A DNA stretch of 64,000 bases from Paenibacillus terricola (GTDB lineage Bacteria > Bacillota > Bacilli > Paenibacillales > Paenibacillaceae): NCBI RefSeq assembly GCF_014779765.1, contig NZ_JACXZA010000002.1, positions 310,001 through 374,000 on the forward strand. Direction: 5' to 3'. A model generated the notes under the pieces. It was not told where the DNA came from, searched no databases, and worked only from the letters and a program-made list of their open reading frames with translations. Below, piece by piece: positions 1 through 64,000 of the stretch. Position 1 is the stretch's first letter, and each line of letters begins with the position of its first letter. A program made the translations under genes and the position numbers.

Positions 1-1
1 G

Positions 2-661
2 CTGGATGTTCTGAAAGCAATGAGCGATTCCATTGTCGAGCATTGGCTGTTGTTCGAAGAGAAGCTTGCTGACTTTTATGATGATCTGAAGGAACAGCCA
101 TCCATGCCGGTCACGAAGCAGACACCGCCTTACACGGCTACGGCTGCTGCCGCCTCCAAGGAGGTTCAAGCTTCGCAAGCGGAACAGGCAGCGACTCAGC
201 AAGTGTCCGCGCCGTCTGGAGCCGCCAAAGAGCTGGAACAATGGAACTTCCCGTCCGATACCGCTGTTTTCATTTCGAGAGGGCAAGGTTACTTCAAGCT
301 TCACATGTTCAGTCATGCAGCGGATGAGCTTCATAAAGCGATTAACCTTTCGCCAGAGTGCCAGCTCGCCCATCTATTCATGGCCATGACCCTTATGCAC
401 ATGCAGCGTTGGGTTGATGCAGAACAGCATTTCCAGATTCTAATATCACTCACGGACCATGCCAAATGGCGCGCAATCGGTTATAATGCTCTCGGGTGCA
501 TTCAAGCGGTGCATATGAATTTGGAACTTGCAGAGCAGTTTTTTCTAAAAGCGCATGAAGCGGATCCCAGCTTTGCTGATTCATTAATGAATTTAAAATG
601 CTGCAAGGAACGAAACGGTTCATTGTCGCTTCGATTCGGAAGCGCAGAGCTGATTCGTTAG
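2..661 (+). CDS. TPR-repeat protein, 5' end cut by the window
   Basis: The frame is open from base 2. The first ATG (base 20) has no ribosome binding site, so the true start probably lies upstream of the window. The visible part has an acidic N-terminus, a low-complexity Ala/Gln/Ser linker (about residues 35-70 counted from base 20), then helical repeats (about residues 80-195) with TPR-like Ala/Leu/Tyr spacing, such as GYFKLHMFSHAADELHKAI and AHLFMAMTLMHMQRWVDAE. No signal peptide or membrane segment is seen. It ends 28 bp before dinG and is probably co-transcribed with it. TPR arrays bind partner proteins; nothing here tells which partner. Function unknown. Confidence 0.7.
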   Translation: MDVLKAMSDSIVEHWLLFEEKLADFYDDLKEQPSMPVTKQTPPYTATAAAASKEVQASQAEQAATQQVSAPSGAAKELEQWNFPSDTAVFISRGQGYFKLHMFSHAADELHKAINLSPECQLAHLFMAMTLMHMQRWVDAEQHFQILISLTDHAKWRAIGYNALGCIQAVHMNLELAEQFFLKAHEADPSFADSLMNLKCCKERNGSLSLRFGSAELIR

Positions 662-689
662 GAGAGTTAGGAGAGGACTTGGAACGCGG

Positions 690-3566
690 ATGAGATTTGC
701 CATACTCGATTTGGAAACGACAGGCCATCAAGCCGACGATGAGATTATTCAAATCGGCATCGTCGTGCTAAACGAGGAGCTGAGCGTAGCAGATACGTTC
801 AGCTCCTTCGTGCGACCAGGAAAAGCGATACCTTCGTTCATTACAGGCCTCACCGGCATTACGGATGAAATGGTGAAAGATGCCCCTGTATTGGAGGATG
901 TACTGCCTGAGGTCGTCAAGCTGCTCGGAGACGCAATCCTTGTGGCGCATAATGTCGGGTTCGACGCCCACTTCTTAAACCGCGAGCTTGATCGCTGCGG
1001 TTATAGCCCTTTTACAGGCCGCAGGCTTGATACGGTCGATATGCTTCGCATGTTGTATCCGACTCTGCCGTCGTACCAACTGGGCGCTGTCTCAGAGGCA
1101 TTCGGCATAACGCATGAGCGGGCGCATCAGGCAGACAGCGATGCGGAAGCAACATCGCTGTTGTTCGCTGCATGCATGCACAAGCTGCAGGAGCTTCCGC
1201 TGCTTAGTCTGCAGCGGCTGGGGGAGCTATTCAACGGCTATGACGATCTAAGCTGGCTCATTCAGACGACTCTTCAGGAGAAGGAACGTGAGACATCGCT
1301 CGACCTTCAGTCGCATGTGTACTTCAATCAGCTTGCAATGAAAACTTCAGACTGGGCAGAGCTTCAACCAGCCCGGGAAGATATGGATGAAGAAGCGATC
1401 AGCAAAATGACGTTCGAGCAATTTATGGATGGTGTGCGTGACAGATTCCGAGCGATGATGAACGATTATGAAGAACGCGAAGCACAGTCGATCATGTTCG
1501 ATGAGGTGCATAAGGCGCTCGATAATGAACGGCATTTGCTCATTGAAGCAGGTACAGGAACAGGCAAGTCGCTCGGCTACTTGCTGCCATCGTTATTTTA
1601 CGGCGTGAAGGAGAACAAGAAGATCGTCGTCAGTACGCACACGATCAACTTGCAAGAGCAGCTGCGCCAGCGGGATATCCCGTTGTTGCAAGAGGTTGCG
1701 CCATTCCCGTTCCGGGCAGCGATATTCAAGGGGCGGGGCAACTACATCTGCCTGCGTAAGTTTGACACGAAGCTGCGGATGCGGGAGTATGTATCTCCGA
1801 ATGAAGATCTCATGACCGCAGCGCAGATGATTATATGGCTGGGCGAGACGGGTACAGGAGATCAAGAGGAATTGAACTTCGGCAACAAAGGCGGGGAGTT
1901 CTGGGAAACCGTAGCAAGCGATGCTGATTCCTGTCTTAACCGAGCTTGTCCTTGGTTCAAACGCTGCTTCTATCATCGGGCGAAACATGAAGCGAATATT
2001 GCGGATGTCGTCATCACGAACCATTCGCTTGTCTTCACGGATATTCAAGCAGAGCATCGACTTCTGCCTGGGTATGAGCATCTCGTCGTTGACGAGGCGC
2101 ATCATCTGGAGGAAGTAGCGAGCAAGCACCTGGGGTTGCAATTATCTTATTTTTCATTGGTGCATCCGTTTAACCGATTAATAAAGGACAGCCGCGGCGG
2201 CGGTCTGTTAAGCCAATTGATTGCGATGCTGCATGGCGAATCGGAGTCAGGCGTGCCTGCATGGATTGAAACGCTAGATGAACTGGGCAAATCATTCACC
2301 AGCATCCGGGAAGATTGGGACAAGATGTTCGAGCTCATGTATACATTAATGGGAGCGACAGGCGGAGCGCCAGCAACTCAGACGGAGAACGGCCAATCGG
2401 TATTTCGGATTCGTCCGAATGAGCATCCAACCGGCTGGTCGACGATCGCCGATACGGAGAACATCATTTATGCAGATCTCAATAAGGCTGTTCGGACGCT
2501 TGAGAAGACGCTTAACGACATCAAAGAGAAAATCGACGATACGCCAATCGTTAACATGGTCACGGATCTGAACGGTGCGGTCAAAGATTTGGCGCGCATA
2601 CGTGACGATATGCGGGTATTCGTTCGCGCAGATAAGCGAGATACGGTATACTGGATGGAAGCGACAGCACAATTTAAAGCGAAATCGCTGCAATTGAACG
2701 CAGTTCCAGCCGACGTCAGCGAGCAGCTGCGTACGCATTTGTTCGAAGCGAAGAAGAGCGTTATTCTGACATCCGCAACCTTATCGGTGCAGAAGTCGTT
2801 CCAATATGCAAGCGAACAGCTCGGCTTGATCGGCATGGAGGAGGCAGGGCGGTTGACGACCGTTCAGCTGCCGTCGCCATTTAACTATCGCGAGCAGGCG
2901 CTCGTCATCATTCCGCGCAACTTCCCGCAGTTGAAAGGCGCAGGCGGCGATCCGCAATTTGTAGACTTACTTGTAAAGTCCTTGGCGGATTCCGCAGTAC
3001 TGCTCGGAGGCCGAATGTTGGTGCTGTTCACCTCGTATCGGATGCTGCGGCAGGTCTATGATCCGCTTAAGGAGGCGCTTGAGCAGCATCAGATTCAAGT
3101 GCTTGGTCAAGGGATCGACAGCAGCAATCGAAGCAAGCTGACCCGGAGATTCCGGCAGCAGAGCGCTTCGGTGCTGCTCGGTACGAGCAGCTTCTGGGAA
3201 GGCGTAGATATACCGGGCGATGCATTAACCTGTCTAGCCATCGTACGACTTCCATTCCAACCGCCTAACCACCCGCTCGTGGAGGCGAAGTCCGAGATGT
3301 TGTTGGCGCAGAAGCAGAATCCGTTCATGAAGCTGTCGATACCGCAGGCGGTTATCCGTTTCAAACAAGGGTTTGGACGGCTTGTACGCTCTGCTAAAGA
3401 TCGCGGAATCGTACTTATCTATGATACGCGTGTATTGGAAACGTATTATGGCAAATATTTTCTGTACTCGTTGCCTGGTCCGAAGATTGAGCATATGCAC
3501 ACGGAGCAGATTGTTCCGCGTATGCAGCAGTGGCTGGGAACCGAGCAGGAAGGGGTGCAGTCATGA
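690..3566 (+). CDS. dinG: DinG-type helicase with N-terminal 3'-5' exonuclease domain
   Basis: Superfamily 2 XPD-like helicase fused to a DnaQ-type exonuclease, the usual 900-950-residue Gram-positive DinG form (958 aa here). The exonuclease domain begins at once, with the DEDD motif DLETTG (D7, E9). The helicase has Walker A GTGTGKS near residue 290 and a DEAH box near residue 468. Between them are four cysteines: YICLRKF, then SCLNRACPWFKRC, spaced C-x4-C-x5-C like the Fe-S ligands of E. coli DinG. An intact 4Fe-4S site is therefore likely; some Gram-positive homologues lack it. Start: AGGAGAGG lies upstream of ATG 690. The stop overlaps the rex start (ATGA). Expected role: unwinding and trimming DNA during repair or R-loop removal. 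Confidence 0.95.
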   Translation: MRFAILDLETTGHQADDEIIQIGIVVLNEELSVADTFSSFVRPGKAIPSFITGLTGITDEMVKDAPVLEDVLPEVVKLLGDAILVAHNVGFDAHFLNRELDRCGYSPFTGRRLDTVDMLRMLYPTLPSYQLGAVSEAFGITHERAHQADSDAEATSLLFAACMHKLQELPLLSLQRLGELFNGYDDLSWLIQTTLQEKERETSLDLQSHVYFNQLAMKTSDWAELQPAREDMDEEAISKMTFEQFMDGVRDRFRAMMNDYEEREAQSIMFDEVHKALDNERHLLIEAGTGTGKSLGYLLPSLFYGVKENKKIVVSTHTINLQEQLRQRDIPLLQEVAPFPFRAAIFKGRGNYICLRKFDTKLRMREYVSPNEDLMTAAQMIIWLGETGTGDQEELNFGNKGGEFWETVASDADSCLNRACPWFKRCFYHRAKHEANIADVVITNHSLVFTDIQAEHRLLPGYEHLVVDEAHHLEEVASKHLGLQLSYFSLVHPFNRLIKDSRGGGLLSQLIAMLHGESESGVPAWIETLDELGKSFTSIREDWDKMFELMYTLMGATGGAPATQTENGQSVFRIRPNEHPTGWSTIADTENIIYADLNKAVRTLEKTLNDIKEKIDDTPIVNMVTDLNGAVKDLARIRDDMRVFVRADKRDTVYWMEATAQFKAKSLQLNAVPADVSEQLRTHLFEAKKSVILTSATLSVQKSFQYASEQLGLIGMEEAGRLTTVQLPSPFNYREQALVIIPRNFPQLKGAGGDPQFVDLLVKSLADSAVLLGGRMLVLFTSYRMLRQVYDPLKEALEQHQIQVLGQGIDSSNRSKLTRRFRQQSASVLLGTSSFWEGVDIPGDALTCLAIVRLPFQPPNHPLVEAKSEMLLAQKQNPFMKLSIPQAVIRFKQGFGRLVRSAKDRGIVLIYDTRVLETYYGKYFLYSLPGPKIEHMHTEQIVPRMQQWLGTEQEGVQS

Positions 3567-4210
3567 AACAGCAGTTGAAAATATCGGAGGCGGTCGTTAG
3601 ACGGCTTCCGATTTATTTGCAGGTGCTGAATGAGCTGAGCATCCGCGAGGTGCAGACCGTATCCTCGCAGGAGCTCGGCCAGAAGCTGGACTTGAACCCG
3701 GCGCAAATCCGCAAGGACCTCGCTTATTTCGGCGAATTCGGGCGCAAGGGAATCGGTTACGACGTTAATTATTTGATCGAGAAGATCCGTCAAATCTTGA
3801 ATCTCGATACGACGCATTATGCGGCTCTGATCGGTGCAGGCAATCTCGGACATGCGCTCTGCAATTATAATACGTATTTGAAGGATAACGTCCAGATTAC
3901 AGCTGTATTCGATGCTAGTCCATCTAAGATCGGCACGAAGATCAACGGTCTTACCGTTCAGCCGATGGAGGCGCTTCGATCGAGCATTCAAGATCAGCAT
4001 ATTCGGATTGGCATTATTACGGTACCGGCTAGCGAAGCGCAGAATGTTGCCAATGAGCTGGTAGCATCCGGCATTGACGGCATACTAAACTTTGCGCCTG
4101 CCATTCTTAAGGTACCTGAGGATGTAAGGATCCATCATGCGAATTTCACGACCGAGCTGTTAAGCTTGGCTTATTACATTGAAAAAGAGAGGTTAGAACG
4201 CGATGAGTGA
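3563..4210 (+). CDS. rex: Redox-sensing transcriptional repressor Rex
   Basis: 215-residue NADH-responsive repressor. An N-terminal winged helix (RRLPIYLQVL, then KLDLNPAQIRKDLAYFGEFG) is followed by a Rossmann domain with the nucleotide-binding loop GAGNLGHAL around residue 93, and a C-terminal helix for dimer domain swapping. Length matches the family. I chose ATG 3563 over an upstream in-frame start at 3530 because AGGAAGGGG sits just ahead of it and Rex proteins begin near this point; this makes an ATGA overlap with dinG. Rex senses the NADH/NAD+ ratio and usually represses fermentation and respiration genes. The hbd-like and ackA genes about 4 kb downstream are plausible targets, but I found no convincing TTGTGA...TCACAA operator in front of them. 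Confidence 0.95.
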   Translation: MKQQLKISEAVVRRLPIYLQVLNELSIREVQTVSSQELGQKLDLNPAQIRKDLAYFGEFGRKGIGYDVNYLIEKIRQILNLDTTHYAALIGAGNLGHALCNYNTYLKDNVQITAVFDASPSKIGTKINGLTVQPMEALRSSIQDQHIRIGIITVPASEAQNVANELVASGIDGILNFAPAILKVPEDVRIHHANFTTELLSLAYYIEKERLERDE

Positions 4211-5495
4211 ATGGCTGATTAAGAACGGCTTGTTCGTTACGATGAACGATGCACAGCCAGTAGTTCGCGGTTATCTGCATGTTATCGATGATCGCATCGC
4301 TTACATAGGGGAGCAGGAGCCGCAAGTATCCGAAGGAACGGAACTTGTGAACGGCGAAGGGCTCGTCTTTATGCCAGGTCTGATCAATACGCATGGCCAT
4401 ACGCCAATGACGCTGCTTCGCGGTTTTGCGGACGATATGGTTCTGCAGACATGGCTGCAGGATAAAATTTGGCCGCTCGAAGCGAAGTTCGACGATAATT
4501 CGGCGCATTGGGGATCGGCGCTTGCTCAGCTTGAAATGTTGAAGACAGGTACGACCGCTTTCGTTGACATGTACGATCGTACTCACATTATTGCTGGCGT
4601 TGTGGAGCAATCCGGCCTTCGCGGCGTTCTCGCTCGCGGCGTTATCGGATTCGGTTCGCCGGAAGAACTGGATGCGAAATTCGGTGAAGCTTGCGGCTTC
4701 GTACGTGACTGGGAAGGCAAGGCAGACGGACGCATTCGTACGATGCTGTCGCCGCACGCCCCTTATACATGCGGACCGGATTTCATTGAACGGTTCGTTC
4801 AAGCTTCGCATGATCTGAATGTACCGATTCATACACATATGTCGGAGACGGCGGCAGAGGTTGAACAAAACGTACGCGATTATGGCGTAAGACCTGTAGA
4901 ACATCTCGATAAATTGGGTATGTTCGGACGTCCGACGCTTCTCGCGCATGCTGTTCATCTAAACGATGAGGAAATTGCATTGCTTGCTGATCGTGGCGTC
5001 GCAATCTCGCACAATGCGGCGAGCAATTTGAAGTTGGCAAGCGGCGTAGCGCGCGTGCCAGACCTCCTTCGTGCGGGTGTAACGGTATCGCTTGGTACGG
5101 ACGGCGCAGCAAGCAACAACAACTTAAGTACGTTTGATGAAATCCGCCTTGCAGGATTAATCCATAAAGGGGTATCCGGCGATCCGACGGCTGTGCCTGC
5201 AATTGAAGCATTGAAGCTCGGTACGATCTACGGCGCGCGCGCGATCTGGCAGGAGTCTTCGATCGGCAGCCTTGAAGCTGGCAAGAAGGCTGATATTATT
5301 GCGCTTGATCTGAATAAGCCGCATTTCTTCCCATTGACGGATATTATCTCGCATCTCGTTTATTCTGGATCGGGCAGCGACGTTGTGCACGTCTGGATCG
5401 ACGGCAAGCAAATCGTTCGTAAAGGCGAGTGTTTGACGCTGGATGAAGAGCGGATCTATCGGGAAGCTCAAGCTGCATTCGAAAGGCTGTTGTAA
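4203..5495 (+). CDS. mtaD: S-adenosylhomocysteine / 5'-methylthioadenosine deaminase family amidohydrolase
   Basis: 430-residue metal-dependent amidohydrolase of the MtaD/SsnA group. Metal and active-site landmarks: H64-G-H66 in NTHGHTPM, the HTHMSE strand with H212, LAHAVHL, and D300 in LGTDGAASNN. The family hydrolytically deaminates S-adenosylhomocysteine or methylthioadenosine to the inosyl compounds, part of methyl-cycle by-product recycling. It starts 8 nt before the rex stop, so translation is probably coupled; ypmB follows after 3 nt. Substrate preference cannot be read from sequence. The mtnE-like and mtnU-like genes near 17-20 kb give the window a methyl-cycle theme. Confidence 0.88.
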   Translation: MSEWLIKNGLFVTMNDAQPVVRGYLHVIDDRIAYIGEQEPQVSEGTELVNGEGLVFMPGLINTHGHTPMTLLRGFADDMVLQTWLQDKIWPLEAKFDDNSAHWGSALAQLEMLKTGTTAFVDMYDRTHIIAGVVEQSGLRGVLARGVIGFGSPEELDAKFGEACGFVRDWEGKADGRIRTMLSPHAPYTCGPDFIERFVQASHDLNVPIHTHMSETAAEVEQNVRDYGVRPVEHLDKLGMFGRPTLLAHAVHLNDEEIALLADRGVAISHNAASNLKLASGVARVPDLLRAGVTVSLGTDGAASNNNLSTFDEIRLAGLIHKGVSGDPTAVPAIEALKLGTIYGARAIWQESSIGSLEAGKKADIIALDLNKPHFFPLTDIISHLVYSGSGSDVVHVWIDGKQIVRKGECLTLDEERIYREAQAAFERLL

Positions 5496-5498
5496 TCG

Positions 5499-6032
5499 AT
5501 GCGCGCAACGAGAAAGAAGCGTGCGCCTTTCATGAACCCGAAGCGGTGGACAGCGCTCTCGCTTGTTCTTCTGCTTGCAATCATTGCAGGGCTCGGTATG
5601 TGGTACAACACGATCTTCAAAGGAATATGGTCGGCTGAAGCGAAAGCGGAGCAGCAAGCGATTGAAGCTGCTTCACTGACTGAGGTGAACAGCGTCGAGA
5701 AATATGTCTGGGATGAGTCGGTATGGGTTGTCGAAGGCAAGGCTGCAGATGGTCAGGATCTCTATGTCTGGCTCCGTGACAATGGAACGGAAACCGTACC
5801 TGCAGCTAATGCAGTCAACGAACAGCAAATTCGCGATTCGCTGCTGCAGAACAAGCCTGACGCCAGCATTAAACATGTCCGGCCAGGCATTGTAGACGGT
5901 CAACGTGTGTGGGAAGTTTTCTACAGCCGCAGCGAAAGCGGAGAGCAGAAGTACGAGTATGCCTTCTATAACTTCGAGAATGGAACGTTCATTAATACGC
6001 TGAAGCTGCCAGCCAAGCAATTGGCTCAATAA
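5499..6032 (+). CDS. ypmB: YpmB-like membrane-anchored protein (DUF5590)
   Basis: 177 residues: a basic N-terminus, one membrane segment at about residues 17-36 (ALSLVLLLAIIAGLGMWY), then an extracellular domain rich in Trp/Tyr/Val strands, resembling B. subtilis YpmB. In Bacillus, ypmB lies between dinG and asnS-dnaD; the same order holds here with extra genes inserted. The start is 3 nt after the mtaD stop, with GAAAGG upstream. A terminator follows. Molecular function is unknown; the PepSY-like fold of the family suggests modulation of a cell-surface enzyme, which is inference. Confidence 0.8.
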   Translation: MRATRKKRAPFMNPKRWTALSLVLLLAIIAGLGMWYNTIFKGIWSAEAKAEQQAIEAASLTEVNSVEKYVWDESVWVVEGKAADGQDLYVWLRDNGTETVPAANAVNEQQIRDSLLQNKPDASIKHVRPGIVDGQRVWEVFYSRSESGEQKYEYAFYNFENGTFINTLKLPAKQLAQ

Positions 6033-6052
6033 GATGTATATTCGATATGAAT

Positions 6053-6091
6053 AACGCCGCCTGCGCATATGCCTGGCGGCGTTTCCTTTTA
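6053..6091 (+). terminator. Rho-independent terminator after ypmB
   Basis: AACGCCGCC and GGCGGCGTT form a 9-bp stem around a 13-nt loop, followed by TCCTTTTATT. It closes the dinG-rex-mtaD-ypmB unit. Confidence 0.8.
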
Positions 6092-6106
6092 TTACACCGC
6101 TCATTC

Positions 6107-6126
6107 GTATATCAGTTGTGATATAC
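6107..6126. promoter_or_regulatory. Perfect 8-bp palindrome upstream of the FtsH-like unit
   Basis: GTATATCA-GTTG-TGATATAC is a perfect inverted repeat with 8-bp arms. It lies about 30 bp upstream of the -35 element of the predicted promoter. No T-run follows it and it is AT-rich, so a protein-binding site fits better than a terminator. The regulator is unknown. Confidence 0.45.
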
Positions 6127-6157
6127 TCAACGTATAGCAAATGAGGCAAACGAATCA

Positions 6158-6187
6158 TTGACAGATTGATGTTGCGGGACTTATGGT
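6158..6187 (+). promoter_or_regulatory. Sigma-A-type promoter for the membrane protein / FtsH-like unit
   Basis: A perfect -35 TTGACA (6158-6163), an 18-bp spacer and -10 TATGGT (6182-6187). The first start codon of the unit follows about 50 bp later, behind AGGAGG. Confidence 0.6.
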
Positions 6188-6238
6188 CGACTGGTTGAGC
6201 ATGATTCATTTATTGATTTATATATAGGAGGTCGTACG

Positions 6239-6784
6239 ATGCGAATTCGATGGATACCTGCACTTGTGTCGGTTGTGGTCGGTGTTGGCTTGTTGTTCGG
6301 AGGCTGGTATACGTATGATCAGTTCGCGGTCAAGGGACCGCTGGAGAAAGCAATTAACAAGCTTCCGGATGTCGTTGATTCGACTTCGAGTTTCGATAAT
6401 GGTGCAGCGAAAGTTTCGCTGACGCTTGATGAAGGAGCAAATCTGCGATCGGTTTATGATCAACTGACGAATGATGGCGCTTCTGTACTGAAAGGCCGCG
6501 AGTTGAAGCTTGATGTATCAGGGGCAGTAAGCAGTGACGAATTGGACAAGCTGTGGTCGACGGTATTGTTTGATGTCGCGCAAGCGATGGAGACGAAGAC
6601 GTACTCGCAAATTCCAGCGGCGCTTGATAAGTTGGCCGCGGAGAATGCGGGACTGACGGTGAACACGGAGATGGATGATACGAACGTATATGTAACGCTT
6701 CATAAAGGAGAGGCTGTGAAATACATCATCCTGCCGCGTACGCCGGCAACAATGGAGGTGTGGAACAATGCTTCGAAATTATAA
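6239..6784 (+). CDS. Single-pass membrane protein of unknown function, paired with FtsH-like protease
   Basis: 181 residues. One N-terminal membrane segment (about residues 6-24, VSVVVGVGLLFGGWYTY) is followed by a mainly alpha/beta soluble domain of about 155 residues with no cysteine and no motif I recognise. With few positive charges after the segment, the domain is probably outside the cell. Start is clear: AGGAGG with a 7-nt spacer before ATG 6239. The last 17 nt overlap the start of the FtsH-like gene, so the two products are probably made together and may interact as substrate or adaptor and protease. That link is inference from gene order only. Confidence 0.7.
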   Translation: MRIRWIPALVSVVVGVGLLFGGWYTYDQFAVKGPLEKAINKLPDVVDSTSSFDNGAAKVSLTLDEGANLRSVYDQLTNDGASVLKGRELKLDVSGAVSSDELDKLWSTVLFDVAQAMETKTYSQIPAALDKLAAENAGLTVNTEMDDTNVYVTLHKGEAVKYIILPRTPATMEVWNNASKL

Positions 6785-8282
6785 GTTGGAGATGGGGATC
6801 GGCGCTGCTGTGTCCCTTATTGTGTTCCTATTGTATAGAGGTGTTAATTTGCTTCCGCTTGCTATTGTGGCAGGCATCGTGGGCGGGCTGATGTATGCAG
6901 CGAAGATGCGAGGGCAAGGGCCGCTTGCAGCTTCATCGCGCGGTGCGCAGGCTAAGAAAGCATCATCGGTACAAGCGCTGACCTTTGAGCAAATCGGCGG
7001 CCAAGAACGGGCGAAACGCGAGCTCATTGAAGCCCTTGATTTTCTAGTGAAGAAAGAAGAAATAGCACGACTTGGCATCCGTCCGCTGAAAGGGATCTTG
7101 CTGACGGGCCCTCCAGGTACAGGCAAGACGCTGCTTGCGAAAGCAGCTGCTCAATATACGGATTCTGTATTCCTTGCTGCATCGGGTTCGGAGTTCGTCG
7201 AGATGTATGTCGGTGTCGGCGCAAGCCGTATCCGTGATTTGTTCTCAGAGGCACGCAAGAAAGCAGCTAAAGCAAACAAAGCTGCTGCGGTTATTTTTAT
7301 CGATGAGATTGATGTTATCGGCGGCAAAAGGGATGGCGGGCAGCAGCGTGAATATGATCAGACGCTCAATCAGCTGCTGACGGAGATGGATGGCATTCAT
7401 ACGTCCGAGATGCCGCGTATTCTCATTATGGCAGCAACGAACCGTAAAGAAATGCTTGACCCTGCACTGCTTCGTCCAGGTCGTTTCGACCGTCATATTG
7501 GCGTCGAGCTGCCGGATGTGAAAGGCCGTCTGCATATTTTGCAAATTCATGCGAAAAATAAACCATTGGAATCCGCTGATCTGCTTGATCGTACGGCAAC
7601 TGAAACCTTCGGCTTCTCCGGCGCGCAGCTGGAGAGCGTGATGAATGAAGCAGCGATCTATGCGATGCGTGATAACTCCGATCAGATTGGCCGCTCGCAC
7701 CTTACGAGTGCAATCGATAAAGTGATGATGGGCGAGAAGACGGATCGCGAGACGACGGGAGAGGAACGGGAACGCGTTGCGCGGCATGAGCTGGGCCATG
7801 CGATTGTTGCAGAGCTTGTCGCACCGGGCAGCGTTGCGAACGTAACGTTATCGCCACGCGGTCAAGCGCTCGGTTATGTGCGCCATCAGCCGCAGCGTGA
7901 ACGTTATTTGTACACGAAGGATTATCTTGAAGGTCAAATTCGAATCGCGCTTGGCGGCGCCGCTGCAGAAGAAATCTTTTACGGCAACCGCAGCACGGGT
8001 TCGAAAGGCGACTTTGATCAAGCAATCAATATGGTTCGCACGATGGCGGAATGCGGTCTTACAGAGCTCGGCATTATCGATCCAGGCATGCTGACGCCAG
8101 AGAAGCTATCAACGCTTGCTTCCGGCATGCTTGATGATTTGCTGAAGCAAACCAAATCGATGCTGCAAGAGCAGATCCCTGCGTTTGAATATGCGCTCGA
8201 TATTCTCATTCGCGAAGAAGTGGTTGACGGCAGTAGGTTCCGCGATTTGCTTCGTAAAGCTGTGCCAGCCGCAGCCGTATAA
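6768..8282 (+). CDS. Compact FtsH-like membrane AAA+ zinc protease
   Basis: 504 residues. Two closely spaced membrane segments (about residues 10-26 and 28-46) sit at the N-terminus, then an AAA+ module with Walker A GPPGTGKT (114-121), Walker B VIFIDEID and the second-region-of-homology motif LLRPGRFDRH. An M41 peptidase domain follows, with HELGH (H340, E341, H344) and a probable third zinc ligand D415 in SKGDFDQA. Ordinary FtsH is about 610-650 residues and has a 70-residue extracytoplasmic domain between its two membrane helices; here only a few residues separate them, and the C-terminus is short. It is a divergent second FtsH-type protease, probably degrading membrane or cytosolic substrates in an ATP-dependent way. 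It overlaps the upstream membrane protein gene by 17 nt. Confidence 0.9.
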   Translation: MLRNYKLEMGIGAAVSLIVFLLYRGVNLLPLAIVAGIVGGLMYAAKMRGQGPLAASSRGAQAKKASSVQALTFEQIGGQERAKRELIEALDFLVKKEEIARLGIRPLKGILLTGPPGTGKTLLAKAAAQYTDSVFLAASGSEFVEMYVGVGASRIRDLFSEARKKAAKANKAAAVIFIDEIDVIGGKRDGGQQREYDQTLNQLLTEMDGIHTSEMPRILIMAATNRKEMLDPALLRPGRFDRHIGVELPDVKGRLHILQIHAKNKPLESADLLDRTATETFGFSGAQLESVMNEAAIYAMRDNSDQIGRSHLTSAIDKVMMGEKTDRETTGEERERVARHELGHAIVAELVAPGSVANVTLSPRGQALGYVRHQPQRERYLYTKDYLEGQIRIALGGAAAEEIFYGNRSTGSKGDFDQAINMVRTMAECGLTELGIIDPGMLTPEKLSTLASGMLDDLLKQTKSMLQEQIPAFEYALDILIREEVVDGSRFRDLLRKAVPAAAV

Positions 8283-8298
8283 ACAAGTATGACAAAAT

Positions 8299-8330
8299 GA
8301 AGGCAGACATTCCGTCTGCCTTCTTATTTG
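8299..8330 (+). terminator. Terminator after the FtsH-like gene
   Basis: AAGGCAGAC-ATTCC-GTCTGCCTT, a 9-bp stem with a 5-nt loop, followed by CTTATTTG. Confidence 0.8.
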
Positions 8331-8455
8331 CATTAAAAAAAGTTATAATGTAGCTATATATAGATAGATCTGTACTTATAGGGCAATTGGGTTTACGAGC
8401 GTGAAACAGACATGCATTGCGGACTAGTACAGCAGCTGGAGCGGAGGAGACGGAT

Positions 8456-9328
8456 TTGACAGTACGTAAAGCAGGCGTTATCGGAATCGGTACAATGGGA
8501 CAGGGCATCGCAGAGATGCTTGCCTTCAAAGGGCTCGATGTTTATTTGCTCGATCAGTCGGATGACAAGCTGGCGGCAGGGATTACGCAAATTGAACTCA
8601 GTTTAGATAAACAGATCGAGAAGTGGGCGCTGACACAGTCAGAGAAGAAGCAGATACTGAACCGCCTTCATCCGATGAATCGGATCGAAGAGCTCGCGCA
8701 GTGCGAATTCGTCATCGAGACGATTACGGAAGATCTGGAAGCGAAGAAAGTGATCTTCGAAGAACTCGATCGCGTATGCGGTCCAGAAGTTGTTATCGCA
8801 AGCAATACGTCTACTTTGAGCTTAACAGAGCTTGCAAGCGTTACAGCTCGTCCGGAACGTGTAATTGGTATGCATTTCGTTTATCCTGTTTACAAAATCG
8901 ACCTTGTCGAAATTGTGCGCGGCCTGCAGACGTCGGACGAAACGTTCGAACGTACGAAGCAATTCATCGAAGTCGTGACGAACAAGAAGGGCGTCATGGT
9001 GTTCGAGTCTCCAGGTTTCGTCACAACTCGTCTTATCTGTTTGTTCATCAATGAAGCGCTGCATGTACTGGAAGAAGGCGTCGCGTCGGTAGATGACATC
9101 GACAGCGCGATGCGCATCGGCTACTCGTTCCAATATGGTCCTTTCGAGATGGCAGACCGTTTCGGCTTGGACTCTGTATTGGCTGCGCTTGAGCGGATGT
9201 TCCGTGAATATGGCGAGCTCAAATACCGTCCGTCGATCGTGCTTAAGAAGATGGTTCGGGCTGGCCACTTAGGTGTCAAAACGGGCATTGGCTTCTTCAA
9301 ATACGATAAGGACGGCGATCGGACATGA
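8456..9328 (+). CDS. 3-hydroxyacyl-CoA (3-hydroxybutyryl-CoA) dehydrogenase family protein
   Basis: 290 residues with the N-terminal NAD-binding motif GIGTMGQG and the C-terminal 3HCDH domain (GPFEMADRFGLD near residue 235), the size of short-chain 3-hydroxybutyryl-CoA dehydrogenases such as Hbd/MmgB. It would oxidise 3-hydroxyacyl-CoA with NAD+, or run in reverse in butyrate-type metabolism. I chose TTG 8456 because GGAGGA lies 7 nt upstream; a TTG at 8417 has no such site. The stop overlaps the ackA start (ATGA), so the two genes are translationally coupled. No thiolase, crotonase or acyl-CoA dehydrogenase gene is nearby, so its pathway is open. Confidence 0.88.
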   Translation: MTVRKAGVIGIGTMGQGIAEMLAFKGLDVYLLDQSDDKLAAGITQIELSLDKQIEKWALTQSEKKQILNRLHPMNRIEELAQCEFVIETITEDLEAKKVIFEELDRVCGPEVVIASNTSTLSLTELASVTARPERVIGMHFVYPVYKIDLVEIVRGLQTSDETFERTKQFIEVVTNKKGVMVFESPGFVTTRLICLFINEALHVLEEGVASVDDIDSAMRIGYSFQYGPFEMADRFGLDSVLAALERMFREYGELKYRPSIVLKKMVRAGHLGVKTGIGFFKYDKDGDRT

Positions 9329-10539
9329 AAGTACTCGTAATCAACGCAGGCAGCTCGTCGCTCAAATATCAGCTGTATAATATGACGGATGAATCCGTAC
9401 TCGCCAGCGGACGTGTCGAACGAATCGGGATGGATTCTTCGATCGTAACGCATGAACCGGCTGGCAAGCCGGAAGTGAAGAGCGTAAGTGAAATTCTAGA
9501 GCATACGACGGCAGTCCGCCGTGTGCTTGATCTGCTGACGGATGCCAAGCATGGCGTCATCAGCCGTATAGATGAGATTCACGCAGTTGGACATCGCGTT
9601 GTGCACGGCGGTGAATCGTTTAAGGAATCGGCTCTGGTTACGGGCGATGTGAAAGCTGAGATTCGCAAGCTGTTCGATCTGGCGCCATTGCATAATCCGG
9701 CTCACATGATGGGCATTCTCGCAGTGGAAGAGAACCTCTCGGATGTGCCGCAGGTGGTCGTCTTCGATACGGCATTCCACCAGACGATGCCGCAGCAATC
9801 GTATTTGTATGCTATTCCGATGGTGCTGTATCGTCGCCATAAGGTTCGTCGCTATGGCTTCCATGGTACTTCGCATGCCTATGTCAGCCAGCAGGCTGCC
9901 GACTTCTTGAACAAGCCGCTGTCATCGCTTAGCATGGTATCGTGCCATATCGGCAACGGTGCGAGCTGTACAGCCATTAAAGACGGCAAGTCGTTCGATA
10001 CGAGCATGGGGATGACACCGCTGGAAGGTCTCATGATGGGAACGCGCAGCGGCGACTTAGACCCTGCCGTCGTTCCTTATGTGATGAATAAAGAGGATCT
10101 AAGCGTTAGCGAAGTGAACTCGATGCTTAATAAGCACAGCGGACTTCAAGCGATCAGCGGTTTGTCCAGCGACATGCGAGAAATTACGGATGCTATGAAT
10201 GATGGCGACAAGAATGCAAAGCTAGCTTTTGATATGTACACCTATCGGATTCGCAAATATATCGGCGCATATGCTGCGGCGATGAACGGCTTGGATACGA
10301 TTATTTTTACAGCGGGCGTAGGGGAGAATTCGGTTGTGCTCCGAAAGGCCGTGTGCGAAGGACTAACGTTCTTGGGCGTTGAACTCGACGAGGCGCGCAA
10401 CAGCGAGCGGAGCAAGGAGACGCGTCGTATCTCGACGGACAACTCACGTATTACCGTGCTTGTCGTTCCTACGAACGAGGAGCTTCTTATCGCTAGAGAT
10501 ACATATGCAATTATTCGCGAGTCATCCGATTATAATTAA
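9325..10539 (+). CDS. ackA: Acetate kinase
   Basis: 404 residues; converts acetyl phosphate and ADP to acetate and ATP, the last step of overflow metabolism. Family signatures: NAGSSSLKYQ at residues 7-16, RYGFHGTSH near residue 175, MGMTPLEGLMMGTRSGDLDP near residue 230, and the adenine-side TAGVGENS near residue 330. The GTRSGDLDP form supports acetate rather than butyrate kinase. It starts inside the stop of the hbd-like gene. No pta (phosphotransacetylase) gene is in the window. Confidence 0.96.
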   Translation: MKVLVINAGSSSLKYQLYNMTDESVLASGRVERIGMDSSIVTHEPAGKPEVKSVSEILEHTTAVRRVLDLLTDAKHGVISRIDEIHAVGHRVVHGGESFKESALVTGDVKAEIRKLFDLAPLHNPAHMMGILAVEENLSDVPQVVVFDTAFHQTMPQQSYLYAIPMVLYRRHKVRRYGFHGTSHAYVSQQAADFLNKPLSSLSMVSCHIGNGASCTAIKDGKSFDTSMGMTPLEGLMMGTRSGDLDPAVVPYVMNKEDLSVSEVNSMLNKHSGLQAISGLSSDMREITDAMNDGDKNAKLAFDMYTYRIRKYIGAYAAAMNGLDTIIFTAGVGENSVVLRKAVCEGLTFLGVELDEARNSERSKETRRISTDNSRITVLVVPTNEELLIARDTYAIIRESSDYN

Positions 10540-10612
10540 TCAATAACGCGGTAAATATAGAAAGTAGAGCGTTGCTAGAAATGCTATTTTATTCGAGGAA
10601 GAGGGCGGTTGT

Positions 10613-11914
10613 ATGCAAACGAGCAACTTGACGGCCATCAGGGATGTTGCAGGCAAGGTCGGCGAGACGGTTGTGATCGGCAGTTGGCTGCAAGGCAAAC
10701 GGTCGAGCGGTAAGATCCAGTTTCTCAAGCTTCGCGATGGTTCCGGCTTTATTCAAGGCGTGCTTGCGAAGAGCGAGGTGAATGAAGAAACTTGGGCTGC
10801 GGCGCAGAAGCTGACGCAGGAAAGCTCGCTGTATGTGACGGGGATTGTTCGCGAGGAACCGCGCAGTCAGTCCGGTTATGAGCTGACCGTGACAGGAATC
10901 GAGACGATTCAAATAACGGAAGATTATCCGATTACGCCCAAAGAGCATGGCATCGACTTCTTGATGGACCGCCGCCATCTGTGGCTTCGTTCGCCGAAGC
11001 AGCGTGCGATAATGGTCGTGCGGGCACAAATCATTCGCGCCATTCAACAGTTTTTCGATGAGCGCGGTTTTACGCTCGTTGATCCGCCGGTGCTGACACC
11101 GTCCTCTTGCGAAGGAACAACGAACTTGTTCCATACCAAATATTTCGATGAAGATGCTTATTTGACTCAGAGCGGTCAACTATACATGGAAGCGGCGGCT
11201 ATGGCGCTTGGGAAAGTATACTCGTTCGGACCAACTTTCCGCGCTGAGAAATCCAAGACGCGCCGCCACTTGATCGAGTTCTGGATGATTGAGCCGGAGA
11301 TGGCGTTCGTAGATCATGAGCAGAACCTGCAAGTACAGGAACAATTCATCTCATTCGTCGTGCAATCGGTCGTGTCGAACTGCCGCACAGAGCTTGAGAC
11401 GATCGGACGCGATGTATCGAAGCTTGAGCAGGTGCAAGCGCCATTCCCGCGGATTACGTATGACGAAGCTATTGAACTGCTGCATAAAGAAGGATTCGAC
11501 CTGCCTTGGGGCGAAGACTTTGGTGCACCGCACGAGACGGCAATTGCCGAGAAATACGATCGCCCAGTATTTATTACCCATTATCCGGCGTCGTTTAAGG
11601 CATTCTATATGAAGCCTGACCCAACGCGGCCGGAAGTGGTTCTGTGCGCCGACATGATTGCTCCGGAAGGCTATGGCGAGATTATTGGCGGATCGCAGCG
11701 GATTGATGATCCTGAGCTGATGGCGCAGCGGTTCCAAGAGCACGAGTTGTCTGAGGAAGCTTACGCTTGGTACATGGATTTGCGCCGTTATGGCACGGTT
11801 CCGCATTCCGGTTTCGGGCTTGGTCTTGAGCGGACGGTCGCATGGATTTGTGGCTTAGAGCATGTAAGAGAGACGATCGCGTTCCCGCGAACGCTATACC
11901 GTTTGTATCCTTAA
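10613..11914 (+). CDS. asnS: Asparaginyl-tRNA synthetase
   Basis: 433-residue class IIb synthetase: an N-terminal OB-fold anticodon-binding domain (about residues 15-105), then the catalytic core with motif 2 [15 protein letters not shown] and motif 3 [13 protein letters not shown] near the end. [11 protein letters not shown] follows motif 2 as in AsnRS. The start is ATG 10613 behind GAGGAAGAGGG. The 73-bp gap after ackA shows no T-box. As in Bacillus, dnaD follows directly. Confidence 0.96.
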
Positions 11915-11945
11915 CATCAGCCATTTCACCTTGGGAGGGACACGG

Positions 11946-12668
11946 TTGAAAGACGAGATATGGAAAGCTTATGCAAGAGGTATAAGTGATGCAATGAACA
12001 GCGGAGGGGTATTTATCCCCTCCGTTTTGCTCCGCACGTACAGTTCGCTTGGGCTGGAAGAAAGCGATGTGCTGCTGCTGTTTCAGTTGATGGCGTTTCG
12101 CGATGCGGAAGGGGTCGGGTTCCCGACACCTGAGCAATTAGCCGAGAGAATGGGCAAGCCAGTTACAGAAGTCGTATATTCCCTTCGGAAGCTGATGAAG
12201 GATGGCATGCTGATGATCGAAGAGGATGCCGATCCGATGACAGACATTCGATCCGAACGCTACGATTGGACAAGCTGGCTGCTGCGCGCAGGCCAGCAGG
12301 CTGCGGCGATGAAACGGGAAGCCGGTGCTGCTGCATCGATGGCGAATCGTCAGGCCGCGGCGTCAACTGCTGCTGTCGCGGAGGGACTGGCTGTTGTTGT
12401 GCCGGCGGAAGATAATCTGTTCAGTACATTCGAGCAGGAATTCGGTCGTCCATTGTCGCCAATGGAATGTGAGACGATCGCAGCTTGGCTCGATCAGGAT
12501 CGGTATTCCGATGATATTATCCGCTTCGCGCTGAAGGAAGCTGTGTTCGCAGGTAAGCTGCACTTCCGCTATATCGACCGTATTTTGCTCGAATGGAGCC
12601 GTAATCGGGTAACGAACGCGGATGAAGCGCGCGCTCATTCGCAGAAGTTTAGAGGCGGCCGTTCCTAG
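11946..12668 (+). CDS. dnaD: DnaD, replication initiation / primosome protein
   Basis: 240 residues with the two DnaD domains: an N-terminal winged-helix oligomerisation domain (about residues 1-100) and a C-terminal DDBH2 domain with FEQEFGRPLSPMECETIAAW and LHFRYIDRILLEW, followed by a basic tail. An Ala-rich linker joins them. DnaD loads with DnaB and DnaI onto oriC and stalled forks. TTG 11946 is chosen because GGAGG sits 7 nt upstream; the TTG at 11931 lies ahead of that site. The first codons contain a strong hairpin (separate entry). In Bacillus nth follows dnaD; here fur does and nth lies 18 kb away. Confidence 0.93.
   Translation: MKDEIWKAYARGISDAMNSGGVFIPSVLLRTYSSLGLEESDVLLLFQLMAFRDAEGVGFPTPEQLAERMGKPVTEVVYSLRKLMKDGMLMIEEDADPMTDIRSERYDWTSWLLRAGQQAAAMKREAGAAASMANRQAAASTAAVAEGLAVVVPAEDNLFSTFEQEFGRPLSPMECETIAAWLDQDRYSDDIIRFALKEAVFAGKLHFRYIDRILLEWSRNRVTNADEARAHSQKFRGGRS
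12002..12028 (+). other. Terminator-like hairpin inside the 5' end of dnaD
   Basis: CGGAGGGG and CCCCTCCG form a perfect 8-bp GC-rich stem with a 7-nt loop, followed by TTTT, at codons 20-28 of dnaD. It could act as an attenuator between asnS and dnaD, or simply reflect the Gly-Gly-Val-Phe-Ile-Pro-Ser codons. Confidence 0.4.
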
Positions 12669-12719
12669 TACAGTCAGAACTTTCAATTGCATCTAGCTGT
12701 CATTTGTATTACGATTAGA

Positions 12720-12734
12720 TTATAATTATTCTAA
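12720..12734. promoter_or_regulatory. PerR-box-like operator overlapping the fur promoter
   Basis: TTATAATTATTCTAA matches the B. subtilis PerR box TTATAATnATTATAA at 13 of 14 fixed positions. It contains a perfect -10 hexamer TATAAT at 12721-12726. In B. subtilis, fur belongs to the PerR regulon, so the same wiring is likely here. Confidence 0.65.
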
Positions 12735-12785
12735 AAGGAAACCTTTTCAGATCGGATTATGAGAAGGTAGGAAGGGTGTGTCGCT

Positions 12786-13271
12786 ATGCTGGCTATTGAT
12801 GCAGAAATAGAGAAAATAAATCGGCAGATGACCGCCAAAGGCTACAAGCTAACGGTTCAGCGTGAAATTACACTCCGCATTCTGCTTGAGAACGAACAGG
12901 ATCATTTGAGCGCAGAGGAAGTATTTATGCTTGTTAAAGCTCGGTATCCTGAGATTGGTCTTGCAACGGTTTATCGGACGCTGGAGCTTCTGACGGAGCT
13001 GCACATTGTTGAGAAGATGAACTTCGGTGACGGCAGCGCTCGGTTTGATCTGCGCAGCGAAGATCATGAGCATATGCATCATCATCTCATTTGTCATACT
13101 TGCGGTGCGTTGAAGGAGATCAAGGACGATTGGCTGCTGGAGCTTGAAGAACGGCTGGAGCGTGAATACGGGTTCCATGTAACGGATCACCGTCTTGATT
13201 TCATCGGACACTTCGGGCATTGCCGGAACAAAGAGTGCAAGCGGCAGAAGGCAGTATCGGCGTCTGCGTAA
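12786..13271 (+). CDS. fur: Fur-family iron-responsive repressor
   Basis: 161 residues. The N-terminal winged helix has KGYKLTVQRE and a recognition region EIGLATVYRTLELL. The regulatory metal site has the HEHMHHH cluster around residue 97, and two cysteine pairs CHTC and CRNKEC supply the structural zinc. The recognition-helix region and the run LLTELHIVEKMNFGDGSAR are closest to Bacillus Fur rather than PerR or Zur, as far as I can judge by eye. The PerR-box-like site upstream supports this. It is followed by a terminator shared with proC. Confidence 0.85.
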   Translation: MLAIDAEIEKINRQMTAKGYKLTVQREITLRILLENEQDHLSAEEVFMLVKARYPEIGLATVYRTLELLTELHIVEKMNFGDGSARFDLRSEDHEHMHHHLICHTCGALKEIKDDWLLELEERLEREYGFHVTDHRLDFIGHFGHCRNKECKRQKAVSASA

Positions 13272-13295
13272 TGTGATCAGAATAGCCTCTATAAG

Positions 13296-13327
13296 AAATA
13301 AGCCTCCGAATTATCGGAGGCTTATTT
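13296..13327. terminator. Bidirectional terminator between fur and proC
   Basis: AAATAAGCCTCCGA and TCGGAGGCTTATTT form a long stem with A-runs and T-runs on both sides. It serves both converging genes. Confidence 0.85.
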
Positions 13328-13389
13328 CGTTTATTCTGATTTATGATTGTCGGTCAAAGTCGCAGCATCGATATGTTGCGATGCAGGAC

Positions 13390-14262
13390 TCACTTCAATG
13401 CGCTCCGCTCAATATCAGCGCCTAGCTCGCCAGCACGTTCAGCTGCACGTGCAACCGCACGTTCAACGCCAGTCGAGAACTGATGTGCATTCAGCGTTTC
13501 AATCGCAGCTTGCGTTGTGCCATTCGGCGACGTCACCTTACGGCGAAGGTCAGCAGGCTGCTCGCCTGTTATACGCACCATTTCGGCAGCGCCTAACACG
13601 GTCTGTACGGTCAGCTCACGCGCAGCTTCAGCCGTTAGACCAAGTTTAACGCCTCCTGCAATCATCGACTCCATCATGTAATAGATGTAAGCAGGTCCGC
13701 TGCCGGATACGCCAGTAACAACATCAAGAAGCGGCTCATCGACAACAGTTGTCAGACCAACAGCTTGAAACATTGCTTCAGAGATCGTCCGCTGTTCAGC
13801 GGTCACAGATTCCGAGTAGCTGATGCCCGTTGCGCCAAGACCAATCGTGCTGGACGTATTCGGCATCGTGCGTACGATAGCCATCGGGCGTCCAAGCAAC
13901 TGCTCGATCGTGCGGATCGACAATCCGGCAATGACACTGACAATAAGCTGGTTAGGGGAGAGCACATCACGCAGCTGCTCGAGAACGCCAGCTGCATCCT
14001 TAGGCTTCGGCGCGAGGAAGATGATGTCTGCCTTGCGAATCATGTCCTGCTTCGATGCATCGTCGCCAGCCGTTTCGACGCCGTAGCGGTCATTCAGCTC
14101 GGACAAACGCTCTGCATTTTGCCGATTCAACATTCCGATCTGGTTAGGCGCTGTCAGCCCTTGGCCAATCAGACCGCGTACGATTGCTTCAGCCATCGAG
14201 CCTGCACCATAGAAGCACAGTCGCATCGAGCCAAGGGCAGTAGGGGTAGTAGATGTATTCAT
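13390..14262 (-). CDS. proC: Pyrroline-5-carboxylate reductase
   Basis: 290 residues; reduces 1-pyrroline-5-carboxylate to proline with NAD(P)H, the last step of proline synthesis. The Rossmann motif is CFYGAGSMAEAIVRGL near the N-terminus, and the C-terminal dimer domain carries the P5CR signature around VSGSGPAYIYYMMESM. I chose ATG 14262, which has GGAGG 11 nt upstream on this strand; the upstream TTG at 14286 lacks a site. It follows proA by 72 bp in the same direction, forming a proB-proA-proC unit. Confidence 0.95.
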   Translation of the reverse strand: MNTSTTPTALGSMRLCFYGAGSMAEAIVRGLIGQGLTAPNQIGMLNRQNAERLSELNDRYGVETAGDDASKQDMIRKADIIFLAPKPKDAAGVLEQLRDVLSPNQLIVSVIAGLSIRTIEQLLGRPMAIVRTMPNTSSTIGLGATGISYSESVTAEQRTISEAMFQAVGLTTVVDEPLLDVVTGVSGSGPAYIYYMMESMIAGGVKLGLTAEAARELTVQTVLGAAEMVRITGEQPADLRRKVTSPNGTTQAAIETLNAHQFSTGVERAVARAAERAGELGADIERSALK

Positions 14263-14334
14263 TGATGTGTAAACCTCCATTTCCAACTGATATTCCTTCG
14301 TTAATTAGTCATTAGAAATACATTCAAACTTCAG

Positions 14335-15600
14335 TTATCCGCGCACCTGACCATTGCCGCGAATCGTGTACTTGGTCGAAGTAAGGGCAGGGAGGCCCAT
14401 TGGTCCGCGTGCGTGAAGCTTCTGCGTACTGATGCCGATCTCGGCTCCGAAGCCGAATTCGAAGCCGTCGGTGAAGCGGGTGGACACATTGTGATAAACA
14501 GCGGCTGCGTCGATATCTACCAGGAAGCGTTCTGCATTGTCGGTGTTTTCCGTAACAATGCACTCCGAATGCATCGTTCCGTAGCGAGCGATATGAGCCA
14601 ATGCTTCATCGAGACTATCGACAATACGTACGTTGAGAATATAGTCGTTATACTCTGTTGCATAATCCTGTTCAGTCACTGCATTCGCATCCGCGATCAG
14701 CTTGCGTGTCCGTTCGCATCCGCGCAGCTCAACATTGGCAGCTTTCAGCGCATCCGTCAGAACAGACAGGCTGTGCGAAGCGAAGCTGCTATGTACGAGC
14801 AACGTCTCCATCGAGTTGCATACGGATGGACGTTGTGCCTTCGCATTAACTGCGATTCTAGCAGCCATCTCAGCATTTGCCGACTCATCGACGAAGGTGT
14901 GGCAGATGCCGGCGCCAGTCTCGATGACAGGTACGGTCGCATTCTGCACGACGTTCTGGATGAGGGATGCGCCGCCACGTGGAATAACTACGTCGAGCAG
15001 TCCATTCAGCTTCAGCATTTCGTCGACAGAAGAGCGTCTCGAATCTTCGATCATCTGGAGTGCTTCAACAGGCATTGCAGTGTGAGAAATCGCTTCGCGA
15101 AGCACTTCGACAATACGGCGGTTTGAATCCAGTGCAGCGGATCCGCCGCGCAGTACAACGGCGTTGCCTGTCTTGAGGCAAAGGCCTGCAGCATCGACCG
15201 TTACATTCGGACGCGCTTCATAGATCATACCGATAACGCCAAGCGGAACGCGGCGCTTCTCGATGTGCATGCCGTTAGGACGGTCGAATGTCTCGAGCAG
15301 ATCGCCAACTGGGTCTGGCAGCTCTACGATTTGACGTAGTCCTTCCGCGATTGCTTCAATACGGGAGCTGTTCAATGCCAGTCGGTCCAGCAGTGATTCG
15401 CTTGTGCCATTCTCGCGTCCGCGCTGCAGATCGCGCGCATTCGCTTCCATGATCGACGCTTGCTCGGTCAGCAGCGCGTCCGCCATTGCTAGCAACGCCT
15501 CATTTTTTTGTGCCGTCGTCAGACGGTTCATGCCCGATGCAGCGCCTTTGGCAAGCTGTGCTTTCGAGCGTACTTCACTTATCGTGTTCACTTCACTCAT
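14335..15600 (-). CDS. proA: Glutamate-5-semialdehyde dehydrogenase (gamma-glutamyl phosphate reductase)
   Basis: 421 residues, aldehyde-dehydrogenase fold. It reduces gamma-glutamyl phosphate to glutamate semialdehyde with NADPH, the second step of proline synthesis. The catalytic cysteine is in QRPSVCNSMETLL; the nucleotide-side motif is PRGGASLIQ. Start is ATG 15600, 9 nt after AAGGAGG; an earlier in-frame ATG only 3 nt from that site is less likely. It follows proB by 34 bp. Confidence 0.96.
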   Translation of the reverse strand: MSEVNTISEVRSKAQLAKGAASGMNRLTTAQKNEALLAMADALLTEQASIMEANARDLQRGRENGTSESLLDRLALNSSRIEAIAEGLRQIVELPDPVGDLLETFDRPNGMHIEKRRVPLGVIGMIYEARPNVTVDAAGLCLKTGNAVVLRGGSAALDSNRRIVEVLREAISHTAMPVEALQMIEDSRRSSVDEMLKLNGLLDVVIPRGGASLIQNVVQNATVPVIETGAGICHTFVDESANAEMAARIAVNAKAQRPSVCNSMETLLVHSSFASHSLSVLTDALKAANVELRGCERTRKLIADANAVTEQDYATEYNDYILNVRIVDSLDEALAHIARYGTMHSECIVTENTDNAERFLVDIDAAAVYHNVSTRFTDGFEFGFGAEIGISTQKLHARGPMGLPALTSTKYTIRGNGQVRG

Positions 15601-15634
15601 GTCCATACTCCTCCTTAACAATTATGAGCAACGT

Positions 15635-16735
15635 TTATTTCAGTGTTATCCATTCGTCCCGGTGAATGACCTCTATACGGGCTACTTCGATGCGACGTTT
15701 CACTTCATCCGAATTCATGCCGGCAACTGCCTTGAGCTGCCAAGCATCATAGTTCACAATGCCGCGGCCGATGGTATCGCCGCTCAGTCCTGTTACTTCA
15801 ACGACATCGCCGTGATGGAAGTCGCCGGACAATTCTGCGACGCCTGCTGGCAGCAAGCTTTTGCCGCCCATCCGAAGAGCATCTTCGGCGCCTGCATCAA
15901 CGATAATACGGCCCAGCGGCATAGAGTGGAAGCCAAGCCACTGCTTCTTGACTGGCAGGTTGCCAAGCGTTGTCTCGAAGTAAGTGCCTTTACCGATGCC
16001 GTCCACAGCAAGACGAAGATCACCGGGCTCGGCAGCACGTCCGACGAACGCGGGAACGCCGCCGCGCATCGCGATGCGCGCTGCTTCAAGCTTGGATCGC
16101 ATGCCGCCTGTTCCGACAGAAGAGCCGGATCCGCCTGCAAGCTGCATCAGGTCTTCGGAAATTTGCGGTACGCGCTCAATTCGGTAGGCGTTGCTATCTT
16201 TGCGCGGATCAGCAGTGTATAGCCCGTCAGTGTCGGTGAGAATGATCAACTGCTTAGCCTTCACGAGATTCGCGACGAGTGCAGAGATCATGTCATTATC
16301 GCCGAATTTCAGTTCCTCGGTAGCGACGGTGTCATTCTCATTGATGACTGGAATCGCGCCTTGACGGAGCAGCTCTTCCATCGTCATGAGCGCACATTCG
16401 ATGCGGCGGCGGTTGGAGAAATCCATTCGCGTCAGCAAAATCTGTGCAGCTGTATGGCCGCTGCGACCGAACGATTCTTGATACGCCTGCATGAGCAGCG
16501 CTTGACCAACTGCAGCGGAAGCCTGCTTCTCGTGAAGCAGCTTAGGGCGGTTTGTAAACCCAAGCGCCCGGAATCCGGCAGCGACTGCGCCTGAAGTGAC
16601 AAGGACGACACTATAGCCCGCATCCTTCAACGATGATAGTTCAGATACAAAGAAATCAAGTTTGTTTCGGTTCAGGCCGCCTTCATCTGACGTAAGCGAG
16701 CTGCTGCCGATTTTGACTACAATACATTCTCCCAT
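15635..16735 (-). CDS. proB: Glutamate 5-kinase
   Basis: 366 residues: an amino-acid-kinase domain beginning VVKIGSSSLT (about residues 5-255) and a C-terminal PUA domain (about 275-355), the full-length bacterial architecture. It phosphorylates glutamate to start proline synthesis and is normally feedback-inhibited by proline. ATG 16735 has GAAGGG 6 nt upstream; the frame stays open 28 codons further but that stretch is leader sequence. Expression is governed by the T-box just upstream. Confidence 0.96.
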   Translation of the reverse strand: MGECIVVKIGSSSLTSDEGGLNRNKLDFFVSELSSLKDAGYSVVLVTSGAVAAGFRALGFTNRPKLLHEKQASAAVGQALLMQAYQESFGRSGHTAAQILLTRMDFSNRRRIECALMTMEELLRQGAIPVINENDTVATEELKFGDNDMISALVANLVKAKQLIILTDTDGLYTADPRKDSNAYRIERVPQISEDLMQLAGGSGSSVGTGGMRSKLEAARIAMRGGVPAFVGRAAEPGDLRLAVDGIGKGTYFETTLGNLPVKKQWLGFHSMPLGRIIVDAGAEDALRMGGKSLLPAGVAELSGDFHHGDVVEVTGLSGDTIGRGIVNYDAWQLKAVAGMNSDEVKRRIEVARIEVIHRDEWITLK

Positions 16736-16789
16736 GAAGATCCCTTCCCGTAACAATAATGATAAGTATGTAATTCGATTGTATTCGAA

Positions 16790-17088
16790 AAAAGAACGGA
16801 AAAATAAAAAGACTCCCATCCTTATTAATAAAGGACGAAAGTCTGTGCTTCCGCGGTACCACCTTTGTTGACGACTGCCAACGGCAATTATGAATAATCG
16901 CTGTTGCGAGAGTCGTCCCGCTCATGCCTTGTAACAGTAGGCACTGTCCGACTCATCGTCGGCCGTTCGGGGGTAGGATTCAGCCAAGCATCGCGGTAAA
17001 TTCTTGCAGCCTATCGGAATTTACTCTCTGAGCGCGGTGCGGAAATGACTTACTGGTCCCGTCATTACGTTCCGTATTTTCAATCGAT
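16790..17088 (-). promoter_or_regulatory. Proline-specific T-box leader of proBAC
   Basis: On the minus strand the conserved T-box sequence AAGGTGGTACCGCGG lies at 16865-16851; its UGGU bulge fits the ACCA end of tRNA-Pro. Downstream is a terminator stem (AGACT...AGTCT, CGTCC...GGATG, 16844-16810) ending in TTTTTATTTTT. Upstream, the stem I region holds GAATCCTACC: reading CCT (16977-16975) as the specifier gives proline, with the expected purine after it. Uncharged tRNA-Pro would stabilise the antiterminator and switch on proBAC. Stem boundaries are by eye. Confidence 0.9.
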
Positions 17089-17094
17089 GTAATC

Positions 17095-17123
17095 AGCATA
17101 TCATGATTGCAGTAGCGTGTAAA
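17095..17123 (-). promoter_or_regulatory. Promoter of the proBAC T-box transcript
   Basis: On the minus strand: -35 TTTACA (17123-17118), a 17-bp spacer and -10 TATGCT (17100-17095). This places the transcript start near 17088, just ahead of the T-box stem I. Confidence 0.65.
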
Positions 17124-17148
17124 GAAAGGCGAGCCCCCAGCGGGCTTC
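17121..17148 (-). terminator. Weak terminator after the mtnE-like gene
   Basis: AGCCC-GCTGG-GGGCT followed by CGCCTTTCTTT on the minus strand, starting about 12 bp beyond the stop codon. The stem is only 5 bp, and its T-rich tail touches the proB -35 element. Confidence 0.45.
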
Positions 17149-17159
17149 AGCCGTACCAC

Positions 17160-18377
17160 TTATTCTGCTTGGAAAATACCGAGTGCGCCAATCCGCCGAA
17201 CCGCTTCACGAAGTCGTTCAGCAGGGGCGAGAAGTCCAAGGCGAACGTAACCTTCGCCATGCTCGCCGAAGCCGATCCCAGGTGCGACGACAATGTCCGC
17301 TTGTTCCAAAACAAGATCAGCGAATTCAGATGAAGTATAGGGCTTCGGCACCGGCAGCCAGCAGAAGAAGGAGCCGCCAGGTTTGGTCGCTTTCCAGCCG
17401 ATAGCATCAAGTTCTTCGAACAAGGCATCACGGCGATGCTCGTATTCCGCGCGAAGCTCCTCGACGCAAGTCTGCGAATCTGTTAGTGCTGTTGCAGCTG
17501 CTTCTTGAATGCCGCCAAACAGACTGCAGTAATAATGGTCTTGAATCAAATTAATAAGTCCGACGATTTCTCGGTTGCCAAGTGCGAAGCCGACGCGCCA
17601 GCCGGCCATGTTGTACGATTTGGATAAGGTATAGAATTCAATGCCAACTTCTTTTGCGCCTTCTGCCTGCAGGAAGCTGACAGGGCGCTGGCCATCGAAA
17701 CCAATTGCTCCGTAAGCGAAGTCGCTTGCAATCACAATATTATGCTCACGGGCGAAATGAACGGTCGATTCGTAGAATGTCAGATCAGCTACAGCGCCAG
17801 TCGGATTGTTCGGATAATTAATGAACATAAGCTTCGCTTGTTCAGCAACCTCAATAGGGATAGCCGTATAATCTGGCAAGAAGCCGTTCTGCTCAAGAAG
17901 CGGCATGAACGACATGTTCCCGCCAGCCAGCTTCACGCCTGACCAGTAATCGGGATATCCGGGATCAGGCACAAGACAAATGTCACCTGGATTAAGCAGG
18001 CATTGGCTAATTTCGATCAGTCCGGTTTTGCCGCCGAACAGGATTGCTACTTCTGTATCAGGATCAAGTTCAACGCCATAATCATCGGCATACCGCTGCG
18101 CTACAGCCTCTTTAAGGAAACGATAGCCGGTAAACGGGGGATATCGATGATACTGCGGATTATCTGCTGCCGTCTTGAGCGACTCGACAATATGGGAAGG
18201 TGTCGGGCGATCGGGATTTCCTTGTCCTAAGTTGATGACGTCCCGTCCTTTGGCGGTTTGTGCATTTGCTTTAGCGACAAGCGATGCGAAGAACTGCTGC
18301 GGCAGTCCAACCATCCGCTCTGCGGGATGAATGGATACAGGTTTAGAATTCATGGTCACGGCTTCGTCACTCTCCAC
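17160..18377 (-). CDS. mtnE: PLP-dependent aminotransferase, MtnE-like
   Basis: About 400 residues, class I/II aminotransferase. Landmarks: NLGQGNPDRPTP near the N-terminus, NYPNNPTGAV, the PLP lysine in YTLSKSYNMAGWRVGF, and the C-terminal arginine region GEGYVRLGLL. The whole-length pattern, including LPQQFFASLV and VPDPGYPDYWSGV, resembles Bacillus MtnE (YkrV), which transaminates 2-keto-4-methylthiobutyrate to methionine in the salvage pathway. A mtnU-like gene lies 0.7 kb away, as in the Bacillus mtn region. The start is uncertain: GTG 18377, GTG 18359 or ATG 18353; none has a clean ribosome binding site. A broader amino-donor role remains possible. Confidence 0.8.
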   Translation of the reverse strand: MESDEAVTMNSKPVSIHPAERMVGLPQQFFASLVAKANAQTAKGRDVINLGQGNPDRPTPSHIVESLKTAADNPQYHRYPPFTGYRFLKEAVAQRYADDYGVELDPDTEVAILFGGKTGLIEISQCLLNPGDICLVPDPGYPDYWSGVKLAGGNMSFMPLLEQNGFLPDYTAIPIEVAEQAKLMFINYPNNPTGAVADLTFYESTVHFAREHNIVIASDFAYGAIGFDGQRPVSFLQAEGAKEVGIEFYTLSKSYNMAGWRVGFALGNREIVGLINLIQDHYYCSLFGGIQEAAATALTDSQTCVEELRAEYEHRRDALFEELDAIGWKATKPGGSFFCWLPVPKPYTSSEFADLVLEQADIVVAPGIGFGEHGEGYVRLGLLAPAERLREAVRRIGALGIFQAE

Positions 18378-18450
18378 CTATTCGGATCGATATATGCCAT
18401 ACTTTAGCACGATGCGGATGGGAGTGTCGAGAATGCTGCAGGCAGCACAA

Positions 18451-18470
18451 GAGCGGGCCAGCGCCCGCTC
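18451..18470 (-). terminator. Hairpin after the small secreted-protein gene
   Basis: GAGCGGGC-GCTG-GCCCGCTC, an 8-bp GC-rich stem with a 4-nt loop, followed on the minus strand by TTGTGC. The T-run is poor, so it may be a weak terminator or a processing site. Confidence 0.4.
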
Positions 18471-18526
18471 GATATGTAAACCGCCTTCCACAAGCTTAAG
18501 CCAGAAGGGAAGACGGGATATTGCAA

Positions 18527-18988
18527 TTAGGAAGGGATGCCGATCTTCTTAACGAAAGGTGCGATATCTGCGCTGAATTGCAGCAGATACGGGCGTCTCT
18601 GATCGTCGAATACAAGCAGAAGCGGCGGTTTATTCGCACAGTTGAACAGGAACACTTCACGAACGACAAGCTCTGTTTGCGAAACCTTGACTTTGGCCGG
18701 TTTGTTCAGCGGTATGCGGTATACATACAGACAGCTGTCATCCGACTTAAGCTGCGGCGCGAAACCCGTAACAGACTTCAACCAGCTGCGGGCGAATTTC
18801 TGATACTGACGGTCGTTATCGACAGACTTGACGACCTTCTCTGCTTTCACATCGAACACTTGAACGGGATGGCTCGGTGCTTTCGCTTTGGCATCAGCAG
18901 CATGGGCTGCTGCTGGGTTCAGCATAGTGACGAGCAGCAGCATAACTGCTACTACGGCAGCGAAGTGATGGTACAGACGATTTCTCAT
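18527..18988 (-). CDS. Secreted protein of unknown function
   Basis: 153 residues with a clear signal peptide: basic MRNR, a hydrophobic core AAVVAVMLLLVTMLN, and a cut site after AAAHA at about residue 30. The mature part (about 120 residues) is small and basic, with two cysteines (DDSCLYVY and LFNCANKP) that could form a disulphide. AAAGGAG lies 7 nt before ATG 18988. I recognise no family. It is probably transcribed with, or just ahead of, the mtnE-like gene. Confidence 0.7.
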   Translation of the reverse strand: MRNRLYHHFAAVVAVMLLLVTMLNPAAAHAADAKAKAPSHPVQVFDVKAEKVVKSVDNDRQYQKFARSWLKSVTGFAPQLKSDDSCLYVYRIPLNKPAKVKVSQTELVVREVFLFNCANKPPLLLVFDDQRRPYLLQFSADIAPFVKKIGIPS

Positions 18989-19110
18989 GTCCAGTCTCCT
19001 TTAACTTTCGATAGTAGTACGCCGTTCTACGTTAACATTCCCGTCTTGACACGGTTCCATGAGGGGTTATGATTAGGAAAATACAAACTGTTCGCAAAGG
19101 AAGATCAAGC

Positions 19111-19911
19111 ATGTCAAATACAAAACTGAAGCTGGCTCTGCTCCAGATGGACGTTCAGATCGGGGAACCAGAGGCCAATTTCGTCACGGCAGAGAAGCTG
19201 CTGAATAAAGCTGTCTTAGCGGAAGATAAACCCGACCTTATTATGCTGCCCGAGATGTGGAATACCGGATACGCACTAGATCGCATTCATGAATTGGCAG
19301 ATGTGGAAGGAGTTCGAACGCGCGAGAAGTTCGCTTCATTCGCGAAGGAGCACGGGGTTCTACTGATTGGCGGTTCCATTGCGGAGAAGCGGGAAGACGG
19401 AGTGTTCAACACGATTCATGCGTTCGGGCGCAGCGGGGAAGAGCTGGGCGCTTATGACAAAATCCATCTATTCCGCCTCATGGATGAAGAGAAGTTTCTT
19501 CAGCCTGGCTCTCAGATGGGTACGTTGGCACTTGAGGGCACCCCTGCAGGCATGATGATCTGCTATGATATTCGATTCCCAGAGCTGTTCCGCAAGCTCG
19601 CGCTTGCCGGAGCGAAAGCTGTATTCGTACCCGCTGAATGGCCGAATCCGCGGCTTCACCATTGGCGGACACTGCTCCAAGCACGTGCCATTGAGAACCA
19701 GATGTATGTGATTGCATGCAATCGCTGCGGACAAAGCGGCGACACGGTGTTCTTCGGTCATTCGATGGTTATCGATCCATGGGGCGAGGTTATTGCGGAG
19801 AGTGACGATCAAGAAGGCATACTGACGGCCGAGATCGACTTCGCGCTGGTCGATGAAGTGCGTAAGCGGATTCCGATCTTCGAAGATCGCCGTCCTAAGC
19901 TTTACGAATAG
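19111..19911 (+). CDS. mtnU: Carbon-nitrogen hydrolase, MtnU-like omega-amidase
   Basis: 266-residue nitrilase-superfamily enzyme with the Glu-Lys-Cys triad visible: E48 in LPEMWNTG, K117 in YDKIHLF and C151 in MICYDIRFPE. Sequence and length resemble B. subtilis MtnU (YkrU), thought to hydrolyse alpha-ketoglutaramate-type omega-amides formed when glutamine is the amino donor in methionine salvage. That pairs well with the mtnE-like aminotransferase nearby. ATG 19111 is preferred over an upstream in-frame ATG at 19069 because AAAGGAAG sits 7 nt ahead and nitrilases begin near this point. Confidence 0.82.
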   Translation: MSNTKLKLALLQMDVQIGEPEANFVTAEKLLNKAVLAEDKPDLIMLPEMWNTGYALDRIHELADVEGVRTREKFASFAKEHGVLLIGGSIAEKREDGVFNTIHAFGRSGEELGAYDKIHLFRLMDEEKFLQPGSQMGTLALEGTPAGMMICYDIRFPELFRKLALAGAKAVFVPAEWPNPRLHHWRTLLQARAIENQMYVIACNRCGQSGDTVFFGHSMVIDPWGEVIAESDDQEGILTAEIDFALVDEVRKRIPIFEDRRPKLYE

Positions 19912-19927
19912 TTGTTTGGTCAAAAAG

Positions 19928-19957
19928 ATGGCTAGCCGGGCATTCCGGCTAGCCATT
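19928..19957. terminator. Terminator between mtnU-like and lysR
   Basis: ATGGCTAGCCGG and CCGGCTAGCCAT form a 12-bp stem with a short loop between converging genes. The right arm overlaps the last codons of the lysR gene. Confidence 0.7.
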
Positions 19958-20851
19958 GTAATGTTTGTCGACGGTACGTTTCATCGTTCGGATGAACGCT
20001 TCTGCTGCACGGGACAAATAGCGGCCCTTCCGACTCGCAATGACTAGCGTACGGGAAGGGGCGGGGTCGGCGAGCGACAAGTAGAGCGGCGTAAATTCGC
20101 TGCGCGGCGCGCGAGTGATCATTTTGGGCACGAGTGCAATGCCCATCCCCGCAGCGACAAGCGACTGCACGGTCTCAATGTTACTGCTCTCGAACACGAT
20201 TCGCGGTGCGAAGCCGGCTTGCTCGCACAGATCAATCGTAATCTGACGGAACCCTTGACCTTTCTTCAGAACGATGAACGACTCATTCTCAAGTTCTTTG
20301 AGGTGAATCTGGCCCGTGTGATTAGCAAGCGGATGGCGATGAGGGAGCGCCAAACAAATCTCTTCCTCTATAAGTGGCTCCCAAGCGAGCGATGTGTCGA
20401 ACAGCGGTAACGATAGCAGACTGATGTCCGTCTCACCGCTTGCGGTTAACTGTTCCAGCTTGGCAGAAGTATCTTCAATGAGCACCACCTCGATCTCCGG
20501 GTACTGCGTGCCGAACACGGGCAGTACGAGAGGGAGGATGTGCGATCCTGTAATTGGCAGACTGCCAACGACAAGGCGGCCTTTGCGCATATGCGCCATA
20601 TCTTCCATCTCTTGCTTCAGCTGTTCAGATGCATCAAGAATGGTCTGCGCTTTATGGACGAACACAGCGCCTGCATGTGTCAATTCGACGGAGTTAGTCG
20701 TCCGACGGAACAGAAGAACGCCGATTTCCTTCTCAAGTTTGGACAGCTGCTGGCTGAGTGAAGGTTGGGCGATATGGAGTTTCTCCGCAGCGCGGGAGAA
20801 ATTTTTCTCTTTTGCAATTTGAATGACATATTGAAGCTGACGTAATTCCAT
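19949..20851 (-). CDS. LysR-family transcriptional regulator, divergent from leuCD
   Basis: 300 residues: an N-terminal winged helix (MELRQLQYVIQIAKEKNFSR, then AAEKLHIAQPSLSQQLSKLE) and a two-lobe effector-binding domain (about residues 90-290). ATG 20851 is chosen; an ATG 12 nt upstream lies within the AAAGGATG ribosome binding site itself. It faces leuC across a 269-bp AT-rich gap that contains LysR-type dyads, so it probably regulates leuCD and itself. The effector is unknown; a leucine-pathway intermediate would be logical but is a guess. Confidence 0.88.
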   Translation of the reverse strand: MELRQLQYVIQIAKEKNFSRAAEKLHIAQPSLSQQLSKLEKEIGVLLFRRTTNSVELTHAGAVFVHKAQTILDASEQLKQEMEDMAHMRKGRLVVGSLPITGSHILPLVLPVFGTQYPEIEVVLIEDTSAKLEQLTASGETDISLLSLPLFDTSLAWEPLIEEEICLALPHRHPLANHTGQIHLKELENESFIVLKKGQGFRQITIDLCEQAGFAPRIVFESSNIETVQSLVAAGMGIALVPKMITRAPRSEFTPLYLSLADPAPSRTLVIASRKGRYLSRAAEAFIRTMKRTVDKHYNG

Positions 20852-20985
20852 CGACTGAAACATCCTTTCGAACGGTTAGGTAACTGCAAATAATTGATGA
20901 GCTGCCAATTGTTATAGGAAAGAACAAAACGATTCTAAGTAAGATGTCGGCTTATCCCTGAAAGAGCGCTATATGCAATGTCATA

Positions 20986-21011
20986 ATAGTTATAACCTAT
21001 AGCTTTTATAG
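20986..21011. promoter_or_regulatory. Overlapping LysR-type dyads in the lysR-leuC intergenic region
   Basis: ATAG-N7-CTAT (20986-21000) contains the LysR T-N11-A signature. It shares its right arm with a second dyad, CTATA-GCTTT-TATAG (20997-21011). The sites lie about 40 bp upstream of the predicted leuC -35. Confidence 0.5.
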
Positions 21012-21047
21012 ATATTATATCTTGGATCAATGAATAAGAACATGCTA

Positions 21048-21075
21048 TTGTTAAACTAATTTAAAGCACTATTTT
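21048..21075 (+). promoter_or_regulatory. Possible leuC promoter
   Basis: TTGTTA (21048-21053), a 16-bp spacer and TATTTT (21070-21075). It is a weak match in AT-rich sequence, as expected for an activated promoter. Confidence 0.35.
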
Positions 21076-21120
21076 GCTTTATCCAATTATGAGAAATAGA
21101 CAATTACGGGGTGAAACGCG

Positions 21121-22545
21121 ATGACTAAGAAAAGAACAATGTTTGAGAAAATTTGGGATAACCACGTGATTCATTCGGAAGAAGGCAAGCCGAGCATTCT
21201 TTACATCGACTTGCACTTGGTTCACGAAGTAACGTCGCCGCAAGCGTTCGAAGGTCTGCGCATGTCGGGTCGTAAAGTACGTCGTCCTGAGCGTACATTC
21301 GCAACGATGGACCATAACGTTCCTACGAAAGATCGCTTTAATATCACGGATCCAATCTCCAAACAGCAAATCGATACGCTGACGCAGAACTGCGCAGACT
21401 TCGGCGTTAAACTGTTCGACCTGAACAATATCGACCAAGGCGTTGTTCACGTAATGGGACCTGAAATCGGTCTGACTCACCCAGGCTACACAATCGTGTG
21501 CGGTGACAGCCATACGTCGACGCACGGCGCGTTCGGCGCACTCGCTTTCGGTATCGGCACAAGCGAAGTTGAACACGTCATGGCTACGCAATGCTTGCAG
21601 CAATCCAAAGCGAAAACGATGGAAATCCGTTTCAACGGATCCCGCAAACCAGGCGTAACGGCGAAGGACTTGATCCTCGGCGTAATCGCTCAATACGGTA
21701 CAGACTTCGCAACGGGCTATGTTCTTGAGTACACGGGCGAAGCAATCCGCTCGCTTACGATGGAAGAGCGTATGACGGTTTGTAACATGTCGATCGAGGC
21801 AGGCGCTCGCGCTGGTCTGATCGCACCGGATGAAACGACGTTCGAATACCTGCGTGGCCGTGAATACGTACCGCAAGGCGAAGCATTCGACCGTGCAGTG
21901 GCAGAATGGTCGCAGCTTCGTACGGATGAAGGCGCAACGTTCGATACGGTTGTTGAATTCGATGTTGACTCGCTGATTCCGCAAGTAACATGGGGCACGA
22001 GCCCAGGCATGGGTACGGACATCACATCCGTTGTTCCTAACCCAGCTGAGATGGCAACAGAGAATGAGCGCAAAGCTGCTGAAGCGGCGCTTGAATATAT
22101 GGCACTGAAACCAGGTACGCCAATGAGCGAAATCGAGATCGATTACGTCTTCATCGGTTCTTGCACGAACGGACGCATTGAAGACCTTCGCGCTGCTGCG
22201 GAAGTGGCGAAAGGCTACAAAGTTAGCGACCGTGTAACGGCAATCGTTGTTCCAGGCTCGGGCCGCGTTAAACTGCAGGCAGAGAAGGAAGGTCTTGATA
22301 AGATCTTCGTAGAAGCAGGTTTCGAATGGCGTGAAGCTGGCTGCTCGATGTGCCTCGCGATGAACCCGGACGTTCTGAAGCCAGGCCAACGCTGCGCTTC
22401 GACGTCGAACCGTAACTTCGAAGGCCGTCAAGGCCGCGGCGGTCGTACGCACCTCGTTTCCCCGGCAATGGCTGCAGCAGCTGCAGTTATGGGTCGCTTC
22501 ACGGACGTACGCGACTGGAAGCTGAAGACGGAAGTTGCGAACTAA
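21121..22545 (+). CDS. leuC: 3-isopropylmalate dehydratase large subunit
   Basis: 474 residues, aconitase family. The Fe-S cysteines are seen in [12 protein letters not shown] and [12 protein letters not shown], and substrate/cluster motifs include [13 protein letters not shown]. With LeuD it isomerises 2- to 3-isopropylmalate in leucine synthesis. Start is ATG 21121 behind ACGGGGTG. It is strongly codon-biased, which produces long meaningless antisense frames. No T-box precedes it, unlike many Firmicute leu operons; control probably comes from the divergent LysR gene. leuA and leuB are not in the window. Confidence 0.97.
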
Positions 22546-22572
22546 TCGCCTAAGAGAGGAGAACGATATAAC

Positions 22573-23172
22573 ATGGAAGCTTTTGTTAAACATACAGGTA
22601 TCGTCGCACCGGTTGACCGCGTAAACGTCGATACAGACGCAATCATTCCTAAACAATTCCTGAAACGTATCGAGCGCAGCGGCTTCGGCCAATTCTTGTT
22701 CTTCGAATGGCGTTTCTTCGAGAACGGTGATGTAAACCCTGACTTCGAGCCTAACAAAGCTCGTTATGAAGGTGCATCGGTTCTGATCTCCCGCGCTAAC
22801 TTCGGCTGCGGCTCCTCCCGTGAGCATGCGCCTTGGGCGATTCTGGACTACGGTTACAAAGTTATCATCGCACCATCGTATGCTGATATTTTCTACAACA
22901 ACTGCTTCAAGAACGGCATCCTGCCGATCAAGCTTAGCGAAGCACAAGTAGAAGATCTGTTCCAACGTACGGCTAAGCATGATGGCTACAAGCTGAACGT
23001 CGATCTGGAGAACAAAGTACTCTCCGACGAGTATGGCCTATCCATCGCATTCGAGCTCGACGAGCATCGCCGTCAATTCCTGCTGCAAGGTCTGGACGAT
23101 ATCGGCCTGACGCTTCAGCATGAAGACAAAATCTCCGCTTTCGAAGCAAAACGCGCAGGTCAAACGGCTTAA
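22573..23172 (+). CDS. leuD: 3-isopropylmalate dehydratase small subunit
   Basis: 199 residues, the swivelling domain subunit, with [13 protein letters not shown] near the N-terminus and [14 protein letters not shown] near residue 78. It follows leuC by 27 bp with AGAGAGGAG ahead of ATG 22573, and a strong terminator follows. Confidence 0.97.
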
Positions 23173-23195
23173 TCGCCTAACCTGTCTAAATAGAA

Positions 23196-23235
23196 AGCTC
23201 TGTAATTGCCTAAGGCAGTTACAGAGCTTTTTTTG
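23196..23235 (+). terminator. Terminator after leuCD
   Basis: AAGCTCTGTAA...TTACAGAGCTT, extended by TTGCC...GGCA, followed by TTTTTTT: a classic strong terminator. Confidence 0.92.
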
Positions 23236-23259
23236 TTATCCAATCTTATCTTTGTATGT

Positions 23260-23531
23260 ACTTGCAAAAAAAAGCTCGAACAAAAGCTGTGCCCCACAGG
23301 GGTACGCGACCCCAAGCACGCAGTAACTTACCCGCTCTTACGTCAATCCCACGCCCATTCCGGGGTCCAGGGGACGGGAGTCCCATGGGGCCCTCCCTTG
23401 CAGGGAGGGTTTGGGTGGGTAGAACGCTTTAAGGTTAGATAGCTTGTACTCTAAAAGGTTTATATTCTTAGAGATCCATCTTAGGTAGAAATAAAATAAT
23501 AAGGGATAAAAGGGGCCTGGCCCATTTTTTT
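23260..23531 (+). repeat. Copy A of a dispersed intergenic hairpin element
   Basis: No gene lies between leuD and the first amidase. The stretch holds a hairpin-rich element: CCCCACAGGGG near 23293, a variable stem block, the 38-nt core at 23387-23424 (identical to copies B, C and D) with stem CCCTCCC-TTGCA-GGGAGGG and tail TTTGGGTGGGTAGAA, an AT-rich stretch, and a closing GGGC-CTG-GCCC hairpin plus T-run at 23513-23531. The closing hairpin could also terminate transcription. Confidence 0.75.
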
Positions 23532-23538
23532 CTTTATG

Positions 23539-23564
23539 CGCAACATTTTCCGATTGGGCACGTC
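23539..23564 (+). promoter_or_regulatory. ECF-sigma-type promoter for the first amidase
   Basis: CGCAAC (23539-23544), a 16-bp spacer and CGTC (23561-23564) resemble the extracytoplasmic-function promoters of B. subtilis (sigma-M type: AAC in the -35, CGTC in the -10). The same elements and spacing occur at the second amidase. A hairpin TTCGTCT-GTAAT-AGACGAA (23571-23589) starts the leader RNA. Confidence 0.5.
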
Positions 23565-23653
23565 TAATCTTTCGTCTGTAATAGACGAATTGCGCGTCTA
23601 CTCGACGAGATTCGTTGCGAGCAATCCTCCATATTCTTTAATAGAGGTGAAAG

Positions 23654-25195
23654 ATGAGAAAGCTAGTGGTCGTTATCATGTTGCTGTCGCTCTTCTTCTC
23701 GTTGTTCCCAGCGATCGGACAAGCAGCGTCCGTCACGCCGAAGCTCTACTTGAACGGCAAATTATTGGAATCGAAAGAGGATCCCCAAATTGTTGACAAG
23801 TCGACGCTTGTGCCTGTTAGGGTAGTTGCAGAAGGACTAGGTTATAACGTTGGATGGAGCCAATCCATCAAACAAATCAGTATCCAAGATGATTCAACCC
23901 AAATCACGTTAACAGTCGATAGCCGGTCGGCAAGTGTGAATGGCACCGTTGTGCAGCTTGATGCTGCAGCAATGATCATTAACAAAGTTACAATGGTACC
24001 GATTCGATTCGTTGCGGAGAGCCTCGGGCTTCAAGTGTACTACGATAAACCGACGAAGGCAGTTCATCTGTATAAACACGCGGATTCAACGCTTGATAGC
24101 GTCGTAACAGGCAGTACGACGGGCGCCGTCGGCAAAGGTACAGGGAGCAGTTCTGGCAGTGGGGGCTCCATAGGGTCTGATCCTTCTTCTGACGGATCAG
24201 GTAGCTCAAACGCAGAGTATTCGTCCGAAAGTTCGAAAAATAATAGTACGAGTCCGAATACAACAAAATTTCCAACCAATGCAGCGGGTTTGCTGAAAGC
24301 GGTTCAATTCGATGGTTCATCGAGTGTCTTAATTGATTATGAAGGAACGATTGCAGGTATCAAATCGTTTACGTTAACTTCGCCGGATCGTATTGTACTT
24401 GATCTGCCGAGCTCGGCATTCGCATCTAGTTTGACCCCAGGAGAAGTTGTCGTTGATTCACACCCAACACTTACCAAGATTCGTTATGCAGTTGGACCAG
24501 ATAGTTCAACAACTCTGCGTATTGTATTCGATCTGAAGGCAGCTTCGAGCTACACGGTATCGGAGCAGAGTGGACGTATTCAAGTTGATGTATTTGACCC
24601 TTCTGTCGTGCTGCCAGAGACGCTGCCATTGGATACTAGCACAGTTTCAGGGGACAAACTGTATAAAGTCGTCATAGACGCAGGGCATGGAGGCACTGAC
24701 CCGGGCACATCTTCCGCTAGTGGACTGTACGAGAAGACGTTCAACCTGAGCATTGTGCTCAAGATGAAAGAATTGCTCGACAAAGAAAAACGCATTCAGG
24801 TTACATACACGCGAACGGACGATACTTATCCGACCCGGAAGGAACGGGTTAATATGGCGAATAACATAAAAGCGGATGCTTTTGTATCCATTCATGCCAA
24901 CAGCTTTACATCACCTGCAACGAACGGTACGGAGACATATTACAACCGCAGCGATTCGAAGCCATTTGCGCAAATTATGCATAAGCATTTGGTTGAAGCA
25001 ACGGGATTAAAGGACAATGGCGTTCGTTTCGGTGATTTTCAAGTGATCCGAGAGACAACGATGCCTGCCATTTTGCTCGAAAATGGTTACATGTCGAATG
25101 AAAACGACGTGAAAGCTCTGTTCGATAATGCCGTCCAGAATCGTATTGCCGCTGCGATTGTTGCTGGTATTAAAGAGCAATTGAAGCTTCAGTAG
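23654..25195 (+). CDS. Secreted N-acetylmuramoyl-L-alanine amidase (first of two tandem paralogues)
   Basis: 513 residues. Signal peptide about 1-25 (MRKLVVVIMLLSLFFSLFP, cut near GQAA), a copper-amine-oxidase N-terminal-type domain (about 27-135), a Ser/Gly/Asn linker (about 140-215), an AMIN domain (about 217-320) and an Amidase_3 catalytic domain (about 335-510). Zinc and catalytic residues lie in VIDAGHGG, LYEKTFNL, SIHANSF and LLENGYMSN. It would cut the amide between MurNAc and the stem peptide, for cell separation or wall turnover; AMIN and the N-terminal domain localise it. Start: AGAGGTG before ATG. It is clearly a duplicate of the next gene, most diverged in the linker. Confidence 0.93.
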   Translation: MRKLVVVIMLLSLFFSLFPAIGQAASVTPKLYLNGKLLESKEDPQIVDKSTLVPVRVVAEGLGYNVGWSQSIKQISIQDDSTQITLTVDSRSASVNGTVVQLDAAAMIINKVTMVPIRFVAESLGLQVYYDKPTKAVHLYKHADSTLDSVVTGSTTGAVGKGTGSSSGSGGSIGSDPSSDGSGSSNAEYSSESSKNNSTSPNTTKFPTNAAGLLKAVQFDGSSSVLIDYEGTIAGIKSFTLTSPDRIVLDLPSSAFASSLTPGEVVVDSHPTLTKIRYAVGPDSSTTLRIVFDLKAASSYTVSEQSGRIQVDVFDPSVVLPETLPLDTSTVSGDKLYKVVIDAGHGGTDPGTSSASGLYEKTFNLSIVLKMKELLDKEKRIQVTYTRTDDTYPTRKERVNMANNIKADAFVSIHANSFTSPATNGTETYYNRSDSKPFAQIMHKHLVEATGLKDNGVRFGDFQVIRETTMPAILLENGYMSNENDVKALFDNAVQNRIAAAIVAGIKEQLKLQ

Positions 25196-25259
25196 GATGT
25201 CCAACATTACGTTTGTGTTCTGCAATTGTCTCTTCATCTGAAATTATCATTCCAATCAT

Positions 25260-25306
25260 AAGCGCTCTATGACTGTCGTAAGGCAGTCATAGAGCGCTTT
25301 TATTTT
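25260..25306 (+). terminator. Terminator after the first amidase
   Basis: AAGCGCTCTATGACTG and CAGTCATAGAGCGCTT form a 16-bp stem with an 8-nt loop, followed by TTATTTTC. Confidence 0.9.
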
Positions 25307-25315
25307 CTCCTCGGG

Positions 25316-25740
25316 TTTAGGTGGGGAGATAATAAAAAAGAGCTCCCAAGGGCGAAACCCTTGGAATCCTACAACTGGTAGAAGTCAACGGTGTCCATAG
25401 GGGCAATGCCCTGTACCGTCTTAGTACCATCAATGGGCGGTGACAGGTGGACATGTGCAAATGAAGTGTGCGGTCGGTTGATCGTACCTAGATACAGCGG
25501 GCAATTAGCTTTGCCGCGCAGGCGCGGCAAGTGCGGGCGCACGTTCCAAAGTAGTCAAAGCTGCGTCCTTGTGAGGAGTCCAGAGGTCACACGACCTTTG
25601 GGGCCCTCCCTTGCAGGGAGGGTTTGGGTGGGTAGAAATCTTGAATTTTTAGAAAGCTTGGTGTTTTTTGATCTCTAAGAAACTAGATATGTAGAAATTT
25701 AGGGGATAGAAGGGGCGAAGCCCCTCTTTTCCGCGAAAAA
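25316..25740 (+). repeat. Copy B of the dispersed intergenic hairpin element
   Basis: A 425-bp gene-free stretch between the amidases. It carries small hairpins CCAAGGG-CGAAA-CCCTTGG and GGGGCAATGCCC, then a 208-bp unit (25431-25638) homologous to copy C. That unit opens with CAATGGGCGGTGACAGGTGG, contains TGCCGCG-CAGG-CGCGGCA, and ends in the 38-nt core (25600-25637). The last 75 nt (25564-25638) are identical to 36206-36280. The element closes with AGGGGC-GAA-GCCCCT and CTTTT at 25711-25730. Confidence 0.8.
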
Positions 25741-25763
25741 CTTCGCAACATTTATCCTTTATA

Positions 25764-25789
25764 CGCAACTTTTTCCGATAGTGCGCGTC
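25764..25789 (+). promoter_or_regulatory. ECF-sigma-type promoter for the second amidase
   Basis: CGCAAC (25764-25769), a 16-bp spacer and CGTC (25786-25789). From this -10 through the hairpin at 25796-25814 and on for over 40 nt, the sequence matches the first amidase leader exactly, while the spacer has diverged. Confidence 0.5.
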
Positions 25790-25875
25790 TAATCTTTCGT
25801 CTGTAATAGACGAATTGCGCGTCTACTCGACGTAATTCGTTGCGGGCAATCCATATTCTGTTTTAGAGGTGAAAG

Positions 25876-27414
25876 ATGAGAAAGCTAGTTGTCGTCATCA
25901 TGTTGCTGTCGCTCTTCTTCTCGCTGTTCCCAGCGATCGGACAAGCAGCTTCCGTCACGCCGAAGCTCTACTTGAACGGCAAATTGTTGGAATCGCAAGA
26001 GGAACCCCGAATTGTTGGTCAATCGACGCTTGTGCCAGTAAGGATAGTTGCTGAAGGTTTAGGTTATGACGTTGGTTGGAAGCAGTCAGACAAACGAGTT
26101 GATATTTCAGATGCTTCTACGCTTATTACATTGATCGTAGACAGCCGCTCGGCCAATGTGAATGGCAACGTCGTACAATTGGATGCTGCCGCAACCATTA
26201 TTAACAAAGTCACAATGGTGCCAATTCGTTTCGTCGCAGAGAGTCTCGGGCTTCAAGTGTATTACGACAACCCGACCAAAGCGGTACATTTGTACAAGCC
26301 AGCCGATTCTTCCACTGGAAGCGGAAGTACGGGAAATGGCAGTAACGGCAACAACAATGGTAGTAATTCTGGCAGTGATGGCTCCTCAGGTTCGGAATCT
26401 TCTTCAGGAAATGGTGATTCCAATACAGGAAATTCGTCGGAAGGCTCGAATAACAACAATACGAACCCGAACACGTCTGTGCCATCCAATGTCCAAGGCT
26501 TCTTGAAAACGGTGCAGTTCGATGGTATTGCAAGCGTATTGATCGATTACGATGGAACCATTACACCGAATAAAGCGTTTACACTTACGGGTCCTGATCG
26601 AATCGTCATTGACTTGCCGAACTCGGCATTCGCATCGACGTTAGTTCCGGGACAGGTTGTAGTTGATTCACATCCATCGCTTACGAAGATCCGTTATGCT
26701 GTCGGACCAGATAGCCCAACGACGCTGCGCGTCGTGCTTGATCTGAAGGCTGCCTCGTCTTATAACGTATCGCAGCAGAATGGACGCATCCAAGTAGATG
26801 TATTCGACCCTGCGGTAGTACCACCCGAAACAACAACACCTACGACGCCTTCAACGCCTGACACAGGTTCGGGAGACAAAGTGTATAAGGTCGTTATCGA
26901 TGCCGGACACGGCGGTAAAGACCCAGGTGCGAGCACCGCAAGCGGGCTGCTCGAGAAGACATTTAACCTTAGCATTGTTCTGAAAGTGAAGGATCTGCTC
27001 GACAAGGAGAAACGCATTCAAGTGACATATACGCGTACGGGCGATACGTATCCAACCTTGCAGGATCGGGTAGATATTGCGAATAAACTGAAGGCGGATG
27101 CTTTTATCTCGGTTCATGCTAACAGCTTTACAGCTGCAACGAATGGAACGGAGACGTATTACAATCGGGCAGACTCGAAGCCGTTCGCACAAATTATGCA
27201 CAAGTATTTGGTGAAAGCAACAGGTCTCAAGGACAACGGTGTACGGTTCGGCGATTTCAAAGTAATCCGTGAAACGACGATGCCTGCTATTCTGCTCGAA
27301 TCCGGCTACTTGACTAATGCGACAGATTCTAAAGCGCTATTCGATAGTGCCGTTCAGTCACGAATTGCTGCAGCAATTGTTTCCGGTCTTAAGGAACAGT
27401 TGAAGCTTCAATAA
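25876..27414 (+). CDS. Secreted N-acetylmuramoyl-L-alanine amidase (second tandem paralogue)
   Basis: 512 residues with the same domain order as the preceding gene: signal peptide about 1-25, copper-amine-oxidase N-terminal-type domain, Gly/Ser/Asn linker (about 140-210), AMIN domain, Amidase_3 domain with VIDAGHGG, LLEKTFNL, SVHANSF and LLESGYLTN. Catalytic residues are intact. The first 40 residues and the catalytic domain are nearly the same as the neighbour; the linker differs in composition and a Pro/Thr-rich stretch sits before the catalytic domain. The same GAGGTGAAAG start context is kept. A shared ECF-type promoter suggests an envelope-stress role, by inference. Confidence 0.93.
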   Translation: MRKLVVVIMLLSLFFSLFPAIGQAASVTPKLYLNGKLLESQEEPRIVGQSTLVPVRIVAEGLGYDVGWKQSDKRVDISDASTLITLIVDSRSANVNGNVVQLDAAATIINKVTMVPIRFVAESLGLQVYYDNPTKAVHLYKPADSSTGSGSTGNGSNGNNNGSNSGSDGSSGSESSSGNGDSNTGNSSEGSNNNNTNPNTSVPSNVQGFLKTVQFDGIASVLIDYDGTITPNKAFTLTGPDRIVIDLPNSAFASTLVPGQVVVDSHPSLTKIRYAVGPDSPTTLRVVLDLKAASSYNVSQQNGRIQVDVFDPAVVPPETTTPTTPSTPDTGSGDKVYKVVIDAGHGGKDPGASTASGLLEKTFNLSIVLKVKDLLDKEKRIQVTYTRTGDTYPTLQDRVDIANKLKADAFISVHANSFTAATNGTETYYNRADSKPFAQIMHKYLVKATGLKDNGVRFGDFKVIRETTMPAILLESGYLTNATDSKALFDSAVQSRIAAAIVSGLKEQLKLQ

Positions 27415-27427
27415 AAATGAGGTGAGC

Positions 27428-27985
27428 ATGATGCGTCAACTACGTACAACGATCGGACTGCTGCTGCTCTCAGCGGCACTTGTAACTGCTGCCACCGGAT
27501 GCGGTACGAAGGATAAATCACCGCAAGCCAATGCCAATACGGATACGAACGTGTCGGCAGCTGGCGACCAGTCGGAGCAACCATCCTCATCGGAGAAAAC
27601 TAAGCAATCGATACATATTTATTATTCCGATCAGGATTTGACTACGCTTGTCGAGCTTAATCGTGAAATTGAATATGATTCGCCAGATCAGAAGATTGCG
27701 GCCGCTCTTTCGGCACTGCAAACGGACGGCAGCATCGATGCGTTGTCACTATGGAGCAAGGCACAGTTTCTATCGTCATCCGTGAAGGATGGGGCTGTCA
27801 CAATAGACGTTCATTTGCCGGAAGGCGCACGTCTTGGAGCACCAGGTGAGATGTTGGCTCTACAAGCGTTGAAACAGACGTTGTTCCAATTCGACGATGT
27901 CCAATCGATTGATGTGCTTGAAGACGGCGAAGCCGTTGACACGCTGATGGGACATGAAGAGCTGCCGCATCCATTCGTGAAGTAA
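27428..27985 (+). CDS. GerMN-domain lipoprotein
   Basis: About 185 residues. Basic MMRQLRT, a hydrophobic segment, and a lipobox-like ATGC give a predicted lipid-anchored cysteine near residue 24-27; the -3 position is Ala rather than Leu, so the box is imperfect. A Ser/Asn/Gln linker leads to a GerMN (spore-germination/sporulation) domain from IHIYYSDQDL to the end. It lies 13 bp after the second amidase stop, so it is probably co-transcribed. GerM-type proteins act in the sporulation septal channel and often pair with amidases. The ATGs at 27428 and 27431 are both possible, with GAGGTG ahead. Confidence 0.8.
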   Translation: MMRQLRTTIGLLLLSAALVTAATGCGTKDKSPQANANTDTNVSAAGDQSEQPSSSEKTKQSIHIYYSDQDLTTLVELNREIEYDSPDQKIAAALSALQTDGSIDALSLWSKAQFLSSSVKDGAVTIDVHLPEGARLGAPGEMLALQALKQTLFQFDDVQSIDVLEDGEAVDTLMGHEELPHPFVK

Positions 27986-28003
27986 TTCGATTGATCAAGG
28001 TGA

Positions 28004-28045
28004 AACGACTGTCGCCGTTCTCTGAACGGCGCAGTTCGTTTTTTG
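28004..28045 (+). terminator. Terminator after the amidase-GerMN unit
   Basis: AACGACTGTCGCCGTTC and GAACGGCGCAGTTCGTT form a long stem with a TCT loop and one internal mismatch, followed by TTTTTT. Confidence 0.9.
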
Positions 28046-28136
28046 TCGGAATAATTCAAGCCTAAGCATGAAGGTTTATACGTTCTTGGATTTCAAGTAG
28101 GAGCGACATGTTTACTATTCGAGGAGGCTATCGTAA

Positions 28137-30851
28137 ATGATTTATCATCCCAAATCCTATAAAGCAGCTGCATGGCTGCTAGCATTGTCGCTGACGGCTG
28201 GCGGTACTGCATCCGCAGCTGCGGTGCCATACGATACAACCTCAAGTGCAGCGGCTACAGGCGCAGCCGTAACAGCTGCTTCTGCAACGCCGTTCTCCGA
28301 CGTTGCACCTGCACACTGGGCAGAGAAGCATATCTCCAAGCTGGCAAGTCAAGGCATTATCGTCGGCAATAACGGTTTGTTCCGTCCATCAGACAGCGTG
28401 ACACGCCAAGAAGCAATCGTTATGGCGATTCGTTTTGCCGGATTGGAAGGCCAATTGAATCGTAAGGAAGCGGTTGTATTTCCAACCTCATTCCATGTTG
28501 ATAACTATTTCATTCCGTATGTTGTACTGGCATTCGAGAAGGGTCTTATCGATCAGAAGGAACAGTTCGCTATTGCAGATAAGGAAGGCAAGGACTGGGG
28601 CAGCGCGAAAGCTTCCAGGGAGTGGGTAACGAAGCTTACCGTGAAGGCGATTGGCAAGAATGCTGAGGCATTGGCACTGGGGAATCAGAAGATTCCGTTT
28701 GATGATGCTACTGCAGTAGGTGAAGGCTACGCCGGTTACATTAATGAAGCGGTATCGCTCAAGCTCATGAATGGGGTTGCGAACAATAAGTTCGATCCTG
28801 CGGGCGCTGTCACGCGTGCGATGATGGCGAAGCTGCTTAGCTTAGCGGAAGGCCAATATCCCGTCAACTATGCAGGGCAGACAGAAGGCATTCTGACATC
28901 GCTAAAGGATGGTAAGCTAGGTCTATATACCTCTGATGGCGAGAAGACGTATACAACGAGCGCAAGTACAGTATTTGCTCGGTTCGATCAAGAGCAATTG
29001 TCGAATGCAGCGAATATGATTTCATATGCACGCGTATCGGTAATTATAAAAGACGGTGCAGCACAATATGTTGAACTGCTAGGCACGGAACAACAAGTGG
29101 AGACGATCAACGGCACGTTTGATCGCATCATTCCATCGACGCACAAACTGTGGATTTGGGTGAATGACGAACCTGTTGAAATTCGTTACGACGATTCGCT
29201 ACAAGTGGTTGACGGACAAGGTAATGTATTGGATGTATCGGCACTGACGAAGGATGCAACCGTTAAGATTACGCGTGATAAATTCCGTTCATCCCCAATA
29301 GCGATTTCGGTTCAAGTTGCAAGCGCGCCGCAAAGTAAAACAGGCACTGGAACGGTGCAGTCCGTAGGTGCTTCTGCGATTACCATTAATTCGAATGGCG
29401 CTTCCGAGACATGGAACGTATCGCCCGACGCGCTTCTGCTGAGCGGCAACACGCTTCTTGATTCCCTGGCTGCCGTGAAAGCAGGCGACCAGATTTCGTA
29501 CGAGGTGAAGAACGATGCCATCGTTCGATTGGTCGTTGAAGTTACGAACTCCGCTAAGGTAGAGTCCGGTATTTTCTACAGTTCGGATAAGAAGACGATC
29601 ACTTATTTGAAAGACAAGAAATACATTACGAAGCCGATAACAGATGCGACGGTTATCAATATCGAGGGCATGCCTACAGCAACGCTCGAGGATCTGCAAG
29701 ACAGCGATCAGATTGAATTGACGATCAATGCATCGGATCAAATTACGAAGATTTCGGTATTGAGCCGTAAAGTTGAACTGGCTGTCGGCGTAGAAATTCG
29801 CAACTACGATGCTGACTACAAAGCATTGAACGTTGTCGATGGCAATGGCAAGCTGCGGACGCTTTATCTAAGAGCAAACAGCCAGATTGATATGAACGGA
29901 TTAGCATTTACGATCGATTCAGCAGTGTCCAGCGGGTTGTTGGCTAAAGGTCGCAAAATTACGATCAGCTATACAGGCGACACCATTGTAAAAATTCAGC
30001 TTGCATTTAAGTATACCGGCACTGTCGTTTCGGTTGATTCGACGAATCAGAAGCTGACGATTTCCATGAACGGCACATTGATGACCCTGCCGTTGCAGAC
30101 GCCGTATGTTGAACAATTTGGCAAGGCAAGCAGCGCTTTGTCCGATGTTCAATCGGGCGCAACGATCACAGCGACGATGAATCAAACACAGGACAAAGTC
30201 GGCGGAATTTATATTCACCGCTATCTGCAAATGAAGGTTGTGAGTGTAAATACTTCAACGAATCGAATTACGGTTCGCGAAGGAAATAACTCCGCTATCG
30301 AAATCAATGCCAGCAACGCGGAACTGGTGGACGAGAACGGGGTGAAAATCTCTCTCGGCAGCCTTTCGGCGGGCAACGTCGTCAACGTATCCTTCGTAGG
30401 CAGCACGCTATCTAATCTTCAGCGTGTTACCGTAAGCGTAGGTGCGGTCAAGAGTGTGGATGCTTCACAAGTAGCACTTGTTGATTACTCGGGACGCACC
30501 GTTAATGTACCTCTTGGCACTGGCTATTCCATTATTCGCAATGGCTCTTCGTCGGCATCTTATTCAGCAGTTCAGGCTGGCGACCGCGTTGAAGTGCGTA
30601 AGGATACGCAAGGCAAAGTGCAAGTGACGGTGCTCTCAAGCGTCGAGAAGAAGTTCTTCAAATATGATTCTGCAACAAACACGATTCAGACCAAACGAGC
30701 TAATATCAATGATACGAATTATAAGTTCTCGCTAGCAGGCGTTCCGTTGACGTCTGGCGGATCGGGTATTTCGCCGACATCGCTTAAAGATGACGACAGC
30801 CTTATCTTCTACTATTATGAGGATAAACTGATCGAAATCGAGAAACGTTAA
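28137..30851 (+). CDS. Large S-layer-homology (SLH) surface protein
   Basis: 904 residues. Signal peptide about 1-28 (LLALSLTAGGTASAAA), an Ala/Thr-rich spacer, then three SLH-type segments: a good one (TPFSDVAPAHWAEKHISKL, about 52-105), a degenerate one (about 118-180) and another (IPFDDATAVGEGYAGYINEA, about 187-243). SLH triplets bind pyruvylated wall polymer. The rest (about 245-904) is roughly eight beta-rich repeats of 65-80 residues, each starting GxVxSVD-like and ending in VxVS-like strands. No enzyme motif is seen. It could be an S-layer or surface fibre protein. Start: GGAGG 10 nt before ATG 28137. Confidence 0.88.
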   Translation: MIYHPKSYKAAAWLLALSLTAGGTASAAAVPYDTTSSAAATGAAVTAASATPFSDVAPAHWAEKHISKLASQGIIVGNNGLFRPSDSVTRQEAIVMAIRFAGLEGQLNRKEAVVFPTSFHVDNYFIPYVVLAFEKGLIDQKEQFAIADKEGKDWGSAKASREWVTKLTVKAIGKNAEALALGNQKIPFDDATAVGEGYAGYINEAVSLKLMNGVANNKFDPAGAVTRAMMAKLLSLAEGQYPVNYAGQTEGILTSLKDGKLGLYTSDGEKTYTTSASTVFARFDQEQLSNAANMISYARVSVIIKDGAAQYVELLGTEQQVETINGTFDRIIPSTHKLWIWVNDEPVEIRYDDSLQVVDGQGNVLDVSALTKDATVKITRDKFRSSPIAISVQVASAPQSKTGTGTVQSVGASAITINSNGASETWNVSPDALLLSGNTLLDSLAAVKAGDQISYEVKNDAIVRLVVEVTNSAKVESGIFYSSDKKTITYLKDKKYITKPITDATVINIEGMPTATLEDLQDSDQIELTINASDQITKISVLSRKVELAVGVEIRNYDADYKALNVVDGNGKLRTLYLRANSQIDMNGLAFTIDSAVSSGLLAKGRKITISYTGDTIVKIQLAFKYTGTVVSVDSTNQKLTISMNGTLMTLPLQTPYVEQFGKASSALSDVQSGATITATMNQTQDKVGGIYIHRYLQMKVVSVNTSTNRITVREGNNSAIEINASNAELVDENGVKISLGSLSAGNVVNVSFVGSTLSNLQRVTVSVGAVKSVDASQVALVDYSGRTVNVPLGTGYSIIRNGSSSASYSAVQAGDRVEVRKDTQGKVQVTVLSSVEKKFFKYDSATNTIQTKRANINDTNYKFSLAGVPLTSGGSGISPTSLKDDDSLIFYYYEDKLIEIEKR

Positions 30852-30866
30852 TTGTTCTAAACAGCA

Positions 30867-30914
30867 AGACCTCTGGAAGAAACCGATGTATCGGATTCTT
30901 CCAGAGGTCTTTTG
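30867..30914 (+). terminator. Terminator after the SLH gene
   Basis: AAGACCTCTGGAAGAA and TTCTTCCAGAGGTCTT form a 15-bp-plus stem with an inner CCGATGTATCGG hairpin, followed by TTTGGTTTT. Confidence 0.9.
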
Positions 30915-30993
30915 GTTTTACTGTTATGGTTGCATGACGTGACATTTTTCGCTACACTTTTGACTAATAGTGTGTTTTTGGGGAGAGAGGGCA

Positions 30994-31707
30994 ATGACAG
31001 GGAAGGAACGAATGCAGCGCATATTAGAAGCAACTTACGCGATGTTTCCAGACGCGCATTGCGAGCTTCGTCATAGCAATCCGTTCGAACTGACGATCGC
31101 GGTTCTGTTGTCTGCACAATGTACGGATGAGACGGTTAACAAAGTGACGGAGTCGCTGTTCCAGAAGTATAGGCGCCCAGAAGACTATCTGGCCGTTCCG
31201 CTTGAAGAACTTGAACAGGATATTAAACGAATCGGATTGTTCCGAAGCAAGGCGTCGAACATCCAGAAACTGTGCCAGCTCGTGATTGACAAATATGGCG
31301 GCGATGTGCCGCGCGAGCATGCACAGCTGACAGAACTTCCTGGCGTAGGACGCAAGACAGCGAACGTCGTCGTATCGAATGCGTTTGGCGTACCGGCTAT
31401 TGCGGTAGATACCCATGTGGAGCGTGTTTCGAAGCGGCTTGGGGTTGCAAAGGAAGATGATTCCGTTCTTGAGGTAGAGAAGAAGCTGATGAAGCTGGTG
31501 CCGCGTGAGATGTGGACGCAGACGCATCATACGCTTATTTTCTTTGGGCGCTATCATTGTAAGGCACAGCAGCCGAAGTGCGAGATTTGCCCGCTGCTTG
31601 ATATTTGTAAGGAAGGTGCTCGCCGTATGAAACCGACCTCAACCAAAGCGAGGAAAACGACTGTTACAAGAAGCACGGCAGCGAAGACGAAGAAGAGTTC
31701 ATCGTAG
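30994..31707 (+). CDS. nth: Endonuclease III (DNA glycosylase/AP lyase)
   Basis: 237 residues; removes oxidised pyrimidines and nicks AP sites. Helix-hairpin-helix LPGVGRKTANVV carries the catalytic lysine, and AVDTHVERV the catalytic aspartate. The 4Fe-4S ligands are spaced C-x6-C-x2-C-x5-C (CKAQQPKCEICPLLDIC). A Lys/Thr/Ser-rich basic tail of about 25 residues extends past the usual end and may bind DNA. ATG 30994 is favoured by GGGGAGAGAGGG upstream. In Bacillus nth follows dnaD; here it has moved about 18 kb downstream. Confidence 0.95.
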   Translation: MTGKERMQRILEATYAMFPDAHCELRHSNPFELTIAVLLSAQCTDETVNKVTESLFQKYRRPEDYLAVPLEELEQDIKRIGLFRSKASNIQKLCQLVIDKYGGDVPREHAQLTELPGVGRKTANVVVSNAFGVPAIAVDTHVERVSKRLGVAKEDDSVLEVEKKLMKLVPREMWTQTHHTLIFFGRYHCKAQQPKCEICPLLDICKEGARRMKPTSTKARKTTVTRSTAAKTKKSSS

Positions 31708-31834
31708 TGTCATTATCGCGGAGTCTCGTCATGAGTTGAATGCGTATGTATATGACATAGAGATGCGGATAGGGGAAGCGTGAGGCGATTGCAGGTTGCG
31801 CCGGGCGTTAGAGAGAGGAAAGTGGGAGAAACCG

Positions 31835-34800
31835 ATGATGAGCCGTTTAACAGAAACAAGAGAAAGCGTTTGGGCAGAAGCAATTGAAATTTTAGAGGGC
31901 AAAATGGTGAAGACCGGCGATAGCGAGACAGCAGGCAAGCTGAAGCAACTGGCGGATAAACGAGCGAACGGTAAGCTGGCCGTTGCATTCTGCGGTCACT
32001 TCTCGGCAGGGAAGTCGACGCTTGTTAACCGATTGTGCGGCGCGCAGCTGCTGCCATCCAGTCCTATTCCAACCAGTGCTAACGTTGTTACGATTCAAGG
32101 CGGACCACGTGCTGCCGTTAGAATCGAACAGATGACCTTAGATGGCCGTCATGAAACGGTAGAGCTTCCTACGTCGGAGCTGGAGCACTTAAATAAATAT
32201 TGCATTGATGGCGCCCGTTATATGACGGTCGACATTGTATATCCTTCGGACCTGTTGAGCGACGATATGATGCTACTGGATACACCAGGCATTGACTCAA
32301 CGGATGATGCGCATAAGCAAGCTACGGAATCGGCACTTCATCTCGCCGATGTCGTTTTCTATGTAATGGACTACAACCATGTTCAATCGGAGATCAACTT
32401 CTCTTTTGCCAAGGAATTGAAGGATTGGGGCAAGCCGCTCTATCTGGTTGTAAACCAGATCGATAAGCATCGGGAGCGTGAATTGTCGTTCGATGAATAC
32501 CGTACGAGCGTCGAGCAGGCGTTTGCCAACTGGCATTTGGAGCCTGCAGGCATTCTGTATGTCACAAGCCGTGAACCGAACCATCCGCACAATGAATATG
32601 AATCGCTCAAAGACTTGCTTCGCAAGCTTGCATCCGTTCGCGGAGAGCTGGCGGATTGGAGCGTGTCGGCTTCGCTGCGCCATCTGGTCAACGTACATGC
32701 GAAGAGGCAAGAGGAGTTGGCGGAGCCGGAACGACTTCGTTACCTCGAAGAAGCAGGCGGCGAAGATGCAGCTGCCGAGGTGAAGGGAACGCTGCGAGCG
32801 CTTGAAGACAAACTCGCTGCTTTGAACGGTCAAGCGGAGCAAGAGCGCCTTGCCATGCGTAAGGATGTGCAATCGCTTCTCGACGGCGCTATTATTACGC
32901 CTGCTGCGCTGCGTGATATTGCGCACCAGTTTCTCGAGAGCTGCAAACCGGGCTTTAAGGCGGGTCTGCTGTTTGCAGGCGCGAAGACGGCTGCGGAGAA
33001 GGAACGGCGACAGGAGCAATTTCGCAGTGAGTTTGAATCAGTTGTGAAATCCGCAATTGAGTGGCATCTGACGGAGCTGCTGCGGAAGGCAGCAGAACGG
33101 GCAGGTCTATCCGATGATCAGATTACAGCGTATCTGAAACAAATCGTATGGTCGCCAACAGGTGAATGGCTGACGGAGCGGGTGAATAAAGGTGCATCGT
33201 TTGGCAACGAGTATACGATGACGTACAGCCGCGATGTTGCCGCGGATGTAAAGTCGGTGTATCGCCAGCTGGCCATGCCGCTGATCGATGAGTTCGCTGC
33301 CTTCATCGCTGCGAACAATGGGGCAGCGGTGAAGGAAGCAGAAGCGGAGCTTCATGCGCTGAGCTCGCGCGCGGCAGCGCTCGCGAAGCTTGAGGCGCTC
33401 GCGCAGCGGCTCGCGGCTGATGCGGCTGCTCAAGCGGCGCTGCTGCCGCATCAGCCTTCGGCGCCTGTGCTGCCAGCGCCGACGGCACTGCCGCGCGGCG
33501 ACGCACGCGCAGCCGCGCCAAGCGCTGCTGCTGCTTCGCAGCAGCCCGCCGCAGCGGGCCGCGCCGCGAGCGCCGAAGCGCGCGGCTCTGCCGCAGCGCC
33601 AGCCGCGCCTCGCGCGGCCGCTGCGCCGGCAGCTGCGCTAGCCGGCGGCGACGCTTTTGCGCCGCAGCGCCAAGCGGCGGCGCGCCTGCGCAGCGCTGCT
33701 GCGCTGCTGGCGCCGCACTCAACGCTCGGCGCCGCTGCTCGCGCGATGCGCGAGAAGGCTGACCGGCTGCAGAGCAGCCGGTTCACGATCGCGCTGTTCG
33801 GTGCATTCAGCGCCGGCAAATCATCGCTCGCGAACGCGCTCATTGGCGCTTCCGCACTGCCTGTGTCGCCGAACCCGACAACGGCAGCGATCAACCGGAT
33901 CGTGCCGCCAACGGATTCGCAGCCACATGGCAGCGCGCGCGTTGTCATGAAATCGAAGGACGGCATGCTCGACGACCTTCGTTATTCGCTCGCCCTTCTT
34001 GGCGAGACGGATCTGCCTACAGATGAGCCAGGATTGATGCGCCGTATCGCAGCGCTGCGACCAGAAGCGGTGCAGGCAGGCGGACGTCCGCATTACAGCT
34101 TCTTGAAAGCAGCGGAGCAAGGGTGGAGCAGCCATTCAGCTAGTCTTGACCAAGTGCTGTCTGTTGACGAGACCGAATATCGCCGTTTCGTGGCAGAAGA
34201 ATCCCGTTCCTGCTTCGTAGCTGAGATCGAGCTGCACTACAGCTGCCCGCTAACGGACGCCGGCATTGTGCTAGTAGATACGCCAGGGGCCGACTCAGTC
34301 AATGCGCGTCATACTGGCGTCGCGTTCAACTATATTAAGAACGCCGATGCAGTATTGTTCGTGACCTACTATAACCATGCCTTCTCACAGGCTGACCGTC
34401 AGTTCCTGATGCAGCTTGGTCGTGTGAAGGATCAATTCGAGCTTGATAAAATGTTCTTCCTAGTAAACGCTGCGGATCTCGCGTCGTCCCAGGAAGAGCT
34501 GGAGGGCGTGCTCAAGCACGTCTCTGATAACCTGCTTCAGCATGGGATTCGATTCCCTCGTCTTTACCCAGTATCGAGCCTTCAAGCGCTTGATGCGAAG
34601 CAGGACGGCGATGAAGCAGCGTTACAGCAGTCCGGTGTTGCTGCATTCGAACAATCGTTTACGACATTCATTCGCGACGACCTGGGCCGCATGGCGGTTG
34701 AATCTGCTGATCGAGACATTGCACGTACAGGCACGCAAGTAGCGGGTTGGATTGATTCCGCTCGAGGCAGTGCCGCAGAACGTGCTGAGCAGCGTGAGAA

Positions 34801-35548
34801 GCTGCTCGTTCAGACTGAACGTGCATCTGCAGTTGCTCGATCGGTAAATGAGCTTGCTGATCTGCAGTATGATCGGTTGAAACGCGAGCTCGAGGAGCTG
34901 TTGTTCTATGTTTTGCAACGGATCGGACTTCGTTTCGGCGAGTTTTACAACAATGCCTTCAATCCGTCGACGCTGCGCGATGACGGCCGCGATCTGAAGA
35001 AAGCGATCTGGACGTCATGGCTGGAGCTCGATCGTCAGCTTGCCGTCGAATTGGCGCAAGAGCTGGAAGCGACGACCCTGCGTATGGATAATGCGCTGAA
35101 TGCGCTTATGAAAGAAAGATACGAACGTGTAACGTCAGAGCTGGCTGAGTTGCTAACAGGCTTCGAAGCGTCTGCCTTTGCCCGCACGGAGTGGACGGCA
35201 GACAATGTCGGCAGCAGTTGGGAAGCAGGCCAAGTCGAAGCCAAATGGTTCTGGAGCCGCTTCAAGTCGCCGCGTCAATTCTTCGAAGGCGACGGCAAGG
35301 CAGCGATGCGTACGGACATAGAAGCGATGCTGGCCGATCCACTGCGCAGCTGGTCCGATCGAGCAGCAGCAAAATGGAACGCGATCTACGAAGATCGTCT
35401 CCGCGAGGCAGCAGCAGCAATCAGCACCAAGCTCGGCGAGGAATCCCGCGCTTATGCAGACGGTCTGCTCGCATCCCTTCAAGACGGCAGCAACCTGAGC
35501 GAGCTAACGGAGCTCCACAAATCGCTTCAATCACTACTACAACCATAA
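31835..35548 (+). CDS. dynA: Double dynamin-like GTPase, DynA type
   Basis: 1237 residues: two complete bacterial dynamin units fused head to tail, as in B. subtilis DynA (YpbR, about 1190 residues). Unit 1 has P-loop GHFSAGKST near residue 53, G3 LLDTPGIDS near 148 and G4 NQIDKH. Unit 2 has P-loop GAFSAGKSS near 657 and G3 VDTPGADS near 814, but its G4 reads NAAD instead of NKxD, so base recognition may be relaxed. Long helical stalks follow each GTPase. Between the units (about residues 500-640) is an unusually Ala/Pro/Arg-rich, very GC-rich linker. DynA tethers and fuses membranes and helps resist membrane damage and phage. Start: ATG 31835 or 31838, behind GTGGGAG. Confidence 0.92.
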   Translation: MMSRLTETRESVWAEAIEILEGKMVKTGDSETAGKLKQLADKRANGKLAVAFCGHFSAGKSTLVNRLCGAQLLPSSPIPTSANVVTIQGGPRAAVRIEQMTLDGRHETVELPTSELEHLNKYCIDGARYMTVDIVYPSDLLSDDMMLLDTPGIDSTDDAHKQATESALHLADVVFYVMDYNHVQSEINFSFAKELKDWGKPLYLVVNQIDKHRERELSFDEYRTSVEQAFANWHLEPAGILYVTSREPNHPHNEYESLKDLLRKLASVRGELADWSVSASLRHLVNVHAKRQEELAEPERLRYLEEAGGEDAAAEVKGTLRALEDKLAALNGQAEQERLAMRKDVQSLLDGAIITPAALRDIAHQFLESCKPGFKAGLLFAGAKTAAEKERRQEQFRSEFESVVKSAIEWHLTELLRKAAERAGLSDDQITAYLKQIVWSPTGEWLTERVNKGASFGNEYTMTYSRDVAADVKSVYRQLAMPLIDEFAAFIAANNGAAVKEAEAELHALSSRAAALAKLEALAQRLAADAAAQAALLPHQPSAPVLPAPTALPRGDARAAAPSAAAASQQPAAAGRAASAEARGSAAAPAAPRAAAAPAAALAGGDAFAPQRQAAARLRSAAALLAPHSTLGAAARAMREKADRLQSSRFTIALFGAFSAGKSSLANALIGASALPVSPNPTTAAINRIVPPTDSQPHGSARVVMKSKDGMLDDLRYSLALLGETDLPTDEPGLMRRIAALRPEAVQAGGRPHYSFLKAAEQGWSSHSASLDQVLSVDETEYRRFVAEESRSCFVAEIELHYSCPLTDAGIVLVDTPGADSVNARHTGVAFNYIKNADAVLFVTYYNHAFSQADRQFLMQLGRVKDQFELDKMFFLVNAADLASSQEELEGVLKHVSDNLLQHGIRFPRLYPVSSLQALDAKQDGDEAALQQSGVAAFEQSFTTFIRDDLGRMAVESADRDIARTGTQVAGWIDSARGSAAERAEQREKLLVQTERASAVARSVNELADLQYDRLKRELEELLFYVLQRIGLRFGEFYNNAFNPSTLRDDGRDLKKAIWTSWLELDRQLAVELAQELEATTLRMDNALNALMKERYERVTSELAELLTGFEASAFARTEWTADNVGSSWEAGQVEAKWFWSRFKSPRQFFEGDGKAAMRTDIEAMLADPLRSWSDRAAAKWNAIYEDRLREAAAAISTKLGEESRAYADGLLASLQDGSNLSELTELHKSLQSLLQP

Positions 35549-35555
35549 TCATGAC

Positions 35556-35600
35556 CATAAAGTGCCGCATTCCAGCGATGGGATGCGGCACTTTATTTAT
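35556..35600 (+). terminator. Terminator after dynA
   Basis: AAAGTGCCGCAT and ATGCGGCACTTT form a 12-bp stem with a 12-nt loop, followed by ATTTATTG. Confidence 0.88.
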
Positions 35601-35754
35601 TGTTGCCGCTGCTCTAACGAACCAAGTAGACGTTATTTGCAGATAAACTACACACCAGAATTTTAAGGAAATAAGACGTCCTTATATCACGATTTTTCAC
35701 GTCTGTTCGCTATAATATGACCCAATAGCGTTACCGGAGTTCATTACAATACAG

Positions 35755-36436
35755 AGATGGTTAATTCGTGGAACATAGCGTCTCTAGGGCTCTTTACAGC
35801 AGGCATGAGACTCCCAGCGCCTCTCTATTGGGAGGGTGGTTGGTAAAAAAATGATGTGGCTAATCGAATGTATCTCCAGTGGGCGGTGACAAGTGCAAAT
35901 AACGAACAATGTTTGCAGACGATAGACCGTATCTAATCACTCGTACAAAAGCTTTGCCGCTGGAAGCGGCAAGTACGGGCATAACATTCAACTTAACCAA
36001 GAGCTTAAGTCCTTCTGGAGCCCCTCCTCAAGGAGGGATGTGTGTAGAAAATGATGCAGCTAATCGAATGTCTCTACAATGGGCGGTGACAGGTGGACAC
36101 GTGCGATTGGAGTGTGCGGACGACTAACCGTATCTAGATACAGCGAACAGGAGCTTTGCCGCAAGGCGACAAGAGCGGGCGCACGTACCCCTATAACCAA
36201 GAAATCGTCCTTGTGAGGAGTCCAGAGGTCACACGACCTTTGGGGCCCTCCCTTGCAGGGAGGGTTTGGGTGGGTAGAAAATATGGTTTGAGAGTTTTAA
36301 AGGACTCAGTCCCTATGATTGTGTAGAAAAAGTTTTAAATAAAAGGTTCAAGGGACGAAGTCGCTTATCCACCTATAAAGGGTTCAAGGGACGAAGTCCC
36401 TTAACAATCACATTAACCGCGGTTAAGGGGGCCGGG
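35755..36436 (+). repeat. Copy C: tandem array of the dispersed hairpin element
   Basis: The 1.16-kb gap between dynA and the ABC genes holds no convincing protein gene. It has one partial and two full tandem units, marked by the junction words GCTAATCGAATGT (about 35860 and 36060) and GGGCGGTGACA (about 35882 and 36081). Unit 2 ends with CCCCTCCT-CA-AGGAGGG; unit 3 (36077-36280) ends with the 38-nt core (36242-36279). Then come GGGAC-GAA-GTCGC and AAGGGAC-GAA-GTCCCTT (36386-36402), the perfect palindrome TTAACCGCGGTTAA (36413-36426) and GGGGCCGGGCCCC. Confidence 0.8.
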
Positions 36437-36521
36437 CCCCATTATACAATACACATTCAGATATTATGCCATGCCAAAATATGCAAATACAAAGTTTGTT
36501 TTGTGCAAAAACGGAGGAATT

Positions 36522-36572
36522 GTGATCATTTGGAGCGGATTACGGACGATTTGGAAGAATACCCCCCTATAA
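36522..36572 (+). CDS. Possible 16-codon leader peptide upstream of the ABC exporter genes
   Basis: GTG 36522 follows ACGGAGGAATT and encodes a short peptide starting MIIWSGLRTIWK, then TAA. The GGAGG-to-GTG spacing is only 4-5 nt. A hairpin (GCTCTCCT...AAGGAGC, 36573-36597) comes straight after the stop. B. subtilis bmrCD is controlled by a small upstream ORF (bmrB), so the position is suggestive. It may be chance. Confidence 0.25.
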   Translation: MIIWSGLRTIWKNTPL

Positions 36573-36707
36573 GCTCTCCTCAGCGAACCGAAGGAGCACA
36601 TAGGCGGATTTAGGTTCACTTACCCTGTTTGAACTATCCTAAGGTTGCTGTTACGATTCATTCGTATTTCCAATTCAACAGGCTAGTACAGAGAGAGAGG
36701 GGAACGT

Positions 36708-38543
36708 GTGGAAGTCTTTAAGCAATTGAAAGAGTTCTACTGGGTTGAGAAGAAGTATTTATTATCATCGATTTTATGCTTGATGGCAGCAACGGCGCTT
36801 GGTCTCGTCTATCCGAATATGCTCCGGATTCTAATTGACGATATCATCATGAAAAACAGGTTTAACCTTGTACCAGCCTTATCGCTGTCGCTCGTAGGCG
36901 TAATTGCGCTGAAAAGCACACTCCAGTTCCTTCATGGTTTCTTCGGCGGTCGACTCGGCAACCGGGTTGCTTATCGACTGCGCAATGCCTGTTACGACAA
37001 ACTGCAATACTTAAGCTTTCGTTATTATGATAATGCGAAGACAGGCGACTTAATGTCGCGTTTAACCGCTGATTTGGAAGCGCTTCGCAACTTTATCGGT
37101 TTCGGCTTTGCCCAAATTCTTAATATGATTCTAATGGTCATCTTCGGCGGCATCATGATGCTCTCGATCAACTGGCAGCTTACCTTGCTGACGTTGGTGA
37201 CGATCCCGCTGTTGACCTTTACGGCGCTCCGTCTGGAGAAAAGCATTCACCCTGCATTCCGCGAAATGCGGCTTGCCATGAGCCGGCTAACGACAGCCGT
37301 ACAGGAGAATATCACAGGCGTTCGTACGGTCAAATCGTTTGCTCGCGAAGCGTACGAGGTGAACAAGTTCGCAGAGAAGAGCAGCGACTATCAAGAGAAC
37401 CAAATCGGCGTATCTCGCGTCTGGGGACGTTATTTCCCGCTGATGGAGCTTCTTGCGAATATGAGCGCAGTCATTCTCCTCATTACTGGCGGTATCTTCG
37501 TCATTCATGACAAACTGTCGATCGGCGAGTTCGTAGCATTCTTCAGCTTAACGTGGTACATCATCGGTCCGATGTGGGGAATTGGATTCCACATTAACAA
37601 CTATACGCAATCGAAGGCGTCTGGTGAGCGGATGCTGGAGCTGCTGAATGAGTATGTTCATGTGAAAAATACGGAGCATCCCGTTGTTCTAAGCGGCGAT
37701 GCAATGAAAGGCCATGTTCGATACGACAATGTGTCATTCGGTTATGGGGATGGCCCGATGGCGCTTAACCATTTCACCCTTGACGCAGCGCCAGGCAAAG
37801 TGATTGGCCTGCTCGGCGGAACGGGCTCCGGCAAGTCAACGGTTATCCAGCTGCTTATGCGCGCTTATGATGTGAAGCAGGGAAAGGTGACGATCGATGG
37901 CATCGACGTGCGCGAGTTGGATATTGAATCGCTGCGCGGTGCGATTGCACCTGTTTTTCAAGAAACATTCCTGTTCTCTGCTTCGATCCGCAATAACATT
38001 GCTTATGGCATGAAGGATGCGACGATGGAGCAGATCGTGAAAGCAGCGAAGCTGGCGAAAGCGCATGATTTCATTATGGAGCTGCCGCTTGGCTACGACA
38101 CGGTTGTTGGGGAACGCGGCATGGGGTTGTCAGGCGGACAGAAGCAAAGGATATCGATCGCGCGTGCGCTGATTCGCAATCCTCGCATTCTCATTCTTGA
38201 TGATGCGACAAGCGCCGTCGACATGGAGACGGAGCACGAGATTCAAGCAGGCTTCCGCGAGCTGATGGCAGGCCGCACGACATTCGTTATCGCGCATCGG
38301 ATCTCGTCGCTTCGCCATGCAGATGAGATTATCGTATTGGATCAAGGCAATATTGTTCAACGCGGCACGCATGAACAGCTTCTCGCGGTTAAAGGCACTT
38401 ATCGCGACGTTTACCGCATTCAATATGCAGACCGACCGGACAATGATTCGGCAGCAGCAGTGGATGCGTGGATTCCAGGCGAGCCGGAGACCGGTTTATC
38501 GGACCGGAAGCAAGTGCAAACCGAAGGGAGGCTGTACCATTGA
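36708..38543 (+). CDS. ABC exporter half-transporter with degenerate ATPase site (BmrC-like)
   Basis: 611 residues: six membrane segments (about 15-310) and one nucleotide-binding domain. Walker A GGTGSGKST and signature LSGGQKQRIS are canonical, but Walker B is ILILDDATSAVD, with Asp replacing the catalytic Glu. That is the mark of the non-catalytic half of a heterodimeric exporter such as B. subtilis BmrC. GTG 36708 follows AGAGAGAGGGG. The next gene starts inside this stop codon. Probable role: drug or lipid export together with the next protein; substrate unknown. Confidence 0.92.
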   Translation: MEVFKQLKEFYWVEKKYLLSSILCLMAATALGLVYPNMLRILIDDIIMKNRFNLVPALSLSLVGVIALKSTLQFLHGFFGGRLGNRVAYRLRNACYDKLQYLSFRYYDNAKTGDLMSRLTADLEALRNFIGFGFAQILNMILMVIFGGIMMLSINWQLTLLTLVTIPLLTFTALRLEKSIHPAFREMRLAMSRLTTAVQENITGVRTVKSFAREAYEVNKFAEKSSDYQENQIGVSRVWGRYFPLMELLANMSAVILLITGGIFVIHDKLSIGEFVAFFSLTWYIIGPMWGIGFHINNYTQSKASGERMLELLNEYVHVKNTEHPVVLSGDAMKGHVRYDNVSFGYGDGPMALNHFTLDAAPGKVIGLLGGTGSGKSTVIQLLMRAYDVKQGKVTIDGIDVRELDIESLRGAIAPVFQETFLFSASIRNNIAYGMKDATMEQIVKAAKLAKAHDFIMELPLGYDTVVGERGMGLSGGQKQRISIARALIRNPRILILDDATSAVDMETEHEIQAGFRELMAGRTTFVIAHRISSLRHADEIIVLDQGNIVQRGTHEQLLAVKGTYRDVYRIQYADRPDNDSAAAVDAWIPGEPETGLSDRKQVQTEGRLYH

Positions 38544-40405
38544 GCAATCCTCAGAATGAGTCAGCAACAGAGCTAGCCAAGCGCTTCAAGAAGCAGGATG
38601 CGCCTCGCAAGGAACGTTTTATCTATCAGGATGATGAATTAATTGAGAAACCGTTCAACTGGCGGCAGCTCGGCCGATTGTTTACATACTTGAAGCCATA
38701 TCGGAAGCAATTGCTGCCAGTAATCCTCGTCGGGATGGTGCTCGGTACGCTCACCCGGCTTGCTATTCCTACGATCGTCATTATGGCGATTGATGATGCG
38801 ATTGATCCCAAAGATGGCGAAGCGAGCATCCCGAAGCTGATCCTGTTCGCAGCCATCATGCTCGCCCTTTATATCATCCAATGGGGCTCGAACATGTATC
38901 GGATCAAACATACGAATATCGTAGGTCAGAAAGTAATTCATGATCTTCGAAGCCATCTGTTCTCGCATATCCAGTCGCTGTCGTTCCGATTCTTCGATAA
39001 GCGTCCGGCAGGTTCCGTTCTCGTCCGTGTAACGAACGACGTCAATGCGCTGCAGGATTTGTTCACGAACGGCGTCGTTAACTTGTTGATGGACTGCGTC
39101 CAACTTGTCGGCATCGTTATTATACTGCTCGTATGGAACTTCAAGTTAGGTCTTGCAGTCATGCTGACGGTGCCGCTTATGTTCCTCGTATCGAGCGCTT
39201 TGCGCAAAAGAATTCGTTTCGCATGGCAGGATGTACGGATTAAGCAGTCCCGCATTAACTCGCACTTGAACGAATCGATTCAAGGCATCAAAGTGACGCA
39301 AGCCTATGTACAAGAGAAGGAAAACATCCAATTCTTCGAATCGATGAACTCATCCAACATTCAGTCATGGAACAAAGCATCAGCGATGAACCAATCGTTC
39401 GGACCGATCATCGAACTGACGAGCGCTGTCGGCTCGCTCATTCTGTTCTGGTACGGCGCTTATCTCATTCAGAACGATTTGTTAACAGTCGGTATGCTCG
39501 TTGGTTTCGCCAACTACATCGGCAACTTCTGGGAGCCAATCAACCGCCTAGGCCAGATGTATTCGCAGCTGCTTATCGCAATGGCATCGTCGGAACGGAT
39601 ATTTGAATATTTGGACGAGCGGCCTGTTGTTGGGGAGCTGCCTGAAGCGCGCAAGCTTGCAGAGGTTAAGGGTCACGTGGTGTTCGAGAATCTTGTGTTC
39701 GAATATGAAGCGGGTCGTCCTGCATTGAAAGGCGTAACGATTGAAGCGCAAGCCGGACAGTCGATCGCGCTTGTTGGTCATACCGGTTCGGGCAAAAGCA
39801 CGATCATGAACTTGCTCTGTCGATTCTATGATCCAACCGAGGGCCGTGTCCTGATTGATGGCACGGATATCCGCGATGTTTCGCTGGAGAGCTTGCGTTC
39901 GCAGATCGGTATCGTGCTGCAGGATACATTCATTTTCTCCGGCACGATTCGTGATAACATTCGTTTCGGCAAGCTGGATGCGACGGATGAAGAAATCGTT
40001 GAGGCGGCGAAAGCTGTACATGCGCATGACTTCATCATGAGTTTGAAAGATGGCTACGACACGGAAGTGCAAGAGCGTGGTAACGTGTTGTCTATGGGTC
40101 AACGTCAGTTGTTATCGTTCGCAAGAGCGCTGCTCGCGAACCCGCGAGTTCTTATTCTCGATGAAGCAACGGCAAGCATCGATACAGAGACGGAGCTTCG
40201 TATCCAGAAGGCGCTTCAGACGCTGCTGAAGGGACGTACATCATTCATTGTTGCACATAGGCTGTCGACGATTCGCCATTCGGATAAGATCATCGTACTC
40301 GACCACGGCTCGATCGTGGAGCAGGGTTCGCATGATGAACTGATGGCGCATCGCGGAACGTACCACGGCTTAATCGAGGCGCAATATCGTTTCTTGTCGG
40401 CGTAG
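38540..40405 (+). CDS. ABC exporter half-transporter with catalytic ATPase site (BmrD-like)
   Basis: 621 residues: a cytosolic N-terminal extension of about 55 residues, six membrane segments and a nucleotide-binding domain. Walker A GHTGSGKST and Walker B VLILDEATASID (Glu intact) are normal, but the signature is LSMGQ rather than LSGGQ. In the dimer this degenerate signature would face the degenerate Walker B of the partner, leaving one good ATP site. TTG 38540 is chosen: GGGAGG lies 8 nt ahead and the TTGA overlaps the previous stop. Confidence 0.92.
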   Translation: MSNPQNESATELAKRFKKQDAPRKERFIYQDDELIEKPFNWRQLGRLFTYLKPYRKQLLPVILVGMVLGTLTRLAIPTIVIMAIDDAIDPKDGEASIPKLILFAAIMLALYIIQWGSNMYRIKHTNIVGQKVIHDLRSHLFSHIQSLSFRFFDKRPAGSVLVRVTNDVNALQDLFTNGVVNLLMDCVQLVGIVIILLVWNFKLGLAVMLTVPLMFLVSSALRKRIRFAWQDVRIKQSRINSHLNESIQGIKVTQAYVQEKENIQFFESMNSSNIQSWNKASAMNQSFGPIIELTSAVGSLILFWYGAYLIQNDLLTVGMLVGFANYIGNFWEPINRLGQMYSQLLIAMASSERIFEYLDERPVVGELPEARKLAEVKGHVVFENLVFEYEAGRPALKGVTIEAQAGQSIALVGHTGSGKSTIMNLLCRFYDPTEGRVLIDGTDIRDVSLESLRSQIGIVLQDTFIFSGTIRDNIRFGKLDATDEEIVEAAKAVHAHDFIMSLKDGYDTEVQERGNVLSMGQRQLLSFARALLANPRVLILDEATASIDTETELRIQKALQTLLKGRTSFIVAHRLSTIRHSDKIIVLDHGSIVEQGSHDELMAHRGTYHGLIEAQYRFLSA

Positions 40406-40462
40406 AGCCAATTTAACTTGATTTTCTAAGCAGCATTGTCCACAATGGAAAGAAAAGCAAAC

Positions 40463-40504
40463 GGCGGCAGGCCATTAGCGCTACAAGCGCAGCGGTCTGC
40501 CGCC
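40463..40504 (+). terminator. Imperfect terminator after the ABC exporter pair
   Basis: GGCGGCAG...CTGCCGCC with an inner GCGCTACAAGCGC hairpin forms a stable stem, but only TTATGT follows. It may terminate weakly or shape the purT leader. Confidence 0.5.
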
Positions 40505-40608
40505 TTATGTGTGCCGACAGAGCATGTTTTCGAGGTAAGTTTGCTTTCGAGAAATGCATGCAATGAAGTTGCGCAATAATTTACGCAATCACTTTGTAGG
40601 AGGTCAAC

Positions 40609-41799
40609 ATGTCTAACTATGGTTCACCGCTGTCCCCGCGTGCCAAGCGCATCGTACTGCTAGGCTCGGGTGAGCTCGGTAAGGAAGTCATAATCGAAGC
40701 TCAGCGTCTTGGGATTGAGACGGTTGCAGTAGACCGTTATGCGAATGCACCCGCTATGCAGGTAGCGCATCGCTCCCACGTTATCGATATGCTGGACGGC
40801 GATGCGCTCCGCCGTGTGATCGAGCAGGAGCAGCCGGATCTGATTGTGCCGGAGATTGAAGCTATTGCAACCGAGACGCTTGTTGAGCTGGAACGCGAAG
40901 GCCGTACGGTCGTACCGACGGCTCGCGCTGCGCGTCTGACGATGGACCGTGAAGGGATCCGCCGTCTCGCTGCGGAGACGCTTAAACTTCCGACTGCTCC
41001 TTACCGATTCGCGGATACGCTGGACGAGCTTCGCGCAGCCGTAGAGGAGCTTGGCACTCCATGTGTCATTAAGCCTATTATGAGCTCGTCGGGCAAAGGC
41101 CAGAGTGTATGCCGCTCTGAGGCTGAGGTAGAGAGCTGTTGGAACTACGCGATGGAAGGCGGACGTGCGAAGAAGCAGCGCGTCATCGTAGAAGGCTTTA
41201 TTCATTTTGATTCCGAGATTACGCTGCTGACGGTTCGCTCGGTGTCGGGAACATCATATTGTGCGCCGATTGGCCATGTCCAGAAGGATGGGGATTACAT
41301 TGAGTCCTGGCAGCCGCATGAGATGTCGCAAGAGCAGATTCGTGAGGCGGAGCGTATTGCGAAGCAAGTAACGGATTCGCTCGGCGGATATGGCATCTAC
41401 GGCGTAGAGCTGTTCTTGACGAGGGAAGGCGTGTTGTTCAGCGAAGTGTCGCCGCGTCCGCATGATACGGGCATGGTGACGATGATTACGCAGGATCTGT
41501 CCGAGTTTGCGCTGCATGCGCGTGCCATTCTTGGGCTTCCTATCCCTACGATTCGTCTGCTTACGCCAGGTGCGACACATACGCTGAAGGCTGACCGTGA
41601 CTGCGAGTCGTTCACGATCAGCGGGCTTGAAGAAGCGCTGTCGCTGCCTAATACGCAAGTTCGTGTATTCGGCAAGCCGGAGACGAAGAAGGGCCGCAGG
41701 ATGGCCGTGGCGCTTAGCAGCGCGGGCGGTGTGGAGCAGGCGCGCGAGATGGCGCAGCAAGCGGCACAATCGCTTCGCATTGATTACAACGAAGCGTAA
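40609..41799 (+). CDS. purT: Formate-dependent phosphoribosylglycinamide formyltransferase
   Basis: 396-residue ATP-grasp enzyme: N-terminal pre-ATP-grasp domain with [11 protein letters not shown], central domain with [11 protein letters not shown] as the ATP loop and a metal-binding [14 protein letters not shown], and a small C-terminal domain. It formylates GAR with formate and ATP in purine synthesis, bypassing the folate-dependent PurN. AGGAGG lies 7 nt before ATG 40609. No other pur gene or purine riboswitch is visible here. Confidence 0.95.
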
Positions 41800-41820
41800 T
41801 ATGAGTCCAACGAGCATCCA

Positions 41821-41861
41821 AGACCTCCGTTTCCAAGTTAAGTGAAACGGGGTCTTTTTTC
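41821..41861 (+). terminator. Terminator after purT
   Basis: AGACC...GGTCT with CCGTTTC/GAAACGG inside, followed by TTTTTTC. Confidence 0.88.
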
Positions 41862-42030
41862 TTAATCAAGACGGTGCGTGTTAAAGGTTGTTAGCGTTAC
41901 AATGTGTGCGCGTAAAGCTCCTAATTACATATCGAATCATACATTCCGATTATGGACAATTTGCAAAATATTTCCGTTCGATTTATCTTAGAGGATAATC
42001 CAACCGTTAACGAGGAGGGAGCGTGTCCGT

Positions 42031-42900
42031 ATGAATCGGGGCAATGCCTTATGGCGATTGATCGGTATTACCGCTTTGCTTACGACGATTGTGTTTATTT
42101 GCGGTTTCGGTTTTGCAATGAACGATATTCTGAACCCTCGACAAGCGCCCAGCTTGAGTGATATCGACACGACTGATCATGCCTATGTGAAGGATGATGT
42201 CATCCATATCACAGCGCTAGGTGATTCGTTGACGAAGGGAACAGGCGATTCGACCGGCGAAGGTTATGTGAAGCAGACGATCAAGCTGATGGAAGGCAAA
42301 TACGATAAGCCTGTCCAGCTGTTAAACAACCTTGCCATTAACGGCATGCGTGCAGATCAATTGGTACAGAAGCTTAAGAGTGACAAAGGGTATCGGCTGG
42401 CTGTCTCTGAAGCGGACATTGTGCTGTTGACCATTGGCGGGAACGACTTATTCCGATTCGCTCGGGGCGGGAATGCTGCGGATGAACAGGACAGCAATAC
42501 AGCAGTAGAAAGCGACGCTAAGGATAACGCACAACCAGAAAGCCGAGCGGAAGAGCAAATTTCTCTTGAAGAAGTAAAGATGAACATGGACAAAGGTGCA
42601 GATCTGCTGCGTCGGACGCTGGAGCTGTTAAACGATCTTAATCCGGACGCGCGCATCGTTTATGTTGGGTTGTACAACCCATTCTATGATATACCGGAGC
42701 TTCGCGACGGCAGCCTGCAGGTGCAAGATTGGAATCGGAGCGCTTATGATGTCATTCACCAACATCCGAATATGATGCTTGTACCAACATCTGATTTGTT
42801 TGAGGAAAATATTTCGCGATATATTTCATCCGATCATTTTCATCCGAACCACGAAGGTTATGCCGCTATCGCTCAGCGTATCGTACAGGCGATTGACTAA
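42031..42900 (+). CDS. SGNH/GDSL-type esterase, membrane-anchored or secreted
   Basis: 289 residues. The N-terminal hydrophobic segment (about 9-30) lacks a clear cleavage site and may anchor the protein. The SGNH blocks are complete: GDSLTKG with the nucleophile Ser near residue 67, Asn in LAINGMR, IGGNDL, and SDHFHPNHEGY with the catalytic Asp/His. An acidic, Asn/Ala-rich insert (about 150-180) sits in the middle. It resembles Bacillus YpmR. Substrate unknown; wall or lipid O-acyl esters are plausible. It lies 41 bp before the next ABC gene, probably in one transcript. Confidence 0.85.
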   Translation: MNRGNALWRLIGITALLTTIVFICGFGFAMNDILNPRQAPSLSDIDTTDHAYVKDDVIHITALGDSLTKGTGDSTGEGYVKQTIKLMEGKYDKPVQLLNNLAINGMRADQLVQKLKSDKGYRLAVSEADIVLLTIGGNDLFRFARGGNAADEQDSNTAVESDAKDNAQPESRAEEQISLEEVKMNMDKGADLLRRTLELLNDLNPDARIVYVGLYNPFYDIPELRDGSLQVQDWNRSAYDVIHQHPNMMLVPTSDLFEENISRYISSDHFHPNHEGYAAIAQRIVQAID

Positions 42901-42941
42901 CTTGAAGCCCGTATAAATTCAGGTTTGAAAGGAGCTTGCTC

Positions 42942-43961
42942 ATGGCATTTGCAGCGAAACAGCCGATTGGGTCGAACGTTGCCGCACCCGTTGACAGCGG
43001 GATCAGCTCATCCGAAGTTGTCTTGTCCGTACAAGCTGTGACCAAAAAAATACGCGGACGTTCGATCATTCGCGGCATTAGCTTCGATATTGGCGCGGGT
43101 GAGATTTTTGGCTTTCTCGGACCGAATGGATCCGGCAAGACGACGACGATTCGGATGCTCGTAGACCTGATTCGCCCGACAAGCGGCGAGATCTATATTT
43201 GCGGTCATCAGGTGCAGCGCGAACCGGAAGAAGCGCTTCGGCATGTCGGCTGCATTGTGGAAAATCCAGAGATGTACAGTTATTTGACCGGATGGGAGAA
43301 CCTTGAGCATTTTGCCCGTATGCAGGAAGGGATTGATGCGGCGCGGATTGCGGAAGTCGTCGAAATCGTTGGCATGGACAATCGGATTCACGATAAGGTC
43401 AAAACATACTCGCTTGGCATGCGCCAGCGGCTTGGAATCGCTCAAGCGCTGCTCGGACGGCCGAAATTGCTGATTTTGGACGAGCCAACGAATGGACTCG
43501 ATCCGAAAGGTATCAAGGAGCTGCGCGAATTTATTCGCACCTTGGCGGAGCAGGGGATGAGTTTATTTATTTCGAGCCATTTACTTAGTGAAATTCAGTT
43601 AATGTGCGATCGGGTTGCGATTATTAGCAAAGGCGAACTTCTTGCCGTTGGCTCAGTAGAAGAGCTGCTGTCGCAGCGCGGGGCTTATGTCATCTGGCAG
43701 TTCGATAATCGGGAAGCGGGCGTTCGGATTCTTCGCGAATTGGAGCATGTTTCGATCGTTCCCGAGCAGGAGCAGCATATCGATGAGTCTGTGCTGGCGC
43801 TGCTGCCAGGCGCTGTCATTACGTCGATGCCGCAGGAGCGGATTGCCGATACAGTCGAGCGACTGACGAGATCGGGCATAGGCATTACAGCCGTGCAGAA
43901 GGTAGCACCAACGCTGGAGGAGTTGTTCATTACGATGACGGAGGGCGATGTCGTTGAGTAG
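42942..43961 (+). CDS. ABC-2 type transporter ATP-binding protein
   Basis: 339 residues. A 20-residue extension precedes the nucleotide-binding domain: Walker A GPNGSGKTT near residue 60, signature YSLGMRQRLGIAQAL, Walker B LLILDEPTNGLDP, then a C-terminal domain of about 100 residues typical of BcrA/YxlF-type ATPases. The LGMRQ signature is usual for that group. AAAGGAG lies 7 nt before ATG 42942. The permease gene starts inside this gene's end (14-nt overlap), so both are made together. Exact substrate unknown; bacitracin-, lantibiotic- or sodium-export relatives exist. Confidence 0.92.
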   Translation: MAFAAKQPIGSNVAAPVDSGISSSEVVLSVQAVTKKIRGRSIIRGISFDIGAGEIFGFLGPNGSGKTTTIRMLVDLIRPTSGEIYICGHQVQREPEEALRHVGCIVENPEMYSYLTGWENLEHFARMQEGIDAARIAEVVEIVGMDNRIHDKVKTYSLGMRQRLGIAQALLGRPKLLILDEPTNGLDPKGIKELREFIRTLAEQGMSLFISSHLLSEIQLMCDRVAIISKGELLAVGSVEELLSQRGAYVIWQFDNREAGVRILRELEHVSIVPEQEQHIDESVLALLPGAVITSMPQERIADTVERLTRSGIGITAVQKVAPTLEELFITMTEGDVVE

Positions 43962-44940
43962 TTTGCTGCCGCTTGTTCGTAACGAGACGATGAAAGTGTG
44001 GAAGAAGAAACGTTTTTTCGTCGTTATTCTTGTGCTGCTCGTCCTTATTCCAGTTTTTACATACGCGCAAATGAAAATTGCGTTGAACAATAGGGATAAA
44101 TTTGATGATTGGCGACTGCAGCTTCAGCAGAAAATAACCGACTACCAGAATCAGCTCTCCAGTGAGCGCATTCCAGAGGAATGGAAGCAATATCGACGTA
44201 TTGCCGTACAGCAATTGCAATATTATTTGGACCATGATGTTAATCCTGACTCCCCGAATGCCGTTACATTCAGTAGAGGTTTCGTCGAAGCGGCGATAAC
44301 GATGTTCATTCCGCTGCTCGTGCTTGCTGTTGCGTCTGATCTTGTCTCCGGAGAACGTTCGACAGGGACAATCAAGATGCTGCTGACAAGGCCTGTACGT
44401 CGATGGAAAATATTGCTCAGCAAGCTGATCGCGCTCACGCTGTATGTATCGTTAACGCTGCTTGCCACCGTTGTGCTGTCTTACCTCATTGCGGGCATAT
44501 TTTTCGGATATGGGGGATGGACCTTGCCGGTGTTCACAGGCTTTGTCATTCATGGCTCTGATGTGGACAGCTCGGCTGTACATGCGGTGCCGCAGTGGTT
44601 TTATCTGTTCATGGTGACGGGCTTATCCTGGCTTTCGGCGATGACAATTGCTTGTTTGGCGCTGATGGTGTCGGTGCTTGTGCGCAGCACAGCAGCAAGT
44701 ATCGTAACGATGATGGCTGCTATTATCGCGGGATCCATCTTGACGAATATGGCTTCGTCGTGGCATACGGCCAAATATATTTTCTCAGTCAACCTCGATT
44801 TAACGAATTATTTGGCAGGATCACCGCCGCCAATTGAAGGCATGAGCCTATTATTTTCGGTATGCGTATTAGCGGTTTGGGCGGTCGCAGCAATTATCGT
44901 TTCGTTCAGTGTCTTTACGAAACAGGATATGTTGAATTAA
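43948..44940 (+). CDS. ABC-2 type transporter permease
   Basis: 330 residues with six membrane segments: one at about 22-40, an outer loop of about 70 residues, then five more from about residue 108 to the end. The cytoplasmic motif LVSGERSTGTIKMLLTRPV is typical of ABC-2 permeases. ATG 43948 is only 3 nt from GGAGG; a TTG at 43954 with a 9-nt spacing is a fair alternative. It works with the ATPase encoded upstream. Confidence 0.9.
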   Translation: MSLSSLLPLVRNETMKVWKKKRFFVVILVLLVLIPVFTYAQMKIALNNRDKFDDWRLQLQQKITDYQNQLSSERIPEEWKQYRRIAVQQLQYYLDHDVNPDSPNAVTFSRGFVEAAITMFIPLLVLAVASDLVSGERSTGTIKMLLTRPVRRWKILLSKLIALTLYVSLTLLATVVLSYLIAGIFFGYGGWTLPVFTGFVIHGSDVDSSAVHAVPQWFYLFMVTGLSWLSAMTIACLALMVSVLVRSTAASIVTMMAAIIAGSILTNMASSWHTAKYIFSVNLDLTNYLAGSPPPIEGMSLLFSVCVLAVWAVAAIIVSFSVFTKQDMLN

Positions 44941-45070
44941 AATAAACGTCTGACGACAACTTTTTTAAAGTAGATGAATGAACGAGGGCAAGAAAGCTGA
45001 TCATTTGTATTAATTATTCGGCAAGGGGATAAGCGACGACGAAGCTGTGATTGAGTGAAGAAAACTTACG
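44941..45070. other. Gene-free stretch before the parE repeat array
   Basis: No ORF with a ribosome binding site, no clear terminator after the permease gene and no clear promoter were found. AT-rich sequence with a T-run at about 44962. Confidence 0.4.
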
Positions 45071-45306
45071 TTGTAAAGACTTTATGCTTGCGAAGTAAGT
45101 TTTGCTTCGTTTTGATCCGACAGAGTATCGGTTCATAAAGCATCAGCAAAAACCAAGCGTATGCTTACGAAGCAAGTTTTTGCTTCATCAGGTTCGATGG
45201 GTATCGAACCCTTAAGCATCAGCAAAAACCAAGCGTATGCTTACGAAGCAAGTTTTTGCTTCATCAGGGTTCGATAGGTATCGAACCCTTAAGCATCAGC
45301 AAAAAC
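45071..45306 (+). repeat. Three tandem 76-77-bp structured repeats directly upstream of parE
   Basis: Unit 1 (45138-45213) and unit 2 (45214-45290) differ by one inserted G and one substitution. A diverged unit precedes them (about 45071-45137), and the first 16 nt of another follow (45291-45306). Each unit has AAGCAT...ATGCTT, GAAGCAA-GTTT-TTGCTTC and GGTTCGAT-GGGT-ATCGAACC stems. The last AGCAAAAAC (45298-45306) ends 4 nt before the parE AGGAGG and is exactly complementary to GTTTTTGCT inside units 1 and 2. Confidence 0.85.
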
Positions 45307-45322
45307 TTTTAGGAGGGCGCGT

Positions 45323-47296
45323 ATGGCCGAGCAATTGGATCTGTTCGCGAAACAAACAGCATCCGCCGAACGGAATTACGACGCGGACGATATTCAAATT
45401 CTCGAAGGGCTGACTGCCGTACGCAAACGGCCTGGTATGTACATCGGCAGCACGAGCAGCTCCGGTTTACATCATCTCGTGTGGGAAATTGTGGATAACG
45501 CAGTTGATGAGCATTTGGCAAAGTTCTGCTCAGCGATTGATGTTACCATACATAAAGACAATGCCATCTCCGTTAAGGATAACGGCAGGGGCATTCCAAC
45601 CGGGATGCACAAGAGCGGTATTCCAACGCCGCAGGTCGTTTTCACGATGCTTCACGCAGGCGGCAAATTCGGCGGCGGAGGATATAAGAAATCCGGCGGT
45701 TTGCACGGCGTTGGCGCTTCGGTAACGAATGCATTGTCCGAGTGGCTGGAAGTCGAAATTTATCGAGACGGCAAAGTCCACAAGCAGCGGTTCGAATATT
45801 GGGTCGACGGGAACGGTAAAGAGCATGTAGGCGAGCCATCGACTGGGCTTGAAGTCATCGGCAATACGAACCGGACAGGCACGAAGGTTACGTTTAAGCC
45901 AGACGGCCGCGTATTCCAGAACGGTACGACGATTAACTTCGATACGCTTGCTGAGCGTTTGCAGGAGATCGCGTTCTTGAACTCTGGTTTGAAAGTGACG
46001 CTCAAGGATGAGCGCAACGGCAATGAGCTTGTATTCCACTATGAGGGCGGAGCGAAGCAGTTTGTCCAGTTCTTGAACGAGGACAAGACCGTACTGCACG
46101 AAGCCGTTCATTTTGCTGCGGAGAAGGACGAAATCGAAGTCGAAGTGGCGCTCCAATACAATGACGGCTACACAGAGACGATTGCATCATTCGTTAACTC
46201 GATCCCGACGCGCGGCGGCGGCACGCATGAGACCGGCTTTAAGACGGCGTATACACGGATTATGAACGATTATGCCCGTAAGAACGGCTTGCTCAAAGAG
46301 AAGGATAAGAACCTCGAGGGCAACGATCTTCGCGAAGGCATGATGTCCGTTATCAATATTAAGATGTCTGAGGTTGAGTTCGTCGGTCAGACGAAAGATC
46401 AGCTCGGCAGCGCATCGGCACGGAGTGCTGTAGATGCAGTTGTAGCGGACAAAATGGCGGTTTTCCTCGAGGAAAACCCGCAGACTGCACAAATGCTCAT
46501 GAAGAAAGCGATTCAAGCGTCCAAAGCGCGCGAAGCGGCGCGTAAAGCACGTGAGGAGATTCGCTCCGGCAAGAAGAAGAGCGAAAGCTCGAACTTAGGC
46601 GGCAAGCTCACACCTGCACAGTCGAAGGACACCTCACGCAATGAATTGTTCATCGTCGAAGGGGATTCGGCGGGCGGCTCTGCCAAGCAAGGACGCGACT
46701 CGAAGCATCAGGCGATTCTGCCGCTGAAGGGCAAGCCGATGAATCCAGAGAAAGCGAAGCTACTCGACATTCTGAAGAACGACGAGTATAAGGCGATCAT
46801 TTCGGCGGTTGGTGCCGGCGTTGGCTCGGAATTCGATGATACGGAATGCAACTACAACAAAATCATCATCATGACCGATGCCGATACGGACGGCGCGCAC
46901 ATTCAAGTGCTGCTCCTGACGTTCTTCTATCGGTACATGAAGCCGTTGATTGATGCAGGCAAGGTGTTTATCGCTCAGCCGCCGTTGTACAAGTTAACCC
47001 GTAAATCCGGAAAACTGGAGACGGTGCGATATGCATGGACGGATGAGCAGCTCCAGAATTACTTGAAGGAATTCGGTAAAAATTACGAGCTTCAGCGTTA
47101 CAAAGGTCTAGGCGAGATGAACCCGGAGCAGCTGTGGGAGACAACGATGGACCCCGAAACACGTACGCTGCTGCAGGTACAGATCGAAGACGCTGCGAAG
47201 GCGGAACGGCGCGTGTCAACGCTAATGGGCGACAAGGTCGATCCGCGGAAACGGTGGATTATCGACAACGTCGATTTTACCGAATTCGAAGAGTAG
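45323..47296 (+). CDS. parE: DNA topoisomerase IV subunit B
   Basis: 657 residues, GHKL ATPase of type IIA topoisomerases: WEIVDNAVDEH (Glu base/Asn-Asp motif), DNGRGIPTGMH, GGLHGVGASV as the ATP lid, then a TOPRIM domain with IVEGDSAGGSA and MTDADTDGAHI. Length and the GGKFGGGGYKKSGG form fit Firmicute ParE rather than GyrB, and parC follows. It powers decatenation of daughter chromosomes. AGGAGG lies 6 nt before ATG 45323, directly after the repeat array, so translation may be affected by the array. Confidence 0.93.
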   Translation: MAEQLDLFAKQTASAERNYDADDIQILEGLTAVRKRPGMYIGSTSSSGLHHLVWEIVDNAVDEHLAKFCSAIDVTIHKDNAISVKDNGRGIPTGMHKSGIPTPQVVFTMLHAGGKFGGGGYKKSGGLHGVGASVTNALSEWLEVEIYRDGKVHKQRFEYWVDGNGKEHVGEPSTGLEVIGNTNRTGTKVTFKPDGRVFQNGTTINFDTLAERLQEIAFLNSGLKVTLKDERNGNELVFHYEGGAKQFVQFLNEDKTVLHEAVHFAAEKDEIEVEVALQYNDGYTETIASFVNSIPTRGGGTHETGFKTAYTRIMNDYARKNGLLKEKDKNLEGNDLREGMMSVINIKMSEVEFVGQTKDQLGSASARSAVDAVVADKMAVFLEENPQTAQMLMKKAIQASKAREAARKAREEIRSGKKKSESSNLGGKLTPAQSKDTSRNELFIVEGDSAGGSAKQGRDSKHQAILPLKGKPMNPEKAKLLDILKNDEYKAIISAVGAGVGSEFDDTECNYNKIIIMTDADTDGAHIQVLLLTFFYRYMKPLIDAGKVFIAQPPLYKLTRKSGKLETVRYAWTDEQLQNYLKEFGKNYELQRYKGLGEMNPEQLWETTMDPETRTLLQVQIEDAAKAERRVSTLMGDKVDPRKRWIIDNVDFTEFEE

Positions 47297-47308
47297 GGGG
47301 AGAGCGTA

Positions 47309-49759
47309 ATGGGTATGCTGGAACAGTTTCTGCCAGCGTTTCTCGAAGAAGTTGTAGGCGATCGGTTCGGCCGATATTCCAAATATATTATTCAAGATCG
47401 CGCCATTCCTGATGTTCGCGACGGCTTAAAGCCGGTACAGCGCCGTATTCTGTATGCGATGTACGATGCGGGCAATACGCCGGACAAGCCTTACCGCAAG
47501 TCGGCGAAGACGGTCGGCGACGTTATGGGTAACTATCATCCACACGGGGACTCATCCATTTATGAAGGTATGGTAAGGATGGCGCAGCCATGGAAGATGG
47601 GCCATCCTTTGATTGACGGTCATGGCAACTGGGGCTCGCAGGACGATGACCCGGCAGCAGCAATGCGTTATACCGAGGCAAGATTATCATCCATTGCGAT
47701 GGAGCTGCTTCGTGATATAGATAAGCGGACAGTGCCGTTCAAGGACAACTTCGACAATACGACAAAGGAGCCCGTTGTCCTGCCGTCGCGTTATCCCAAT
47801 TTGCTCGTGAATGGCGTCAGCGGCATCTCAGCAGGATTTGCAACGGAAATCCCGCCGCATAACTTGCGTGAAGTGATTGACGCTTGCTTCGCTCTCATGG
47901 CGAATCCGTCGATGTCGATTGAAGAGTTGATGTCTATCGTACGAGGTCCGGATTTCCCGACAGGCGGTACAATCATGGGTGCCGAAGGCATCCGCGAAGC
48001 GTATACAACGGGCAAAGGACGCATCTATAACCGTTCGAAGACGGAGATTGAAGATGTTCGCGGCGGTAAGCAGCAGATCGTTATTACGGAAATTCCTTAT
48101 CAGGTTGTGAAAGCGAGACTCGTGACGGCGATGGAGAACATTCGCCTCGAGAAGAAGGTTGAAGGGATCGCAGAGGTACGGGATGAGAGCGGACGCAATG
48201 GTCTGCGTATCGTAATCGAACTGAAGAAAGATGCCGACGCGCAAGGAATTCTTGCTTACCTCTTCAAGAAGACGGATCTTCAAGTGACGTACAACTTCAA
48301 CATGGTTGCGATCGTTAACAAAGCGCCAAGACAGCTCGGACTGAAAGAAATGCTTGCGGCGTACATCGATCACCAGAAAGAAGTCGTTACGAACCGCACG
48401 AAGTTCGAGCTGGAGAAAGCAGAAGATCGCGCTCACGTCCTCGAAGGACTCGTAAAGGCACTTAATCTGCTCGATGAGATTATCGCCACGATCAAGGCGT
48501 CCAAGAATCGTCAAGATGCGCAGAATAACCTCGTATCCAAGTTTCTGTTCTCGGAACGTCAAGCAGATGCGATTCTGACGTTGCAGCTGTATCGTCTGAC
48601 GAACCTAGAGATTACGCAGCTCGAGAAAGAACTGCTTGAAACGCAGAAGCGTATTGCTTACTTGCGCAGCATTCTAGAGAGCGAGAAGAAGCTGATTAGC
48701 GTCATTCGCGAAGAAATGCTCGAGATTCGGACCAAATTCGGTATTGACCGTCGATCCGACATTCGCGAAGAGGTTGAAGAACTGAAGGTTAACCTAGAGG
48801 TTATGGTTCAGTCTGAGGACGTACTGCTTACGCTCAGCCGCGATGGTTATATTAAACGCACATCGATGCTGTCCTATACGCGTTCAGGCGGCGAGCTGGA
48901 CAACGCAGGGGTGAAGGACGGAGACGTTATCCGTCATTTGCTCAGCGTGAACACGATCGATACGCTGCTTCTGTTCACGAAGAAAGGGCAATATTTCGTA
49001 CTGCCCGTCCATCAAGTGCCTGAGTTCAAATGGAAAGATAACGGTACCGCAGTTGTCAATATCGTACCGCTTCCGAAGGACGATGCGATTGTGGGCATCG
49101 TGACGATACGTGACTTTGAGCAAATCGCTGCAAACGCTTCGCTTCTGTTCGTGACGAAACGCGGCCAAGTGAAGCGGACAGAGCTGAAGGAATATAAGTC
49201 GAATCGTTCGACTGCTATTGCTGCAGCCAAAGTGGCAGAAGGCGATGAGATTATCGCTGTGCTGGAGAGCACAGGTACTAGCGAGCTTCTGCTTGTCAGC
49301 AAACAAGGGATGGCAATTCGGTTCGCAGAGAGCGAAGTTAATCCGATGGGCCGTGTTGCAGCAGGCGTACGGGGTATGCAGCTGAAGGATGATGATGAGC
49401 TGATTGGCTGTGCACTTGTGGCAGATGATGAGGGAGAAGTGCTTGTCCTGTCCGATCTCGGCTATGGCAAACGATCGCTGCTGGCAGAATATCCGATCCA
49501 AGGCCGCGGAGGCAAAGGGATAGCGACGTTCGAGTTCAAAGAAGGCAAGCGGGTTAAACCGAATGGCAACGGCCTTGTAGGTGCCATTTACTGCCGTCAG
49601 GAGAAGGTGCTCGTTGTACTGGCGGCGAGCGGCGCATCTTGGATGCTGTCGACGGATAAGACGCCGCTCGATGAGCGCAGATCGATTGGTAAACCGCTCG
49701 TCGCGCCAGAGAAGAATGATTCGATTGTAGAGATTTATACACGCAGCATCACGATCTAG
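47309..49759 (+). CDS. parC: DNA topoisomerase IV subunit A
   Basis: 816 residues: winged-helix breakage-reunion domain with the quinolone region [15 protein letters not shown] and catalytic Tyr in [10 protein letters not shown], tower and coiled coil (about 340-480), and a C-terminal beta-pinwheel. A GyrA-box-like GRGGKG occurs near residue 740, one residue off the GyrA form QRRGGKG. The serine in the quinolone region is the usual sensitive form. It begins 12 nt after parE behind GGGGGAGAG. Confidence 0.93.
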
Positions 49760-49769
49760 ACATTAGTTG

Positions 49770-49937
49770 TTAATCATAAGGTGTATGGGGCGGCTCCAGC
49801 CGCTCCATCATTTGTACGAGCGCTTCCAAAAGGACCCACAATGGCACCGGTTCATCCGGCTTATTCAGCCATTGTGGGTCTTTCAATATGCCGTATGCGC
49901 GGACCTTTCTCAACACTTCCGCTTTCCGGTCATCCAT
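49770..49937 (-). CDS. Small 55-residue protein of unknown function
   Basis: A short gene on the minus strand, converging on parC. AAGGAGG sits 10 nt before ATG 49937. The product begins MDDRKAEVLRKVRAYG and ends ERLEPPHTPYD, with a hydrophobic/amphipathic helix VPLWVLLEALVQMMERL. It is soluble, slightly acidic and has no cysteine. I recognise no family. Its coding sequence contains a 13-bp inverted repeat (GACCCACAATGGC at 49833-49845 and its complement at 49868-49880). It fills an otherwise gene-free 400-bp gap. Confidence 0.6.
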   Translation of the reverse strand: MDDRKAEVLRKVRAYGILKDPQWLNKPDEPVPLWVLLEALVQMMERLEPPHTPYD

Positions 49938-50066
49938 TGCAAATCAACCTCCTTCGCACTCGTACAAGCTCTATTGGCAACAACGCCAATAATCCGCATT
50001 CGAGCCGCCATTCGCGAATCCTCGCCACATTGTATGTCTAACGCTGTCAATTTGTTCACGGCTGGC

Positions 50067-50131
50067 GTCGATTAATGGCGCAAATTATTAAGTTGATTAA
50101 CCTTTTAATCGACATTTTCAAATGGTATAAT
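50067..50131 (+). promoter_or_regulatory. marR promoter with repeated GTYGATTAA operator words
   Basis: GTCGATTAA (50067-50075), GTTGATTAA (50092-50100) and the inverted TTAATCGAC (50105-50113) cluster just upstream of a perfect -10 TATAAT (50126-50131). The last two form a dyad overlapping the likely -35 region (TTTTAA, 50103-50108). This is the normal layout for an autorepressing MarR protein. Confidence 0.6.
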
Positions 50132-50172
50132 GAGGAATAGCAGGAATACGGACAGGAAGCGGGGTTAAGTCG

Positions 50173-50607
50173 ATGATTTCAGAAGATTTTGCTCGATTGT
50201 GGATGAAGCTGACGAAAGAGTGGAAGTCGCATTTGGAAGAGGCGCTGGCGCCAAGCCTGACGGAAGGACAGCTGAATGTACTAGAATTGCTGCAACGCTA
50301 TCAGCCGATGAAACCGTCGGATTTGCTGCAATATTTGGAAACAACTCCTGCAGCGATTACGACGTTGCTGGATCGAATGGAACGCGGCGGGTTAATCATC
50401 CGCAATAGGGATGAGTCGGATCGCCGAATTGTATGGGTGACGATGTCAGATAAAGGCGTGGAAGAAGCTAACCGAGGCATAGAGATTCGTTCGACTTATA
50501 TTCAGTCAGCGTTGGATCGCATCTCTACGCACAACCAGCAACTGCTGGTCTATTTACTGGGTAAAGTTACGAATGGCACTGCAGAACCGATCAGCCGCTC
50601 GTCGTAG
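50173..50607 (+). CDS. MarR-family transcriptional regulator
   Basis: 144 residues with a winged helix: MKPSDLLQYLETTPAAITTLLDRMERGGLI, then the wing RDESDRRIVWVTMSDKG, framed by dimerisation helices. No conserved sensing cysteine is present, so an OhrR-type peroxide sensor is unlikely. Start ATG 50173 behind GCGGGG. The neighbours (small ORF, rluA-like gene) give no target; the dyad in its own promoter suggests autoregulation. Confidence 0.88.
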   Translation: MISEDFARLWMKLTKEWKSHLEEALAPSLTEGQLNVLELLQRYQPMKPSDLLQYLETTPAAITTLLDRMERGGLIIRNRDESDRRIVWVTMSDKGVEEANRGIEIRSTYIQSALDRISTHNQQLLVYLLGKVTNGTAEPISRSS

Positions 50608-50639
50608 CGCTTTAGAGCAGCGAGTCTATAGCCTAATAA

Positions 50640-50716
50640 GAAGCACCCTCTATCCGAACTCCGAAGAGGCGCACGATTGCGTCCTGTCAGGAAATTCGGT
50701 AGAGGGTGCTTTATTT
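50640..50716. terminator. Long branched inverted repeat between marR and the rluA-like gene
   Basis: AAGCACCCTCTATCCGAA (50641-50658) pairs with TTCGGTAGAGGGTGCTT (50695-50711), one bulged base. The enclosed 36 nt holds a second hairpin, AGGCGCA-CGAT-TGCGTCCT. TATTTATT follows on the plus side. It probably terminates both converging genes. Confidence 0.75.
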
Positions 50717-50729
50717 ATTGCTAGCTATG

Positions 50730-51491
50730 TTATACGTCGAATCGATGCGCTGCCCGTTCAAGATCCGCAAGCTGCCATCGTGACCATTCAGCCGCCTGCT
50801 GCGGAGGAATGGAGCGGAAGGTCAACCACTCCTTCGAGATCGGATGAGGGAAGGAGACGGAGCTGGACCAGAGCGCTACAGTGCCGTGCGTGGCCGAACG
50901 CTGGCCAGATGCTGCACCGTACTTGGCATCGCCATACAATGGACAGCCGATAGCTGACATCTGCGCACGAATCTGATGCGACCGTCCTGTGTGCAGCTTA
51001 ACGGCTACGAGCGAGAAACCGCCAGATGAAGCGATGACTACGTAATCAAGCACTGCTTCCTTCGCGTCAGCAACGGGGCGGTCGAATACGTCCGAGACGT
51101 TGCGCTTGCTGTCCTTGCGCATCCAATGCTTCAGCGTCGCTAGTGGTTGCTTAGGCGTGCCGTGGACGACTGCGATGTACGTTTTGCCGAACTCACGGGT
51201 ACGTACCGTATCCGACAGGCGAGAAGCCGCCTTAGACGTCTTGGCGAACATCATCGCGCCTCCAACCGGGCGATCAAGCCGATGGACCAAGCCAAGGAAT
51301 ACATTGCCCGGCTTGTTATGGCGAATCTTCAGATCTTCCTTAAGCAGCGTCAGCATATCAGGATCGCCGGATTCGTCTTCTTGAGACGGGGTACCTGGTG
51401 GTTTGACAACGACCAATACATGATTGTCCTCGAACAGGACAGGTATCGGAGAGCGCCGAGATTGGTTAGGCTCAGCGGAAGTGCCGGCCAT
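50730..51491 (-). CDS. RluA-family pseudouridine synthase
   Basis: 253 residues; isomerises uridines in rRNA or tRNA. It has LVHRLDRPVGG with the catalytic Asp near residue 80, and the RluA motifs KTYIAVV and GRSHQIRAQM. No S4 RNA-binding domain precedes the catalytic domain, so it is a short RluA/TruC-like form. ATG 51491 overlaps the upstream gene's stop (TAATG). Target site unknown. Confidence 0.9.
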   Translation of the reverse strand: MAGTSAEPNQSRRSPIPVLFEDNHVLVVVKPPGTPSQEDESGDPDMLTLLKEDLKIRHNKPGNVFLGLVHRLDRPVGGAMMFAKTSKAASRLSDTVRTREFGKTYIAVVHGTPKQPLATLKHWMRKDSKRNVSDVFDRPVADAKEAVLDYVVIASSGGFSLVAVKLHTGRSHQIRAQMSAIGCPLYGDAKYGAASGQRSATHGTVALWSSSVSFPHPISKEWLTFRSIPPQQAAEWSRWQLADLERAAHRFDV

Positions 51492-52360
51492 TATTCGCCC
51501 GACTCCCAACGTCCGAGAATGCCGCATGGCAGGTTCATGCCGGATTTGGTAATGGGCAGACCGATTTCGCCGCAATGAATTTGACCGCCAAACTTGCGTC
51601 CAACCGTCATCTTCAGAATGTTGTGCAAGACAGTTGGCGAAATGCCAGTCGTGTAGGAGTTAATCAGGATGAAGAGCGGCTTGTCCGATAGAATCGACAT
51701 GCACAGCTCAACGAACGGATACAGGTTCTCCTCAAGCTTCCAAGTCTCGCCATTCGTACCGCGGCCATAAGAAGGCGGGTCCATAATAATGGCGTCATAT
51801 TGACGCTCACGGCGCTGCTCACGCTGTACGAATTTGAACACATCATCCGTAATATAACGAATTGGAGCATTCTGTAGACCGGACAGTTCGGCATTTTCTT
51901 TGCACCACTGCACCATGCCCTTGGCTGCGTCTACGTGACAAACTTCAGCGCCTGCGGCAGCAGCTGCAACCGTTGCTCCACCCGTATAACCGAACAGGTT
52001 CAACACACGAATCGGGCGATTCGCGCTCCGAATGCGTTCCATGATCCAGTCCCAGTTCACTGCTTGCTCAGGGAACAAGCCTGTATGCTTGAAGTTTGTC
52101 GGACGAATGTGGAAGGAGAGGGGGCCATAGGAGATCGTCCAGCGCTCTGGCAGCTTCGTGCGGAATTCCCATTGTCCGCCGCCAGAGTTGCTGCGATGGT
52201 AATGACCGTCTGATGTTTTCCACAAACCTGTCTCATCGACGATTGGCCAAATAATCTGTGGATCTGGGCGCCGAAGGGAGTATTGGCCCCAGCGTTCGAG
52301 CTTATCTCCATTTCCCGTATCAATAACTTCGTAATCTTTCCAATTGCTAGCGATATACAT
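51491..52360 (-). CDS. Class I SAM-dependent rRNA methyltransferase (RlmI/RlmK-like)
   Basis: 289 residues. The SAM-binding Rossmann motif is LNLFGYTGGATVAAAAAGA, and the catalytic motif is MDPPSYGRG, as in RlmI/RlmK-type rRNA methyltransferases. There is no N-terminal PUA domain. The preferred start ATG 52360 lies 14 nt inside the end of the response regulator gene; upstream in-frame codons run through that gene's coding sequence. It shares a transcript with the rluA-like gene, so both probably modify rRNA. Confidence 0.85.
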   Translation of the reverse strand: MYIASNWKDYEVIDTGNGDKLERWGQYSLRRPDPQIIWPIVDETGLWKTSDGHYHRSNSGGGQWEFRTKLPERWTISYGPLSFHIRPTNFKHTGLFPEQAVNWDWIMERIRSANRPIRVLNLFGYTGGATVAAAAAGAEVCHVDAAKGMVQWCKENAELSGLQNAPIRYITDDVFKFVQREQRRERQYDAIIMDPPSYGRGTNGETWKLEENLYPFVELCMSILSDKPLFILINSYTTGISPTVLHNILKMTVGRKFGGQIHCGEIGLPITKSGMNLPCGILGRWESGE

Positions 52361-53078
52361 TCTGTAAGTCAGTTCCTTCCTCGGTATTGAATTTATAGCC
52401 GACGCCACGCATCGTGACAATCCAGCGTGGATTCGCTGGATCAGGCTCAATCTTCTTGCGAAGATTGCTCATATGAACCATCAGCGTTCTCGTATCGCCG
52501 ATACTCTCGACGCCCCATACTGCTTCATAGAGCGTTGCTAGATGAAAGGCACGATTAGGCTGTTTGGCAAGCAGAGATAGCAGTTCAAACTCTTTGACAG
52601 ATAATGCAACGTATTGATTATGTACGCGAACCGTTCGAGCGGTCAGATCAATTACCAGACCATCGAAGATAAGCAGATTCCGATCATTCCCGCCATGGTG
52701 ATGCGTGTTAAGCGTTTGGCGACGCAGATGAGCCTTAATTCGAGCAACCAGCTGTCCTGGGCTGAAAGGCTTCGTAATATAGTCGTCACCGCCCGCTGCC
52801 AAACCTTTAATGACATCCTGATCATCGCTCTTCGCGCTTACGAACAAAATCGGCACATCGATAATTTGGCGGATTTGTTGACAAACATCGAGTCCGTTCA
52901 ATTGCTTGAGCAGCACGTCCAGCAGAATAAGATCAGGCTGAACCTCCACGATCATTCGTAGTGCATCCGTCCCATTATCTGCAGCATATACGCTGTATCC
53001 TTCGCGCTGGAGATAGAGCGTAATGAGCTCAATGATTTCGGGTTCGTCATCTACGACCAAAATTTTGCTCACATTCAT
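52347..53078 (-). CDS. OmpR/PhoB-family response regulator
   Basis: 243 residues: a receiver domain with acidic pocket DDE (10-12), phosphorylation site D54 in LILLDVLL and conserved Lys in ITKPF, then a C-terminal winged helix (about 140-235; LSVKEFELLSLLAKQPNRAF, then RGVGYKF). AAGGAGG lies 7 nt before ATG 53078. It is transcribed away from the sensor kinase gene and towards two RNA-modification genes, with which it overlaps. The kinase divergent from it is its likely partner. Confidence 0.93.
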   Translation of the reverse strand: MNVSKILVVDDEPEIIELITLYLQREGYSVYAADNGTDALRMIVEVQPDLILLDVLLKQLNGLDVCQQIRQIIDVPILFVSAKSDDQDVIKGLAAGGDDYITKPFSPGQLVARIKAHLRRQTLNTHHHGGNDRNLLIFDGLVIDLTARTVRVHNQYVALSVKEFELLSLLAKQPNRAFHLATLYEAVWGVESIGDTRTLMVHMSNLRKKIEPDPANPRWIVTMRGVGYKFNTEEGTDLQNVYR

Positions 53079-53159
53079 CTTCCATCCTCCTTGCTTTCTC
53101 GATTATTATAATCGAAGCGGCACAAATGAAGCAATGACATTAGGTCGGTATACCGCAAC

Positions 53160-55334
53160 ATGCGCGCATCCAATGCGCGTCAACGAGCCGGGGAGGGTAT
53201 GGTCATCCGCAAACCAGTTTGGATTTTCGTCATCATGTTAATTATTGCAGTAATTCTGAATGTAGGGTTATTCAATTCCTTTACGACAGGGGACAGCTCA
53301 CATCGTCCTAAAGCTGTGAATGGGGAACTGGACCTGAGCGGCTGGGACTTCCAGCATGAAGGGATCCTCAAGATGGATGGGACGTGGATGTTCTATGGGG
53401 GTCAGCTATTAGGTCCTAATACCGATTGGGGGGATAGTTCTTTAGGTGAAAGTTTCGTAAGTGTACCGTCATCCTGGAACAATTATGAACTTGAGCCTGC
53501 GGTAAGGAAAGGTCTCGGATATGCGACTTATCGACTTCTCATTCGAGTACCTGAAGAGGCTGGTACACTGGCTATACGGGTACCGAACATTATGACCGCC
53601 TATAAGCTATGGATTAATGGCGACCTGATAGCTGAAGCAGGCCAAGTAGACGAGCTTGCGGAGAACAACAAGGCGGAACAGTATCCGCGGGTCATATCTT
53701 TTGCATCTGATAACGGAATTGCTGACCTCGTCATCCAGGTGTCGAACTACAAACATCGCAAGGGCGGGATATGGACAAGCTTCTCGCTCGGAACGACGCA
53801 GGAGATTACTCGCAAAGAAATTCTAGCCGTTGCAGAGCAAATGCTCATAATCGGCAGTCTGTTCATTATCGGTACGTATCATATGGGCCTATATGCTTTT
53901 CGCAAAAGGGAACGGTTCACATTGTCCTTCGGCCTTCTCTGCTTGTGCGTAGCGTTCCGGATGGGCGTTACCGGCGAAACGATGATGTTCCAGCGGTTCC
54001 CGGGCGCTTCATGGGAATTGGGCATGCGAATAGAGTATATTGCATTCGCGCTATGTGGGGTCACAGGGTATACATACATTTACCGTATGTTCCCGCAGGA
54101 GGGTTCAAAGCGGTCGTACTGGATTTTTAATGCGGTCGGGTATACACTGTCCGTTGCTACTGCGGTTCTTCCCGTACTTGTTTATACGCGTGTATTGGTA
54201 ATTTATCAGCTCTATATCGTCATCGTATGTGCAACCTGTATGTATGTCGTAACGAGAGCCCGTATACGCAATCGAGAGGGAGCGACACTCGTTCTGGCTG
54301 GGATTACGTTCTTCATCTTCACCGTCATCAATGACATTTTGTTCTACAGCGAACAACATGTGTCGGTGCAGCTTGTTCCATTCGGCATCACTTTCTTTAT
54401 ACTTGTACAGTCGATTATCTTGTCTAACCGATTTACTAACGCGATGCAGAACGTTGAACTTGTATCGGACGAACTGCGCGAGCTTAATGCGAATCTGGAG
54501 CAGCGGGTCGAGCTTCGAACCAACGAGCTGAAGCAGTCGAACGAGTCGCTGGAGCATTCGAATATCGAGCTCGAGAAGCTGGAGAAATCAAGGCGGCATC
54601 TGCTGTCGAACATCTCGCATGATTTGCGGACGCCGATGACGCTTGTACAAGGGTATCTGGAAGCAATGCGTGATGGCTTGATAGAGGACAAAGACCAACA
54701 GCAGCGCCATCTTAATATGATGTTGGGCAAGCTGTCGCGTCTTAACAGTCTGATCGATGATTTATTCGAGCTGTCCAAGCTGGAAGCGGGGCAGGTTCGG
54801 TTCCATTACGTGAATGTCAGCGTAAGAGGGTGGCTGGAGTCGGTGCAGTTCTCATTTGAGACCGATGTGAATCGAGTGGGGGGCGCACTTCATTGCGTCT
54901 ATAATGGCATAACGCTTACTGCCAGCGAAATGGAACAAGGTTCATTAGGATCGGAGTCGCCTATTATCCGAATTGATATCGCTCGTATGGAACAGGTCAT
55001 GTCCAATCTGATCTATAACGCGCTCCGCTATCTGCCTGAGGCGGACAGCGATAAGGATCGCCGAATTACGATCGAAGCTGTGGAGGAGAGAGGAACGGTC
55101 GTTATTGAGGTGACCGATACCGGCTGCGGTATCGATCCGGAGGATTTGCCTTATATCTTCGACCGGTTCTATAAGAAGGACAAATCCCGCAATTCATCGG
55201 AAGGCGGAAGCGGGCTTGGATTGTCCATTGTGAAAGAGATTGTTCACCAGCACGGCGGATGGATCGAGGCGCGCAATACAATTGATCACGGCGCATCGTT
55301 CCTAATCCGCCTCCCATTAGCCATGCAGAAGTAG
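53160..55334 (+). CDS. Membrane sensor histidine kinase with 7TM-DISM-like sensor
   Basis: About 724 residues (start uncertain: ATG 53160 without a site, or ATG 53199 with GGAGG too close). One N-terminal membrane helix, then a jelly-roll-like outer domain (about 60-225) with Trp-rich carbohydrate-binding character (LSGWDFQHEG, LWINGDL, as in sugar-binding beta domains), seven membrane segments (about 230-410), a coiled coil (about 430-475), HisKA with NISHDLRTPMT (His near 487) and a HATPase with NLIYNALRYLP, DTGCGI and GGSGLGLSI. It probably senses an envelope or glycan cue and phosphorylates the divergent regulator. Confidence 0.9.
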   Translation: MRASNARQRAGEGMVIRKPVWIFVIMLIIAVILNVGLFNSFTTGDSSHRPKAVNGELDLSGWDFQHEGILKMDGTWMFYGGQLLGPNTDWGDSSLGESFVSVPSSWNNYELEPAVRKGLGYATYRLLIRVPEEAGTLAIRVPNIMTAYKLWINGDLIAEAGQVDELAENNKAEQYPRVISFASDNGIADLVIQVSNYKHRKGGIWTSFSLGTTQEITRKEILAVAEQMLIIGSLFIIGTYHMGLYAFRKRERFTLSFGLLCLCVAFRMGVTGETMMFQRFPGASWELGMRIEYIAFALCGVTGYTYIYRMFPQEGSKRSYWIFNAVGYTLSVATAVLPVLVYTRVLVIYQLYIVIVCATCMYVVTRARIRNREGATLVLAGITFFIFTVINDILFYSEQHVSVQLVPFGITFFILVQSIILSNRFTNAMQNVELVSDELRELNANLEQRVELRTNELKQSNESLEHSNIELEKLEKSRRHLLSNISHDLRTPMTLVQGYLEAMRDGLIEDKDQQQRHLNMMLGKLSRLNSLIDDLFELSKLEAGQVRFHYVNVSVRGWLESVQFSFETDVNRVGGALHCVYNGITLTASEMEQGSLGSESPIIRIDIARMEQVMSNLIYNALRYLPEADSDKDRRITIEAVEERGTVVIEVTDTGCGIDPEDLPYIFDRFYKKDKSRNSSEGGSGLGLSIVKEIVHQHGGWIEARNTIDHGASFLIRLPLAMQK

Positions 55335-55354
55335 GGAAGAGGAGAGAGGGTATT

Positions 55355-55993
55355 ATGGAGAGAAGAGTGTGGATTGGAGGCGGGGCGTTCGCAATATGTG
55401 CGCTGTTGTTCGGAGGTATTGTGTTGGCGCTGCCAGATGCAGGGCCATTAACGATCGACCGAGAGGCGGCAGAAGCCGTTCAATCGCTTGCGGGGCAGCA
55501 GGGGGAGAAGCTGTGGAAAGCAGTAACGAATCTTGGTTCTTCCGTCGTTATTGTCGCAGCAGCGTTGTTGTACGGCATATGGTTCGGCATTCACCGCCGT
55601 ACTTGGGCTGCCTTGTATATTCCGGCGGCTGGCGTTGTCGCCTATGTATGCAATCAGTTGCTCAAAAGCTGGGTAGACCGTCCTAGACCTGCAGGAGCGT
55701 GGGGGATTGAGGTTGATGGCTCGAGCTTTCCGAGCGGGAACGCAATGCTCGCAATGGCTGTTTACGGAACGATTACGGCATCCTTCGTGCTGTACGCCTT
55801 AGCCGGCCGGACTGCGAAGTGGATCGCATCGACTATCGGTATAATAGGCATTGCTTGTGTTGGCTTCAGCCGGCTATTTTTCGGCGTGCATTACTTGAGC
55901 GACATTGCGGCAGGGTATGCAGCAGGAGCTTTGGTTATGCTTATCGCGCTCCATATGGTAAATTACACATTGAATCGGAAACATAGCGTTTAG
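55355..55993 (+). CDS. PAP2-family membrane phosphatase with Asn in place of the motif-2 His
   Basis: 212 residues with about five or six membrane segments. PAP2 motifs: KSWVDRPRP (motif 1), SFPSGNAM (motif 2) and SRLFFGVHYLSDIAAG (motif 3). Motif 2 is normally PSGH; here the His is Asn. That His is the general acid in characterised enzymes, while the nucleophile His of motif 3 is kept. Several Firmicute PAP2 proteins have this PSGN form, so activity is not excluded. Likely substrate class: undecaprenyl pyrophosphate, PGP or other lipid phosphates. It starts 20 bp after the kinase gene and probably shares its transcript. Confidence 0.88.
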   Translation: MERRVWIGGGAFAICALLFGGIVLALPDAGPLTIDREAAEAVQSLAGQQGEKLWKAVTNLGSSVVIVAAALLYGIWFGIHRRTWAALYIPAAGVVAYVCNQLLKSWVDRPRPAGAWGIEVDGSSFPSGNAMLAMAVYGTITASFVLYALAGRTAKWIASTIGIIGIACVGFSRLFFGVHYLSDIAAGYAAGALVMLIALHMVNYTLNRKHSV

Positions 55994-56020
55994 AATAAGA
56001 ACGTTGTCGTCATGCGGCAG

Positions 56021-56350
56021 TCATTCCGACTGCCGGATGACATCAATCATTTTGTGGATCGATTGCTTGCGCTTGTCTTGATCCATATTGCTTAACAGCC
56101 GGAAAATCTCGACTGTATCAGAATTAATGCCGGATAAAGACTTATCCGGATCGCCGCCGATAATGTAATCCAATGAAACATCAAAATAAGATGACAGCTT
56201 GATTAACGTATCATATACTGGCTGTCGATTGTTGATTTCATAATGGCTGTATGCCGAGCGGGTTATCCCGATTTGGCGCGCCACCTCCTCTTGTGACAAA
56301 TTTTTTCGAAGCCTCAGTTCCCTCAAGCGGTCTCCCATCGTCATGGTCAT
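56021..56350 (-). CDS. XRE-family helix-turn-helix regulator
   Basis: 109 residues: an N-terminal HTH (RLRELRLRKNLSQEEVARQI, then GITRSAYSHYEINNRQP) and a short C-terminal helical part with MDQDKRKQSIHKMIDVI, probably for dimerisation. It resembles SinR- or phage-repressor-type small regulators. AAGGAG lies 7 nt before ATG 56350. Its promoter contains a perfect palindrome between -35 and -10, so it very probably represses itself. No antitoxin or toxin partner is adjacent. Confidence 0.9.
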   Translation of the reverse strand: MTMTMGDRLRELRLRKNLSQEEVARQIGITRSAYSHYEINNRQPVYDTLIKLSSYFDVSLDYIIGGDPDKSLSGINSDTVEIFRLLSNMDQDKRKQSIHKMIDVIRQSE

Positions 56351-56439
56351 GTCATTACTCCTTACGGTTATACTGCAAGTTTGGGCTTACGATTGCCTCA
56401 ACCAGAAGTAGTCGTTTTCTACTACATCCCTACCTCTTA

Positions 56440-56468
56440 ATTTATGATACAAATTGTATCATTGTCAA
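56440..56468 (-). promoter_or_regulatory. xre promoter with operator palindrome between -35 and -10
   Basis: On the minus strand: perfect -35 TTGACA (56468-56463), a 17-bp spacer and -10 ATAAAT (56445-56440). The spacer region is ATGATACAAATTGTATCAT read on the plus strand (56444-56462), a perfect palindrome with 9-bp arms. A second, weaker dyad GTAGT...ACTAC lies at 56408-56426. Confidence 0.65.
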
Positions 56469-56535
56469 GGATTAATGTAGCAACCTGTCGTTAACGTACA
56501 TATTATTTTTGACGCAAGGGAATACAAATTAACGC

Positions 56536-56564
56536 TTGAAAACGGTATAGAGGGACGTTACAAT
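56536..56564 (+). promoter_or_regulatory. araA promoter with cre-like site
   Basis: TTGAAA (56536-56541), a 17-bp spacer and TACAAT (56559-56564). TGAAAACGGTATAG (56537-56550) matches 12 of 14 positions of the CcpA cre consensus TGWAANCGNTNWCA and overlaps the -35, which suggests catabolite repression. Confidence 0.6.
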
Positions 56565-56575
56565 GAGGAGGTGGA

Positions 56576-56591
56576 ACTTGTTCGTACAAGT
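56576..56591. promoter_or_regulatory. AraR-like operator 1
   Basis: ACTTGTTCGTACAAGT matches the B. subtilis AraR box ATTTGTACGTACAAAT at 13 of 16 positions and is itself palindromic (ACTTGT...ACAAGT). It sits just after the predicted transcription start. Confidence 0.65.
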
Positions 56592-56674
56592 TGTTGAAGC
56601 GAAGATGCCCATTTCGTCTAGTGCCTTGGTCGTATCAATGAACCTTTGCGCGATATGGTTATGATTCACTTTAA

Positions 56675-56690
56675 ACATGTACATACAAGT
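56675..56690. promoter_or_regulatory. AraR-like operator 2
   Basis: ACATGTACATACAAGT matches the AraR box at 12 of 16 positions. It lies 99 bp from operator 1, about nine or ten helical turns, a spacing that could allow looping. Confidence 0.5.
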
Positions 56691-56739
56691 CGAGATACGT
56701 CAATTACAATTATTCGTCACTATAAGGAGGACTCGTTCC

Positions 56740-58233
56740 ATGCTTCAAACCAAACCTTATCAATTCTGGTTCGTGACTGGCAGCCAACACTTGTACGGTC
56801 CAGAAACGCTTCAGCAAGTAGATGCTCATTCCTTCCAAATGGTAGAAAGCTTCAACCAAGATGCTTCGATTCCATTCGAAATCGTATTCAAGCCGGTTGT
56901 TAAGACGCCAGAAGAGATTTTCCAAGTCTGTAAAGAAGCAACGGCTGACGACAACTGTGCGGGCATTATCACTTGGATGCACACATTCTCCCCTTCGAAA
57001 ATGTGGATCGCAGGTCTGAACGCACTCAAAAAGCCTTTGCTCCACCTGCACACGCAATTCAACCGTGACATTCCATGGGAAACGATCGACATGGACTTCA
57101 TGAACCTGAACCAATCGGCGCACGGCGACCGTGAGCATGGCTTCATCGGCGCTCGCATGGGCGTAGCTCGTAAAGTTGTCGTTGGCCACTGGGAAGAAGC
57201 AGGCGTGCGGGAGAAGCTCGCAGGCTGGCAGCGTACAGCTGTTGCTTTCTCGGAAGGCACTAACCTGAAGGTAGCACGCTTCGGCGATAACATGCGTCAA
57301 GTAGCGGTAACGGAAGGCGATAAAGTAGAAGCTCAAATCAAATTCGGCTGGTCGATCAACGGCTACGGCATCGGTGACCTCGTTGAGCGTGTGAACGCTG
57401 TAACGGAAGCGCAAGTTGACGCGCTGATGACCGAGTACCACGAAACTTATGAAATTACGGCTGAAACGCAAGCTAATGCAGCAGCAATGGATTCGATCCG
57501 TTACCAAGCTCGCATCGAGATCGCAATGAAATCGTTCCTCGAAGAGGGCGGCTTCTCGGCATTCACGACGACGTTCGAAGATCTGCACGGCATGAAGCAG
57601 CTTCCTGGTCTCGCTGTTCAACGTCTGATGGAGCAAGGCTACGGCTTCGCTGGCGAAGGCGACTGGAAGACAGCTGCTCTGACGCGCATGATGAAGATCA
57701 TCGCTGAGAACAAAGATACGTCGTTCATGGAAGATTACACGTACCACTTCGAGCCAGGCAACGAAATGATTCTCGGCGCTCACATGCTCGAGGTTTGCCC
57801 TACGATCTCGGCTACGAAGCCGCGCATCGAGGTTCACCCGCTCGGCATCGGCGGCAAAGAAGATCCAGCGCGCATTACGTTCGACGGCAAATCCGGTAAG
57901 GCAGTTAACGCATCGCTCATCGACATGGGCAACCGTTTCCGCCTGATCATCAGCGAAGTAGAAGCAGTACAACCTACGCATGATCTGCCGAACCTGCCGG
58001 TAGCACGCGTTCTGTGGAAGCCAGAGCCATCCCTTGCTGTATCGGCTGAGGCTTGGATCCATGCAGGCGGCGCTCACCACACGGTACTGTCGTACGCTGT
58101 TACGACGGAGCAGCTGCTTGACTGGGCTGAACTGACGAACGTTGAAGTTGTCGTTATCGGCAAAGATACGACGATTCAACAGTTCCGCAACGAGCTTCGT
58201 TGGAACGACCTGTACTACCGTCTTAACCGCTAA
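56740..58233 (+). CDS. araA: L-arabinose isomerase
   Basis: 497 residues; interconverts L-arabinose and L-ribulose, and needs Mn2+. It begins QFWFVTGSQHLYG and has WMHTFSPSKMWIAGL near residue 92 and the metal-site region HFEPGNEMILGAHMLEVCP near residue 336. Length matches the 495-500-residue family. ATG 56740 has AAGGAGG 9 nt upstream; an earlier in-frame ATG at 56677 overlaps operator 2. Strong codon bias indicates high expression. araB, araD and araR are not in the window, so araA is alone here. Confidence 0.96.
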   Translation: MLQTKPYQFWFVTGSQHLYGPETLQQVDAHSFQMVESFNQDASIPFEIVFKPVVKTPEEIFQVCKEATADDNCAGIITWMHTFSPSKMWIAGLNALKKPLLHLHTQFNRDIPWETIDMDFMNLNQSAHGDREHGFIGARMGVARKVVVGHWEEAGVREKLAGWQRTAVAFSEGTNLKVARFGDNMRQVAVTEGDKVEAQIKFGWSINGYGIGDLVERVNAVTEAQVDALMTEYHETYEITAETQANAAAMDSIRYQARIEIAMKSFLEEGGFSAFTTTFEDLHGMKQLPGLAVQRLMEQGYGFAGEGDWKTAALTRMMKIIAENKDTSFMEDYTYHFEPGNEMILGAHMLEVCPTISATKPRIEVHPLGIGGKEDPARITFDGKSGKAVNASLIDMGNRFRLIISEVEAVQPTHDLPNLPVARVLWKPEPSLAVSAEAWIHAGGAHHTVLSYAVTTEQLLDWAELTNVEVVVIGKDTTIQQFRNELRWNDLYYRLNR

Positions 58234-58240
58234 TCAAATA

Positions 58241-58282
58241 GAGGGCCGCTTCGTCCAAGACGAAGCGGCCCTTTATTTTTTT
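58241..58282 (+). terminator. Terminator after araA
   Basis: AGGGCCGCTTCGTC-CAA-GACGAAGCGGCCCT, a 14-bp perfect stem, followed by TTATTTTTTTC. Confidence 0.95.
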
Positions 58283-58600
58283 CTACCCACCCAAACTCTC
58301 AGGAGTTTCTACCCACCCAAACCCTCCCTGCAAGGGAGGGCCCCCGGGGTTTCCAACCCCGGGACCCCGGAGGACTGGTCTAGATACTGTGAGAGATGGG
58401 GTTGTTTCGGCTGTGACTAGATACGTTCGAGCGTTCGCATTCAGTTCCATGCTGCTGAGATAGTGTGTGCGGGTGCTCGCTTTCGTCCCTGCGGGACACG
58501 CTTAACGTTTGGCGTTCTAGCGTGGGGATCCCTGCGGGATCCAAAAACCGTTATTGAAGATTGTAGCGTCTGCGACGCTCTACTGCCAACGCTTAATAAG
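58283..58600 (-). repeat. Copy D of the dispersed intergenic hairpin element (reversed)
   Basis: The 38-nt core lies at 58344-58307 on the minus strand, identical to copies A-C. A second short copy of its tail (58300-58281) follows. The stem block next to it is CCCGGGG-TTGGAAA-CCCCGGG, in the position where copies B and C have another hairpin. Further along (58430-58600) are more small palindromes: GTCC-CTGC-GGGAC, GGATCC-CTGC-GGGATCC and AGCGTC-TGC-GACGCT. No gene was found in this 350-bp gap. Confidence 0.78.
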
Positions 58601-58635
58601 GATAAGACCAGGATAAGACCTGGATTAGACCAGGA

Positions 58636-59916
58636 TTAGACTTGGAAGTATGATGTACGGCCTTTGAGTTCTGCAGACTGGGCGCGCATGTATTCGGATG
58701 ATGCTGCGATTTCTTCCATGACAGCTGTCTGTTCTTGCGTTGAGGATAAGACATCGCGTGCTTCTAATGTAATAGCTGAAGCAGCTTTCATAACGCGTCT
58801 TGCTTCATCCAGCAGCTTGGCCGCATCGGAAGTCTGGCTCGTGCAGAAATCTGCAATGCGTGTGACCGAGTCACCAACTTGCTCCGTTTCCGCGTTCATC
58901 TGGTGCAGCGCTCTTGCGATGGACTCACCGCGTTCGGATTGCTGTTTCACATTAGCGAGTTGAGCTGCTATTTTGTCGCTAACCGATGCGAATCGGCTCT
59001 GTACATCTTGGACAAGCTGACGGATATCGCCAACAGCTTCGGCGCTTTTGGTCGCCAGCTTCTTTACTTCGCCTGCAACGATCGAGAAGCCAAGACCATG
59101 CTCACCGGCACGGGCGGCTTCAATCGATGCATTAAGCGCGAGTAGATGCGTTTGTTCTGCAAATTCAGCGCTAACATCGGATACTTGGCTGATCTGGTTC
59201 ACCTGCTGCTCGAGAGAGCGGACGGCGCGTTCCAGTTCAATGCTTTCTTCCGCCATACGATGCAAGTCGGTGAGCATGAATCCGATCGAAGCCGTGCCAG
59301 TCCGAGTTGTCTCTGTCATTTGTCCCGCCAATCGGCTTGTCGCTTCCGCTTCCGTCTCATTCTGGGAAGCATATTGAACCAGTCGATCAATCGATTTGGT
59401 CATGACAGCCGAAGAACGTTCTTGACTGTCAGCATCTGCTGCGATCCGTTCAACTGCAGTTGCGATACGCTCGATATGATGAGCAGCTTGTCCAATGGCC
59501 AGCTTCAGTTCATCAGCACTTGCGTCCGCAGAATTCGCATTGCTCGTCAGACCTGCTACGATCGTGCGCCAGTCAGTCAGCATCCGAGAGAAGGAAGTGG
59601 ACAGCCGTTGAAGCTCGTCTCCGTTCCCTCTTGGTTTGACGTTAACGAGCAGATTGCCTTCTGCGGCTTCGTCAGCTGCACGGGTCAGCTGCACGAGTGG
59701 TTTGATAAGCCAGGCGGCGGCCAGCCAGCCTAGAATGCCTGTCCAGATAATACCGAGACTTAAGGTCCCGATGCTGAAGGCCCAATCCGGAATGGAGGAT
59801 GGCATCCACTTCTTAAGGACGAGTATGAAGAATGCGCTAATACCATATGTAACGATGGAAACCGCGGTAATGCCGAGTACCATTTTGGTCACAAGGCCGA
59901 ATTTACGTTGCGTCAT
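58636..59916 (-). CDS. Methyl-accepting chemotaxis-type signalling protein with minimal outer loop
   Basis: 426 residues. Two membrane segments (about 13-35 and 46-66) are separated by only about 10 residues, so there is no ligand-binding domain outside the cell. A HAMP domain (about 67-120) and a long MCP coiled coil follow, with the signalling tip [27 protein letters not shown] near residue 265. It may sense membrane or intracellular cues. ATG 59916 is preferred (GAGGGTT 8 nt ahead) over GTG 59931. No che genes are nearby. Confidence 0.9.
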
Positions 59917-60156
59917 GGTCGTAACCCTCACTTTTTGTCGAAATATGAATGATTGGGATAATTGTACTATAGATGCCTATCCGAGGGCGTCAGGGAATTC
60001 CCTGATTGTGATATTTATCATTTTGGACAATTGTTCGAACGGGTTAACGATGGTAACAAAGCGTGGGATGGAGTATACTTTTAAATAGAAGATTGGCTTA
60101 GCAATAAGGGATTACCGTTGGATTGTTAGCGGATTGAGAAAGGATGTAATATCGTC

Positions 60157-60921
60157 ATGATCGTAAAGACAGAAGAAGAATGGCAAGGATTACGCGAGAT
60201 CGGAGCTATTGTTGCCCATGTACGCGATACGTTGATCGCACAAGTACGCGAAGGTATTACGACGCTTGAACTGGACCAACTGGGCGGGGAATTGCTGGCG
60301 AAATATGGTGCGGAGTCGGCTCCGATCAAAATGTACGAGTTTCCGGGACATACCTGCATCAGCGTTAATGAAACAGTGGCGCACGGCATTCCAGGCGACC
60401 TCGTACTGAAGGTAGGCGATATCGTCAATGTGGACGTATCGGCTTACAAGAACGGCTTCTACGCAGATACTGGCGCAACTACGGTAGTGCAGCCGGATTC
60501 GTCCCCAATCAAGCAGCGTTTGCTGGAAGCAGCAGAGTATGCGGTAGACGTATCGATCAAGAAAGCACGTGCAGGCGCGAAGTTGAACAGCATCGGCGCT
60601 GCCGTGTTCCGCGAGACGCGCAAGCGCGGATTCCACATCGTGCAGAATTTGACGGGTCACGGCATCGGACGTTCGCTGCACGAAGAGCCGGAGCATATTG
60701 TAAGCTACTATGATCCAGACGATACAACGATTCTCGAGGAAGGCCAAGTCATTGCGCTCGAGACATTCGTATCGACAGGCGCAGACCATGTCATCCAAGG
60801 CACGGACGGCTGGGCGCTCATGACGACGGACGGCAGCTTGGTTGCTCAATTCGAGCACACGGTCGTCGTAACGAAAGATAAAGCCGTTATTCTGACACTG
60901 GGCGGTCAATTGGAAGAATAA
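60157..60921 (+). CDS. map: Type I methionine aminopeptidase
   Basis: 254 residues; removes N-terminal methionine from new proteins. All five metal ligands are present: D93, D104, H168, E202 and E233, plus substrate-side H76 in VAHGIP. There is no N-terminal zinc-finger or SecC-type extension. The gene stands alone with its own terminator, unlike the ribosomal-operon map of most Firmicutes, so it is probably a second copy. AAAGGATG precedes ATG 60157. Confidence 0.95.
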   Translation: MIVKTEEEWQGLREIGAIVAHVRDTLIAQVREGITTLELDQLGGELLAKYGAESAPIKMYEFPGHTCISVNETVAHGIPGDLVLKVGDIVNVDVSAYKNGFYADTGATTVVQPDSSPIKQRLLEAAEYAVDVSIKKARAGAKLNSIGAAVFRETRKRGFHIVQNLTGHGIGRSLHEEPEHIVSYYDPDDTTILEEGQVIALETFVSTGADHVIQGTDGWALMTTDGSLVAQFEHTVVVTKDKAVILTLGGQLEE

Positions 60922-60934
60922 CGATTCATGTAGG

Positions 60935-60966
60935 AGAGAGGCGATGATCAGCCTCTCTTTTTTGAT
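60935..60966 (+). terminator. Terminator after map
   Basis: AGAGAGGC-GATGATCA-GCCTCTCT followed by TTTTTTG. Confidence 0.9.
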
Positions 60967-61063
60967 GCAGACGAGCATCTGCTGCGTGTATCCGAGCGAT
61001 TATTTTTTTACGTTTAATTGCACACTATCTCCTGGAACTGGAAACACGGAGGGGGTAGAGTGG

Positions 61064-61696
61064 ATGAAACGATACTGGTTGATGTTTGTTATTGGCATGC
61101 TGCTTCAAGCCGTGATTCTCCCGACGACATCCATGGCCGAGACTCGATCCGTTAATGCTGAACTGCTTGATCAACTGAAGCAAGGCGGATATGTGCTGTA
61201 TATGCGGCATGGCGAGACGGGCGAGGATATCGATCAGCCGAATCTCCGATTCGATGACTGCTCCACTCAGCGTAACTTATCGGAGGCGGGAAGACAGTCT
61301 GCCGTCCGCCTTGGGGCGGCTGTACGTGATTTGCGCATCCCAATTCGTTTACCGATCCTCGCAAGCCCGTTTTGCCGAACGCAGGAAACGGCTCAGCTTG
61401 CTTTTGGACGCGACAGCGTGCGAACGGACATGCTTGGGTATCGAATTTACCGGCTGAGCAGTTCGGTAACGCCTGCCGAAATGCAGGCGACATTGACAGC
61501 ATTGACGGCAGCTCTGGAACAAATTCCGCCAGCAGGTTTAAATACGGTTCTCGTAGCGCACAGCTTTCCTAAGGGCCTCGGTCTTGGTGAAATTCCTCCG
61601 CTTGGAACCGTTGTTGCGAAGCCCGGCGGGGCAGGAAAGGGATATCAGATCGTCGGACGGATTTCGTTGGAAGAGTGGCTAAGTCGGGACAAATAA
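61064..61696 (+). CDS. Secreted histidine-phosphatase-family protein
   Basis: 210 residues. Signal peptide about 1-24 (WLMFVIGMLLQAVILP, cut near TSMAE). The catalytic RHGE motif is in LYMRHGETGED near residue 52, and the second His in VLVAHSFP near residue 164; ASPFCRTQETAQLAF is the central Arg-bearing helix. It belongs to the histidine acid phosphatase/phosphoglycerate mutase superfamily; the extracellular substrate is unknown. GGAGGGGG lies about 10 nt before ATG 61064. Confidence 0.82.
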   Translation: MKRYWLMFVIGMLLQAVILPTTSMAETRSVNAELLDQLKQGGYVLYMRHGETGEDIDQPNLRFDDCSTQRNLSEAGRQSAVRLGAAVRDLRIPIRLPILASPFCRTQETAQLAFGRDSVRTDMLGYRIYRLSSSVTPAEMQATLTALTAALEQIPPAGLNTVLVAHSFPKGLGLGEIPPLGTVVAKPGGAGKGYQIVGRISLEEWLSRDK

Positions 61697-61719
61697 ACAA
61701 GGACAGCGGAAACGTAAAA

Positions 61720-61760
61720 AAGGGACTGACCTTCGCGACAGCGAAGGTGCAGTCCCTTAA
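61720..61760. terminator. Bidirectional terminator between the histidine phosphatase and GH94 genes
   Basis: AAGGGACTG...CAGTCCCTT with the inner ACCTTCGC-GACA-GCGAAGGT forms a long stem with A- and T-rich flanks between converging genes. Confidence 0.9.
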
Positions 61761-61763
61761 TTG

Positions 61764-64000
61764 TTATGCTTGAACTGCCTCTTGCGCGATTGACTCGCCG
61801 AGAACAACTTCGACGAGGTGCTCGCGGCCGTCGCCGAATGCTGGCACAACGGCGTTCTCGAGCTGTTGGCCGTTCACGGATACGCGTGCCACGCCTTTGC
61901 TCACATGATCCGGATTCGTAATAACGATCCGGTACGTGTCGCCGCGGAATACGCGTGTAATTTCGAGACGATCCCATGCCTGCGGGATGCACGGGTTGAT
62001 ACGCAAGCCGTCGAAGTCCGGCTGGATGCCGAGGATGGCTTGCGTAATCGCGATGTAGTTCCATGCTGCCGTACCTGTCAGCCACGAGTTCTTAGCTTCG
62101 CCATGGCGGACTGCGTCTTTACCCGCGATCATTTGGGCATAGACGTATGGCTCCATGCGGTGAATCTCGCTAATCTCCTCAAGGTATGCAGGGGCGATCT
62201 TCTTGTACAGTTCGAATGCGCGGTCGCCGCGGCCCAGAACCGTCTCTGCCATCATAATCCACGGATTGTTATGGCAGAAAATACCCGCGTTCTCTTTATA
62301 TCCTGGAGGGTAAGAGGAGATCTCGCCAAGGTTCAAATAGTACTCGGAATATGGCGGCTGCTGCAGCACGATACCATAGTCAGTCTCCAGATGCTCTTGA
62401 ACCGAATCCAGCGCGCGCAATGCACGGCCATCTTCGACGCCGATGCCAGCCATGACGCAGAAGCCTTGCGGTTCGATGAAGATACGACCTTCATCGTTCG
62501 TGTGACTGCCGATTGGATTGCCGAAATGGTCGTACGCGCGGAGGAACCAGTCGCCGTCATAGCCGTGCTCCAGCGTAACTTCACGCATTTGCTCGACTAA
62601 TGCCTGCGCTTCTGCTGCTTCTTGATCAAGACCGCGGCGTTTGCACAGTTCAACGTAATCAGGACCGACAAATACGAACAAGCCCGCGATGAAGACGGAT
62701 TCTGCAATGCGGCCTTCGATGTTTTGCGTCGTCTGGAACGATTCGCCTGGCTCCTTGGAGAAACAGTTCAGGTTCAAGCAATCGTTCCAGTCCGCCCGTC
62801 CGATCAACGGCAAACCATGTGGTCCAAGGTTGTTGATGACATGGAAGAACGAACGTTTCAGATGTTCGAACAATGTTGCTGTGTTATCTGGATTACTGTC
62901 GAACGGCACTTGCTCATCGAGAATGGACATGTCGCCCGTTTCTTTGATATAAGCAGCCGTACCGAGAATGAGCCAGAGCGGGTCATCGTTGAAGCCGCTG
63001 CCGACTTCGTTGTTTCCTTTCTTCGTGAGCGGTTGGTATTGGTGATATGCCGAGCCGTCCTCGAATTGCGTAGAAGCGATGTCGATGATACGCTCGCGAG
63101 CACGCTCAGGGATTTGATGCACGAAGCCAAGCAAGTCTTGGTTCGAATCGCGGAAGCCCATGCCGCGGCCAATGCCCGACTCGAAGTAAGAAGCAGAGCG
63201 GGACATGTTGAACGTAACCATACACTGATACGGGTTCCAAATGTTGACCATACGGTCAAGCTTCTCGTCGCCGGATGCGATCGAGTATTTGCTGAGCAGA
63301 CGCTCCCAATAAGCTTCAAGATCAAACATCGCTTGCTGCACGTCAGCTTTTGTAGCGAAACGCTCAATCATCTCGTAAGCACGCGATTTATTAATGACGC
63401 CTGGAGCAGACCATTTCTCGTTTTCTGGGTTTTCCACATAGCCAAGCACGAAGTTGAACGAGCGCTCTTCACCTGGCTCAAGCGTAATGTTCAGTTGATG
63501 GGAAGCGATCGGCGACCAGCCGCTTGCTTGGGAATTGGATGCATGGCCGATTGTAACAGCGTGCGGAGCTTCCAGGCCATTGTAGGCACCTAGGAACGAT
63601 TCGCGGTCCGTATCGTAACCATCGATTGGAGCGTTGACCGAATAGAACGAGAAATGGTCGCGGCGCTCGCGGTATTCTGTTTTGTGATAGATGACCGAAT
63701 TCTCGATCTCGACCTCGCCCGTGCTCAGGTTACGCTGGAAGTTCGTCATATCGTCATTCGCATTCCAGAGGCAGAATTCGACGAACGAGAACAACTTCAC
63801 CGACTTCGTTGTATTCGATTTGTTCGTTACCGTGACTTGATGCACTTCACCCGTATAGGACAACGGCACCAGGGAAAGCTGCGTTACACTCACGCCGTTG
63901 CGCTCGCCTGTGATCGACGTGTAGCCAAGACCATGGCGGCACTCGTAACGGTCAAGCTTCTTCTTAACCGGCATCCAGCCCGGCGTCCAGATGTCGCCTT
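61764..64000 (-). CDS. GH94 cellobiose (cellodextrin) phosphorylase, 5' end cut by the window
   Basis: At least 745 residues are visible; the frame stays open to base 64000, and upstream residues read GDIWTPGW, the usual GH94 N-terminal motif, so about 60-70 residues are probably missing. The beta-sandwich N-terminal domain is followed by an alpha/alpha barrel with [15 protein letters not shown] (general acid Asp), [11 protein letters not shown] and [13 protein letters not shown]. It would split cellobiose or a related beta-glucoside with phosphate to glucose 1-phosphate. Choice between cellobiose and longer or other disaccharides cannot be made here. It ends at a shared terminator. Confidence 0.92.

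Follow-up and report, generated by a model that had tools for sequence, protein, structure and literature searches.

REP/BIME elements with RAYT transposases are mosaic, intergenic and hairpin-bearing repeats that occur clustered. Another kind of repeat, described in E. coli and other proteobacteria as TM-ECO, BoxC or PIT, carries a class II intrastrand triplex motif, which by the ITxF rules consists of a pyrimidine arm, a complementary purine arm and a third arm forming G.G-C or A/T.A-T triads, with a stem of 6-15, loops of 1-6 and at most one mismatch (PMC4666352). PIT elements block DNA polymerase in vitro; the E. coli triplex is stable in the tube yet gave no footprint in cells and no strand bias, which counts against a role in vivo and makes formation inside the cell the question at stake, and neither an effect in vivo nor activity as a promoter or terminator is reported for the element (PMC4666352). 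A repeated intergenic G-rich tract beside a C-rich tract, for which a hairpin, an antiparallel triplex or a quadruplex is possible, appears in the available description of a Methanomicrobiaceae repeat (PMC8044849).

In the window, by which we mean the whole stretch of 64,000 nt of Paenibacillus DNA analysed, the earlier note had recognised a dispersed intergenic element with selected hairpins but no nameable family. The element and its hairpins are borne out by genome-wide copies and by stems that vary yet keep pairing, and the family can be named: judged by its sequence, the core is a potential class II intrastrand triplex, of the kind already known as BoxC/PIT/TM-ECO. Triplex-motif repeats as such are not new; new here is a variant embedded in a composite with covarying hairpins. 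Like REP/BIME elements it is mosaic, intergenic, hairpin-bearing and clustered, but it has a third strand, and no Y1 transposase was found in six genomes of the genus. With TM-ECO/BoxC/PIT it shares the G/C-rich class II motif with a 3-nt second loop, an intergenic location, tens of copies, large differences between close relatives and some inverted pairs. The Paenibacillus stem is 8-9 long with CCCTCCC(T) or TCCCCCTT arms, whereas TM-ECO/BoxC has a 9-nt CCCTCNCCC pattern; compared by eye, the core does not fit the full pattern CCCTCNCCC N3-6 GGGNGAGGG N3 GGGNGAGGG. Moreover, the motif lies inside a 150-260 nt composite, directly preceded by a covarying hairpin that the one E. coli region examined does not have, and the three close inverted pairs of its own genome carry their tails outward, 550-671 nt apart, whereas one E. 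coli pair examined faces inward within about 20 nt. It runs mostly in one direction relative to genes and replication, while no bias is reported for E. coli BoxC/TM-ECO (PMC4666352). In the Methanomicrobiaceae repeat the C-rich tract is 3' instead of 5', and the available description holds no composite (PMC8044849).

The core and its copies in the window

The 34-nt core occurs exactly at 23391-23424 (+), 25604-25637 (+), 36246-36279 (+) and 58307-58340 (-), and in none of 100 shuffles; with GGGG in front it is the 38-nt block that had been reported as identical in four places. In agreement with the earlier note, all four copies lie between called genes, none of the seven neighbouring window proteins tested is a transposase, small hairpins accompany the copies (Table 1), and a count by eye gives 75 identical nt common to copies B and C, whose homology starts at 25431 and 36077, respectively.

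The core reads CCCTCCCT-TGC-AGGGAGGG-TTT-GGGTGGGT, a perfect 8-triad class II (purine-motif) intrastrand triplex motif, and all four window cores have a stem of 8, loops of 3 and 3 and no mismatch. The letters TTTGGGTGGGT after the stem, formerly taken for a tail, are now read as spacer plus third strand. When the window was scanned for G/C-rich class II motifs with stems of 8-15, loops of 1-6 and no more than one mismatch in the third strand, the four cores alone came up, against a mean of 0 in 20 mononucleotide shuffles. The predicted DNA fold contains the hairpins only.

Table 1. Features of the four copies and their surroundings, in window coordinates.
Feature	Position	Strand	Basis or remark
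Copy A, whole unit with type II 5' module	23274..23424	+	same kind of unit elsewhere in ~155-nt head-to-tail repeats
Copy A, 5' hairpin region (P1, type II)	23284..23313	+	type II hairpin covariation count
Copy A, class II triplex motif, 8 triads, 0 mismatches	23391..23420	+	motif scan
Copy B, whole unit with type I 5' module	25431..25637	+	
Copy B, 5' hairpin (P1, type I)	25507..25535	+	
Copy B, hairpin a and triplex	25575..25633	+	model R1, E 6e-19; close paralogues inside R1 alignment
Copy B, triplex motif	25604..25633	+	motif scan
Hairpin AGGGGC-GAA-GCCCCT downstream of copy B	25711..25725	+	
Decayed type I unit directly 5' of copy C	35877..36050	+	limits by eye; missed by R1 search
Decayed unit, P1	35950..35977	+	
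Decayed unit, core relic	near 36020..36037	+	
Copy C, whole unit with type I 5' module	36077..36279	+	
Copy C, hairpin a and triplex	36217..36275	+	model R1, E 6e-19
Copy C, triplex motif	36246..36275	+	motif scan
Hairpin AGGGAC-GAA-GTCCCT downstream of copy C	36387..36401	+	
Copy D, type III 5' modules and core	58307..58542	-	orthologous copy in P. cellulosilyticus
Copy D, 5' hairpin (P1, type III), incl. GTCCC-GCA-GGGAC	58478..58503	-	
Copy D, hairpin GGATCCC-GCA-GGGATCC	58526..58542	-	
Copy D, triplex motif	58311..58340	-	motif scan
Copy D, partial duplicate of third-strand tail	58281..58306	-	missing from P. cellulosilyticus orthologue

Variation of the third strand and of the hairpins

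At the level of sequence, the core conforms exactly to the class II rules and its third strand tracks the purine arm across genera, letters changing between genera while triads are retained. Among 81 distinct units in loci fetched with model R1, 72 were without any mismatched triad, five had one and four had three or more, the third strand being lost or misfitting in these four; the search patterns and R1 contain tail columns, which biases these counts toward canonical tails. Of 85 distinct records from loci up to L317, 79 were used; 98.1% of their triads were valid in mirror register, and 25 collapsed combinations gave 93.9% valid triads against 78.5% with permuted tails (0/5000 as high). A direct repeat of the purine arm allowed to slide by 0-2 bases per unit reaches a fraction of 0.901 and equals the mirror arrangement (21 combinations), owing to the mirror symmetry of GGGAGGG and AGGGGGA. 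What discriminates are stem positions 8 and 9, counted from the spacer, since a simple repeat of the arm predicts nothing there: triads were valid in 18/18 and 11/11 distinct combinations, respectively (22 times A opposite A/T, 7 times G opposite G), and at position 10 in 3/4. The AGGGAGGA arms (all seven records), asymmetric in their last 7 and 8 bases, fit the mirror at 8/8 or 7/8 and a direct repeat at a best fraction of 0.62-0.86. Support for a triplex therefore comes down to positions 8-9, together with a few asymmetric arms, all of one type.

A triplex does not explain the hairpins that precede the core. It had been claimed that their stems change on both sides together, which holds for cells with paired changes but not for the number of pair types. 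In hairpin a, directly before the core, both sides had changed in 49 cells, where shuffles gave 19.3; the count used 37 of 39 cluster representatives, two having been dropped by hand, and the 13 pair types of this hairpin are no excess over the 12.5 in shuffles. The type II 5' hairpin (32 paralogues, one genome) gave 11 such cells against 2.2, but its three double-change pairs were equalled in 83/500 shuffles and its seven pair types (against 6.3) in 200/500. These counts cover the two hairpins named. In A1 the terminal pair of the core stem alone varies, partly since the sequences were found by the core pattern.

Distribution and orientation of the composite

The element is a non-coding interspersed composite repeat with a near-invariant 3' end, in which covarying hairpins are followed by the triplex core. 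Three types of 5' module (I, II and III) are joined to one common 3' end, and cores are near-identical among copies with strongly different 5' parts; their loop varies by genome, TTGCA prevailing in one (G000) and TAGCA being frequent in another (G001). The core is by no means restricted to the window: its own genome holds 75 to 80 core-pattern matches, with 75 at no more than three mismatches, of which two are inverted-repeat copies read a second time on the other strand, and 0 for the reversed-pattern control. Of the 148 genomes sampled from Paenibacillaceae, 91 contain the family according to model R1. The tail is duplicated in 12/76 core matches, head-to-tail arrays of six and of four units exist, two copies have turned into inverted repeats (arms of 28 and 22 bp), and three close inverted pairs occur in the own genome. 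Presence of copies varies between species, the window's own sites being occupied in P. cellulosilyticus too. Viral contigs gave no match to the core pattern, and two matches in Bacteroidetes MAGs were set aside for want of a preceding hairpin.

With neighbouring genes called by a codon-model caller, the unit was co-directional with its upstream gene at 49/54 sites and never in a divergent gap (0/54), and the downstream gene lay on the opposite strand at 23/54. A strict search found upstream terminators at 8/76 copies only, so that a position following terminators is not counted as a result. Leading-strand direction was seen at 47/54 sites, no excess over genes (522/655; p 0.24), and at 27/37 in three other genomes. 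Orientation bias was rejected as proof of a role in replication, as genes share it and only few sites separate gene from replication direction. In all seven genomes of genus g7 with loci read, the unit lies directly before an argH-like gene (Pfam check in one, L296), its tail extending into the ribosome-binding region.

Proposed mechanism and rival explanations

We lean towards a reading in which the C-rich/G-rich hairpin and the tail form an intrastrand DNA triplex that stalls polymerases and so gives rise to rearranged copies. The C-rich arm would pair with the G-rich arm, and the tail, turning back over the 3-nt spacer, would supply the third strand in reverse-Hoogsteen pairing (G.G-C, A.A-T or T.A-T triads), presumably in DNA that is single-stranded, such as the template of the lagging strand during replication or the strand displaced by transcription. 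Polymerases may then stall locally, and slippage and template switching could yield the tail duplications, head-to-tail arrays and inverted-repeat conversions, with copies persisting in gaps behind genes, where they would do little harm. Two points lower our confidence: overall, a direct repeat that may slide fits equally well, and the bias in strand is no greater than for genes. More tentatively, and with considerable doubt, the three-strand covariation over several genera might be taken as evidence of a selected purine-motif DNA triplex in living bacteria, the composite being polar and replication-associated with its foldable strand on the lagging-strand template. A purine arm and third strand that change together across genera would offer natural compensatory variants for testing triplexes in cells.

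A G-quadruplex, GGGAGGGTTTGGGTGGG, as the selected structure is very improbable. All four window cores match the quadruplex pattern, and the archaeal repeat switches between triplex and quadruplex with potassium in the available description (PMC8044849); however, a quadruplex has no need of the C-rich arm, and 29 of the 81 R1-fetched units have a G5 arm and hence not four G3 runs. These 29 include the four units that have three or more mismatched triads; the other 25 retain their triads with one mismatch at most, which suggests that quadruplex-incompetent forms are as well conserved as competent ones. Since four runs of at least three G are not present in all members, the quadruplex was rejected as the selected form for G5-arm units. 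Scarcely more credible is a binding site of a nucleoid or replication protein with an incidental triplex pattern: it would suit cores near-identical behind differing 5' parts, but not letters that change between genera while triads are kept. Transposition in trans of a REP-like or MITE-like element, the hairpin being the transposase site, is unlikely to explain the repeat, even though dozens of copies, arrays, loop variants differing between genomes and presence or absence between species would fit. Y1_Tnp (IS200/RAYT, PF01797), the type searched, occurs in 42 of 148 genomes in the family Paenibacillaceae but in none of six in the genus, G000 and G001 included, so a RAYT/IS200 partner was rejected; no common inverted ends were seen by eye among the three 5' modules joined to one 3' end, and the window sites are shared with P. 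cellulosilyticus. A MITE would have terminal inverted repeats and target-site duplications; the relatives compared are too distant to give exact empty sites.

The earlier note had left open whether RNA or DNA is the structured molecule, and the evolution of the core favours DNA over a small RNA. An RNA element (3'-UTR, leader or small RNA) whose stems are RNA stems would agree with the covarying hairpins, the shared direction with upstream genes, the avoidance of divergent gaps and the place before argH-like genes, and is nevertheless improbable: the third strand is of the purine motif, whose triplexes reportedly cannot form in RNA (PMC4666352), which points to DNA; genes downstream often lie on the other strand; and no Rfam family matched the window at gathering score. 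The only weak Rfam matches touching the element, both at chance level, were whalefall-1, which scored 18.9 bits against a gathering score of 37 on the decayed relic 5' of copy C, and mir-320, with E 0.56 on the L195 core. Across six element loci one family exceeded gathering, a c-di-AMP riboswitch situated away from the element.

Copies, anatomy and the triplex motif

The earlier note had described a core identical in four places, and it proved exact at all four; these window cores are intergenic, as it had stated, and the surrounding hairpins are present as described at the window copies. The whole-genome search that it had proposed was performed with a 34-mer and gave 75 matches at up to 3 mismatches, two of them second-strand readings of copies turned inverted repeats, against 0 for the reversed-pattern control. 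A 33-mer core pattern gave 80 matches in the P. terricola genome. Short loci yielded 76 core hits, two second-strand readings included, and longer loci 78, or 76 once two such readings were taken out. Whole units also occur head-to-tail, in one array of six at 155-nt spacing and one of four at 151-154 nt.

Copies share the 3' end and have alternative 5' modules. The unit runs from a 5' hairpin with variable stem (P1) via a variable C-rich stretch to hairpin a, whose sequence is GTCC-AGAGGTC...GACCTTT-GGGG or a variant of it, and on through the core hairpin and a spacer of 3 nt to a G-rich tail. P1 of the type II module (32 rows, 30 distinct) has 94.8% of cells paired and 11 double-change cells versus 2.2 in shuffles, with double-change pairs and pair types within reach of shuffles. 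Hairpin a (37 sequences) has 49 double-change cells versus 19.3 and, counting the core's terminal pair, 7 double-change pairs versus 4.0, as high in 1 of 500 shuffles; its pair types do not exceed shuffles in these 37 sequences.

In the core, CCCTCCCT pairs with AGGGAGGG and the third strand GGGTGGGT folds back over TTT, giving eight valid triads. When the window was searched by the class II triplex rules of PMC4666352, narrowed to stem lengths 8-15 and arms rich in G/C, the four cores alone matched; 20 mononucleotide shuffles gave 0 matches on average.

Third-strand covariation and a proposed DNA fold

Among loci up to L317, using 79 of 85 distinct records (the remainder having no accepted 3-nt spacer or no stem of 7), valid triads make up 98.1% in the mirror register versus 58.5% for a direct repeat of the purine arm without shift. 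Collapsed to 25 combinations, validity is 93.9% versus 78.5% permuted (0/5000 as high). Loci fetched by R1, a model of hairpin a and triplex, comprise 81 distinct units, of which 72 have 0 mismatched triads, five have one and four at least three; their 21 combinations give 90.1% versus 70.5% permuted (0/5000), where combinations are phylogenetically non-independent and searches favour canonical tails.

A direct repeat allowed to slide up to 2 bases per unit also reaches 90.1%, over fewer positions, which counts against the mirror reading; this equal fit arises because the inner 7 bases are mirror-symmetric. Positions that separate the two favour the mirror register: stem positions 8 and 9 are valid in 18/18 and 11/11 combinations, with 22 cases of A opposite A or T and 7 of G opposite G, and position 10 is valid in 3/4. 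The spacer-adjacent base also separates the two: of 22 combinations, 12 are G/G and 6 are A/A (Fisher p 0.001, G/A cases). For arm AGGGAGGA (7 records) the mirror register is clearly better in six and about equal in one.

According to PMC4666352, class II motifs form stable triplexes and block DNA polymerase in vitro, triplex motifs show no footprint in cells and accompany local genetic variability, and RNA does not form purine-motif triplexes. Together with a third strand that tracks the purine arm, the last point favours a DNA fold as the target of selection. Polymerase stalling and template switching could then generate tail duplications, arrays and inverted copies. The tail is duplicated in 12 of 76 core hits, and two cores have turned into inverted repeats (table), which is what template switching would leave. 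A Y1 transposase, the one type looked for, was not found in six genomes of the genus.

Placement and turnover

By codon-model gene calls, the 76 copies group into 54 sites. At 49 of these the element is co-directional with the gene upstream, and at 31 with the gene downstream. Divergent gaps contain no site, although they account for 51 of 253 gaps of at least 150 nt in the same 45 stretches (p 9e-6); these stretches were picked around elements, and a few upstream distances above 1 kb may conceal missed genes. Direction follows positive GC skew at 47/54 sites (p 2e-8 versus one half), as it does for 522/655 genes (difference p 0.24), and at 15 of 18 sites in convergent gaps (p 0.008). Positive GC skew marks the leading strand; we therefore infer that the strand able to fold usually serves as lagging-strand template. 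In genomes G151, G035 and G034 (37 sites, comprising all matches of the first two and 8/11 of G034) the flanking arrangement is same-same at 26, both opposite at 10 and divergent at one, with leading direction at 27.

Paenibacillus cellulosilyticus, 73-88% identical to the window over the main aligned pieces, has the element at the places of copies A/B, C and D. Place C carries a type II unit there and type I in the window; place A/B holds a single element and a single amidase gene there, two of each in the window. By reading, place A/B has no element in P. kobensis, P. xylaniclasticus and P. curdlanolyticus, and at place D the element and adjoining gene are both missing in P. kobensis and P. 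xylaniclasticus (gaps 113 and 108 nt). The window's amidase duplicates are 83% identical over 300 nt around the start and carry elements of different type.

Coordinates of features in the window and in fetched loci
Sequence	Positions	Feature	Remark
Window	23654-25195	N-acetylmuramoyl-L-alanine amidase gene	Tandem duplicate, promoter region duplicated too
Window	25876-27414	N-acetylmuramoyl-L-alanine amidase gene	Tandem duplicate, promoter region duplicated too
Window	45115-45306	Three tandem copies	Period about 76 nt; no match to the element
Window	58636-59931	Chemotaxis-receptor-like gene	Adjoins copy D; missing with the element in two related species
L003	1481-1539	Core turned inverted repeat	28-bp arms, 3-nt loop
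L055	1270-1316	Core turned inverted repeat	22-bp arms, 3-nt loop

Spread across Paenibacillaceae

R1 (58 positions, tail columns included) has matches in 91 of 148 Paenibacillaceae genomes, and in 12 of 19 genera, with per-genome counts as lower bounds, 37 candidates per genome having been scored. A core pattern scan returned 67 stretches, 64 titled Paenibacillus. Other genera show either arms TCCCCCTT/AAGGGGGA and a tail of AGGGGGAT or AGGGGGTT, or 9-bp stems AAGGGAGGG whose tail is GGGTGGGTT. The open-access literature searched yielded no article about this Paenibacillus repeat family; the words Paenibacillus and Firmicutes are absent from the main text of PMC4666352, whose database may still include such motifs. 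Two Bacteroidetes MAG contigs (L170, L205) contain CCCTCCCTCACAGGGAGGGTTTGGGTGGGT without hairpin a, reflecting either chance or a triplex motif that belongs to a different lineage.

Among the genomes listed for one genus, g7, most have one R1 match, and no match is present in at least two of them, G011 and G041. In seven g7 genomes (L290, L292, L294, L295, L296, L297, L299) the only copy found lies directly 5' of an argH-like gene (identity checked with Pfam in L296) and has a G-rich tail that extends into the ribosome-binding region; this copy is possibly a co-opted leader.
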